Shown: positions 1 to 64,000 of the stretch, in pieces
Numbering within the stretch: the first letter of the stretch is position 1
Layout: each line of letters starts with the position of its first letter
Assembly (NCBI RefSeq): GCF_905475395.1
Contig: NC_058338.1
Span: 49,015,935 to 49,079,934, forward strand
From: Chrysoperla carnea
Lineage: Eukaryota > Arthropoda > Insecta > Neuroptera > Chrysopidae
Direction: 5' to 3'
DNA: 64,000 nt
The notes under the pieces: generated by a model
Told to the model about the DNA's origin: nothing
The model's database searches: none
Seen by the model: only the letters and a program-made list of their open reading frames with translations
Program-made: the position numbers and the translations under genes

Positions 1-199
1 AAATGCGCTGTTATTTTGTATTTTGTTCCTATAAGTTTGATGCGTGACCATAAAAATTCAAGGTAAAATTTTCACTTTTTCAAATTTTTAAACAATTTTA
101 ATTAAAATTATCAAATTTTTTTGGATTTTGTAATTTTTTTAATGAAATGTATGTTGTTAGATTTATAAAACAGAATTTTAACGATATAGAATATAGTTA

Positions 200-4304
<4,105 letters not shown>

Positions 4305-4956
4305 TTTTAAATTGTTTTATTAACATTGACAGTTGACTGTTATTATTTTAAGGTTATATTTACTAACATGGATAGTCTTATAATTTAAATTCACATGGAA
4401 TCATTTTATGTATGAAATTGAAACTATTTACAATAAATATTGTAATTTAGAATAATTTTATTTATAAATACTAATATAACCCATTTATGAGAATTATGAA
4501 AAAATATCTGGAATAAAAAGTAAATAACAATTTCCACTTTTTTAGTTTCTTTCAGTTGAATTTCAGATAATGGTTTAGTTTAGGTTTGATTTTGGTTTTA
4601 TTAATAACAGATGTCACTGTTTACATATTATTATGTATCTGTATTCTTTGATATTAGACATTAAATGGAAGATTTTTCAATTTTTTGAGAATTATTTACA
4701 ATGCATAACAGGGAATTATGAATTATATTTTTTATAATTATCAGGTTATGAAATGGATTAAATGAGACTTAGCGCGGTTACAAACTGAAAGAATTGATCA
4801 GGGCCGGATTAACCCTCAACGGGGCCCTAGGCAAACAGTTTGGGAGCCCTTTCACGTCCGTTCCGTTCTTTTCTCGATTAAAAATACAAACTTATATCTT
4901 TCATAAAAAATTTATTGTCACAATGTAATAATATCAATAAAATTACTATCTATATT

Positions 4957-5410
4957 TTAAACATGTCGTTTTCTACATTTGTTTTTGGCAAATTCATCAA
5001 TTATATCATCAATATCGATTTTGTTCATTAAATCTGACTCAATGCAAAGTATACCTAACATCTCGATTCTAACATCGCATTTTTAATTGCGAGAACCCTG
5101 GTGGAAAAAATATTTGAAAAAAGAATAAGTCTTAATAAGTCTTAGAAAACTCTGAAAAAGTCTTAGAAACTTTAAAAAAGTATTAAGAACTCTGAATTAG
5201 ACTAGTCCGAAAACGTAAAGAAATCCAAAGTTCCTAAGACTTTTCAGAATTTCTTATTCTTTCTTCAAATATTTTTTCCACCAGGGAAGGATCGTTCGGC
5301 AGAACAATTTGTGATCATTAATGTTAGAAAAATCCGAAGAGCTATTTCTGTGTTAGGAAATACATCGGCTAATTGATCTTCCATTAGAATTTTATACAAA
5401 TGACTATGAG
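4957..5410 (-). pseudogene. hAT transposase C-terminal fragment, split by a MITE
   Basis: On the minus strand the region 5410-5287 reads a segment with LYKILMEDQLADVFPNTEI and ALRIFLTLMITNCSAERSF. This is the hAT C-terminal (ZMYM-like) dimerisation motif including the hallmark (A/S)ERSFS. After the inserted MITE it resumes at 5095 with SQLK, then, with frame damage, IESDLMNKIDIDDIIDEFA and a stop at 4957-4959. The rest of the transposase is missing. Dead copy. Confidence 0.8.
5096..5286. mobile_element. MITE with about 34-bp terminal inverted repeats (copy 1)
   Basis: Starts CCCTGGTGGAAAAAATATTT and ends with the reverse complement of the same sequence, with arms continuing through AAAGAATAAG. 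It sits in the hAT transposase coding remnant. Removing it together with a 2-bp AA duplication restores the AERSF-SQLK junction, so the target duplication seems to be AA. A second family member is at 42284-42573. Confidence 0.8.
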
Positions 5411-5778
5411 TTTTTACTATGTAATTGTTTACGGTGAGTATTCTCAGACTTGACTATCCCCGAACGAATTCTCCGTCTTATATACAAATTCAAATGTTCC
5501 AGAATATTATAGAAAATTCCAGTCATTTATTGTTCTCGAATATTCTCGATCTTTTCATTAACTTCTATTCTCGAACATTCACAAAAAGATATTTTTTAAG
5601 TGATACTAAATGATACATTCATTTATTTGTCATCCATGATCATTAATCATTCATCATTCTATTTGAAATTTCCGCTTGAAGGCTTCTACTGCACCCTCTG
5701 TTCCAAAAATAACCGAAATTTTTCAAAATAAAAACAACCAGTGTACATTTTGAGATAATTCTTTTTTATTATTCAACT

Positions 5779-6157
5779 AGCGACCCGCCCCGGCTTCGCA
5801 CGGGTGCAATGCTGATACTAAATACACTACAGAAAAACTTTTTACATTTTTAACTATTTATTTTATTTTTACAACATATTACAGAATGTCTTTATAAACA
5901 ACGTTCACAGCTTTCTTGTCATTAGACAATACAAACATGTTAATGAAAAATGTAATTATTTACGACATCACATTAGAAACCTCAAAAATAGCAGTACTTC
6001 TCCACTATTTAATGGATGTTATTATACATATAAACCTTCCTCTTGAATCACTCTATCTATTAAACCGCATCAAAATCCGTTGCGTAGTTTCAAAGATTTA
6101 AGCATACAAAGGGACATAGGGACAGAGAAAGCGACTTTGTTTTATATTATGTAGTGA
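5779..6157. repeat. Dispersed repeat starting GACCCGCCCCGGCTTCGCAC
   Basis: A unit beginning ctagcGACCCGCCCCGGCTT and ending near a segment with AAAGGGACATAGGGACAGAG and tatgtagtgat. An inverted, diverged part of the same family lies just outside the hAT element at about 6770-6910 (gtctttctgtccctaatccc). I recall similar ends from arthropod interspersed repeats but cannot place it in a class with certainty. Confidence 0.5.
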
Positions 6158-6215
6158 TATACTCTCCTTTCACTTCGATACACTTCTTTGCACGCACATA
6201 CAATTTGTCAAATGA

Positions 6216-6481
6216 GTGCCGGATTAAGCCCATCGGGGGCCCTAGGCCAATAAAATTTTGGGGCCCTCTTTTTTGAATAATTTTAAAATTAATCGTTATT
6301 TTGAATATTTTGAGTTTCAAAATACATATTATCATGAAATAAATTGGTTGAAAAGAAATTTTTTCGAAATTTGAAAAAAAAATAACTTGAAATTGAAAAT
6401 TTTTGTTCAAAAATAATCATATCAGATTTTCGTGGGGGCCCCTGCCCGTCGGGGGCTCTAGGCCATGGCCTAGTCCGGCCT
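6216..6481. mobile_element. Possible nested hAT-like MITE
   Basis: Left end gccggattaagccc with cgggggccctaggcc, and right end gggggctctaggcc with tagtccggcc, form a GC-rich imperfect inverted repeat that resembles the outer hAT ends. No clean target duplication is visible (aaatgagt versus taatgggt, 6 of 8). It could instead be an internal rearranged part of the outer element. Confidence 0.4.
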
Positions 6482-7327
6482 AATGGGTAATTTAGCACTG
6501 CTTGTCTAGTTCGTCGGTCGTCGCCTTTTGAATGCGGTCAATTGAGTTTTATTTATTTGAGTAAAATTTATTTTCAGTTCTGATTATATTTTTCTTTCAC
6601 TCTCTAGAATTTCATGTTTGTAAGAAAATTTTAGAAGTCTTTTTCATTTTTCGGGAGCCCCCTAAAATCGAGGGCCCCAGGCAACTGCCTATTCTGCTTT
6701 CTTGTTAATCCGGCCCTGGAGTTGATATACGAATTGCTACACAAGCTATAGCTCTCCTTCGGAGAAAATTGCTAAATAATTATGTATATCAAATATCATC
6801 AGCAATACATAGTTTAAATCGAAGTCGCTTACCGTCTTTCTGTCCCTAATCCCTATGTATGCTTAGATCTTTAAAAATACGCAACGATTTTTTTTCTAGT
6901 AGATACAGTGATTCCAGAAGAAGGTTTTAATTATGTATAATACTTGCATAATATAGTATGAGTAAAGATTCAATAACGGATTTTTTCCTGGTCTATAATA
7001 AAAAAATTTGTAAAAGTAATTTCGTATCATGGAAAACAAATTTTATTAACAATAAATGAAATATATAACATATAACATATAACACATATAAATAACAATA
7101 ACAAATCGACTAAAATTAATAATAGGTATAATGAAAATCACAGACCCTGAAATTCTATAAATATATAGTTGCATTTCCCGTGCAATCTGCCCTGTAGAAG
7201 TAAAGAGAATTCCTAAAAATAAAATCAGTACGCTCATTTGAAGCTCTAAAATTTTTTCAAAATCAATATAACTCTGAAGAATATGTAAAGCAAACGGTAC
7301 ACAACAACACACACGGCAATAATTTAC

Positions 7328-8542
7328 CGGGTGTTTTAAAATAAAGGATACGATCGAATAAACAACCATACAGTCAGAATATTAAGATGTCGAAAAATGA
7401 CCTTTATAGAGAGTAGTGATCTTAGATTTTACTTAAAAAATAATCGACAAATAATTGTAAATTGAAAATCTACCTACATGGTTAGAAACAAATTTTTAAT
7501 TAAAATGGTGCGAAATGTTGAAAAAGACTCTCAGGCATACCGAAATTATAAGGGTCCTTTCTTGTAGTAGTCTACGGAACCCTGAAAATTGAAATCTAGG
7601 AAAAAATATTTAAAATAAAATTTTCATAATTTTACCAAAGAATCTTCTCTAAAAATTGGATTCTTCCATTTAAAGAAGTTAATATTACATTCGTTTTACT
7701 TTACATAATAGCCCACACTTGGAGCTTTCATAAAGATTATTTTTCGAAATCTAAATATCCGTGCGAGTTGTTATAGTGCAATAAAATGAAGATTTAAACT
7801 ACCATCAAAACGAAAGCTTGCATTTTGGAATGGAATATTTTGAAGTTCGTTTTGACACATATTTGAAGTAGGTATACATAGTTAAAAAATATTGAATTCT
7901 ATTTAGGGGGTAGAAAAACATGAAAAACTATCCCCAAAATCATTTTTTTTGAAAATATCTCGAAAACATACGAAGAGGAAAAAAGTTTTAAATAAAAAAT
8001 CAAAACATCAAAATTTTTCAAAAAATCATTTTTAATCACTTTTGGGGTATATGGAATAGAACCCGAGATATTTGTAATAAAAAAAATCTAATTTATACCC
8101 CAGCCACAAAAAAAAAATATCATGTATAGTACTGAAAAACGTAATTTTTGAAGGGTTTTCCGATTTTCTGGAAGAAATTTTTTCATATTTTATGCGGCTG
8201 AGCTATAAATTAGATTTGATTATTGCAAATATCTCGATTTCCATTGCAAATACGTCAAAAGTGATTAGAAATGACTTTATATATCTACATTTTTTATTCA
8301 AAACATTTTTCTATATTTTTTAATGTTTTCGATTTATTTTCAAAAATGATTTTGGGGGGAAGTTTTTAATTTTTTTCTACTCCCTAAATAGAATTCAATA
8401 TTTTTTAACTATGTATACATCAAATTTATGTTAAAGCAAACTTGTATTCAAAAATGCAGACTCCCGTTTTTATGGTAGTTTAAAACTTCATTTTATTGGA
8501 CTATTAATTTCAACCGTATCCTTTCTTTCATAAGTTCACCCG
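7328..8542. mobile_element. Fold-back element with arms of several hundred bp
   Basis: The outer ends CGGGTG...aaaggatac (7328 onward) and gtatcctttctttc...CACCCG (to 8542) are inverted copies. Inside, 7770-8110 and 8170-8500 are near-complementary over about 350 bp; both arms contain TATACATAGTTAAAAAATAT and aaaatgaag...aaactaccat. The centre, about 8110-8165, is unpaired. No coding capacity is seen. This is a typical non-autonomous fold-back or MITE structure. Confidence 0.7.
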
Positions 8543-8582
8543 CTATATAAATGTATACCAAATTTGTTTTTGACGACTCTCT

Positions 8583-9647
8583 CTAATAATTATTTATTGC
8601 TAGTGGTGGTCCCTCCAAATACCTATATTCACTGTGTGGGCCAATCCAAATTGGTACATAGACATCCAAAACTTCATTCTCATTGGAATTTGATTCCAAT
8701 GCAGCTGAATCAGATGGTAGATCTTGATTATTTTTATCATTATTATTTGGTGAAACAACTGTTGTAGGATTCTCAACACTTTCCACAGAATTTTCAACAC
8801 TGCTACTTTGATCATTAATTACATCAGTTGGTCCATTATTAATCCTTACACTTGACACAATTGGATCATTATTCTGTCCTACATATTGAGAATTTCTCAC
8901 ATTTTGTACGACCCGTGTTGAATTATCAATATTTTGAATACTATTTGTGGTTATTTCAGGTTGTGCATGGTAAGATTGTATGGGATTATAAGGTAAAATA
9001 GGATAATATGGATATGAATAATAGGGTAAATAAGGATTTATAGGACGGAAAGGTTTAAATAAATTTAACGGATAATAAGGATTATACACTGCATAAGGAG
9101 AATAATCATATGCAGTTGTTAAACGGTTCGTTGAAATATCTGAAAAATCGTTATTATCACGATATTGTGTACCAATATCGGTTGTAACAAATTGTATAGA
9201 ATCACTGTATGGATAATTTTGTACATTTTGTGCAGCGATTTGTTCCGATTGTGTACTGTATGGTGATTTTTGTAATGGTTGATATAGTGATGATAATTTC
9301 ACTTGTGATTGTTGAGATTGTTGTGATTTTGGCCGTGATATCGATGGTAAAACTACAATATGTGGAAATCGATAATTTCGTTTAATTGTTGATACTGCAG
9401 GTGATTGAATGGTTTGTGGTTTCGGTGTTGTTGTGGTTGATGTCGAGATCACTGTTTGTTGAACGATATTCTGTTCGATGTTCACTTCACTGTTACGCGT
9501 GTTATTTATGTTCACGATTTGCGTCTTATCGTTAACGGTTTGTGTTGCATTTTGCGTTGATGTATTGTTGCCATTAAATATTTGTCCTGTTGGTGTATTA
9601 CAAAATACCGTTGATATTACGGTGAATATTAAGAATAAACGTATCAT
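8583..9647 (-). CDS. Secreted Pro/Tyr/Asn/Gln-rich low-complexity protein, unknown function
   Basis: A 354-residue uninterrupted reading frame starting MIRLFLIFTVISTVFC, a clear cleavable signal peptide of about 16 residues, so the product is probably secreted. Residues about 17-60 are Asn/Thr/Gln-rich. A Thr/Pro stretch (TSTTTTPKPQ) and Ser/Gln repeats follow. Around residues 185-230 is a Pro-Tyr block with repeats such as NPYLPYYSYPYYPILPY. The C-terminal third is Asn/Ser/Asp/Glu-rich and ends in the less biased DVYVPIWIGPHSEYRYLEG. No enzyme motif, Cys framework or RR-type chitin-binding consensus is seen. Similar composition occurs in cuticle, eggshell, silk or salivary-sheath proteins of insects, but I do not recognise the family. 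The gene appears intronless. The ATG follows an A-rich leader, and a TATA-like cataatataaaa-type stretch (minus strand, near 9730-9740) is a possible promoter. The coding call is strong; function is open. Confidence 0.75.
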   Translation of the reverse strand: MIRLFLIFTVISTVFCNTPTGQIFNGNNTSTQNATQTVNDKTQIVNINNTRNSEVNIEQNIVQQTVISTSTTTTPKPQTIQSPAVSTIKRNYRFPHIVVLPSISRPKSQQSQQSQVKLSSLYQPLQKSPYSTQSEQIAAQNVQNYPYSDSIQFVTTDIGTQYRDNNDFSDISTNRLTTAYDYSPYAVYNPYYPLNLFKPFRPINPYLPYYSYPYYPILPYNPIQSYHAQPEITTNSIQNIDNSTRVVQNVRNSQYVGQNNDPIVSSVRINNGPTDVINDQSSSVENSVESVENPTTVVSPNNNDKNNQDLPSDSAALESNSNENEVLDVYVPIWIGPHSEYRYLEGPPLAINNY

Positions 9648-9659
9648 TTTTTTTTCTTT

Positions 9660-12294
9660 TTAATTTGAGCACTTGTAGTAACTTAACACTCGTGTGAATC
9701 TATGAATAAAAAAACCAACATCAAATCTATTTTATATTGAATTGATATTCGTATGTTTATAAATTACTACGTGAGCAAATTAGTAAAAACAATAAAAAAT
9801 ACCACGTGTTTTTCTTCTGCATAGATAGTATCTACATTTTTTGAATGAAGAAATTTTAGTGAGTTTAATTACTTTTTTAACTTTTTGGTAAACTGTTATT
9901 GTTTCTGAGCAGCAAGCTCTATGGGGTAGGTCTAAGCGGACGGGCTAAGTACAGCTATTAATGAATTGGACCTGCAAGTTAATTAACATGAATAATCGCT
10001 GATCAAAAGTTATTATCAAATAAATTGTAGGTAAAACGAACCGTCCCGAGTAGCAGAACAGCTATTAATCCCCTTCCCTCCGGTCCAAGGGGATAGAATA
10101 GGGGTATGATATTTTGTATGAAAATACGTCATTTTTCAATATACTACTTTACACATTTAAAAAAATTTTGCGCATATAGAATGCTAAATTGTCAGCAAAT
10201 ATAATGGGGTACATATTATTTATTAAAAAATAAGGGTTCCGTTCCAAAAAATTTAAAGGCCATGAAATTGTGAACGAAAGGGGGAGACAAGCGGGGCAGG
10301 GGAAGTGAATGCCCAACTAACATGACATTCATTGACTCTTAGCCGGTACGAAGTTCGCCGGGTCAGCTCGTTTTTAATAAACTAGAAAAGTTAATAAAAC
10401 TAACAAATTAAAAAATATGTGGTTCCATATAAAAATAAAAAAAACAGAGTTGATCTCTGCTTGAACTTGAAGACGTTCAAGTTCATATGTAAAAAAAAAA
10501 AAAAAAAATCATACCAAGTAGTAAATAACTATAATCCTAATAAGCCGTTTAACGTTGCATTAAGTCCTACGGAACCCTATGTGTAAAGATAGTGAAAATA
10601 CGTGAGCAATATTTTTGTAAACTGTTGATGTTTGCAATTTTAATTACAGATAAAATAATTAGAATTTGGATTCAAATTTTACAGTGCAATGATTTTTTAT
10701 CATTTAAATTTTACGTGTATGAATGGATATTTTAATAAAGATTAAAATAATTAAAGATTACAAAATAAAACGCTGTAAATGATTCCACACGACTTTCATT
10801 CCGCATTACATTTTAGACCAAAGTTTTTATGTCTCAAAATTCGTTTAGATTTTATCTAGGGAAAATTTTCTTTCGTTTATTTGAAATATAACCGCTCCCT
10901 TAAAATACTATTTGAAGCTGCGCTAACTAATTTTCAATACCTTCTATTTTATATAGCTTCATAGAAAACCCCTGGAAACTAAATCGCGGCCTGGATTAAT
11001 TTTACAACTCTATGAAGTCGGGCCTCCCACTCGAAAATTAGAACAAAATGCCAATAATTTATTGTCCGATTTATAATTTCCGCCCGAAAAAACGAATTTT
11101 GTAAGCCCTTCAAATTTGATTTTCTAACTATATACTACCAACTAAAAGCTACTTATCAGTTAAAACAACCTTCTATTCTCTTATATTTTCGGATACAACC
11201 TCTGAAAACTAAATTATGCAATTTATCCTTCAGAGGATCTAAAAGCTTTTCTTCGAAAAAAAATGTTGGTTTTTAAGATGTTAAAGGGTCAAAAGTGGTG
11301 GACGCAGTCCAAACACTTTTGAATCTGGCAACATAGTAGGCCAATAGGCCAATTGAATTACGGATTGTACGTGATTTTGTTGGTTACAGGTCAGAAGTGG
11401 TTTTAATCTATGAAGGGGGGTACTCACATTATGAACCTGCGAGAGAGGTTTATTTTTTTTAAATATTTCTTTTCGAAGCAAATTTTAAAATCGCATCTCG
11501 TTAAGTTGAAAAATCATTGAGAAAATTAATTTTGCAACTAAGGAATTTTCGCCATTTTTTAAACCGCTGTAACTGTAGTAAAAATATGAATATGAATATG
11601 GGTATAGGCAACAAAATTGTTAAATAAAATTGACATTTTGTTCTTTCGATTCCCGCCATTGAAATTGCGATCGGATAAAAACTCAGACCTTGAGGCCTGC
11701 TCAAAGTCAATCACTTTTTTTCAGACACCTAGTGCAAAATGAAGTTGTACGAAAACTATTAGATCAAATGAAACGTTTCAAAGCTAATTTTGTCCTTTGA
11801 AGTATAAGCTACAAGATGTAGGGGTAAATTTTTTGTAGGGCCAAACAATTAAATTTTAGAAAAACATCTAAGGAACAAAAAGTTCCACAGCACCAGTATC
11901 CTAAAGTGCACCATTTAGCACGTAAGCATTATCTTATTCCGTTATTCTATTGGCCTATAGGTTTTTTATACTTGCTTGACTCTTTTAAATCGCCCTTAAA
12001 AAAATTTTAGTTGACTAATTTTACACATTCAATCGCTTACTATATTTGTAATTGAAGAAGTCTTAAAAATAAAAACAAAGTAGAAGGCAATTATTACACA
12101 CATTAACAATTTTTATTTAAATTTAAAATTAACAAATAAATTACGTACTTCAAAAAAAAAAGACTATTTATTCCAATCAGGTACAAAAGTAATCATTTAA
12201 ATATGAACCCGTTATTCTTCACTATTATACCTATATTATCACACATTCCACAACTAAATATCATATCACATTTTTTTAATAATCAAGATGATTT
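9660..12294. other. Intergenic DNA, no gene seen
   Basis: AT-rich spacer between the secreted-protein gene and the 3' end of DNAJC28. It contains a Helitron-like terminal remnant near 10341-10370, and a GGGG-rich segment at 10060-10310 that looks like old repeat DNA. Short open frames at 11281-11710 show no domain and are not called. Confidence 0.6.
10341..10370 (+). repeat. Helitron-like 3' terminal remnant
   Basis: The sequence ggtacGAAGTTCGCCGGGTC followed by agctcg matches the 3' end of the better-preserved Helitron-like element at 48617-49125 (aaaGTTCGCCGGGTCAGCTAG), but the final CTAG is mutated to CTCG. The left boundary is not visible. Confidence 0.45.
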
Positions 12295-15200
12295 TCATAA
12301 ATTAATAAACGATCCAATAAAACGTAAAAATCCAGAATTACTTAATTTTGTGGTTGTTTTTGTTGAAGATATTGTCTGCGTACTTGCAGTTGCATTGCTA
12401 TTAGTATTTTTACAACGACTAACGCCCTTTTCTAGTATCTTTTTACTTAATTTTTTAATATTTACATTAACCATTTGTTTTTGTAAAATTGGTACAACCA
12501 AATTATAATATTGGATTTTTTTATTGATCTTATCTACTGTATCGTGATATTTCTCAAGACATTTTTCCCAACGTCTTTCCTCTTCATCGGTCAGTGGCAT
12601 TGCATTAAACATTTTACGGTCCTCAGCAAGGGCACTCTTCAACTTTGTTATGTCTTCACGTATACCCTTTTGTAGTGTTATCCATTCGGGTGTAAAACCA
12701 TTTTCAATTAAAACCTTAAAAACAAAATTAGGATTTTAACTTTTGTACTGGTTTTCGTATTGTGACAATATCCTGCAATTAAGTTGTGTTAAGTGCTATC
12801 AGATACATAGGTTAGGTTACAGTGGCTCTCCTGGTGTGAGACACACTTAGACCATAGAGATCGTTGTGATACCGAAAAAGGGTTGCCCATCTCCGGCCAC
12901 TAGAGATGTTTGTTCAGGAGTGCTTTGACAATAACGGACTTCAAGTCGGAGAGATCGTCAAAGAAAGGCTGGCTCAAGTGAGTCCATATCCTCGTAGCAA
13001 GAGATGGCAGCCTCTCCTCTTCACAGTGGCAGCCTGCCGCCTAACCAGTGTCCTGTAATAGCCGCAACAATTTTGCTAATAGAGGCCCTTGGAAGAGATT
13101 TAAGATCTTCGGAACGCCTACGATTATACTCAGACTTTATCTGTCTTGTGTACCACAATTATGTTCGCTCCTCCATTTCAGATTGGCCTTTTTTAAGATA
13201 TCCTCTTTGAGGGGCAACTTACTGTTCGCAAATGGAACTTCCGAATGTCTATTAATGCTTGTGACCGGCAGCATTGTGCCATTTTTATCAACCTTGTACA
13301 CCAGCATTTTTTTAGAAGTTTCTTCTATTTTACACTTAAATGCACTAAATTATTAAGTTTTTTGAAATATTTACCTGATTTAATTTGTGAGTTGTAAAAT
13401 CTACATATGGATTAAAATTCTGATTTAATTTTAATGGTTTTCCACTTCCTGGAAGATTATTAAATTCACCTTTTGACATTGACTCTTGAATTAAATCTTC
13501 AACAATACGGTCTATACCATATCTGAAAAAGTGAAAATAAAGTCAATTTAATTACAATTATTTTACTATATTTATAAAAACCAAAACTAAAATCATAAAA
13601 TTAAAAAACATGACATATGTGGAACTCTTAGATTACAAAGAGTTCCATAGAACGGTTTCCCGAGTGCAATGACAATTTTATTTGTAGGTGGCGAGTAAAT
13701 GAGTGACCTTTCCATTTGTGTATACAGACAGATTAACTAATGCAACTTGCTTCTTATTTCGTTCATTGGGAGGACACTCCTTTTTTTTAATTATAAATTT
13801 ATATTTTATACATTTTTACTTTATTATATTATAAATATTATAATAAAGTATTGTGATAGAAAAAAAATCGATATCGGGGTTTCAACGGAAATACACGTTT
13901 TGAGGGTCCTTGATTCCAAAAAAGTGGTTTTAAAAAAATTTTGAGTCCGTCGGTATGTCGGTATGATGCAGGTATGTCTGTTACCAAGCTGTAGCCTTCA
14001 ATTTTCAACCGATTTTTCTCAAACTCGGTACATAGGTTCAGTTTGGTCATAATTCCAGACGATTTTTTCATTTTTTCCTAGGTCTTTTTTCAAGGGTACT
14101 TCCCTCTAGGCCAAATACAGGAAAATGGCATTTTCTAGGGAGAGGCTGAGGAGACAGCAGTGAAACTTCGTATTAGGTTTTATATCAACAAGGTCCTAGG
14201 TTTGATATAACTCCCCTTTGGGACCCCTCCCCCTGTAGCCGTGGAGCCGGAGGGGATGAAATTGTCAAAAGTGGTCAAATCAACCCTACCCAAAATTGAT
14301 CAAATGTTATTTAAAATGTCTTTTTAAGTAACTTTTGTAACTTGGTATTCTTTGCTTAACCTCACCCCTACCAAACTACATCCTTCTAAATATTATATTA
14401 AATCCAATAAATACCTAAGCCTGTTCCTCATTACCGGATCCGGTTTTTAAATAATTCTTACAATTGGCTGCTTTCAATAAAAATATTACAAGAATAATCA
14501 ATTTTATAATATAATAAAGTCTTGTCCGATGTTTCGGACAGTTTATTTCATTTTGTAATACAATCTACACTTTAATAATCTGCTGTAGCTCTTTGGCTAA
14601 TAATACGTATCTCTCACATCCTACAAGATACTTACTTCGTCTTAATTTTATGGTTATGTCTATAGTTTTTATTATCATTCGTTTTAAGTTTTTTATCTTC
14701 TGGCTGAACGGATGATTTATTTAAACGATGCTGTAACACATTATCGGCCGCTTGCATTGCACGCTTTTTCGCATATTCTTGCTGTCGTTGATATGGCGAT
14801 CCTGAGCCCACACCGTCGAATGATAAATACTGTCTATGTTGTGGCGCTACATGCTAAAATAATACCATATTCTGAATCTCACTCATGTTACAAAACAATA
14901 AAAGTTATAATTTTTCTTGAGAACTTGGGCAAAAATAAACTGGATATTAGATTTTAAAATTTGCAACGATTTTGTTACAAATTTTAAATAAAAGTAATTA
15001 GTTTTGTTCTTATATTGCTGTACCTTGATGAAGTTGGAAAATAAAGCTAAACGAAACGTTGCAAATTTTGAATATAAATAATATTATCAAATCGATTTCT
15101 CCAATTTTAAATTGTTGTTAAAAATTTTACCTTAATATCCTGTTTTTCAGTTGACTTTTCGATTTCATCCACCTTCGTTGTATGGGGATGATTTTTTAAT

Positions 15201-16357
15201 ATTCTAAATGCTGTTTCAATCTATAAACAATTTTCAAAGAAGTTTAATATTCAATCTAAATGATCACCTTTTGTAATCGTTTTACGCTTTTTAGCTGTTC
15301 CAGCGAATAGGAAACCGATCAGGGCCATGGAATGAGTTATAGTGTCATAATATAAATTAAATAATCATTTTTAGGAGGTTGGATAAGAAGTAGTGCGTTA
15401 TATCGAATATATTCCTGTTGTAATTAATTACCGGTCTATGCCCACTATATTAATTTACGTTAAGCAAGCACTGTTAAATCGCCTGTAACTATATTTGGAG
15501 ATTTACACAAGGACTAATTGAGTTGCAGCCCAAGGGTCACCATGTATCAAATGCTCCCAAAATTAACGGATATATTTTACAAAATTCTATAAATATTTTT
15601 AGTGCAATAAATTTAACAATAAATGTAATTTAAACAGCAGAATCGAAAATATATAAATAATTATACTAATGGGTATAGAATACTTTCACTGTCTTGGGAT
15701 AGTAAAAATTGAATTTTTGTAAGGAAACGGTCTTCCAGCTGCAAAACCTTGATTAATAAGTGTAGCATATTTACATATTATTAAGAACCAATTATAAAGT
15801 TTTGTTATATTAAATATTGGGCACCTTTGTAATTATCTATAGCCTATTCTCATCTTTTGACTTAAAATAAAATTTATTCATATGCAATGGAGTCTCTATT
15901 CAAAATATTACAAAGAAAATCACCAAGATCCTTACACAGAGGTATTACTTTCTATACCGTCTGATGGTCATCGTCTTTATTGATGATCGTATTTATTGGC
16001 CATACTAGGCAAAAAAAAAAAATTACCTCCTTAAACTTTTCAGCATTAGCTTCTTCATGACCACTATCTGGATGAAATCGTTTTGCTAATTTTATAAAAG
16101 CATCGCGTATATCATTTGCTCCACTATTTTCTGGAACTTGTAATACTGAACAATATTGCTAGAAAAAAACGTTATATGGGAATAAATGAAAATTTCATAC
16201 ATTATTGTTATTTTTCATCCAATAGGTAGGTACCTTATAATCCTGATTGGAAATTTGTTGTGAATATTGTCTATTAAACAAATAAAATGGATGGTGTACA
16301 TTGACATTAACATCTAAGGCTTTGTTGTATTTATACACGAATATCACGAAGGTGGGC
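12295..16357 (-). CDS. DNAJC28: DNAJC28: J-domain and DUF1992 protein, first exon not found
   Basis: J-domain co-chaperone of the DNAJC28 family (J domain followed by DUF1992). Exons seen (minus): 16357-16234, 16158-16027, 15220-15131, 14853-14636, 13522-13375, 12714-12295, with matching phases. The second listed exon is the J domain: QYCSVLQVPE, then IRDAFIKLAKRFHPDSGHEE with the essential HPD. The fourth carries the conserved VAPQHRQYLSFDGVG. The fifth is DUF1992: IVEDLIQESMSKGEFNNLPG with GKPLKLNQNFNPYVD. The last continues with LIENGFTPEWITLQKGIRED and ends GFLRFIGSFINL, stop at 12295-12297. The first listed exon (LFNRQYSQQISNQDY) has no in-frame Met, so a start exon, possibly with a mitochondrial presequence, lies upstream between 16358 and about 19900; I could not find it. 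Intron 13374-12715 carries a non-LTR fragment. No lesion is seen. Tail-to-tail or head-to-head partners show no functional link. Confidence 0.9.
12800..13290 (-). mobile_element. Non-LTR retrotransposon ORF2 3' fragment in a DNAJC28 intron
   Basis: Read on the minus strand, this GC-richer segment gives broken frames with RRRSEDLKSLPRASISKIV followed by AAITGHWLGGRL. Further on comes FFDDLSDLKSVIVKALLN. The order (basic helix, (L/I)TGH, later FDDLS) is that of the RNase H to C-terminal region of R1/Jockey-like ORF2 proteins. Several stops interrupt it, so it is a dead copy. The plus-strand open frames at 13004-13356 are shadows of it. Confidence 0.6.
13850..14260. repeat. Likely dispersed repeat in a DNAJC28 intron
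   Basis: The segment runs from gatatcggggtttcaacgga through gtccgtcggtatgtcggtat to a GC-richer stretch at 14200-14240. Base composition differs from the surrounding intron and short direct repeats are present. No coding potential or clear termini are seen; calling it a repeat is an inference. Confidence 0.35.
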
Positions 16358-16399
16358 CTGCAAAAAAATTGTTGGTAAAGGCTCAATTTTATTTAATGA

Positions 16400-19300
16400 T
16401 ACATTAACTTATTTGAATATTTTAAATAATGGAGTGAACTGAATGGAGTGTAATGTTTTAAATAATGGAGGTAAAAGTTCCTTGTGGATTATTAAATTTT
16501 CATATCCAGGATCATTTTAGAATTTTGATAAACCCAAAAATTTAATTTTTAGAATCGTGTTTAAGCTTTGAAAATTGCCTTTTAGGAGTTTTGCCAAATA
16601 TTAAACTATTATATCTCGAAAACGCTTAACTTTACTTAAAAATCATAACGAGTTTGTGAAGAAGAGAAGGGTTACAAAAATTGGAAGATTTCTGGCAATG
16701 TGCGGAATATAAATCTATAAACTTTTCTGAATAAGAATCAATTGACAAAATGCCGCCCTAACATTTTGCAAACTTAAATACCCGCAACTCTTGCTCTATT
16801 AAAGAAAGTGGCTCATTTGTGGTAAATGCTAGTCCCTGGATTTCAAAATTGTAACAATTAACTATGTATCGCCTGTATAAGTGCTCTGTAATTGAATAAA
16901 TTTCTTGAGTTTTTTATTAATTGATTTGTTTAATTGCCTCAGAAAGTACGCATCAGATCGAAATTTGTTAAAAAGTTTTTTTTCATTCGTCTTGATAAAC
17001 TACTTAATATTAGTAATGTAATTTTCTACCATCAATTAAAGAACACTCTGTAATTGTATGTAGGTATATACAGTGTGTTCATTTCAAAAGTATCCACCCT
17101 TAATAACTCTGGACCTGATATTATTGTTTTGTGTGAAAACACGTCAATTTAGATATCGAGGGGGAACTTCAAAAATGATACCTAGAGAATTTTATTCTTC
17201 ATCCCTTCGCTCCTACCTACTTTGTTACACCTCATTCAACCATGATAAAAAAAATGAAATCGAAGCCTAGAATTTTATCTTGTTTAGATAAACACACTTC
17301 AATTTTTTGTGTCCTGGACCTTTTTAGGTCACGTGTGCTAGCTTAATATTAACTGGCACTAAAAGTCTATCAAAAATCTATTAGTATTTGCTTTTTTATT
17401 TGATTTCTGACCAATAAAGACGATAATTGACTTGCAAAAATTGTTTCGGGAAAAAGTTGCTACTTTTACCGAATTTCCGAAGGAAATGGAGCTATGGCTT
17501 TTGTACTGATAGTGGAATTTTGAAAAAATTTCTTCAAATGTTATCATCGATCCTATCTAATAGATGTCAGAAATGACCATCGTTAAAATTTTGATACCAA
17601 AGCATAAATGTCGGACATTCTTTTATATTATTTAATTTTTACATCGGTTTCTATACTGCATTTATTTTACAAAAAATTGTTTCCAAAAAAGTTGGTTTTT
17701 ATTAAAAATCGTATCGGTTTTGAACATGAGTTGATTTTGAAACAACCTTAATTGAAAATTCATTTTAAATGAATGAAAGGTCTTTTTGAGGTGCCCTTCT
17801 CTAGAACAACCATTTATGTAGGTCATTTTTTCCAAAAACGTTACGACGAAGAAATATTCGGGATGAGCGATTAATACAATTTTGATGCCAAAAAATCGAA
17901 ACAGCCGGATTGCTAATTGGAGAGAAAACAGTTTTTTTTACCAAATGTATTCATTCGGTTTACGAAATATGTTTTGAGCGAAAAAAGATTTATTATGCCA
18001 AAACAGCTGTATCAGTTTCCTCCGAGGAAAAAAACTATTTTACCCTAACTTTATTAACCATCCAGCATTTTTATTGAAGGGTTATTGAATTATTATTTAT
18101 TTTGAATTATTAAAATTTTTGAATGTACGCTACTAAACGATCCTAGAAATGAAGAATTTTTAGTCTATTTTATCTGTATTTCAAGTTTTTTTAAATTTCT
18201 AATTATTAATACGATACGATCTGAATTGTATTACTAAATGAAATTTTTATCTTGAAAATGAGACATAATGAGAAAAAAAATAAAATTTCATAATTACACT
18301 ATATTTCTGCGTAATGTCATAGCTGGATTATTTTTTAATACGGACAAAAATTTTCCATATTTATTAACCAATTCTACATTGATTTATATTAATTTAGAAT
18401 AAACAACACGAAATTAAAAAAATTTACCATTTAAAATAAATTTCATTGCAACGACATTATATTTATATACAATTTAGATTTTCACACAATTTTAAAAATA
18501 CTTAAAAATATTCAAATAACCCAAAAAAAAACCCGAAATTATAAATTTTAATTGAAATTTTACATGTTTCTATAGTGTTCAAATTATGGAAAATGAGCGC
18601 TCTTTAATATTTTCATTTTTTCATTACAACAATGAAAGTGTTTAATTGCGACTCAAATAAATTGCGTAACAAATTTTTTATTTTATTAGTACTTTATTTT
18701 ACATTTTAGATCTAGATTCAAAACTTATTTGCTATTTACAGATATTTTTTATAGGCTGACAGCAGAGGTCTTTCATTTTGATGTTTGATCTGTCTGACAA
18801 TATAAAGTAAGTTGTTATGTGCATACTAAACACTACTTAGTATGCCTTTGTATTTGTAAAACTGTTTGTGAATGCGATCTACGTATAAGCGATATTGTTC
18901 CATTATGGTTTCATCATGAAAATTGTATTGTATAAATAGTTTTTGAAGTAAAAACTTCTTTAGCCATGCCGCGTTGAGCGTTTTTTAATAGGGTTAGTTC
19001 GGCAGCGATATGTATACCACGTGGCAAGCCACCTTGAAAACACCACTTTCATCTGATCACCAAACCAAAGTTAAGCCACAGTCTACAGTACTTGGATGAC
19101 CGATAGATTTTCAAATTATGCAATTTTTATTATCCATACTACAATTAATTGAAAAATTTAGAAAACCACAGTTATTCCAATTTTTTAAGTTTTACTTTCT
19201 GTCTTTTGTTACTTAATTAACAAGTGAAAACAAACAATTGACTAACTTAATTGTTGAAATACCATGTATAGACAGTGTTGAACACATGTCACACACATAT

Positions 19301-19990
19301 AACTGATATAATACTACAATTTGCGCATAATATCCGCTCTCACGGGTAAACAGTGATGTTTACGAAAAAATGTTTGAAACAAAAGTTGTTTATTTTTTTA
19401 TAAGTAACATTTTTTACATTTAAACTTTTGTTCTATCTCTAACGGTTTACAAGATGGGTCCTTCGGAACCAAGATCCAATTGACCTATGTTGCTCATTTA
19501 CGAACTCGACCTCACTTTTTACGTCCTCAGCACGCTATAAAAATTTCAACTCGATATCTCTTTTATTTTTTGAATAATCGTGATGACAGACCGACAGACA
19601 ACCGGAAATGGACTGATTAGGTGATTCTATGAACACCTATACCAAAATTTTGTTCATAGCATTAATATTTTTAAGCGTTACAAACTTGGGACTAAACTTA
19701 ATATACTATGTATATTTCATATACATGGTATAAAAACCTTAAATTGAAAACTACTTTTAATAATAATTTCTAAAATAGTAAATGCTATTAGAATGGTTAT
19801 ACACTTTAATTTTGAGATAAATACAAAATAACTGTTCTAGAAAAAAAAATTAAGTTGAACAGCATTTTTGAAATGCTTTGTAATAACAAAACTACATGTA
19901 CATATCTATATTTTGTATTTCATCTCCCAAACTACATTACGGATGACTTTTAGTAGATTTTCAAAACCAACAAGACACATTTGACGATTT
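16400..19990. other. Region between DNAJC28 and SEC62, no complete gene seen
   Basis: It must contain the unseen DNAJC28 start exon and the promoters of two divergently transcribed genes. It holds a 5S-rRNA-like fragment (19012-19107) and otherwise AT-rich, repeat-like DNA (for example gtatatacagtgtgttcatt near 17065). The open frames at 17073 and 17359 lack recognisable domains. Confidence 0.5.
19012..19107 (+). pseudogene. 5S rRNA-derived fragment
   Basis: The plus strand reads ataccacg, ttgaaaacacc, ctgatcaccaa, aagttaagcca and agtacttggatgaccg in the order and near the spacing of eukaryotic 5S rRNA. The segment around ctgatcacc...aagttaagc corresponds to the internal box C promoter. There is an insertion after ataccacg, the 5' end is lost and many positions differ, so it is a pseudogene or the head of a 5S-derived SINE. 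Confidence 0.65.
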
Positions 19991-20011
19991 GACACAAAAC
20001 AAATAATAACA

Positions 20012-23000
20012 ATGGCTGAAAAGAAAAAAGGAAGAAAACGTAAAGATGTAAGTGGAATTTATATATTTAAAAAAATTATTTTATACACTTAGTATAAACC
20101 TTAGTTGAATTATTTAATATATTGTCAATTTTTTATATTGATTACAAACTATCGAAAACAATATTGTATTTTTGGGGTTATAATTCGATGACGTTGCTAC
20201 AAAATATTATTTTATTACCTTATGTTTTGTAAATATTTTCCTTTCGACGTTAGAAAATTCTAATTTTCTATAATATTAACGAAAATTATTTAAATTATTA
20301 TTTATGATATATTTATTTTTGCATCTTATGTTTATGTAGGAATACATACCTCCCGGATCTGAACAATTTGAAAAACCTGCTAAAGAAGAGTATGCAATTG
20401 CAAAATGGTTACGAAAAAATGTACCTACAAAAAAGACAAAATTTCTTAATCATAATGTGGAATATTTTACTGGTAAATTAAAAAAAAAATCATCATTCTT
20501 ACAAGGGGGTCTTTTTATGTGTGTCACTAGGCCAGTTTGTGGAGTTGATCTAATTATATTGGTCACACTCAAGTAAAACAGATGTTTTTCAATGACTGCT
20601 CAAAATTTGTAGCAGATTTATAAGGGTGGACCTTGATTATAAGAATCATATTGCATTTTTTTTGAATAAATATCATTATCTATTAGAAAGTTAAATATCA
20701 TTTTTTTACAAAGCTTAATGTACGAATTTGATGAAACCTACTTTTAGCTTTTGAATAATAAGAGTAAATTTTCTAAGCAACTTAATATTAAAAAGGTACA
20801 GCAGTTAAAATACAAAGTAATAATTTTTCTTTAACAGTAGCTCGGGCAAAAAACGTTACACAAAATTGCGTAAAAATACATTTCGAAAAGAAATAAACAA
20901 GCTTTCGAAGGCTTTTAAGGCTTTTATTGGAATTCTTGTAATAATATTTCGCTTGAAAGTAGCAACTTTGTAATAGTCTGTAGATATAATATCAATTAGA
21001 GAATGAATAAAATATATTTTATTGTTTATAATTTTTATTTTATTCACGCCAAATAGATTTTATAAATTTACTAGCGGCCCCAACAGACGTTGTCCTGTGG
21101 AAACGTAACTGTCCGGTACCCCCGTCCCGCTAAACACCAATTTAACTCCTATTTATTGGACCGGCCTGACCTTCGACCTTTGGCCTGGACTTCGGCAGTG
21201 GAGCTCGCTGCGCTCGCATATGACTCTAATAAATGCCTATTGACAATATCTGAATACTATTAAAAATACATAGTACACATAGTAAGTTGTAATATAATGT
21301 GATATAATTTATATGCGCTCCCATCATTTAATGATATTTAACTTTTTTGGTGTGGAACCCTTAAAAACAGTTGTAGTAGACCGAATGGTAAATCTAAACC
21401 ATCCTCGAATCCCCTTGAACTCCTACAAAAAATTTCATAAAAATCGGTCCAGCCGTCTAGGAGGAGTTCAGTGACATACACACGCGCACAAGAAATATAT
21501 ATATACAGATTATGAAAAAAATATATAATAAGACTGAAAACTTCACTGAAACTTTCCTTGGATTTGGCCTAATAATAGTTAGGAGTACAGTAAGCTGGAC
21601 CTTGTAGACTCTAACTATATTTTATTAGACTTTTCAATTTAACAAGGTTTACACCTCTCACCTATTTCAAAATCTTTATAGCATATAAAGCTGTCGATGC
21701 CCTTATGGAATCACACTGGGCAAAACCTGTCAAAGAAAATCAACCACCATTTTTTACGAGTCGTGGAAAGGTAATCGAATATTTGAATACAATGTTACGT
21801 CATAAATTTTATCATAGAGCTAAAAAAATTCCTGTATCGGAGCAAGAACTAAAGGCTCGTAAAAAGGGTGATAAGAAAAAAGATGACAGTGAAGAAAAGA
21901 AAAAAGAGGAACAAAAAGCAACTGAAAGTGATAAACGACCTGAAGATGGCGAAGGAAAATCTGGTACAACAGTGGTAAGTGTATTCTTTTCACATTTAAA
22001 AATATTTGTTAGAAAATTATAGAAATAGAAACTATTTAAAATTATTCGGCCATTAGAGTTACGTGTTAGCTACGATCCTAAACGAATTTAGTGCCACCCC
22101 TCGGAAATGTTTATAAACTGCATACTATATCAATAAATTACAAGAAGTTGGTATGAGGAATACTACTTTATTATTTAAGAGCAAACATTGCCTCATTATT
22201 TTAATAAGGCTTATATGCATTTTTTTCAAGCGATTTTAATTATTTTACATAAAATTAAAAAATAATTTTTGTCCGTCCTTACATATAAAAAGTAAAATGT
22301 TTATTTAGTTAAATCAGTTGCTAATTTTATTATCTATTACTCTGACTCGCTTCTGCTCACAACGAATACATAGAGTGGCGAATTCTTAATAAACTTTTTA
22401 TCAAGAATGAATAATTAAAAAAATGTTATGTGTAAATTGTATGAAATTCCACCCGATTTTGCAATAGCTGAAAATATAGAAAAAGATCTAATCGAAATAT
22501 TGGTTCCATTAAAAATATCTTGGGTTTGATCAGGGACATTGTGCTCTGATATCAAATAGGACCTAGTTCTCCAAGTTGCTTTAATAGTTATATTACCGTA
22601 GGACAGAAAGGGTGCTATGTAAAATGATTAATACATACTTGAAATTTTGATAGTGGCTTTCTTTTGGCGAGTTTACCAAAGTTCTCTTTACGACTGTTTT
22701 CGAAAGCGCTGCTATCTCAAATGAGCACGATAACATATTTAAGCTATCGATCTGAGACCACTTGATAACATTAATAATTATTAAACATTTCATCAAAAAT
22801 GAGCTATGTAAGTATTGAAAGGCAAAAATACTAGAGTACGGCATGTTCGAGGTCGCAGAAAGAGGTTAACTACAAAACGAGATATTAGCCATAATAGATT
22901 AAAATGGCCCACACTGTTTATTTCTCGTCTATTTTTAGCTTTTGAATATTCGGATTTATTTATGAACTTTAGTTATATTTAATTTTTTTTTAACGCTCTA

Positions 23001-25179
23001 AACAGTTACCGATTAGCGTTGCCAAAGGCTTTTTTACTAGGCGGTTAAAAGAGTTTTATTAGTGTACACGAAGCATTGCAGTTTACAAATTTTCTCTACT
23101 TTTTTATTAGGAAATTTTCTCTACTTTTCTTATAATCGAATGTTAATTCCTCTTAGTTGTACCTCAATATTAGAAATATCTCAAGTATAGATAATTTTCT
23201 CAAGTATTAGAAATAACTTCATTGCATATCATATTTATTAAAAGTAAGTGAATATTGACTTCAAGACCGAAAAGAAGAAACGAAAAGTACGTTTAGAAAT
23301 GCATTTAGATCAATATTTTGAAGATGGAATGGATGCATATGTGTGGATTTATGATCCAGTTCCAGTGTATTATTGGTTCTTTGGTACATTATTAGTATTG
23401 GGTGCAATTGGTGTATGTTTATTCCCATTATGGCCTCCATTAGTACGGTAAGTTATTGTATTGTTCACAATATTTGCCATTAATGCATAATTGGGATGTG
23501 ACCGTCCACCGATAACTGGATTATTACATAATCGATTATTTTCCTTTGAAAATAATCCATTTTTTAAATAATAGATTGCTTTTAAGAAAAAATTGTTGAT
23601 TTTTAATTAAATTTGGATAGCAATAATATCTTTAAATTAATAAAATCACAGTTCGATTTATAGTAATTATATGAAATTTGGGGTAAACAATTATGAAAAA
23701 ATTAATTTTTATTTAATCGCTTTTTTAAATTTAGCAACTGTAAAAGAAACTAATTTTTTTTATTCATAAATCGATTATTAAAAATAGGTTTTATAAAAAA
23801 TAATAATTGATTTTTTCACATCCCTTCCATAGTATGACTATACTTTTGAAATTTTGTAATTTTACTCGGAAAATTCTTTAAAAAAAGCTCTGTTTTCTCA
23901 TATGCAGTTCAGTAAATTTTAATTGGTGTCCCAGACATCAAATATAGATTTATTTTATTATAATAAACATCAATGCAAAACGGAATGTTTGTTGTCCCAC
24001 ATCTCAATAATTGCAACTTTTTGAGTACCGGGCAGAATTTTTTACTATTCTAAGTAGACTTCCTGATAAATTAATTACTATATAACTACTGCAAACAAAG
24101 AGTTATACCGAAAATAAGCCTCCTAAAGATCTGAAAGTTAGATTGATTCGTGTGGGTTCTAAAATCTAAATGATAAAATGATAACTTGTACTGAGAAAAA
24201 TTTTAAGTTGAGGATAAGAAAGAATTTATAAATAAATATTATAAAAATTCGTTCCTTTTTTTAGAAAAGGAGTATATTATTTGAGTATAGCTGCAATTGG
24301 TTTCCTTGTATTTATAATTGGATTGGCGGTATTACGTTTAATTATATTCTGTATTGTCTGGATTTTAACACTTGGTAAACATCATATTTGGTTGTTGCCA
24401 AATTTAACACAAGATGTTGGCTTTTTCGCATCGTTTTGGCCATTGTACCATGTAAGTATATAATTTTTTAACTAATTTTCCTGTCGTTTTTTTAATAAAA
24501 AAAACGTATTGTCGCTTTTGAGTTGGCACTAGTAGCTTTCCTTAGTCTAACAATTATTTACTGATAATCTATGATGAAGCATGTGATGCTTCGGTTTAAT
24601 GCTATTCGGAATGCCCAGCTAAGAAAAAACATTAAATTAAATTTTACATATAATTTTCATCCAAAAAATTTCTTTGCAACTATTGGATCCGATGTACATT
24701 AACGATTGAATATTTTTCGATAAAATTAGTCAAATAAAAGTTTTATAAAAAGTCACCATTTAAATTATGTCCAAATTTATGTTTAAATTGTTTTCAGTAT
24801 GAATATAAAGGCGATTCTAATTCTGACAAAAAAGATTCCAAAAAGAAAAAAAAGAAGAAAGATAAAGATAGTGATGCTGAAGATGATGATTCGCCAACAC
24901 GGAATGTAGATGCTGTTAGTCTTGACAGTGCAGATGAAACAACGTCACAATCAAAAACAGTGGAAGAAGAACGGTACACATTTTAATTAAGTTTTATACT
25001 TTTCTTATGTGACTAAGAAAAAATTCATTATTCTTTGTAGAACTATTGAATCAGGTGTTGAAACTACATTACCTGAAGAAAGACGAATTTCTGAAAGTGA
25101 AAGTGAATCAAGTCAGCGATCATCAACTGGTCGTGATTTCGAAATGATTGATGAACAGGAGCTTGCTGAATCTACTTAG
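20012..25179 (+). CDS. SEC62: SEC62, ER translocon subunit
   Basis: Membrane subunit of the Sec61-associated translocon that assists post-translational import of precursors into the ER. Seven coding exons as I read them: 20012-20047, 20340-20472, 21682-21974, 23266-23447, 24265-24451, 24798-24973, 25042-25179. Exon 1 is the basic MAEKKKGRKRKD. Exons 2-3 carry the cytosolic Sec62 domain: EEYAIAKWLRKNVPTKKTKF, LNHNVEYF, AVDALMESHWAKP. A Lys/Glu-rich linker follows. Exons 4-5 hold YVWIYDPVPVYYW and the two membrane spans (FGTLLVLGAIGVCLFPLW; IGFLVFIIGLAVLRLIIFC) separated by a short turn, then LLPNLTQDVGFF. The C-terminus is Ser/Asp/Glu/Lys-rich and ends DFEMIDEQELAEST, matching the family's DFEM tail; stop TAG 25177-25179. 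The exon 4 acceptor (after ttcaag at 23265) is the only one keeping frame. By my base count the frame at the start of the last exon and the frame of the tail differ by one base near 25078-25082; this may be a counting slip or a real indel. Confidence 0.93.
21065..21510 (+). repeat. Dispersed retroposon-like repeat in SEC62 intron 2
   Basis: Begins near actagcggccccaacagacg and ends with cggtccagccgtctaggagg, gttcagtgacatacacacgc and an AT-rich tail. This looks like a 3'-anchored non-LTR or SINE-type repeat inserted in the sense direction. I have not found a second copy in the window, so its family is inferred from recall of similar insect repeats. Confidence 0.45.
22595..22850 (-). repeat. 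Inverted-repeat element family, copy A (partial), in SEC62 intron 3
   Basis: Contains gacagaaagggtgctatgta, atgattaatacatacttg, ctttcttttggcgagt and gagcacgataacat. The same string order recurs, inverted, at 59640-59905 and, more diverged and as both arms, at 49200-49665. No coding potential. Confidence 0.6.
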
Positions 25180-25482
25180 AAAGAAGGTAACAAAGATTTA
25201 ATTTTAAATGGAACGCGGTGATCATGTGTAAAATCCGTGTTTGAACGTGTAGCCTTTAAAGGCGGACGTATTTTCAGCGATAGATTTGTTCATTTGTTCA
25301 ACATAATTTTTTCTCTAATGAATTAACATGTAGTTCTTCAATATTATTTTAAGCTGGGACTATTTTTAGAGGCATCGAGGCACCATCTGTCCGATTTTAT
25401 TTTAAACTACAGAAATTTGAAAAAAATTAATATATCTCTCTAAAGTAGGTTTCACGAATAGAAGTAAGCTGAATACATTTAA

Positions 25483-26037
25483 GGTAGTTCCTCCGCGACA
25501 GTCCAGTCAAAAAGTTTTGGACTAATACTATCATTCAGTGCATTAACTGTGCTATGACTATTATACATATACCATATATTATTTTCACAAGACTGTAGTT
25601 ACTCACCATTATATCTCCTATACGTATACACACACACACTATGATATATACCTTTACCATTAGTCTTTATATCCTATCCACAAAAAATAATCGCTAAAAC
25701 GAGTTATTTATTTAAGTTTTTTATCGAAACTATATGGTAAATAATTTTTATTTTTTTTTATATATTTTCTAAATATAGTATTCTACATTATATTAGTTTT
25801 TCATAGAGATGGTGAACGTCATTCATTGATAAATAAATATAATATTTGTAAATTTGTGTATTTTTATACGCTTCTCCCATGTACACGTACAAATTGCGTC
25901 ACTTTTAATTGCTAATATCTCATGTATGACATGGTAAATCATCTTCTAATTTTAACAGCATGTGTATTATGAATTAAATATTTTATATTCTGAGTTTTGA
26001 GAAATTCTCGAAATATCACTTTCGTGTAGGTACTACC
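25483..26037. mobile_element. TTAA-flanked MITE (piggyBac-like), copy 1
   Basis: A 555-bp unit bounded by TTAA at 25479-25482 and 26038-26041. The ends are inverted: GGTAGTTCCT and AGGTACTACC. A nearly identical 554-bp copy lies at 44711-45264, also between TTAA sites. TTAA target duplication is the hallmark of piggyBac transposition. It starts only about 300 bp after the SEC62 stop and contains AATAAA-like motifs, so it could contribute to the SEC62 3' end. Confidence 0.8.
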
Positions 26038-26041
26038 TTAA

Positions 26042-28570
26042 TAAAATAAAAATTAATAACTATACTATAGAATTGAAAAAAAACTATTTTCGTATTTAAA
26101 GTTCGCTCGAATTTGGAATGAACCGCATTGACAATTGAACGCTTTACTGGCAATTTTAATAAATATCTTTGGAATCAAACAGAAAATTTGCCCCAAGCTT
26201 GCAAAATACATTACAATAAGAAGTAATGCGTTAGTATTAACTTTGTGTAGGTTTTGTGACTAACCGAAACTGGCGATTAGTTATTTAGACAAATTGAAAA
26301 TTTGGCAATGATTTGCAATGAAGTCAATGGTGTTGCGCATTCATAGCTCTATCACTGGTTTTCGTAATGTATCAGCATACATATATGATAAAGTATATTT
26401 AGTTCATACTGCCAAATTTTCAATTTGTTTAAGCAGAGGTTTTTGAAATAATCACAAAAATTTTCTTATCCTTTACAAATTTTTACACTCTGTATTTAAA
26501 AAATGATGGTTTCGCGTCTATATGTGTAAAATTACCATTTTATTTGAACGTTAGTATCTACCTTTTGATGAAGTCTTGCTGTTATAACTTGGACTATCCT
26601 GTACAAATTTGTTATTAAAAAAAAATTTTGCCTAACTTTTGGATAAAAAAAAAATGAACACAATGCATATACAAAAACCAGTGTCCATTCTAAATGAAAA
26701 ATTAAATGTTTGGTGTTAGAAGTTTATAATCGTAACCAAGGATTTTGTAATAATGCACAAATATTTTTATTTCCAGGAGATGGTGCAAAAGTGTTGCATT
26801 TTGTATTAGTTCTTCATAATTAACTAAGGGTATTTATATGTAGGCTAAAAAACAATACAAAAATACAGAACTAAACCACAAAAAAAGAAAATAAACTCCA
26901 TGTTTAAATAAGTAAATTATTATTCATATATCTAGCAACAAATTCGAAATTTTATAATACTGTTATTATATATAATATTATAAAGTCGCCGTTTATCCTA
27001 TGAAAAATAAGGAAAAAGAAATTTTTTAAATGCATTTCAATTAAAAAATCCTGCAGTGTGTTTTTATTAATGGATAATTAAGCGAGAAACATTCGTGTAG
27101 ACTTGATTATTTTAATAAAAACAAATTTTTTAAATGCATTTCAATTAAAAAATCCTGCAGTGTGTTTTTATTAATAGATAATTAAGTAAGAAACATTCGT
27201 GCAGACTTGATTATTTTAATAAGAGCAATAATATTATGTTCCAATATGCTCAAATAAATGGATTCAAGATGGAATGAAATGTATTATCCTGCTGGTATTT
27301 CAGGATTGAATCTTAATACAACATTATTTGTCTTACATTAATAAAAAGGTCCTTATGATGGTGTTAGGTTTAAGAATTATGGATTTTTTGATTGCGACTT
27401 TTTTGTGATTGTATTCAAATATTTGAGTGTTTTATTGTTTGATAGACCATGGTGCTACATAATTAAATATTTTGAAAATAAATGAAAAATTTACAATTCA
27501 GAAATTTGATTTTTTTTTGTATATTTCCCACACCAATTCAACGAGTCAATTTACTATGGATCATTGAGGGGGGAATATCGTGTAAATGGCTAACAAATTT
27601 AAATAAACATCTTATTTACGTTAAGGTTATTGATTCACGTTAAGGCATTTATAAATAAATTAATTATTTTTTGATGTTATTCTCTAGTGTTAAAAGAAGA
27701 GCCAATTATGACATTTAGTTAAAAAGATAAAAATCTTGAGCCTAAATCTTGAGATATGGGTTTTCAATTTTAATTATACCCCATTTTCGTTTAGAATTTA
27801 GAGCCCATTTGGATGTTAAAAAATTTTATCTTTTATTATCTTTTTTTACTACACTCTAGTACCATAAATTACAATACTTTTGTAATTAAAAAAAAAATTC
27901 TTTTTTAATTGAAAACAGCCATTTGGTCCATGAAAATCAAAATAGAATCACTATGTCATGTATATTTACACGACACACTATTTTTTGAAAATGAGGTGTA
28001 ATTTAAAATTACATGACCCCCTAGGCAATGTTTTAATAATGATAAATCGGAAGGTTATTTGATGAAACTTATGAAATCTTTTTCAGTGTATCAAAATGGG
28101 TTTCGGCCACAGTCATTAGAATGAAAATTACCTGGTTATTCAATGAAAATTTTTTAGCGAAATTGCGCGAAAGTTTTTACAAAATGGTTATCTGATTTGA
28201 AATTAGCAATGGAGAAATATATAGAAATAGTTTCAGAATCTTATGCAACAGAGTCTTTTATATATTGGTGTGATACGCTTGAAGATTTTATAATCTACAG
28301 AAGATGCAAGTAATAGTATGATATTCGCCCCCTAATATGATTCCCCAAATATATTCCTACTTTTTACTTTGCTATTAAATGTTGTCGAAATTTGAATTTC
28401 TACTTGTAATTTTTTTATTTAGATTGACAAATGGTCTATTGATAATATATTCGGGTTAAATTAATTTTAAAATGGACGGACATGTCACAAAAAAATTATG
28501 ATAAAAAATTTGCATTATTTGTCCAATTTGGCTTTAGTTTTATAAAAAAATTTACACACGTGATTAATAT
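26042..28570. other. AT-rich intergenic DNA with one tandem duplication
   Basis: No gene seen. It contains two head-to-tail copies of a 104-bp unit (from 27020 and from 27124, each starting aattttttaaatgcatttca), differing by a few substitutions. The rest is unremarkable AT-rich DNA. Confidence 0.6.
27020..27227. repeat. Two tandem copies of a 104-bp unit
   Basis: Both units run from aattttttaaatgcatttca through aatcctgcagtgtgttttta and gaaacattcgtg to gacttgattattttaataa. High similarity points to a recent local duplication. Confidence 0.85.
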
Positions 28571-29002
28571 ACACTCTGTATGGTTTTTTAACTTGACATT
28601 TACAAAAAATTTATGAAAGAAATTTGAAAAGTTCTCAATGATTTCGTGTTTAAATAAAAAACACTTCATCATTTTATTACAAATTTTCTTAAAAAAACAC
28701 AGTTCTCGCATGAGAAATCGATAAAATATCTGTCAATTTTTGCTCAAATCACAAAAAATATACTTAAAATAATATAATAATCTTTTTTCCCCCATGAAAT
28801 GCGAATCACATAAAAATAATACAGGCCATTTGAAAAAATGAAGTTCATCACCATTTAACCTAGAACCAATCCACCTATGAATAAACATGCATTTGGAATT
28901 GATCGAGGCTTTTCATGATCAAACTTTTGTTTGAAACAAATTTTTGTGACTTATTTTTTAACTTTTTTGCAAATGTCAAGTTAAAAAAGCAACCCTGTAT
29001 AT
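28571..29002. mobile_element. MITE-like element with about 38-bp inverted ends
   Basis: The left end (acactctgtatggtttttta then acttgacatttacaaaaaa) and right end (ttttttgcaaatgtcaagtt then aaaaaagcaaccctgtat) are inverted copies about 430 bp apart. No reading frame of note is found between them. Confidence 0.65.
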
Positions 29003-29060
29003 CTTAAATTTTTGGAATTTATTTGATATATTTAAAACAAAAATTATTTTTACAAAACTC

Positions 29061-29184
29061 AGTCGTTGCGTACTTTGTACTGCGCATCAGGCTGTCTTTT
29101 GTTTTAAATTTATTGTCTTAAGTTTTTCAATCACTTAGACAGCCTTGTGCGCAGGCGCTGTACAAAGTATGCAACGACCGATGA
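29061..29184. repeat. Imperfect palindrome, about 48-bp arms
   Basis: Left arm agtcgttgcgtactttgtac plus tgcgc and aggctgtct; right arm agacagcc, gcgca and gtacaaagtatgcaacgac. The arms are GC-richer than the surroundings and enclose a 30-bp AT-rich centre, as in a short MITE. Confidence 0.6.
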
Positions 29185-30111
29185 CTAGGCCCATCCCAGA
29201 TAGCTCGGGATAGGAGGCAAAATGAAATCTTACAAAATGATTGGCGGGAACCCTAATATTTGAAAATTATAAACTTGTTCATGGTGGTTTCATTATTTTG
29301 AGTTTGAACATTTTCATTAAAATTTGAAAGAAAACGCTACCTAAATTTGTAATATATAAACAAAAAATCACCTGTGTATTTAATTAAAAATATTCAATAA
29401 CTTATATTACTAATGTCATTTGATTTAATTGTGTAATTTTGTAATTTGATTTAAACAAATGTTAATTATTTAATTATTGAGTTTTTAAATAGTTTTAGAA
29501 ACAAAAAAAATTTACTATTCTACTCTACTTCATGTTTGAAAACTATTATCGGCAGATACAATTTTTAAAATAAAAAAATTTATATTATTGGATTTATTTT
29601 ATTGTAAAATAAAGATTTATTTTTATTGAAATTATAAGTTATTTACATTTTTTAGGTTAATTATAGTTTTTATTTTTATCCTTTTTATTTTCTTTTATAC
29701 CAAAAACTCTACTAAAACTGGCGGAATTTTATAGATTTGAGTTAGATGGTGCATTATGAAAATTTCCATTTTCTGGATGGAAACAGAAACAAAAGAGAGA
29801 GTAAAGAACTCTTTGTAAGTCACGAAGTCAAAACATTCATTAACATTTTTTTACCACAAAATCAACAGATCACATTGAGATGAAATTTTTAACTCAGACG
29901 TAGGGCTCTATGTTATGTAAGATTGTTCGCCATTTTTAACCAATGTCAAAAAGACATTCTCAAATACTATTTTTTAACAATGATAAGTTTTTTAAATTTA
30001 TAATCTATTAATTATCTCTGGGCTATACGAAAATTTTGTGAATGAAAAAAATATGTCTAATTTTGTGTGGTGTTGATATAATAATAAAATTATTTTATCT
30101 ACGATTAAGAA

Positions 30112-32593
30112 AGGTTTCAAAAAAATTCCAATAAGATCGAATCAAATTTGCCTGTGTTATCAAAAAAACCGAATTTTTTAACTTTATGACGTCATCAGAA
30201 TCTAAAAAATTGAATTTTGCTCTATCATATTCAAATTTTATCCAATTTTGATAAACCAAGTATGTAATCCTACTAAATTTGGGTCATACTTTTCAAATTT
30301 ATGATCAAAAATTACCTAGCTCTAATATGTTTCAAGATTGTGGAGTCGTGGTCCCAGAATTAAGCACATTGGTGATAGTTAGCCAATAACTGACATCACA
30401 ACTGAAAAAAGTGACCCACAATTAGTGGGGTTCAAACAAAATTCCAATAAGATCGAATCAAATTTGCCTGTGTTATCAAAAAAACCGAATTTTTTAACTT
30501 TATGACGTCATCAGAATCTAAAAAATTGAATTTTGCTCTATCATATTCAAATTTTATCCAATTTTGATAAACCAAGTATGTAATCCTACTAAATTTGGGT
30601 CATACTTTTCAAATTTATGATCAAAAATTACCTAGCTCTAATATGTTTCAAGATTGTGGAGTCGTGGTCCCAGAATTAAGCACATTGGTGATAGTTAGCC
30701 AATAACTGACATCACAACTGAAAAAAGTGACCCACAATTAGTGGGGTTCAAACAAAATTCCAATAAGATCGAATCAAATTTGCCTGTGTTATCAAAAAAA
30801 CCGAATTTTTTAACTTTATGACGTCATCAGAATCCAAAAAATTGAATTTTGCTCTATCATATTCAAATTTTATCCAATTTTGATAAACCAAGTATGTAAT
30901 CCTACTAAATTTGGGTCATACTTTTCAAATTTATGATCAAAAATTACCTAGCTCTAATATGTTTCAAGATTGTGGAGTCGTGGTCCCGGAATTAAGCACA
31001 TTAGTGATAGTTAGCCAATAACTGACAACACAACTGAAAAAAGTGACCCATAATTAGTGGGGTTCAAACAAAATTCCAATAAGATCGAATCAAATTTGCC
31101 TGTGTTATCAAAAAAACCGAATTTTTTAACTTTATGACGTCATCAGAATCCAAAAAATTGAATATTGCTCTATCATATCCAATTTTGATAAACCAAGTAT
31201 GTAATCCTACTAAATTTGGGTCATACTTTTCAAATTTATGATCAAAAATTACCTAGCTCTAATATGTTTCAAGATTGTGGAGTCGTGGTCCCGGAATTAT
31301 GCACATTAGTGATAGTTAGCCAATAACTGACATCACAGCTGAAAAGAGTGACCCACAATTAGTGGGGTTCAAACAAAATTCCAATAAGATCGAATCAAAT
31401 TTGCCTGTGTTATCAAAAAAACCGAATTTTTTAACTTTATGACGTCATCAGAATCCAAAAAATTGAATATTGCTCTATCATATCCAATTTTGATAAACCA
31501 AGTATGTAATCCTACTAAATTTGGGTCATACTTTTCAAATTTATGATCAAAAATTACCTAGCTCTAATATGTTTCAAGATTGTGGAGTCGTGGTCCCGGA
31601 ATTAAGCACATTAGTGATAGTTAGCCAATAACTGACAACACAACTGAAAAAAGTGACCCATAATTAGTGGGGTTCAAACAAAATTCCAATAAGATCGAAT
31701 CAAATTTGCCTGTGTTATCAAAAAAACCGAATTTTTTAACTTTATGACGTCATCAGAATCCAAAAAATTGAATATTGCTCTATCATATCCAATTTTGATA
31801 AACCAAGTATGTAATCCTACTAAATTTGGGTCATACTTTTCAAATTTATGATCAAAAATTACCTAGCTCTAATATGTTTCAAGATTGTGGAGTCGTGGTC
31901 CCGGAATTATGCACATTAGTGATAGTTAGCCAATAACTGACATCACAGCTGAAAAGAGTGACCCACAATTAGTGGGGTTCAAACAAAATTCCAATAAGAT
32001 CGAATCAAATTTGCCTGTGTTATCAAAAAAACCGAATTTTTTAACTTTATGACGTCATCAGAATCCAAAAAATTGAATATTGCTCTATCATATCCAATTT
32101 TGATAAACCAAGTATGTAATCCTACTAAATTTGGGTCATACTTTTCAAATTTATGATCAAAAATTACCTAGCTCTAATATGTTTCAAGATTGTGGAGTCG
32201 TGGTTCCGGAATTATGCACATTAGTGATAGTTAGCCAATAACTGACATCACAGCTGAAAAGAGTGACCCACAATTAGTGGGGTTCAAACAAAATTCCAAT
32301 AAGATCGAATCAAATTTGTCTGTGTTATCAAAAAAACCGAATTTTTTAACTTTATGACGTCATCAGAATCCAAAAAATTGAATATTGCTCTATCATATCC
32401 AATTTTGATAAACCAAGTATGTAATCCTACTAAATTTGGGTCATACTTTTCAAATTTATGGTCAAAAATTACCTAGCTCTATAATGTTTCAAGATTGTGG
32501 AGTCGTGGTCCCGGAATTATGCACATTAGTGATAGTTAGCCAATAACCGACATCACAGCTGAAAAGAGTGACCCACAATTAGTGGGTTTCAAA
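30112..32593. repeat. Satellite-like tandem array, eight monomers of 316 or 305 bp
   Basis: Unit starts (marked by attccaataagatcg) are at 30125, 30441, 30757, 31073, 31378, 31683, 31988 and 32293. The first three units are 316 bp; later ones are 305 bp because of a deletion that changes catattcaaattttatcca to catatcca. Each unit holds the palindrome tgacgtca inside atgacgtcatcag. Tail variants show a P-P-A-B-A-B-B-B order, meaning some dimers were copied together. No open reading frame persists across units. Confidence 0.95.
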
Positions 32594-32779
32594 AAAAAAT
32601 CGATTAATAGAATATGTATTTAATCTAAAAAAAAAATATAGCCAAAACAGTGACGTAACAATAGAGTAGCACGACGGGAATATAATGCAACGCAACCCCA
32701 TCAGAAGGAACCGTGTGCACAAAATGATTCTAACATATATTATTACATTTAGTAAAATTTAATAGTTGTATCTTTTGAT

Positions 32780-33355
32780 TAAATTTGCGAGGATGATCGT
32801 TTCCAAGACCTTGGAAGTGAACATATTCTATCGTGTATTAGTGTATTAGAGATCATTAACCAACTGAGATCGCGTTTCCTTGAAATGAATGAAAATGTTT
32901 ACAATTTCATTGTCTTGCAACCTGCCACTATGCAAAATTTAAAGAATACCGATTTATTAGAAACGACTTAAGTATTTATAAAAAAAGATATATACCTATC
33001 TTGTTTGTTGAGGAAATTTTTAGTTTTTGATCCGCTCTGACACGAAATAGAAAAGTCATCTTCTATAGGAGAATTTGCTGATTTGTTAATCATAGAGAAT
33101 CATTTTATTTCTTTAAGCTTTCCTGAAGTGTGCACTGCATTTCTGTTATTTTAAACCATTTCCTGGGACTACGCGAACAGTGCCAAGCGTTCATTTTCTA
33201 AATTAAAATTGATAAAAACTTATTTAAGAAGTACTATGGGGCAAGAAAGATACACAATTAGCTATTCTATCCAACATTCTATGGTTCAAAATTTAAACTT
33301 TGATGATGTCATTAACATTTTTGCTGAACAGAAAGCCCTAAAACAGGAATTGTAA
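32780..33355 (+). pseudogene. Decayed hAT transposase C-terminal region
   Basis: The plus strand reads DDRFQDLGSEHILSCISVLE then IINQLRSRFLEMNENV. After gaps comes NSAKRSFSKLKLIKTYLRST, then QNLNFDDVINIFAEQKALKQ and a stop at 33353-33355. This is the hAT dimerisation region (A/S-x-RSFSxLK, L.S.M, later DDxI..FA). Stops and frameshifts before and within it show it is dead. It lies directly after the satellite array. Confidence 0.75.
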
Positions 33356-35952
33356 TAATAAACATTTTGCACTAGAACAAAAATTATGATTAAAGTCCAT
33401 TACGCTCTATAATGGCGTTTTTTGTGCCTACTTTACTCGTGATTTTGCCATAAATTCTTTTATCTCAGCTGCGACACAATATCATTATGTAGCATTCTTT
33501 AACGAACTTATATTCGCAGAATTGTTAAGTTTATTTTATTTCTAGGTATGGCTTAGTATCTAAGGCACACCCTGGTAGTTTACGGAAGGTAATGGAATAA
33601 GTAAAAATTATTTAGAATTGTTATTGTATAAATTAATCACAATTAAAACGAAATTCCATTATTTTTAATTCAATACGTAGGATTTTTTAGTTATCTTTTA
33701 TTACATTGAAAACAAATTGTATGACTCATTAATTGAAATCTAAGAAAAATTTGTGAGTCGCAGAGTTCCATCACTAAGATCACATTCCCTTCATTATATA
33801 ATTTTTATTGAAATGGAATTTTTGTCTTTTCATTATTTCAAAACTTTACATAATGTAAACATGCGGAAAGGGGAGCCCACAATACCAAAAGTAAATATAC
33901 TAAGATAAATCTTCAACCTAACGCCATTTGGTGAGGCTGTAGAAATTTTAAAAACCACGATAAAACATGATACTTCGACCTCTAAAAGGGGATATATGTT
34001 TTGAGAAGTGTACATCCCCAAAATGGGAAAAGCTGAGACTAAATTAACTCACATACGGATTTACAATACTTGTTCAATTCGGAGAGGTTGTGAAGGTGTG
34101 CAAAACCTTAAAAAGCGTAGGAAATCCATTCCGATATAAAAAGGTGAAGGGGGCTGATACTCCAAAAGGCACTTTCCTGAGATTAACTGAAACATAACGA
34201 TTTTCAACCCTATACCTCAATTAGAATGTTCTGTACAGGTACGCAAATTCATAAAAACATCGAAAAATTCTGTTTACTTAACTACTGAGAATCTCCTCCA
34301 AATTGTTGAAATCAACCCCCGCTTTAATAACACTGATCCGCTTATAGTAAACAGCCATATATACCGATTTCAGCTCATTTGAAAGTTGTGAAAGGGTGTT
34401 CTAACTATATATAGTGATAAATTGAAGGATTATGAAAGGCTGTGTAAGTCTAAGGGTCCAGTGCGCTGTAATGAATTTACAGTGCACGCGGCCCTCCCCG
34501 TTGACCTTTGATACAATGCATAAGTATGTATTCTCGGAGAAAATTTTACTAAAAATCAATAAAAAAATTGATTCATTTATAAAGTGTGAATTTAATACTG
34601 TACAGTGTGCTTAACTAAAATAGAGCTGAAATTATTGCTGTGTATAAACTTAAAGATTCTGTTTCTGTATGCCTGCATCTAAATGTAATTAAATAAAGCC
34701 CAAAAATGAATTAATCAATTCAAGAGTGGGATATATATTTGGAGACTATAATTCAAAAGGAACTACAAATTTTACAAAATTCAAAAATATATAGGTAGTA
34801 AATAATAAACTATTCATAAACTATGCGAATTTCCTATTATAAAAAATTAAAAAAATTCACAAGTTTGAATATATTTCAAAATTTTAAACCTTTAATTAAC
34901 GAAGGCTTATTTAATTAAAGATTCTTCCGGGGGAGAGCACGATCAGATTTCCCATTCGTGAACTTAATTTCTACTGCTACAAGCAGACAAAATATTAAAT
35001 TTCAATCCTATATCGTATCTGTAATATTTGAGTAAAGAATTTTTAGTCCAGGGTTTCGCGTTTAAATTAAAAATAAAGGGAAAAGCACGCACTTTGCCTG
35101 TCCCTTAGAAAATCTTGAATTCAAAAATTCAAAATACATATATCTGAATAAATGTAGAAATCAGCCATTTACCGCAATATAGTTAGAGAGCTGGCCATAT
35201 GATTTACCATATATTTTTTAAATAAAATGTTTTATTTTATTCCATTCCATCTATTGTAAAAAAAACATATGGCAAATCATATGGCCAGCGTATGCTTGAT
35301 ATGACCCAATTGAAAAAACGCCGCTTGCCGAGCGTATTTTGTAAGAGATTGTTATAGAGATATGCTAATATTTATTCATGCCTTCTCTTTTCCTTGGGAA
35401 GCCTGAGGATATTTGTGGTCTTCCGGAATGGTTCTTCAGGGCAGAACAGAATTATCACTACATCCAATTTCGTAATTTAGTTTCTAAAAGATGAAAGGTT
35501 GCCGATTTGTTGCCAAAATTAAAGTTCGGTGATTACTGTGAACAAATAAACTAGATATGGGTATGAAAGTCTGTAGTTTTATGCGAATTTTAAGTACTTA
35601 ATATTCTTTAAACATTATGTATATAAAAATTTAGATTAAAAAAAATTATGGCGTCATAATTCCTGGTATTCGAAGACCTTGATGCCCATCACTTTTGTTT
35701 TTGTATACATAAGTTACGCATACTTTACAATCAGTACTTTTAGCAATGGTATTATAATAGTATTTCATAAGCATGCCATGATTTTAACAAGTTACCTGTA
35801 AGTAAATGACATTCATTCACAACTAGTTATTGACAAGTTTACATTTTCCAAATTTTTAGTAATGTTTTCATGTATTTCTGACATTCTACACACATAATTA
35901 CTCAGTATTATTTCATACACCGAACAGTGAAGTATTAACTTAAACAGTGAAA
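33356..35952. other. Intergenic DNA upstream of the serpin gene
   Basis: No gene seen. Holds an imperfect hairpin near 34457-34485 (cagtgcgctgtaa...tttacagtgcac) and the short inverted-repeat element at 35190-35289. The serpin promoter and any non-coding or alternative first exon should be in its right part; I see no convincing TATA box. Confidence 0.5.
35190..35289. mobile_element. 100-bp MITE-like inverted repeat
   Basis: Ends GCTGGCCATATGATTTACCA (left) and the complementary tggcaaatcatatggccagc (right), 23-bp arms with one mismatch or so, AT-rich centre. Confidence 0.75.
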
Positions 35953-36021
35953 ATGGCAACTAGTAAGGATATTGGTACAGTAGTTGAAGCAAACAACAAA
36001 TTTGGTTATGATGTTTATAAA
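35953..36021 (+). CDS. Serpin constitutive exon 1 (start)
   Basis: ATG at 35953 in the context gtgaaaATGGC begins MATSKDIGTVVEANNKFGYD and VYK, then the donor gtaagc. The segment fits the helix A start of serpins (NxxFxxDLYKxL), completed by LLSKASLEKS in the next exon. There is no signal peptide, so this form should be nucleocytoplasmic. The phase is 0. Another upstream first exon carrying a secretion signal, as in some other insect serpin genes, cannot be excluded. Intron 1 runs to 39180 and is 3.2 kb. Confidence 0.85.
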
Positions 36022-36430
36022 GTAAGCAGGTTATTTTAATTAGATTTTCTTAACACTTTTAAATGATTTTCATTCACCGGTTTTTCACTGGTACAAGCTA
36101 ATTTTAGTGTCGACATCTAAGAGTCTTATTGTCAACTAAAATAATGGAATATTCAAAATCTAATTCCAAAGGGTTTAGAATTCACAGATGAATGTTTTTG
36201 ATTCAAAATAAACTGCGAGTTACGAGTTTTGTATAATTATTTAATAAAAATAATAAATGCTTCTTATATTAGGTAGTTTTTAGTTTTTGCTCTGTACCGG
36301 TAAAAAAAAGAACTGAAGCTAAGAACTGAGTTAACTATATACTTCGGGATCAAAAATCTGCATTATTGTTAATAATAAATATAAAATTGTTAAATTACAT
36401 AAAATACAGCTATATTATCAATTGCTATAA

Positions 36431-36457
36431 AATGTGATAGCAAGTTGCTATCACATT
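36431..36457. repeat. Perfect 27-bp palindrome in serpin intron 1
   Basis: aATGTGATAGCAA, a single g, then TTGCTATCACATt: 13-bp perfect arms. Could form a hairpin in RNA or be a dimer-binding site; no known factor is assigned. Confidence 0.8.
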
Positions 36458-38072
36458 ACATGCTATCTTATCACTTTCCCCCGCTTAATCCGCCCCAAAC
36501 AACTTTACATTCATCCCTGGACAATTACAACCTTCGGTCTGGCTTTGACCATGAATCTCGAATTTAGTATAGATATTAGCCGAGAAAGTATAATGGTATA
36601 ATAACATCTATGTATTGTAAGAAACTTTGGTTTATAGTCTTGATTGTAGTCCCAAGTCCTATTCTGCTGTATAAAATATAATACCGTGAAGTTTCATAAT
36701 CCGACCAGTAGTTTTTGGGCGAAACCGTAACAAAACGTTCACGATTAGAATATATAGATAGAAGATTTATTTATATGGGTATATTACAAATACACTTAAC
36801 GCTTAACGTTTCATAAATATCTCAAGCTTATCCCAATATTTGGATCTTTTCCAAAATGAAATTTGATTATGAATCAGTCGCCATACTGTAATAAATGGTT
36901 TGAAATTTTACGCCAGTGTCTTCATGTCTGTTAGAGAGAGTAAGAAAATAGAAATTGAATGTACGATATTTTTTTTTACACTTTTGGTTCTTAAAAACAA
37001 ATTTAACTCTACAAATATTAAAGATGACAGTCAACGAATCCTTATATCAATCATTCTTTAAATTAATTATTTTGGTTAATTCTCTAAATTACTTTGCTCT
37101 CCATGATAATGAAACACCCCATCCATATACAAATAACGCTAAAATATACTGATTCAATTTAAGAAAAGTGTTAAAAGTTTAGAATAGTAATTAAATTTTG
37201 GGAGTCCTTTTATTTGAGCTTCCAAATCAAAGGGCTTAAAATCTATTATATCTATGCCCACGCAGACAAGATGGGTCTAGATTCCTATCATTGCTTAGTA
37301 TTTATTGCTGCTATGAGAACTTGGGCTATTAAATAATCTTTAAGTAACAACATAATCTTATCACTAGACAAGCGAACACTCCCAATTATGTCAGACCAGA
37401 AATACTTAATTTTCCTTCGGTAAAACGTATATTTTTTCTAGCTGATAAAAATAATGCATTGTATATAATTATATATTGTAATTATTCTCTATACTTTGTT
37501 ATCAATAATTAAAAATGCAAATGATAACCACATAATCATAAATATTTTATTATTTATTTAATATGGAACAAATATTTTTAATTTATAAATAATTATATTT
37601 AAATACCTATTTAAAAGTCTAATACTAGATAAGAAGCAAATTTTTTTCTTTAACGGATGTGGTAAAATGTAGTTTATCGATGTAAAAATGTTAAAGGGTA
37701 CATAATTAACAGATGTTATACATATTTACCAAATTGTGTTTGCAAATAAATAAAAACAAACTCATTGCAAAACTAATTTTGTCCCTTTTATCCTATGTCG
37801 CCAAAAAGAATTTTTGCATTTGTTATTTCCTATTTATTATAATTACGGGTCTGCTTCATAAGAGAAGTTAATTAACAAAAAACGCAAAAAAAAATTGTTT
37901 ATTGAAGCGAAAAATTTACGCGTCACTTTCGTTATGAACACCAAAAGAAAGTAACTTTAATGAATTAATTAATAAAATTCTGTTCAAATTGTATTTATAT
38001 CGCATAATAATTCAATCGGCCTCGTAGAATCCTGGAGGCAAGCGTGGGGCGTCTCCGAATAGTGCTTCGTCA

Positions 38073-38463
38073 ATCTAACATTTTTATTTAAAAATTTTTT
38101 TCTAAAATCGTTAGTTTTCGGAGTAAATACGATTAAAAATTGTCGCTATTGCATTTAAACGAAAGAAAACACGCTAGCTACTGAAAAATGCTTTAGCCAA
38201 AAGTTGTGAAGGGCGACAGAGGATATTCGCTTGTGTCCATGACTGTGCTAAAATTCTAGTTTCACGATCAGGTGACCTTGACCTTTAAATGATATTGAAA
38301 ATTTACCTAGGCTTAAAAAACCTTGAAAATTTTTGCTTAACATTTTTTCTAAAGCTAGCGTATTTTTTTCGATTAAATGCAATAATAACATATGTTTAAG
38401 CCGTATTTCCTCCGAAAGCTAACGATTATCGAAAAAAAAATTTTTAATGAAAAATGTTAGCTT
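38073..38463. mobile_element. MITE-like element, about 70-bp inverted ends, in serpin intron 1
   Basis: Left arm with ctaacatttttatttaaaaa and tcgttagttttcggagtaaa is mirrored at the right by tttcctccgaaagctaacga and tttttaatgaaaaatgttag. About 260 bp of non-coding DNA lies between. Confidence 0.7.
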
Positions 38464-39180
38464 TTTAATGAGGATTAACTTTCTAATTTAAAGTGTTATT
38501 TTATCTTTTACCTTATAAAATGTAAATTGGCTAACGTAACCCGAAGAACTAGGCCCAATCTGGTGTCAGAATATGATGTCCCCCATATCAAACTCTGCAA
38601 CTTTTGTTTAAGTTATTTTTTGATTGGTTAACTACAAATCGAGTTATAATCCAAAATATATCAAAATGATTAACCCTGCCTGTATATATTTCGCAGCCAA
38701 CTGGCTTAATTAATCGTTCAATTAACAAGTACTTTTCTCTCCATAAATCGATAAAAATAAAACAATAAAAACAAAATAACTGTTAAATATTATTTCGGGT
38801 TTATTTGTTTTTGCCTAAGAAAGTTTGGGCCTAACCTTTTTACCAAACAGGGCCTTTTAACTAGCGATATGTTCAGTCATTCAATCAAACAGCTAGCCAA
38901 ATGACTAGGGTTGGTAATGTTAAAGTACTTGTCTAGCCTAATCATTTAAATTTAAGCGCTTGAACCTTAAACTTGGCGCTGAAACCCACACACTGTCAAT
39001 ATGATATCGGCAAGCAATAATATTGTTGGTGATTTTCTCAGTTTGACTGCGTTCCGATTCAATTTAAGAACTTGGAGGCTAAATTTCTCATGCCCGTTAT
39101 ATTAATTTTAACCTAAAAAACTTGTATTATGGAAGCTATATTATTTTGTAATCTAAATGATAATTATTTTGAATTTTCAG

Positions 39181-39966
39181 TTACTTAGCAAGGCATCATT
39201 GGAGAAGTCGCCCAACAAACCTGAAAATATACTGTTATGCCCATTATCAGTGGAAACAATATTAGCTTTAACTTTTGTTGGAGCTAAAGGTGTAACAGCG
39301 GAGGAAATGAGTACAGTGTTAAAGTTTCCAAACGATGCATGTAAAGTGTCAAATGGCTTCTTAGATCTTACTGCACAATTAAAATCGAAAGATGTTATTA
39401 TAAGAATAGCAAACAAGGTTTTTGTAGATAAGGAGGTAAAATTAACGGAGGAATTTCAACAAGCCGCTGTAAAATATTTTGATTCGGAAACTGAATCCAT
39501 TGATATGAAAGATAAAGCTTCACTGGACAAAATAAATGGTTGGGTTGCACAAAAAACAGAAAATAAAATTCCTACAATTCTAGAAGACTTGGATGACGAT
39601 ACTGTATCCGTACTTGTAAATGCTATTTACTTTAATGGAAAGTGGGAAAACCCATTTAAGACAACTCCAGTACCAATGCAATTCTATTTGAAGCCCGAAG
39701 AAAGTATTGAAGTGCCTGCAATTCAACGTAAAGGAAAATATAGGTATTTTGAGGATGAAACTGTACAAATCGTTGAAATACCCTACAAGGGTAAGGAATT
39801 CAGTCTTATAATTGCTTTACCACGCGAAAATGGTCTTCCAAGTACTTTAGAAGAAATTTTCCCAGTGGATTACCAAAGTAAATTAGACCGTGAAGTTGAA
39901 GTTGATGTTACCATTCCAAAGTTTAAAATTGAGAGTAAAATTGATTTTACATCCATATTGCAAGAA
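39181..39966 (+). CDS. Serpin constitutive exon 2 (core fold)
   Basis: 262 codons between acceptor gaattttcag and donor gtaagt, both phase 0. It carries most of the serpin fold: ENILLCPLSVETILALTFVG (helix B/shutter), GAKGVTAEEMSTVL (helix C-D), VFVDKEVKL, the shutter motif VLVNAIYFNGKWENPF, PAIQRKGKYRYF, VEIPYKGKEFSLIIALPREN, and VEVDVTIPKFKIESKIDF (sheet C/A strands). No disabling change is seen. Function is to form the metastable body that traps a protease covalently after loop cleavage, assuming the inhibitory type, which the hinge in exon 3 supports. Confidence 0.93.
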
Positions 39967-40903
39967 GTAAGTTTTGTTTTTTAATTGCATTTAAGTGTAT
40001 GAGATTTTCAAGAAAAGGATAGTGCTATTATTGTGCTATTTATACTACTACTTGTAACAAAAAGTTCTGTACATTACAGTTACAGTGTTCTTAAGTTTTT
40101 TTAAATAATTTTTAGAACTGCTCGTTTAAAAAAAGCAGTGACGCATTTACCATTTAATGACCTCCACAAAAAAGGGCATCCACGCAGTTGATTTAAGCAA
40201 TGCTCCGGAAATGGCTCTAAAATTTCAACATAGGAAAGTTTCTCTTAGATCAAATTTTGCCTTGGCACCGAGAGTTTTTATGAATGGTTGCAAAAACATC
40301 TAATTCTGTGGGATGGAACTTTAAATCTAACTTGCGTTATTTACGGATTTTAAAATCTTTTAATTGCAAATAGCACTATAACATTAAAATTGTAAAAATG
40401 ATAGCCTTTTTAAATTTAAACCCGTTTTTAGTTATTCAATTGGGCAAAATATGGCGAATAGGCTAAATTTTCTAATAGATAATTCTAGACATCATTACTC
40501 AACCAGGATCAGACAGGAAAAATATCTTTTTTAAGACTATGGCTGAGAGATTATGATTTTGGATTGAAAATAATATTTTCTGATTACAGAGTAAAAAAAC
40601 CTAGCATCTACGCCGCTAGTATCACAGCATTTGAAATGTATTTAGAAAAAAAGAAAATCTTCAATTAAGCCTCTACTTAAGTCTTAACTTTATCATTTGT
40701 ATAATAAACATTATTTAGCTACGAGTGTCATAAAGTGAGATTATCGGGAAAAGCGAGAAAGTTTTTCATGATATATGGGTACTTTTTACCCGTTACACAA
40801 GATAGGCCCCTTTGTATCTCCTCTCTGTACCTCCTTCACAGCGTTTAAGGTGATGAATGAAATGTATTGTTATATCTTTAACATAATTTTTATTTAATTC
40901 TAG

Positions 40904-41057
40904 ATGGGAATGACAACAGCATTTAGTGGTGAAGCCGATTTTTCTGGATTAATTGACCCTAAAAGTGTAAGAACTAATGTCGCAATCAGTAAAGTAATTC
41001 AGAAATGCTTTATTGATGTCAATGAAGAAGGAACTGAAGCAGCTGCTGCAACAGCAG
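40904..41057 (+). CDS. Serpin constitutive exon 3, ends in the reactive-loop hinge
   Basis: Acceptor ttctag at 40898-40903; reads [35 protein letters not shown] and TEAAAATA plus one base g, then donor gtaatt. The consensus inhibitory hinge is present: Gly P15, Thr P14, Ala P12-P9. The exon stops after P7 in phase 1, so the next exon supplies everything from P6: the scissile bond, sheet-B strands 4-5 and the C-terminus. Read-through gives only a hydrophobic non-serpin tail ending at 41155, so a downstream exon must be joined. Confidence 0.93.
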
Positions 41058-42283
41058 GTAATTTTAATATTGTTATTAATTTGCTTTTATGTTTTTATGC
41101 TTTGCTTGATTTTTTCGTAATAAAATTGAAGTTTTTGCAATTTTTTGTACTCTGAATCTCCGTAACGTAATAAATAACTTTTGGAAGCAATAAAAGGTTT
41201 TCTATTAAGAATGATATAACTTTAAACTTAAACAACTTTTGTATGAGATATTATAAATTTTTTTATTTATTTTAAAGAGTATTTTATGCCAATTTGTGTG
41301 ATATTTGATATCAGCCCTATGCGATAAATACAATTGAAATCATCAACTGCTTTGTTTATGCTTACTTTTGAAATTTGGAAATTTTCTAATAAATCATTTA
41401 GTACTCAGTAGTTCAAACTGAAGCGTTGTTCGATTAGGCATGTAAGGTTGCATGATTATTTTCTCATATTAGTTGCATCGAAGTTGTGATTTCCATGTGG
41501 CTGCTATCATATATCACCATCAAATACTCAAATAAAAAAAATAAAAAGTTTTCTAATATATCATACACTAGTCTTTTAATTTAAGTTTATATTCTTCATT
41601 CTTAACGAAAAACTTTTTATATACAATAATTTTTCTATATGACTAAATACTGATAAAATAGCGCAGTAATAGTAGTAATCCTTCTCTGATAATAGCCGAG
41701 CTCAATTAGATATAAGTGTCAAAGATCCGAGCCCCAATTATAATCCAGTTTTTTGAATTAGGATAGTTTTTGTTCTGTTTTTTCTTTTGCTAATTTCAAA
41801 ATGTAATAAGAAATAAAGGGAATACAATTTTTATTTACATATATAACAAAAATTACAAAATTATTCGCTGATAATGTCAGATATTGTTATGAAGAATTTC
41901 AAAGTAAAGAAATTTTGAATACAAATTGTCGCTTATATTTTCATTCTTTATAAAATTAGTCCACAGTTCGTATTAGTCATAGTTTTATTGATTACCATAC
42001 TTTTGAAACTTCGTGTGTGAGTTAGTATTGTCTACATTTTTCATTTGAAAAAATCTTCGAAAATGCTGCATTTTCATTCTCGGAATCCTAAAAATTTTTA
42101 TATGCGTCACAACCTTCAAGTTGATTATTTACTATTGTTTTTTGTCATGGCGGGCACTGTTTTGTAAATTGTCGAGTAATATCACTTTACCATTTGCTAT
42201 TCAATTATCTTTTTAGAATAACAAAAAATTACGATTATTTATCATTTTTAAAATTTTCCAAAATAAGAATTTTTTTAAAGACG

Positions 42284-42573
42284 CTCCTGGTGGAAAAAAT
42301 ATTTGAAGAAAGAATAAGTCTTAATAAGTTTTAAAAACTCTGAAAAAGTCTCAGGAACTCTGAAAAAGTCTTAAGAACTCTGAATAACTCTAAATTTTTC
42401 AACGTTTTTGGACTGTCTAATTAGAGTTATCCAGACTTATTAAATCTGAATTAGAGGTTCAAAAACGTTGAGAAATTCAGAGTTATTCCGAGTTCCCAAG
42501 ACTTTTTCTGAGAACCTAAAACTTCTTAATTTTTAAGACCTATTCTTTCTTCAAATTTTTGTCCTACCAAGGA
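42284..42573. mobile_element. MITE of the 5096-5286 family, copy 2, in the serpin hinge-to-variant intron
   Basis: Starts ctcctggtggaaaaaatatt and tgaagaaagaataagtctta; ends tattctttcttcaaattttt and cctaccaagg. It is longer than copy 1 and its inner arms (aactctgaataactc / gagttattc-like) extend the inverted repeat. Ends are more diverged than in copy 1. Confidence 0.7.
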
Positions 42574-43463
42574 TGAAATAACGAGCGAATGAACACATCG
42601 TACAAAATTTCAGTGTCCGAACTTCAATTAATTGGTGACTCGATAATGAAGACCAGGTTTGATATTATGAATGGGATTATTTGTATATGTAGATCGAACG
42701 GAACGTTCATTTTGTTAAAAGTTTCGAAGAATAGCTGCGGTTGCCATTTAGCTAGTATTGTATGCCATTCAAAATGGCCAAAAATATTCTTTCAAATAAA
42801 GATATTAAAGATATTTCATTTAAAACTCTTTTAAGTTTAAAGTTCGGTCACTTTTAATGAAAAACCCACTATCAGACGATAACATGGATTTTTAATTTTA
42901 TTTTAATCATCTTTATAACATTAAAATTTATCTTTGAATTCAGATAATACAGGAAGGGTGGCTATAACATTTTTCTCGATGATCTCGTTTTCAGGACTCC
43001 GGTCCACTTCGAAGACTTATAAAATCTTGTATCTTTTTAAGTAGATCAAAATGAATGTTAGTATTATCAGAGAGGATATATTACGCTTTTGGGCCTCTTA
43101 AAATCGAGATAAACTAGTTGGCTAGTGCTGAGCATAAAAATTTTAAAAGTAATTTCAATTATTCATGAATTTACTTATTTCAAATTTGTATGGTTAGCAT
43201 TAGTGCCCTTGTTTAATAAACGGGGCTTGTTAATCTCGAGCAATACCGACTAATTAAATACCCGGACAATTCAAATTAAAATTATTTCTAATAACATTAG
43301 ATTTAAACTGCTTATTTTTCTTTGTATAGTTTTCAAACTTATTTTCTGAAATTGTTAATTATTCATAATTTGGTCGGGTATAAAAAAATTAGATATCACT
43401 GAAAATATTGGAAATGTGAAGTTGATAATTTTAAAAAATACGATGTCTTCTATTCTTTTCCAG

Positions 43464-43630
43464 TAAAATGTCGTAGACGAAGATGTGTAGATGAGTTTTT
43501 CTGCTTTATAGCTGATCATCCGTTTTATTTTTCTTTATTGAATGTATCATTACAAACTTCAATTTTTATTGGTTATTGTAATACTCTCCCTTCATTAGAT
43601 ATATCCCTGGAAAATGATACTGTTTATTAG
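43464..43630 (+). CDS. Serpin alternative last exon 1 (VKCRRRRC loop)
   Basis: Acceptor attcttttccag, then ta completing Val. Reads VKCRRRRCVDEFF, then FIADHPFYFSLL, TSIFIGYCNTLP and a longer tail to TAG 43628. IADHPF and FIGYC match the serpin C-terminal strands. With P6 at the first residue, P1 is Arg within four Arg in a row, suggesting trypsin-like or furin-like targets. AATAAA sits at 43636-43641, six bases after the stop. Confidence 0.85.
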
Positions 43631-44710
43631 TCACGAATAAATAATGCAAATATTATTGTGCAACAAGTGGGGTAATTGTACATAGAGCTTCGTATTCGCT
43701 CATATGAGTAATGAACAACATTAAGTGTTGCTCATAGATCGTTTTATTTATTAGAGAATAAGTACTACATAAGCGCTCGCTGTTTGAGACACGTAAATCG
43801 TTTTGCACGGTTGCATGTTAATATTAGCATAGTCCATTGAGAGTTTATTGAACGATATCGCGTTCACTAAGAGAGTACTTACCTCGCATATTTTAAAACA
43901 TAGATTTCTTATTTTTTAAATTTTGTAAAACGAACCGTTTTGGCTTGTTTTTATCCTTTTTTTAGACATTTGACATTGTAATTTTGTTGATTAATAATTT
44001 ATAAATCTAATTATTATACGATTTGCTGTTATTTTGAAAATTATTTTAACGGCTTAAAATTTCCCAACATGAAATACATTTTTTATCTTAGGGAGATTAT
44101 ATCAGTCAAATTAATAGAAAATTGACATTTAGGTATAATTTTTTTCTTTCTTGCACAACTTAAAATTTGTAGTTTTGAATAAAGCAGCGTTTAATGTTTT
44201 TCGTTTTACGTAATTTAAGTTGAGACAGAGCTGTTACCTAATCGAAAAAAAGCTTATACAAGAATAAGTTCTAAACAAATATTATAGAGTTTTAAAAAGT
44301 TGTACACCACTGTGGGACAGTCTTTTCTCAATACTGATAAGAGATAGAGGCATACTTTCAATTGAAAAAGTTGTTCTTCACAAAAAAGTTGTTCTCCTAC
44401 AACGAATAATAGCGAATACTTTCAGTAGAAATCTAAAGCAAAATTTCTTTTATTAGAAAATAACTGAAGTTAGTGGTAATAGCTTTTTTTTTTAATTATA
44501 GGTCATTTTTAGTGTCACTTGGGGTAAACTTTTATAATTTAGAGTCAAATTAATTAGGCTTTGTACTGAAACACAACTTTCCAATTTAAAGTATGCATCT
44601 TATGTCTTATCAGTAATGAGCAAACGTTGACTTTTTAAAAGGCAAACGTAAGTCCAATCACTGAGTGCTGATCCAGTACAATTTTTTTACGAGTTGCAGC
44701 TTAGTCTTAA

Positions 44711-45264
44711 GGTAGTTCCTCCGCGACCGTCCAGTCAAAAAGTTTTGGACTAATACTATCATTCAGTGCATTAACTGTGCTATGACTATTATACATATAC
44801 CATATATTATTTTGACAAGACTGTAGTTCCTCACTACTGATTCTAGTATACATATAAGCACACACACTATGACATATGCCTTTAACATTAGTCTTCATAT
44901 CTTTTCCACAAAAATCATCGCTAAAACGAGTTATTTATTTAAGTTTTTTATCGAAACTATATGGTAAATAATTTTTATTTTTATTTATATATTTTCTAAA
45001 TATAGTATTCTACATTATATTAGTTTTTCATAGAGATGGTGGACGTCATTCATTGGTAAATAAATATAATATTTGTAAATTTGTGTATTTTTATACACTT
45101 CTCCCATGTACACGTACAAATTGCGTCACTTTTAATTGCTAATATCTCATGTATGGCATGGTAAATCATCTTCTAATTTTAACAGCAAGTGTATTATGAA
45201 TTAAATATTTTATATTCTGAGTTTTGAGAAATTCTTGGAATATCACTTTCGTGTAGGTACTACC
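44711..45264. mobile_element. TTAA-flanked MITE (piggyBac-like), copy 2
   Basis: Near-identical partner of 25483-26037, bounded by TTAA at 44707-44710 and 45265-45268, lying between serpin variant exons 1 and 2. Differences are scattered substitutions and short indels in the AT runs. Confidence 0.8.
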
Positions 45265-46366
45265 TTAAGTTAAATAGGACTCTATATATTTTTCTACAGA
45301 AATATTTAGAATTAAAATATTAGTTTTGATATTTATTTTAATTTTTTGAATCTCTTGCCCGTCAAGATTTCCAGTATCTTGTTTACCTTTTGTTTTTAAA
45401 ACTGCCTACGGATGTCAAATTTGAAAAACCGAGCTTGAGGCCTACAAATTTGTAATCCGCGCTCTCAGGGTATGTAAACAAAATCTTAAGTACAATAAAT
45501 ACCTAAAGATTCTTTTTTGGGTACGTTTCTAAATACAAACCGTCATGCCAATTAGTACGATATGATTCCATCAATTTATATTGTTCAAATGTAAATTGAT
45601 GACATCATGGCGTGTTAATTAACATTATTGATTATATTTTGGAAATACAGATAAATATTTAAACTGCCTTTTAAGTATTAAAAAGATGTTAGTCGAAAAT
45701 TTTTGATTTTTTTAAAATAATATATTTTATTAGTATATTTATCAAAATTATAAGTTATTATTATTATTATTTTTGATAAAAAAAATCAAATAGTTTATCT
45801 GAAACTGAAGGTGCATGCAAATTAACATTAAAAATACAATGACTTTCTAATTATAGACTGACAATAAAGAACTTAAAAATAATTTATTGATAAAATATCT
45901 ACATATTTATATATTATACAAATTTTTTTAATTTAAATTATGTATTTTTATTGTGGACACGGAATATGATGCAAAAGTAAATAAAATGCCTTAATTAAAA
46001 TATTCACAGGATTCTAGTTTTTGTTTTTTATTTTACAATTTCCCCTATTACTTTTTAACAAGACTTGGTTCTTTTAAATAAATGCGCCATTTTAATGTTT
46101 ATGTCAATATTTTATGTAGTGATCATAATTACCAGCTCTTGAAATGTTTTCAAATGTCAAATATAGATGGCAATATAAGTCTGATAATGGTTCTGATTCT
46201 GATAATGAAGACCGAGCGTTCCGTAAACTTTGTGGTGAAAATTGACTTTTTTAAATTTCTTTGTTTGTTTGTCTGTTCTAGTCTCAATCATTTTAGCAAA
46301 GAATCTAGAATATTTTTACTATCATTATTTCAAAATTACTATCTCTATGATATTCTTGTGTTACAG

Positions 46367-46524
46367 TACGCTGTGTACGCGTGAAATGTGCTATAATTCG
46401 TCCACCAAAAATATATAAATTTACAGCGGATCATCCATTTTCCTACTTTCTCAAGCATAACAAATTAAATACAAACTTTTTTGTGGGTAGTGTTTCGAAG
46501 CCGGTTTACGTTACAAAAAATTAA
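46367..46524 (+). CDS. Serpin alternative last exon 2 (VRCVRVKC loop)
   Basis: Acceptor cttgtgttacag. Reads VRCVRVKCAIIRPPKIYKF, TADHPFSYFLKHNKL, FFVGSVSKPVYVTKN, stop at 46522-46524. TADHPF and VGSVSKP are the usual serpin s4B/s5B motifs. The loop is one residue longer than in exon 3, so aligning on KCA puts Lys at P1; counting from P6 would give Val. It is a tandem duplicate of alternative exon 3. Confidence 0.9.
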
Positions 46525-47300
46525 TTTTGTAAGTAAAATTATTTTCAAAATTGTTACTATTCCAAATCTTTTTATAATACCTATGGGGTTAACACCTTTC
46601 TAGATTTTCTAGAAAAACATACATCTTCCGTTCAGTAAATAAAAGAAATTTTGGATTATTTGTTTCATAGTCAGGTATTATTACAATTATTTGAAGGATA
46701 TTTTTTTAAATTGTGAAAAAGCTTATGGTATACAAAAGATCAAAAATTTGATATAGCATCATAATTCGGTGATATTATTAGATTAATTTAGCTATCTGCC
46801 GCTGATTTATCTCCCTACTTCCTGGAACTTAAAGGTGGCAACCCTAAATAATACAAGGTTTAATTTAAGTTTCTCGAGAAATTTTGAATTTATAAGTTTC
46901 TCTTTTTTTAAATTAATGATAACCCCGAAATCTTCCGAAAGCCGAAATTCCTTCTTTAAAACCCATGTATTCGATTTGCACAGTACTGTACAAATATTGG
47001 TTTAGGAACCCTGAGAGAGATTTTTTGTATTTCACTATAATACCATACTTTTGAGCTAAAAGTTAGATTGAACTTTCTATAGACGTTTAGTAAAATTTTC
47101 TAAAACATAATGAATAGGTAGGTACATTTAAACGCTACCAATGTAGTTAATTACACCTGTAAAATACATTTATCGCTTGGTGGCCAGAAAATCTTTAACC
47201 AAATTTTACAGAAACTAACTAATTTAGCAAAGAAACTCGAATGTTTTTTTATAATTTTAATCAAAAATTACCATATCTTTTTGATGTTCTTGTGTTACAG

Positions 47301-47455
47301 TAAGCTGTGTTTTCAAATGTGCTATAATTCGTCCACCAAAAATATATAAGTTCACAGCGGATCATCCATTTTACTGCATACTTAATCATAGCAAATTAAA
47401 TACGAAAGTTTTTGTGGGTAGTGTTTCAAAACCGGCTTATGTTACAAAAAATTAA
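47301..47455 (+). CDS. Serpin alternative last exon 3 (VSCVFKC loop)
   Basis: Acceptor cttgtgttacag, same flank as exon 2. Reads VSCVFKCAIIRPPKIYKF, TADHPFYCILNHSKL, VFVGSVSKPAYVTKN, stop 47453-47455. Predicted P1-P1' is Lys-Cys. Start-to-start distance to exon 2 is 934 bp, and both the 3' flank (gtaagtaaaattattttca) and 5' flank are shared, so the unit was copied with its intron DNA. Confidence 0.9.
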
Positions 47456-48006
47456 TTTAGTAAGTAAAATTATTTTCAAAATTTTTAATATACTTTCTAA
47501 ATCTGTCTTTAATACCTACCTACAATGATTTTTTTTTTGTCAGTCAATTCATAGCTTTTTTTATTTGATAATTAATTAAAAAAATTTTAAACTATAAAAT
47601 GAACTTACTTATCAAAATGGTAAAGATTGGTAAAATGCCAAATAATGTTGATCCTATATACAAATTGTCAGGAGGTGTAAATTTTATCAACTATATTAAA
47701 AAAAATAACTTTGAAAACAAAAAAAAAACTTAAAGAACTCTTAAAGGACTACAGCATTCTTAAAACCAAATAAGATACAGGAAATGTTTTTATAGAAAAT
47801 GTAATACACTCTGTTCTGTAGAATCACATGGCTTTCTTTTCCGTCGGAAAGTGCTGCATCTCGTGGTGGTTTTTTCTTACTTCATAAAATTATAAAAAAA
47901 AGCAATCTTAATGCTTGCGCAAAGGCTTTTGCAATACAAGTTCTTGCTATTTCATTATATGCTTTTAGTCTTTTGCAATGCGAATTTCTCAATCCATTTG
48001 TTTCAG

Positions 48007-48134
48007 ACAGAATGTTGTCGAGAAGTTTACCTATGGTTGAATATTTTATAGCTAATAGGCCATTTGTTTTTCAACTAATGAACAGATCCGCTGCAATGCC
48101 TTTGTTTATTGGATGTGTGAATCATCCTAGATAA
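48007..48134 (+). CDS. Serpin alternative last exon 4 (DRMLSRS loop)
   Basis: Acceptor ccatttgtttcag. First split codon becomes Asp, the only variant not starting with Val. Reads DRMLSRSLPMVEYFIANRPF, VFQLMNRSAAMPLFIGCVNH then PR, stop 48132-48134. The sixth and seventh residues are Arg-Ser, the classic P1-P1' of serpins against trypsin-like proteases. Confidence 0.88.
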
Positions 48135-48616
48135 AAGTTAACGTATTTTTTTCTGGTAATAATTTTTACACTTATCATTTGACTATTATTTGTATAAAAC
48201 AGTTTTGTGACCGATTAAATAACAGATTAAGGTGATTCTAAACTTTTGATGATGGAAACAAAACTGGAAGGGTCTGTGGTCCATACAGACATAGCGTAGG
48301 CGTTAAGCACTTAAAAAATTTAAGCGAAATAGTCTAAATGTTTTATATCAAATTAAATATCTTGTAGAGAAAGTATCAACAACAATTGCTATATTAAAAC
48401 ATACTGTAATATTTTTTAGTTCATAGGGTAATTGCTTTCATTTAGTTGATAAAATTACAGACAAGTGTCCGATAGCAAAATGACGAATGAAGAAAGCGCG
48501 GATTAAAGCTTCAATCGTATACTCTAAAAGCAATCACATTCATAACACATTGATAAAGACTATATGCTTGTGCCGCATTTTTCATTTTTGGTTTGTACTC
48601 ATTGGCAACATATTAA

Positions 48617-49125
48617 TCTATATATATAAAAGAAAGGCGTGTTAGTTACTCCACTTATAACTCAAGAACGGCTGAACCGATTTAGCTGAAAATTGGCAGG
48701 GAGGTAGTTTAGAGCCAGGAGAAGGACATAGGATGAAATAGGATTGACAGCATTCCCGTGTGACTTGACATGAAACGTCAGTCACTATAAAACGTGGTAT
48801 AACAAAAAAGAATCAGACTTGGAATAACAACACGCAAATGACAGCTATGTAATTGACGTATAATGACAGATATGTAATGACGTATGGATGACAATTTGAT
48901 ATTTGTAAGAAATCAATAATAAAACTATTTCTATTAAATAAATAATTAACAAATATAATGTAATGATAGTGCCATTGCCCATTCGTAAAAAGTGAAGTGA
49001 ACTTTAAAACTCGGTATGGTTGAAAATTTGAGTTTTTAGGTGAAGTGAAGTTTAATTAATAATGCCGCGACCAAGACGATCGAATATTGCCATTAAGGCG
49101 GAACAAAGTTCGCCGGGTCAGCTAG
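48617..49125 (+). mobile_element. Non-autonomous Helitron-like element
   Basis: Begins TCTATATATATAAAAGAAAG and ends with a hairpin ggcggaac-aaa-gttcgcc followed by gggtcagCTAG, inserted between A (48616) and T (49126). These are Helitron hallmarks: 5' TC, 3' hairpin just before CTRR, A/T insertion site, no target duplication. No Rep/helicase is encoded. It lies in the intron between serpin alternative exons 4 and 5. Confidence 0.75.
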
Positions 49126-49199
49126 TAGTTGCTGGTTCAAAACTTACTTGACCATTTTCTCATGTTAATTTCTTAATCCTTTTAGATTGTGTAACATCA

Positions 49200-49665
49200 C
49201 GGCTTTTATTAAATGATACATACTTGAAATTTCTTGAGTGTCCTCCTTTTGACGAGTCTGAGAAACTTTTCTCTACGATTTTTTAAGAAATGGCTGCGTT
49301 TTCACATGAGCCTATTGACGTCATATTATCGTTCTGAAAAAACCCAGCAGGAAATTTGTCGGACACTATGTCCACTTTATAATATTAATGATTATTAAAC
49401 AATAAAATATTTTGTCCGACAAAAATACTGCATCGATGAGCATTGGCTACCACTTCGAACATGCTTTAATTATTTATTTTTTTTAAATACGTACATGGTT
49501 CACTTTTGCTGAATTGTTTAATAATTATTGATGTTATCAAGTGGTTATAGTGTCCGACAAATTTCCTGCTGCGTATTTTCAAAACGATAGCTTAAAGGAA
49601 ACCACTCACGAAGTTTCAAGTATGTAGTTATGATTAAAAAAACTCGTGGTGTCCCACGGTCTATT
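49200..49665. repeat. Inverted-repeat element family, copy B (both arms)
   Basis: Left arm has atacatacttgaaatttctt and aatttgtcggacactatg; the right arm has the inverted versions (tagtgtccgacaaatttcct, gaagtttcaagtatgta) and ends gtcccacgg. Related to 22595-22850 and 59640-59905. Confidence 0.65.
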
Positions 49666-50160
49666 TATGTACACAGTAGTGACATGGTTTGCAACAAGTT
49701 GTCAATTATTTTTGAAAATTGCCTAATATTTATGAACTATTTATGCAGACCGTACTTAGCTACGGTGCAAAAAAAATTGAGCGATATTTTAGTTGAATTC
49801 TCATATTTAGATTGCACTAAATCTATGCAAAAATCAGAATTTTATAAATTCTGTATTATCAGAATATAAAAATTGTATTGCGAATAATTCTGAAACGTTT
49901 ACTTATTTAATTAGATCTTACAGCAACATAATTAAATTAAATTTGTCGATAGTGAATTATCTTTTAAGATTGGTTAAACAATGTTCTTCTAATTAACTTT
50001 TCTCTGTAGATAACTTTTCTTTACTATTTCTAAACTGCTCTGGTAAATTTGGATCGTATTGTCATAGCCTCTCGTAGATAGGTACTATTGAGTTATTATT
50101 TCTTTCATTCATCAATTATTATGTTCCATCTCTTAGTGTAGTAGTTCAAAGGTTAAGCGA

Positions 50161-50493
50161 TTCCACCTTGCATTTTGGGATACCGTAACGAAAGGTTGTA
50201 CGGTTGTTTTTTACTCACCCAAAAAATTTGCATAAAAAAGTTTTCCGAAAAAGTGAAAATTCAAAAAACATTTAAAGCAATTAAATTTGAAGAACCAAAA
50301 AATAATGTAAGTTTTGTATTTTTCACACTTTCTATAATTGAAATCAAAGGTTTTTTCGACAAAATTGGCCTCCCACTCCCCTATAGATTTTTTCAGGATC
50401 TAGAACCGTAAAAGTCGATCTTAGATCGAAAAACCGGGTCCAATTGATACCTGTATCATATTTCGTTCTGGTACTCCAAAATGCAAGGTGAAA
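50161..50493. mobile_element. MITE-like element with about 33-bp inverted ends
   Basis: Left end ttccaccttgcattttggga with taccgtaacgaaa; right end tttcgttctggtactccaaa with atgcaaggtgaaa. The 260-bp interior is AT-rich and contains only a short open frame (50175-50411) that I regard as chance. Confidence 0.7.
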
Positions 50494-50639
50494 TGCAAGT
50501 CTTTACTAATTTTTTGTATAATTGTACTAATATTTTTTGCATGTCAAATACACTTTTTTGCCGTAGCTTCAAAAAACTAATTATATAATTTATCTATTAG
50601 TAAATTTTTTTTGAATTCGCAAAAAAAAAACTTTTTTAG

Positions 50640-50782
50640 TTTGTATGATGCGTCGATCGTTGCTAGTGTTTGAAAATGAACCTATACGATTCTACGCCAA
50701 TCGTCCATTCGCTTTTCATCTTACTCAAACGTCCAAGATGGTATCATTATTTGTGGGCAGTGTTACAAAGCCTTCTTCTTAA
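50640..50782 (+). CDS. Serpin alternative last exon 5 (VCMMRRS loop)
   Basis: Acceptor aaacttttttag. Reads VCMMRRSLLVFENEPIRF, YANRPFAFHLTQTSKM, VSLFVGSVTKPSS, stop 50780-50782. ANRPF and LFVGSVTKP are standard. Residues 5-7 are Arg-Arg-Ser, so P1-P1' is Arg-Ser with a basic P2, a good trypsin-like or proprotein-convertase-like bait. Confidence 0.9.
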
Positions 50783-52184
50783 GGTACGCAAATTTTTATT
50801 ATTGTTAATTTGCTGGGTTATTATAACTTTTTCGAATTAAGGAAATATATTTTTTAAGTCTTCTAAACACTTTCTTGTTTTGCTCTTGTTTATAGGATAT
50901 ATGTATAATAATCCCGACTGTTTTCTGATCTCGATTTCTCGAATGCGATCTAATTCGACATGTTCTGTACTTTTTGATTTTAAATATAGCGTCATTTTTT
51001 TATTTAAAAAATGACGTATTATTTTTATTATTTATTGGCTGTACCCTGCCACGTTCCCTTGTGTTGTTTAACAACTGGTAAATTTTATAAAATTTGATCA
51101 ACACCCCATAGAAGAGTGCACAAATTTTAAACGGCTGAACTGATTTTCATGTAAATTACAGTTTTGTAATGTACACGTCATGCTCTTTTATTTGATACTG
51201 GTATTTTTTTTGAAAATATTTGATTGTTCATCCTCACTTCCACCCTCATATTCCCTTGCGTCGGCGGTTACAGTTTTGCTATTTACAAATCACACTCTTT
51301 TATTTGATAATCCACTTGGGTATATTCGAAAAAATTCGGTTGTTCATCTTCAGCCGCCATCCCTCATATTCCACTTTCGCCGGGGGTTAAATATAGATTT
51401 TAAAAAAATTTTGATTTTTTCGAAAACCAAAATAATTGTGTTAGTTTTTTAAACTTTTCTAATTTATTAAAAATAATGCAAACACTAACATTCAACACTT
51501 TGTATGCAGGGTATTTCAACAAGTAACTCAGTCAATTGATTGTGGTATTTCCAGTATGAATGCACTAGTCGACAAATTTGGCCTATTTTTTTCACAGACT
51601 CAAAATAATGTTAGCTGTGAGATCCCGAAGTTGCAGAATTTTTGGTCTTTTAGATTATGAGGTAATCAGCCTCAAAGTTCACGATTTTCTCATTAAAAGC
51701 ATGTAAAGCTCACTGCCCTCCCAGCTATTTTTTACGATATTAAAAAATTATTTCGACAGAATTGAAAAAAAGTAGAAGAGTTGAAAGGAGTGTTTTTAGA
51801 ATGAAATTAAAAAAAAAAATTAGAAATTAATTTTCGTTTTAGAGATATTAATTTTGACGTAAACTGATCAAAATTGGAAACTTCCAACTTAGGCATAGTT
51901 TTCTCGTGTTTTAAATGGCCAAAATTTGGGATTCGACACTTTGGGATTTAATAGTATGCCCTAATAAGTTCTTAAATTTAAATTCTCGTTATTATTCCGA
52001 ATTATGCCGAAAAAATTTTTACCATAGCTTTTGCATAAGAACTGCAAATATCGTGCTGGAAATACGTTACCTACTCTGCTCTTTTCTTCCAAATTTAATT
52101 CAAGATCCACACCAAGATTTTGTATTTGATAAATTAAAGCGTTTTTGAGGCATTATAAGACTCTATTTTTTTCGATTGTTTCAG

Positions 52185-52312
52185 TTAAAATGATAAAGAA
52201 AAAATGTATGAAATATTCTTTTATATTCTACGCAAATCAGCCATTTATATTTCAACTTATTGAAAAACAAAAAAATATTGTGTTATTTATGGGAAATGTT
52301 TTTAGTCCATGA
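52185..52312 (+). CDS. Serpin alternative last exon 6 (VKMIKKKC loop)
   Basis: Acceptor cgattgtttcag. Reads VKMIKKKCMKYSFIFYANQP, FIFQLIEKQKNIVLF, MGNVFSP, stop TGA 52310-52312. The predicted P1 is Lys inside three Lys. The tail is the minimal serpin end (GNVxxP). Confidence 0.88.
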
Positions 52313-53639
52313 TTCAAAAGGTAGGAACTTTGAAAGAGCCTTGAATGTAAAATGAAATAAATCAGTTGGTTTTCAATTTTGACCTAATAATAATTTGTGA
52401 TTTTGAATGTTTTCATACTTTGTTTACCAACTACTAATATTTTAATAACAAAATTGATTGGTTTTAATAACAAAATTTAGGCTTTTTTATTTTGATTATT
52501 GATTTTTTTATGTTTTGAATTCGTAATTCCATTTTTAATACAAATGCTTAGGGCTATAGTTTATCAATCTTTTATCTATGAGTGACATACAGGAAAATAT
52601 TATTTCTACTTTTTACTATAATAAAAGCTTGTTCTTTAAAAAGTATTTTTAGATAATAATATTTAAATATCTAAAAATAAAATATCTAAAGAAGAACATA
52701 AAGTAAATTCGTTTTGTTCAAATTGTGCCGTATGTGTAAATAGTTATAATGTCATTTCAAAAAAAATTGAAACTTCGTAATATTTTAACTGTACAGCTAC
52801 CCGTGAAAACCGTAATATTTCTTCATTTAGGAATCTTTCTGTGTGTAAATTGTCTTCTAGAACTACGAGGTTTTACTTCTCTCCTGAAGACTGTAGTTAT
52901 TGATTTCAATACGTTATTTATTTTATTAAAAGGGGAATATTTTGATTAAGTTATAGAAAAATCTCGGGAAAAACTGGATTATATATCAGAATATCTCCGA
53001 TGATTTTTTTTTAATCGAAAAAAGGTAAAACTGAGATCATAATAGATCTAGTTATTATTTATTTTACATTTAGAATGGATCTTCGTCAAGTATCGACCCA
53101 AAATAATCACAATATTATATGATCCTGGCGCAAAAACCTTCCCAATGGACAACATTATATAACAATTAATATTCGTTTTCTCAATTTTGTGATAATTTTA
53201 TTTAATATAAAGTAGAAGTTTTGAATTCAACGCTTAAGAAATTGTATCAAACAAGCAAAGATGTTTGATCTGAAGCTTTTTATTTATTTGTGCCTTTTCG
53301 CTTAGTGCAGAACCAAAATTAGCGCTGCCTAGTAGAAATATTTATACCTAAATAATACTCAACTTCACAAGGTAGGCAGGCTAATATCATTTATTTAAAT
53401 AATACTCTATTATTTTCTTATGTATAATTAAGTTGTTCCAATGTTTATGATAATTATCTTACGTGAAGAAAAATCTATAAAATAATTTTCGCTCATTCAA
53501 ATATTCTAAATACTTAGAAGTACTTTTTTTTAAATATTATTCAGTTAGTTATTTACTACGTCGCTAGCTCTGTTCTGCACTCAACCGATATGTCTTTAAA
53601 ATCTGCTCTTAAATTTTACCGAATAAAATTTTTTTACAG

Positions 53640-53788
53640 TCACACTGTTTGATTCGTTTAATTTGGAATTTGTTGCAAATAGACCGTTTTGTTTTCAATT
53701 GTTTTTCAAGAAATTTGGATGTGCCATATTTATGGGAAAATGTAACAATCCATTTCCGCAAAAAACTGAAGTTTCATATGATGTATAG
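53640..53788 (+). CDS. Serpin alternative last exon 7 (VTLFDSF loop)
   Basis: Acceptor atttttttacag. Reads VTLFDSFNLEFVANRPF, CFQLFFKKFGCAIF, MGKCNNPFPQKTEVSYDV, stop 53786-53788. P1 is Ser by count, with Asp at P2; Asp as P1 is possible if the loop is one shorter. A Cys replaces the usual Val in GKVxNP. Confidence 0.88.
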
Positions 53789-54393
53789 TCTATTCCTTAT
53801 TTAGTTGATGGATTTCTTTCACGTAAGATAGATATTTTGGATTAAAATTTTTCAATTTTTAATTATACTAAGGAGTAGTGCTCGATTTCTATACTAAGTT
53901 TCTATAGAGATACCAGTATCCTTCCTAGGGTAAGAGGATTCTAAATTTTTAGCTCGGAAGAAACAATTTTTATATTACTACAAAAAAACCCATTTTGGGG
54001 ACTGTTTAAGTTGTCTGACCATCCTAATAGATTATTGTCCAAACGAATCGCGCTCTGCAAAGAAGTTATCGACAATATTGTTTAATTTATCGAGATTAAT
54101 ATCTGTAAAAACGCATTATTGGTTAGTAATTCAAACAGTTTGTAATAAATGAATTGCTGAATTATGAAATCAGAAAATAATTCTTTTTCTCGGAATTTTA
54201 TTACGGTTATTCATAATGATATGATATCTTTGCAATTGAACTATACTTATCGCAAAATAGTAACGAGCAGTACTTCTGGTGACGCTAAAAAGTAACGAAG
54301 GAGTCGGTTCCCAACCTAAAAGGCTCTGAGTAAAAAAATTCTTACTACAAAATCGAATTTTGATAACTTTTATTTACCTATTTTCTTTTACAG

Positions 54394-54572
54394 TTCAAAT
54401 AGTTTTACTTTCGGCGAGTTTAGAACCCATATTTGCGGCAAATATACCTTTTTATTTTCAATTATGTCATGTGAAATCTGGACGTATGATATTTATTGGA
54501 AAATGCAACAACCCAATGATAGAAAATGAAAATGTATTCAACCCACAAGCTTTAAATATTCAATATTTGTAG
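54394..54572 (+). CDS. Serpin alternative last exon 8 (VQIVLLS loop)
   Basis: Acceptor ttttcttttacag. Reads VQIVLLSASLEPIFAANIPF, YFQLCHVKSGRMIF, IGKCNNP and a 19-residue extra tail to TAG 54570-54572. P1-P1' is Leu-Ser, fitting elastase- or chymotrypsin-like targets. Has the extra Cys in LCHV and GKCNNP. Confidence 0.9.
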
Positions 54573-56495
54573 ATATGTACTTTTTATGGAATTAAAAATT
54601 GCTGATTGATCGTACCAAGTTCAAGATTTTATTTTATGTTTTCAAGTTTTTATGATTTTCTCTAAACAGAAACACCACTATGTGTCTGAAATTATTGCTT
54701 AATATTTCTAGGAAAATGTTTATATTTTTATTTTTAAACGATTCCTAAAAAAATGTAAGATGCAGTAAATACGATGCTTAAAGGTTAAACCAATAAGTAT
54801 CTGATTAGCAAATTATTGTATTTATTAGATAAATTGTAATAAAATTATTTTCAAAAAATTTTCTTACTTAATAACTCTAATAATTATTTGCTACTAATTA
54901 ATTACTACTAACTTACTTAATAATTATTTTCATTTTACTGCCATTAAGCGAGAAATTTCAAATTTTGTGATTAAGAACATAATCTAGAATATAATATCTT
55001 TGGAAATATTTGATCTACATAAAACAATACATGATAAGTTGGTAAATTTCATGGCACGAGTGTTGACAATTGTCACGTTAAGGTTTTCACGTCAAGTTTT
55101 ACATTGAACGAAACCTTTGATTTCTAAATGCCATTTTGTAAATTTTCGAGTTTTATTAATAACAATGATTGTTATTTTTTCCTCGGTAGTTATTTCAAAA
55201 AGCGGAAATGTCATATTTTCTAAGTTGATAAAAATATTAATAGCTTAATATTATTATCAATGTCATTTTTGCTTACAATCATCATAAACAAAATTTTTAA
55301 GTGATTCAATCTGTGTTTGAAATGACGATTATTTGTTATTTTTGCAAACTGACATTTGATTTCACCTTGTTTTGCATTATCTCTAATTGAACCTCCTATC
55401 AGTTTGAATGTTTTATAATCCATGACTAAAAAGTCGCCGGCAAACCGTGATTTAATCATAATTGGGTAGCCAGAAAAATATTCAACAAGTAGCTCCAACT
55501 AGATTAAAAAAAGCCCAATGTGCGAATTTTATAGAGACTTTTTCCCTTCTCTTCCTGGATTATAGATTATCTTCTGGGTTGGATCTTATGGATGTATATG
55601 GACCTTTTGTTTTAGTGTTTGTGTTTTTATTACAAATGCTTAGAAAAAATGCTTACTAATAGCTAGTAGCACCAAAAAAATGTTCATAACACTTGCATGT
55701 CGAAAGCAGACTAATTCTGGAATTCTGGTGATAAGTAGCACAATTTGACAACACTGAAGATTATACAAAACATGTGTCGTCGCCTGTGTACTTGATTGCA
55801 ATTATTATTGGCTACCAGGCATAGAAGGAAAAACGTCTATAATTTTGTTTCTTTCTATCTAGTCAAGAATTCACTAGCGTTTCCTATGTCTCTACAGCTC
55901 TATGGTATTATCTCTATGATATAATCTCTAATCATTGACTCGCTGCAAAGAGTTTATGCAATTTTGCGTGTTAAAGTTCAGTAGATAATTACGAAAAATC
56001 GCTAATTGTCTTTCAGTTATTTTGCATAACGGAATTATTCGGTAAAACAACTAACAGTTATGTAAAACTTTTACATAAGTACATTGATAAGTTTAAGTTG
56101 TCTGTTTGCAGGGAGTGCTAGACGATGGAGCGTGTGTTTGATTCTTTTGTGAACAGTGCGTATAAAAGAAAGTTTTACGTCACGAATTGTTTGTTAATAT
56201 CTTTCAGAAAGCATGTTTAAATAACGCACATTCACATTATATGATTGCTATGTACGAACAAAATTTCACGCCTTGGAGAAGGAAAACAGCAAGTAATTAA
56301 TACATTTTTGAATAATGCGTAGTCGTCCAAATATTACACAGTATTCGGACTTAAAAAATGTGCCTGAATAGTCCGAATACTGAATAGTAACCGGATATTC
56401 GTTCCAACTCTATTTTATACAGTAAAGGACTTTGTAAAAAACAGAAATTCTTCTACGTAGGATCCTTTTTCACCTAAATTATTTTTTTTTTACAG

Positions 56496-56638
56496 TTGAA
56501 ATATGTACAGAATCATTATGGGATACATTGGAATACGAATTAGTAGCAAATAAAACCTTTTATTTTCAATTACGTCAAGTACCAAACGACTTTGTAATAT
56601 TTATAGGAAAATGTAACAATCCATTGCAAGGAAATTAA
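56496..56638 (+). CDS. Serpin alternative last exon 9 (VEICTES loop)
   Basis: Acceptor tttttttttacag. Reads VEICTESLWDTLEYELVANK, TFYFQLRQVPNDFV, IFIGKCNNPLQGN, stop 56636-56638. P1-P1' is Glu-Ser, an acidic bait unlike the others. Loop otherwise of normal length. Confidence 0.9.
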
Positions 56639-58130
56639 TTTTAAATTCAGAAGTATAATAGTTGCACATTTGGCTATGGAATTAATTCAATGTTACAGAT
56701 TAATCGCACAAACTGATATTTGAGTGAGTTCTTTTTTATCCCTTTATATCGTGAATTAGAATAAGAAATACTAAAGCAAAATTTCATGACATTTGTCACA
56801 AGTATGGCCGTCTTTAATTGTTCGAATTACCCGGTTATTGAAATATAAATGATTGAGTTGTGATTGACCAAAAATGTTACTAGTTCTTTTAATCATCCTC
56901 CGTTTACAACCTTACGACCAGTGCTGTGGCCATCATTTTCCTTTTAACAATTATGTAATTTGATTTATTAACGGTCGCCATAATTGTTACGAATGATTTG
57001 AATGATGTTAATATCTAAGTATAAATAAAAATTTGACGTTACTACTTCGGGATGATTTCATCTAAATTGGAACTCTTCTTTTATTTCTACTTTTGATTTT
57101 TTTTTATTTTTGAAAATCAAAATCTCAAATTTTAAAGACGGTTAAAACTCTTTAAATATTTATACATATCTATACATTTTATAAGATATAAAAGAGTCGC
57201 AATCCACATCTGTCTGCCTATTTATACACTAACTCCTTCTTCGGGATTATATTTATTCGGATGCAAGAAATGACATATGAAAAGTCGATTGTAAAACCAT
57301 GTGCGCAAAAGACAAAAAAATCATTCAAGATCAAAGGTCACTATAATAGGTATTTTTCAAATATCTCGTAAACTATTAAGTTTATGGAAGTTGTAGCTAT
57401 TATAAAACTTTTTTTTGAGTTAATTTTTCATAAAATAGTTTCTTTACAAAATTTCCGAGAAAGCAATGGTTTTCGAAATGTTTAACTGAGAAAAGTTATA
57501 GTAAGTCGCTTACTCTTTTAATAAAATTAAATATTTTTTGAAATTTTCTTACCAAATATCTTGTGAACTATTAATAGCCTATACGGACATTTTGTACTGG
57601 ACCTTTTTTTATGTAAAATTAACTCACGAATAAATTTCATAATAGCAAAAACTAACACTAAAACTGTCATAAACTTAATAGTTTACGAAAGACTTGAAAA
57701 GAACCTATTTCTGCGACGTTTGACCTTGAATAATTTCTTTTGCTCATATGATTTTTCAATGGACTTTTCGTAGGTCTTTTCTTGCATCTAAATAAAGATA
57801 AACCCGGTGAACAAATTTCGCCGATCGACCGATTATATTGTCTTTTATTTACAAGTATAACTTTCACACAAGTGTGAATTTTTAAATTTAATTATTTAAT
57901 TGTGGTGTTAAAAGTATTTTGGTCAACTTTTTTATAAAAAAATATATATGGGGATGATCGTCAAAAAATTGTGAGGACGATACATCCATACAAAATCGGG
58001 AAAATTTTAAAAATCAAAGTAATGTAGAGTAGTTTTATACTCAAATTTCAATTTTAAAGTATGAGCAGGGCCTATTAACATATTTTTTTGATAATTTTAG
58101 GAATCATAAATACCTATGTAATTGTTTCAG

Positions 58131-58258
58131 TTATGGTAATGCCTTTATGTGGCCCAAAACCTTTCAAAAAATTCTATGCAAATAAACCATTTATATTTTT
58201 GCTAAAACAAAATAAAACAAATTGTTCACTATTTTTGGGCAAAGTAAAAAATCCCTAG
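58131..58258 (+). CDS. Serpin alternative last exon 10 (VMVMPLC loop)
   Basis: Acceptor gtaattgtttcag. Reads VMVMPLCGPKPFKKF, YANKPFIFLLKQNKTN, CSLFLGKVKNP, stop TAG 58256-58258. P2-P1-P1' is Pro-Leu-Cys. Retains the standard GKVKNP end. Confidence 0.9.
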
Positions 58259-58971
58259 TATCAGGTATGCATTGTGTACTTTTATTATATTTTTCCACTT
58301 GTACACGCACGCACCCACACCAAAAACCATACTCATTACGCACTCACGTCACTTACTATAGACTTTTTGTTAACTGTATCGCTAGTAATTCTATTATTTC
58401 GTCGGAAAAATTATTTGTTTTGGCACAATAACGTTTACTGAATTAAAAATATTCTCCACCCAAAAAGTTCGTTTTGCAATATTCTCTGTATTCAAAAGGA
58501 GTTCATATAAAACCACTGATCTCTCTATAACTGGATAGAATATCAATATGGCGTAAAATAAAATTAATGGCGTAAAACCATTCGGTGTATGCGCGATTAT
58601 AATCGTCATATAGAGATCTCTATATTTTTATTTTAGTTCCAGCCACTTATTTGGTGGCGCTAATACGAGTATATATCTTTATATCTCATTCAGAGGATCT
58701 ATATGTTATATATCTATGTACAAAACTAAAATACAAGTTTGAGTCTATATTTATTGCTTGATGGCAAGATTGTGTTCGTAAAATTGGGAATTCAACGTGT
58801 ATTTTCATGTACTTTATCTCCGTGCTAAATGTTTGTAGAAATGCTTTTATTTTTGCTTTCTGACATAAAATGTAGTAGCTCTGGAAAAATCTGTCTGTGA
58901 TGTCCGGTCCGTCATTAATAGTTAAAAATATATTATATTATATTATTAAAAAATATTTTTCTTTTTTGCAG

Positions 58972-59114
58972 TCGTCATGATGCGCTTATGTGCTGTTGTG
59001 TATGATATACCCAAGGTTTATGCAAACAAACCGTTCCACTTTCAACTTTTACATCGACCTTCAAAATGTCCATTATTTACTGGAAAATGTAACAATCCCA
59101 CTTCAAATTCATAA
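58972..59114 (+). CDS. Serpin alternative last exon 11 (VVMMRLC loop)
   Basis: Acceptor ttcttttttgcag. Reads VVMMRLCAVVYDIPKVYANK, PFHFQLLHRPSKCPLF, TGKCNNPTSNS, stop 59112-59114. P1-P1' Leu-Cys (Arg at P2). Very close to exons 12 and 13. Polyadenylation signal AATAAA at 59170-59175 within aataaatgcacaatgtttt. Confidence 0.92.
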
Positions 59115-59639
59115 AAAAATTATTTAAATTTGTTACTAACTGCTTTTATATTACAAATTATTATTAATTAATAAATGCACAATGTTTTGTTGAAATTGGT
59201 ATTCTTTTATTTTTGATACTACCATGAATTTGTTATGGAATATTATAAAGTTGAGATACATCTCCAAAAGCATACAAATTGCAACGGTTTATTTTTTTTT
59301 CTTTAGAGCACTAGAGTTAATGAGCTCTGGCCTACCTTAAGATTTAACGGAATTAGAAAAAAATAGACCCGGAAAAAATAGACGAAAAAAATTTCTGTAA
59401 TAGTGTCCCACTTTTGAACACAAGGGCTAAAAACTTCATAACCCAACCAATTCCTCTATAGTCGACAAACTCAATCCAACCAACTCGTAATTACAACAAT
59501 ACTCCGGGTCTATAAAATTTTCGGTCTATTTTTCCCGGATCTCTTTTCTTCGATTACCAATTGGGCTTCAGTTATTCAGCCTGACTCTAGGCCCCATTAA
59601 TTGTTTTTAAAGATTTGTTCTGATAATTTCTTTATTTCG

Positions 59640-59905
59640 TTAATTAAAGAGTGGATTCTATTAGCTCAGACCACGTATCCATCATTAAGGTTATCAAGTG
59701 GTCATAGTGTCCACAAATTCTATGCCGGGTTTTTTCAGACTAATAGCTTAAATATGACGTTATCGTGCTCAATTGAAAACGCAGCATTTTCGAAAATAGT
59801 CGTAGAGACCAGTTTGGTAGACTCGCCAAAAGGAAGCCATTCAGCAAGTATGTATTAATCATTTCACATAGCACCCTTCTGTCCCACGGCCTCTTTGTTA
59901 TTATA
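59640..59905 (+). repeat. Inverted-repeat element family, copy C
   Basis: Reverse-oriented relative of 22595-22850: contains atcaagtggtcatagtgtcc, ttatcgtgctcaattgaaaa, gactcgccaaaaggaagcca and gcacccttctgtcccacgg. Lies between serpin variant exons 11 and 12; the open frame at 59601-59858 is its by-product. Confidence 0.65.
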
Positions 59906-60116
59906 CCGTTTTGAACTTATCATAACCTTACACATAATAATTTTCATTTTCCTTGGTCTATGAGTAGTGGATGTGTAAGTTTAAAACTTAGTCGTTATTC
60001 TTCTTCTAGCCCACGCCCCTGTTCGAGTTTTGAGAAAATATCAGCCCTAGTTACTCATTCCTATAATTTTCAAGAAAAATATTTTATCTCAATAAAATAT
60101 ATTTTTTCTTTTGCAG

Positions 60117-60268
60117 TCTCAATGGTGACCTACTGTGCTCTTGTGTTTGATATACCTAACTTTTATGCAAATAATCCATTTCAATTTCAACTTTTTCATC
60201 GTCCATCAAAGTGTCCATTATTTACTGGAAGGTGTAACAATCCCACTGGAAATTCTGGAAATTTATAA
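60117..60268 (+). CDS. Serpin alternative last exon 12 (VSMVTYC loop)
   Basis: Acceptor tttttcttttgcag. Reads VSMVTYCALVFDIPNFYANN, PFQFQLFHRPSKCPLF, TGRCNNPTGNSGNL, stop 60266-60268. P1-P1' is Tyr-Cys, pointing to chymotrypsin-like targets. AATAAA at 60283-60288 in aataaatgcactatatttt. Confidence 0.92.
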
Positions 60269-60869
60269 AAAAAATTTTAACTAATAAATGCACTATATTT
60301 TTTTGGAATTGGCTCTTTTATTATTTAATAACTCCTTGAATTTTCATGGATTTTAAATTTCAGGAATGCAGGGTTGACGAAATGTTTCAGAAACTAAAAC
60401 TAAACATTAGTTTGCGATATTGTATAGTAAAAAATTGGAAATAAAAATATTTTATTGAAAATTTTGGTTTTCTCAAAGGATAATAGATCTTAGCTACAGT
60501 TGTTGATGGCTGCCCTGGCCTACTTTAAGATATCTTCATTTTGTTTGTAATATTAACAGACTTCACTTGTTTCTCTTCGCCTTTGGTATTAGAATTTTTT
60601 GAGAATTTGTTTTTTATTTTTATTTTTTTTATTTCTTGACTAATTATATTTTGTTTTAATATATATCTCTTCGATTTATTTACTGGACCTGTGATAGATT
60701 TGTAATGTAGATTTGCTTGATTTGTGAAGTCGATAAATGCCGAAGTTTAAGATCTGCACGATGCCGCTATCCAAAGTCTTTACATTCTACGTTCTATTAT
60801 TTCTTTGGATAAACTGCTTATCTAAACTACATAAAAAATAAATTATTTAAATATAAAAATTTTTTTCAG

Positions 60870-61012
60870 TTGTTATGGTGGCTTGTTGTGCTGTTGTGTA
60901 TGATATACCCCAGTTTTATGCAAATAAATCGTTCCACTTTCAACTTTTTCATCGGCCATCAAAATGCCCATTATTTACTGGAAGATGTTCCAATCCCACT
61001 TCAAATTCATAA
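60870..61012 (+). CDS. Serpin alternative last exon 13 (VVMVACC loop)
   Basis: Acceptor aatttttttcag. Reads VVMVACCAVVYDIPQFYANK, SFHFQLFHRPSKCPLF, TGRCSNPTSNS, stop 61010-61012. Cys-Cys at P1-P1'. Pro of the ANKPF motif is Ser here. AATAAA at 61089-61094. Confidence 0.92.
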
Positions 61013-62103
61013 AAAAATTATTTACGTTTGATTCTAACTGCTTATTTATATTGCTTGACTTTAATTTTCGTGTAAAAATATATTTACCAATAAATTCACT
61101 ATATTTTGTTTAAATTAAGTGTTTTTGCTTGACTCCTTTTACTCCCCCCAGGATTGTTTTTTGTTTTATGGTGTAATGTACCATCAATTTGCATACACCT
61201 TAGTCCATTCTCTAATTTCTTGGCGGATAGTAATGTTCATGAGATAGCAAATATATGGAAACAAAGTTTAGTTATTAGAAGGAAACCAACTTAGAGACTG
61301 ATTGTCCTACTTATTGATTCCATTGCGATATTTACAAAAATGGCTCTAAAAAACAGAAATGTAGGTTTTGATTCTAGGTACTACTTCTTTTATATCTTGT
61401 TGAATTTTTTTGGTTGATCTATGTTCCTTCATTAATCATTTTCTTAGAAATTTTTCTTTCATAAATATCGATATGTTTTCCTATTAGAGCTGCTAGTATT
61501 ATGCTTCGTTCGTATAACTTATCCCACCAATAACAATATACAGTGTCTCTGAAAAATTGCACAACGCTCTACTACATATATTACAAGAAAAAGGTCGGAT
61601 TTTTTTATTTTAAATTTGGCACGGAAGCACTGTTTTACCAGACACGTAAACCCCATGTAAAAATTAAGATTAATATCAACTCATTTACGTAGAATTCGGG
61701 AGGGTGTCTTTGTACTAAAACCCTCAAATTTCTGCGCCAAAGGAAGTAAAGGACTGTGAGTATAAAATTTAGATTAAGTAAGTTGTTTACTCCAAAAAGT
61801 ACTTGGCACCACTCAATTTACCCTCGTGGCTAAGCCACTTTGCAGTAAAGTAAATGATGCTACACCAACTTATCTTAAGAAATGTCATAAATGGTAGAAC
61901 GTTATCCATGCTTTTTAGGTCACTCTGTGCATGTATGATTTTCATTTCACTAGATCTGTGAAGTAGAAACATGTCAAGGTTTAATGCACGTTTGATTTCT
62001 CTCTCCTTACTTTTTTCTCTTCTCTAGCTCTGGAAATATGTCGTTTTAACTTAAAATAAAATTAAAAAATTTGTTTCGTAAAAATATTTTTTCCTTTTTG
62101 CAG

Positions 62104-62243
62104 TCGTGATGCAGGACTGTTGTATTGAGACATTCGGCATACCCGATTTTTATGCAAATAAACCGTTCCAATTTCAACTTTTACATCGACGATCAAAATG
62201 TTCTTTGTTGACTGGAAAATGTTTTAATGTTCCCCTAAATTAA
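62104..62243 (+). CDS. Serpin alternative last exon 14 (VVMQDCC loop)
   Basis: Acceptor tcctttttgcag. Reads VVMQDCCIETFGIPDFYANK, PFQFQLLHRRSKCSLL, TGKCFNVPLN, stop 62241-62243. P2-P1-P1' Asp-Cys-Cys. AATAAA at 62308-62313. Confidence 0.92.
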
Positions 62244-62531
62244 AATAAAATGTATTGGCACTGTGATTAATTGATTTAAAAAATTTTTTTGTTAAAAGTT
62301 ATTAACTAATAAATCCTCTATATTTTATTGAATATTGTCTTTTTTATTATTTTATTCGTTGAATTTCACAATTGCAAAACAAATATTTTGATAGAAGTCT
62401 AAATTTTATTCACGATTAGAGCCTCCAGGCGTTAATGTTTTCGTTGGAGTGGAGGTGAACACATTTTAGTTGATTTAAGAAAGAAAAATGTGATATTTTT
62501 GTTTATGGATTTTTTTGTTTGTCTTTTTCAG

Positions 62532-62665
62532 TAACCATGATGCTCTGTTCTGCTCCAATGTACCGTACACCACGTTTTTATGCAAATAAACCGTTCCAGT
62601 TTCAATTGTGTCATCGACCATCAAAATCCTCATTGTTCGCTGGAAGATGTGCTTATCCATGTTAA
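62532..62665 (+). CDS. Serpin alternative last exon 15 (VTMMLCS loop)
   Basis: Acceptor tgtctttttcag. Reads VTMMLCSAPMYRTPRFYANK, PFQFQLCHRPSKSSLF, AGRCAYPC, stop 62663-62665. P1-P1' Cys-Ser with Leu at P2. AATAAA at 62742-62747 in aataaataaatgcacaat. Last variant seen before the window ends; a further one outside cannot be excluded. Confidence 0.92.
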
Positions 62666-62759
62666 TTTTCACTACAATTTTAAAATTTTTATCTTCACTG
62701 TTAACTACTTGTATATTAACTATATTTTTATGTTGAATACTAATAAATAAATGCACAAT

Positions 62760-63235
62760 ATTTTAATTAAATTATGTATTTTTTAATAATGCTTAAAAGC
62801 AATTTCAAGTATTTTATCGTTAATTAGAGTGTGATTGATAATTCACGGTTTTGTGTAGCATGAAAATTTTCCATTTTGTCCTGGACTTCGTAGGAGAAAA
62901 ATTCTAGTTGTAGATATAGTTCTATCGCCGTTTAGTGCGACTCGATATCGTACGCTCATTAGAGAGAAGGTATAAAGCAGCAAAATTGTGGTAAATAATT
63001 GAGTGGGGGGGGGGGGGGAGTACTTGTAACAATATCTCGAAAATGGCCGCTCTGCCGTATATATGTCCTAAGAGGGAAAATGCTCCACATCGACTTAGGA
63101 ACTTACCACGCGGCAAAAAGTTAGGGTTTATGAATTTTTTGACGCAACCTATCTTAAACTAATAGGTTTGGTCAGGCCTCTGCATCTCAATTTCTTGTTA
63201 AAGGGAAAAGTATTTACATTTTTTTTAATGAAACA
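62760..63235. other. Intergenic or downstream DNA, no gene seen
   Basis: Contains a run of about 16 G near 63005-63020 and a GC-richer stretch to 63180 that looks like repeat-derived DNA. The minus-strand open frame at 62922-63116 has no recognisable domain. Confidence 0.5.
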
Positions 63236-63239
63236 AAAA

Positions 63240-63460
63240 TACGCGGGGTTATAATGGATGGGGATTTCAACGCCAGAGTTGGCTTTCTATGGAAACTAAA
63301 CTTTAACTAGTACGTAACTCAATGGGCATGATTATGAATACAAATGGTCGAACATTAAAGAATGTCTTTGAATCTTACGAAATTATTTTACTAAATGATA
63401 TGATCTTTCAGTGACAGAGGGCGCAGGTAAATTATTGGAGTTCTTTGGGGACAAATTTTA
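63240..63460 (+). pseudogene. Non-LTR retrotransposon endonuclease fragment
   Basis: Reads VIMDGDFNARVGF, then in shifted frames MIMNTNGRTLKNVFESYEII then LLND, and TEGAGKLLEFF. GDFNARVG followed by NxNGxxLxxFxxxxxLxxxN is the apurinic-type endonuclease signature of non-LTR ORF2 (catalytic Asp and Asn of GDFN). Frameshifts and stops make it dead. Confidence 0.65.
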
Positions 63461-64000
63461 TCCAACAAATTTTTTATTTTTTAAATAGTTTGGGTAGCTG
63501 GTGAATTTTTAAGGCATACGTATAGGTTTCACTATAAACGGATTAATTATAGGTCAATGTTTTACCGGATTCTTAGAGCAGCGAAATTGCAACTAATTCC
63601 CATATACACTTTCTGGGTTTGTGCCGTTTAGTTCCTTAAAATATGGATTTGTGCTGTTCAGTTCCTTTATAATATCTTAGAGGATGAACCCAACAAGCTG
63701 ATCGAAACTCAAATAACCGTAGTTCAAAAAAGTGGAAATATAATAATCCGACCAATGCATAATTCGTAAAATACACGATAAAGTTACTCAATTTATTGGT
63801 CCGTCCCAATTACTTCTTGGAGAACGGACTGATATCACCTGAATGTTGGTTTATACAAAACAAAACAAGATTGAAAGGCGGAAGAGTACGCTGTAGTGTT
63901 TATCAACCTGAACGATGTCTTTGCTCCGTAAACCATGAAAAACTACTGTAAAACAACATTTTTCGTTGGGGATAAGTGGTAAAATGGTTCCAATCTTAAG

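Follow-up and report, generated by a model that had tools for sequence, protein, structure and literature searches.

We describe here a serpin gene on chromosome 2 of the green lacewing Chrysoperla carnea which, judging from its exon anatomy, almost certainly joins the end of its third exon (position 41057, P7 of the reactive-centre hinge) to one of fifteen alternative exons. In the pre-mRNA, the end of exon 3 would be connected to a single loop exon, and each mRNA would in this way combine the common body with a different reactive-centre loop (RCL). Different loops would presumably meet different protease targets, given the inhibitory serpin mechanism that we infer from the hinge, and the gene is probably able to make many inhibitors. 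One scaffold with many alternative reactive-centre exons had already been proposed in a sequence-only reading of this DNA, and it is still the best reading. All positions refer to the window, i.e. the whole stretch of 64,000 nucleotides that was analysed; in the lists, a slash marks an exon boundary.

The serpin body is complete in three core exons and ends at P7 of an inhibitory hinge:

35953..36021, + strand: exon 1, start codon and N-terminus (MATSKDIGTVVEANNKFGYDVYK), without a signal peptide; donor AAA/GTAAGC
39181..39966, + strand: exon 2, main serpin body; open frame, donor GAA/GTAAGT, Pfam Serpin match when spliced
40904..41057, + strand: exon 3, body end to hinge, phase 1; donor CAG/GTAATT

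Exon 1 was the sole match to a phase-0 exon-1-like end in a motif scan of 25200-39180, and its donor was scored and its sequence context checked. When the body was spliced in silico to the loop exon at 50640, the product matched Pfam Serpin (PF00079) with 339.8 bits (cut-off 27) over profile positions 1-370 of 370, i.e. a full-length match to the fold of the serpin superfamily, above the curated cut-off. Five loop exons run singly against Pfam all had Serpin as their best match, at 11.9 to 26 bits, under the 27-bit cut-off. The best natural solved relative of the body is Drosophila serpin 4 isoform B (4p0f), which ranks after engineered conserpins. The hinge in exon 3 matches the inhibitory consensus E[EKR]G[TS]x[AGS]4 followed by [TS] at P8, as given in PMC2770083. 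It had been claimed that exon 3 stops past P7 in phase 1, and this was confirmed by the donor at 41057: the junction reads ACA GCA G/GT, with the hinge end at position +1 with G, as in insect multi-RCL serpin genes. An insect survey reports 192 alternatively spliced serpin genes, 161 of them spliced at the +1 position (PMC10513286).

Fifteen exons follow the body, and they are named below by their acceptor positions (LOO, leave-one-out profile score):

43464..43630, + strand: RCL exon 1, loop VKCRRRRCV (furin-like); LOO 39.6 bits; AATAAA at +6 past stop
46367..46524, + strand: RCL exon 2, loop VRCVRVKCA; LOO 49.2 bits; donor-like GTAAGT at 46529
47301..47455, + strand: RCL exon 3, loop VSCVFKCAI, duplicate of RCL exon 2; LOO 45.5 bits; donor-like GTAAGT at 47460
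48007..48134, + strand: RCL exon 4, loop DRMLSRSLP (by count P1 Arg, P1' Ser); LOO 38.1 bits
50640..50782, + strand: RCL exon 5, loop VCMMRRSLL (P1 Arg); LOO 41.5 bits; donor-like AAG/GTACGC at 50784
52185..52312, + strand: RCL exon 6, loop VKMIKKKCM; LOO 40.5 bits; donor-like AAG/GTAGGA at 52321; AATAAA at +44
53640..53788, + strand: RCL exon 7, loop VTLFDSFNL; LOO 40.9 bits
54394..54572, + strand: RCL exon 8, loop VQIVLLSAS (by count P1 Leu); LOO 50.1 bits
56496..56638, + strand: RCL exon 9, loop VEICTESLW (by count P1 Glu); LOO 42.6 bits
58131..58258, + strand: RCL exon 10, loop VMVMPLCGP (by count P1 Leu, P1' Cys); LOO 48.4 bits; donor-like CAG/GTATGC at 58265
58972..59114, + strand: RCL exon 11, loop VVMMRLCAV; LOO 82.6 bits; poly(A)-like block at 59170
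60117..60268, + strand: RCL exon 12, loop VSMVTYCAL; LOO 74.1 bits; poly(A)-like block at 60283
60870..61012, + strand: RCL exon 13, loop VVMVACCAV; LOO 79.7 bits; poly(A)-like block at 61089
62104..62243, + strand: RCL exon 14, loop VVMQDCCIE; LOO 59.9 bits; poly(A)-like block at 62308
62532..62665, + strand: RCL exon 15, loop VTMMLCSAP; LOO 60.6 bits; poly(A)-like block at 62746, overlapping AATAAA at 62742

As the sequence-only reading had it, all of these begin with good 3' splice sites (14 CAG, 1 TAG), restore the divided codon to Val (14) or Asp (1), and are open to a stop of their own, the frames from acceptor to stop being 42 to 59 residues long. The strand and the C-terminus of the serpin are encoded in each of them along with the loop. 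Leave-one-out profiles, searched against six-frame translations of the window, regained 15 of 15 with scores from 38.1 to 82.6 bits; nothing in 30 Markov-shuffled windows scored higher than 16.0 bits. A profile of all fifteen revealed no sixteenth loop exon, as it scored at most 11.0 bits elsewhere in the window on both strands and at most 6.9 bits in the 30 kb of chromosome that follow. The arrangement would be undermined if each loop exon belonged to a separate serpin gene with its own core exons; however, tblastn found one serpin body in the window and none among the loop exons, apart from one chance match (E 3.1). What is seen is one body followed by fifteen in-phase loop exons, two or more being what marks a multi-RCL gene. 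It needs to be added that Dscam-like docking/selector RNA pairing, as an explanation of exclusive exon choice, was sought between the intron that follows exon 3 and the stretches ahead of each loop exon, and did not rise above 60 control sets (fractions of these that came up to the observed values, 0.65 and 0.35). Neither a tRNA scan nor an Rfam scan matched anything in the window.

The gene is not the only one of its kind in this species. A second multi-loop serpin gene (gene 2 below) lies on chromosome 2 at 21.845-21.866 Mb, 27 Mb from the window gene, with 14 candidate loop exons, 12 of them firm, and an obvious signal-peptide exon, so it would supply a secreted set of inhibitors. Since just 1 of the 15 window loop exons turns up in a genome-wide Pfam search, further arrays could have escaped.

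Are all fifteen loop exons in use? It might be supposed that few of them are, the remainder being dying duplicates. Some odd features would suit this idea, as the loop of 53640 is short, 62104 ends in CFNVPLN where its relatives end in CNNP or CSNP, four loop exons are devoid of a clear 3'-end signal, and there is no clear constraint on how far the loops of the distal five have diverged (pooled pN 0.365 vs pS 0.513, with an interval of pN-pS that spans zero). On the other hand, phase, acceptor and open frame are kept in 15 of 15, and no degenerate loop exon above 11.0 bits is present in the window, though frequent decay might have left such remnants (this search was not designed for frameshifted ones). 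Moreover, purifying selection acts on the strand and C-terminal part of the five distal exons, which are recent duplicates: the pooled values are 0.132 for pN and 0.394 for pS, and the difference pN-pS has a bootstrap interval of -0.415 to -0.123. We thus find widespread decay improbable. Positive selection in the loops was considered as well and is not supported, as the pooled loop pN is lower than pS and the interval includes zero.

The 3' ends of the loop exons are less uniform than had been thought. All fifteen had been called alternative last exons, a term that suits the five distal ones and probably 43464; 46367, 47301, 50640, 52185 and 58131 look internal because a donor-like GTANG lies near their stops. 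This motif is found within 14 nt past the stop in these 5 of 15 exons, in comparison to 29 of 1445 control stops (p 8e-6; control rate 1.7 to 2.0%), and the sites start 1 to 8 nt beyond the stop. By an approximate matrix, three of them (50640, 52185 and 58131) score 9.3 to 10.3, like real donors, while those of 46367 and 47301 score 4.1 and 4.4 owing to poor exon-side bases, less than the donors of the three body exons (7.4 to 8.6). Donor-like sites also occur farther out, perhaps by chance, e.g. one scoring 9.6 at 40-200 nt past 53640. As for poly(A) signals, AATAAA occurs within 120 nt past the stop in 8 of 15 loop exons, in comparison to 18.4% of 1317 control stops (p 0.0024), and a conserved poly(A)-like block comes after 5 of 5 distal loop exons, which as paralogs do not count independently; a looser poly(A) pattern also matches two unrelated places (18656 and 36890). 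Both kinds of signal are present at 52185, which has a donor-like site plus AATAAA, and at 46367, with AATAAA at +114 besides its donor-like site; at 48007, 53640, 54394 and 56496, which may be of either type, the stop is followed by no GTANG within 14 nt and by no AATAAA within 120 nt.

One could still argue that every one of the fifteen is a plain alternative last exon with a poly(A) site of its own, as the AATAAA count suggests and as would agree with gene 2, where 0 of 14 loop exons show GTANG in the 14 nt past the stop. We find this rather unlikely in view of the excess of GTANG over the control rate of about 2%, of the 500 nt after the stop of 50640, which hold neither AATAAA nor ATTAAA, and of the 28 nt past the stops of 46367 and 47301, which differ at one site while synonymous sites differ by ~0.26 to 0.30 (p 0.0012 at 0.28, for a stretch picked after the alignment had been seen). 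Instead, the sequence signals lead us to favour, with some reservation, a gene in which two 3'-end modes are mixed. The distal loop exons would be genuine last exons, each with a poly(A) signal to itself, and at least three, probably five, upstream loop exons would use a donor just past the stop and be spliced to a later 3' UTR, which might be a downstream loop exon serving as UTR. In Manduca sexta serpin-1, a common exon 10 comes after the exon 9 copies, unlike the seemingly mixed 3' ends seen here. A donor after every loop exon's stop, as in a Manduca-type gene, is not what we found: GTANG is there in 5 of 15 and a strong donor score in 3 of 15.

Where the protein resides is another matter. 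A hydrophobicity-plus-donor scan at its stricter setting found no signal-peptide exon from 25.2 kb to exon 2, and the same kind of scan does detect that of gene 2. At a looser setting, three candidates appeared in this interval and were rejected, being in the wrong phase, in the wrong place or inside exon 2; over the whole upstream region there were six weak signal-exon-like matches, all at or below 21.6 kb and upstream of a Sec62 match. Cysteine occurs within the first nine loop residues in 12 of 15 exons of the window gene and in 0 of 14 of gene 2 (Fisher p 1e-5). With no usable signal-peptide exon found and with cysteine-rich loops, the protein is probably cytosolic. What counts against this is the RRRR loop of the most proximal exon, which would be easier to understand in a protein of the secretory pathway than in a cytosolic one.

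If a signal exon was overlooked or lies far away, the gene would be of the dual-compartment type known from Drosophila, and it might then also be the alternatively spliced C. carnea serpin gene that was reported from long reads and venom proteomics (PMC12758981). Both N-terminal forms are described for Spn42Da and PpSerpin-1, the furin-like proximal loop and the six weak upstream matches would fit, and many lacewing venom serpin isoforms are reported to come from one alternatively spliced gene (PMC12758981). We nevertheless consider this combined reading doubtful: the scan that detects the signal exon of gene 2 finds none that is usable between 25.2 kb and exon 2 here, many of the loops contain cysteine, and gene 2, with its signal peptide, is at least as likely to be the venom gene. 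A further idea, tentative and less likely than not, is that the usual dual-compartment multi-loop serpin has been divided in the green lacewing into a secreted gene with ~14 loops and a cytosolic gene with 15. The latter would have evolved Cys-bearing loops and 3' ends of two kinds, its early loop exons being spliced onto later ones as 3' UTR and its last ones having their own poly(A) sites.

The multi-loop design as such is already known and commonplace, as illustrated by Manduca serpin-1, Drosophila Spn42Da and the 192 insect genes of the survey (PMC10513286). The comparison to Manduca sexta serpin-1, made in the sequence-only reading, is apt, as its loop is encoded by alternative copies of exon 9, with fewer variants (12 vs 15; PMC1761132). 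Fifteen had been placed at the high end, which is true with respect to the reported mean of 7.32 proteins per alternatively spliced serpin gene, but not with respect to Pteromalus puparum with 21 and Leptopilina heterotoma with 20 (PMC10513286). The P. puparum gene, PpSerpin-1, is described as having 21 C-terminal forms with both secreted and intracellular N-termini (PMC10513286), whereas the window gene has, as far as found, an intracellular start alone. Drosophila melanogaster Spn42Da/Spn4, the nearest natural solved relative of the body, has four loop exons in place of fifteen, and forms with and without a signal peptide (PMC4006314, PMC2770083). Its furin exon is exon 5, the lowest-numbered, ahead of exons 6-8, with the furin-type loop RRKR (PMC4006314, PMC2770083). 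The most proximal lacewing loop, RRRR, is close to it, and the loops are thus not wholly unlike known ones, contrary to what the sequence-only reading suggested. Our literature search returned nothing on Manduca exon 10 or on beetle serpin isoforms, and nothing on cat flea serpins among the matches listed.

What the present analysis adds is the mixed 3'-end features, the second multi-loop gene with a signal peptide, and the probably cytosolic, Cys-rich window gene itself. Because some loop exons carry donor-like sites and others poly(A) signals, the mechanism of exon choice can be tested with existing reads, as C. carnea Iso-Seq reads are stated to be available under PRJNA731104 (PMC12758981). 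The window gene is a clean example of protein diversity achieved via exon duplication at one functional site, and together with its secreted sister it forms a natural pair in which to ask how the compartment shapes reactive-centre loops.

The serpin gene of the window (here gene 1) consists of three body exons, the third of which ends at the loop hinge, followed by alternative exons that could each supply a reactive-centre loop and C-terminus and are named by acceptor position, from 43464 (most proximal) to 62532 (most distal). The body exons are:

35953-36021: exon 1, donor AAA/GTAAGC
39181-39966: exon 2, donor GAA/GTAAGT
40904-41057: exon 3, donor CAG/GTAATT

Spliced to exon 50640, this body covers the Pfam Serpin model over positions 1-370 of 370. 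Among solved-structure sequences the protein is matched best by the engineered conserpins and, among natural proteins, by Drosophila serpin 4 isoform B (4p0f; Spn42Da); its hinge agrees with the inhibitory serpin consensus as quoted in PMC2770083. No second serpin body was found in the window by tblastn with that of gene 1.

The array was much as the sequence-only reading had described it. All fifteen acceptor positions were correct, with an AG before each exon (14 CAG, 1 TAG) and a mean pyrimidine fraction of 0.70 ahead of it, against 0.52 for 959 AGs of the region; the phase-1 split codon is completed as Val in 14 exons and as Asp in one, as claimed, and every exon does have its own stop, at the end of an open frame of 42 to 59 residues. 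When each exon in turn was left out, a profile of the other fourteen recovered it from the six-frame translation of the window in 15 of 15 cases, at 38.1 to 82.6 bits, while the top score in 30 Markov-shuffled windows was 16.0. Searched singly in Pfam, five loop exons had Serpin as their best match, each under its cut-off. Apart from the fifteen exons themselves, the all-fifteen profile gave no score over 11.0 bits on the two strands of the window, and none over 6.9 bits across the following 30 kb of the chromosome; by the measure of this profile, therefore, the array comprises fifteen exons. Gene 1 is a real and complete fifteen-loop serpin gene, and it belongs to a well-known kind.

Two repeats lie upstream of it or within it. 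Upstream, at 30116-32598, a 305-bp unit is present in about eight tandem copies (98% matches). The intron that follows exon 3 contains, at 42290-42570, two roughly palindromic arms, seen by eye, with abundant AACTCTGAAAAAGTCT-like repeats; part of these arms was also scored as tandem repeats, and they are perhaps a small mobile element. The neighbouring genes are:

197-550 and 2601-3122, minus strand: pieces of a MYST acetyltransferase (MOZ_SAS, zf-MYST), presumably Tip60-like
24263-24451, plus strand: Sec62

An open reading frame at 21615-22022 on the plus strand, which we take to resemble the start of Sec62, has no Sec62 match in Pfam.

With P6 counted as the first loop residue, five of the fifteen loops have Arg or Lys at P1 (43464, 47301, 48007, 50640 and 52185), and the remaining ten have Val, Ser, Leu (three), Glu, Tyr or Cys (three). 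As loop lengths differ, this assignment could be off by about one place in some loops, 46367 included. The most proximal loop, VKCRRRRC, is similar to the RRKR furin loop reported for Spn42Da (PMC4006314), whose furin exon, exon 5, likewise comes first by number in its array, ahead of exons 6-8, in the account of PMC2770083. Selection was assessed on the five distal paralogs (58972, 60117, 60870, 62104 and 62532; 10 pairs). In their strand and C-terminal part pooled pN was 0.132 and pS 0.394, with a bootstrap interval of the difference that excludes zero; these exons are therefore maintained as coding sequence. In their loops the constraint is looser (pN 0.365, pS 0.513, interval spanning zero), and the pooled pN/pS of these 10 pairs gave no support for positive selection in them.

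All fifteen exons had been taken for last exons. This fits the distal five, which share the poly(A)-like block AATAAATNCNCWATRTTTT (at 59170, 60283, 61089, 62308 and 62746; a looser pattern also matches at 18656 and 36890, both lacking the AATAAATNCNCWATRTTTT form), but not so well exons 46367, 47301, 50640, 52185 and 58131, which carry a donor-like GTANG within 14 nt after the stop (5/15 against 29/1445 control stops, p 8e-6). Three of these sites are strong, scoring 9.3 to 10.3, where a score of 9 is reached in 0.6% of 4281 control stops; the other two score 4.1 and 4.4 because of their exon-side bases. The duplicates 46367 and 47301 show a single difference in the 28 nt after the stop and a difference of about 0.26 to 0.30 at synonymous sites (p 0.0012 at 0.28, for a stretch picked after the alignment was seen), and no AATAAA or ATTAAA occurs in the 500 nt after exon 50640. 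On the other hand, 8/15 exons have AATAAA within 120 nt of the stop, where the rate among 1317 control stops is 18.4% (p 0.0024, a value that overstates independence since the distal five are relatives). A mixed architecture thus seems likely, in which some loop exons would be internal and joined by splicing to a later 3' UTR, and others terminal, carrying their own poly(A); exons 48007, 53640, 54394 and 56496 were assigned to neither mode. Dscam-like docking-site pairing was also sought, and nothing exceeded 60 control sets.

Chromosome 2 (C2), which carries the window, holds at least two further serpin genes:

C2, 21.845-21.866 Mb: gene 2, a second multi-loop serpin gene (region covered: C2:21836001-21886000)
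C2, 21845437: its first exon, with a clear signal peptide
C2, 21849967 to about 21866364: its fourteen candidate loop exons, 12 of them firm
C2, near 2.186 Mb (2185600-2187200), minus strand: a third serpin gene with the same phase-1 hinge intron

The body of gene 2 is 38% identical to that of gene 1, and its exon 3 stops at the same phase-1 hinge point. By the gene 1 profile, 12 of its 14 candidate loop exons exceed the top shuffled window (16.0), the less certain ones being 21860102 (15.9 bits) and 21864570 (10.6 bits); for most of them the acceptor was picked from several possible ones. In all fourteen, GTANG is absent from the first 14 nt after the stop, and seven have AATAAA within 120 nt of it, a feature shown by 26% of 822 controls (p 0.047). 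When the 29 loop exons were placed in a FastTree tree, the gene 1 exons formed a cluster with support 0.892, many inner supports being low. In the third gene a single loop exon was found within the 16 kb of C2:2176001-2192000, and the hinge intron is a short one of well under 100 bp.

The N-terminus of gene 1 is MATSKDIG. A scan for signal exons by hydrophobicity and donor strength, which detects that of gene 2 among five matches in 10 kb, found none from 25.2 kb to exon 2 of gene 1 in its stricter form. The looser form gave three matches there and no usable signal exon: two are in the wrong phase, one of them also lying downstream of exon 1, and the third falls within exon 2. Over the whole upstream window there were six weak signal-exon-like matches, all at or before 21.6 kb and upstream of the Sec62 match. 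Cysteine makes up 39/720 loop-exon residues in gene 1 versus 4/639 in gene 2, and it occurs within the first nine loop residues in 12/15 versus 0/14 exons (p 1e-5, weakened by kinship among exons); the bodies have 3/336 versus 0 of about 330. We infer that the two genes form a pair, gene 1 probably cytosolic and gene 2 secreted. Free cysteines suit a reducing cytosol, and Cys at P1' is known from human clade B intracellular serpins. The RRRR loop is an awkward point, which counts against a cytosolic location. A TCAGT at 35902-35906, about 50 nt upstream of the ATG, is presumably an arthropod initiator-like motif; it would be consistent with a transcription start in exon 1, a single chance match being not unlikely.

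PMC10513286 counts 192 insect genes with alternative serpin C-termini, of which 161 use splice position +1, with an average of 7.32 proteins per gene; it gives 21 forms for P. puparum and 20 for L. heterotoma, and it records genes of secreted, intracellular and dual type. For C. carnea venom, PMC12758981 describes, from long reads and proteomics, many serpin isoforms from one alternatively spliced gene; as far as that account goes, gene 2 is, because of its signal peptide, at least as likely as gene 1 to be that gene. No description of two serpin arrays in C. carnea was found among the titles and abstracts of the literature matches listed, which is weak evidence of absence. What gene 1 would add to this picture is a cytosolic partner to a secreted multi-loop gene, together with mixed 3' ends, both as deduced from sequence.
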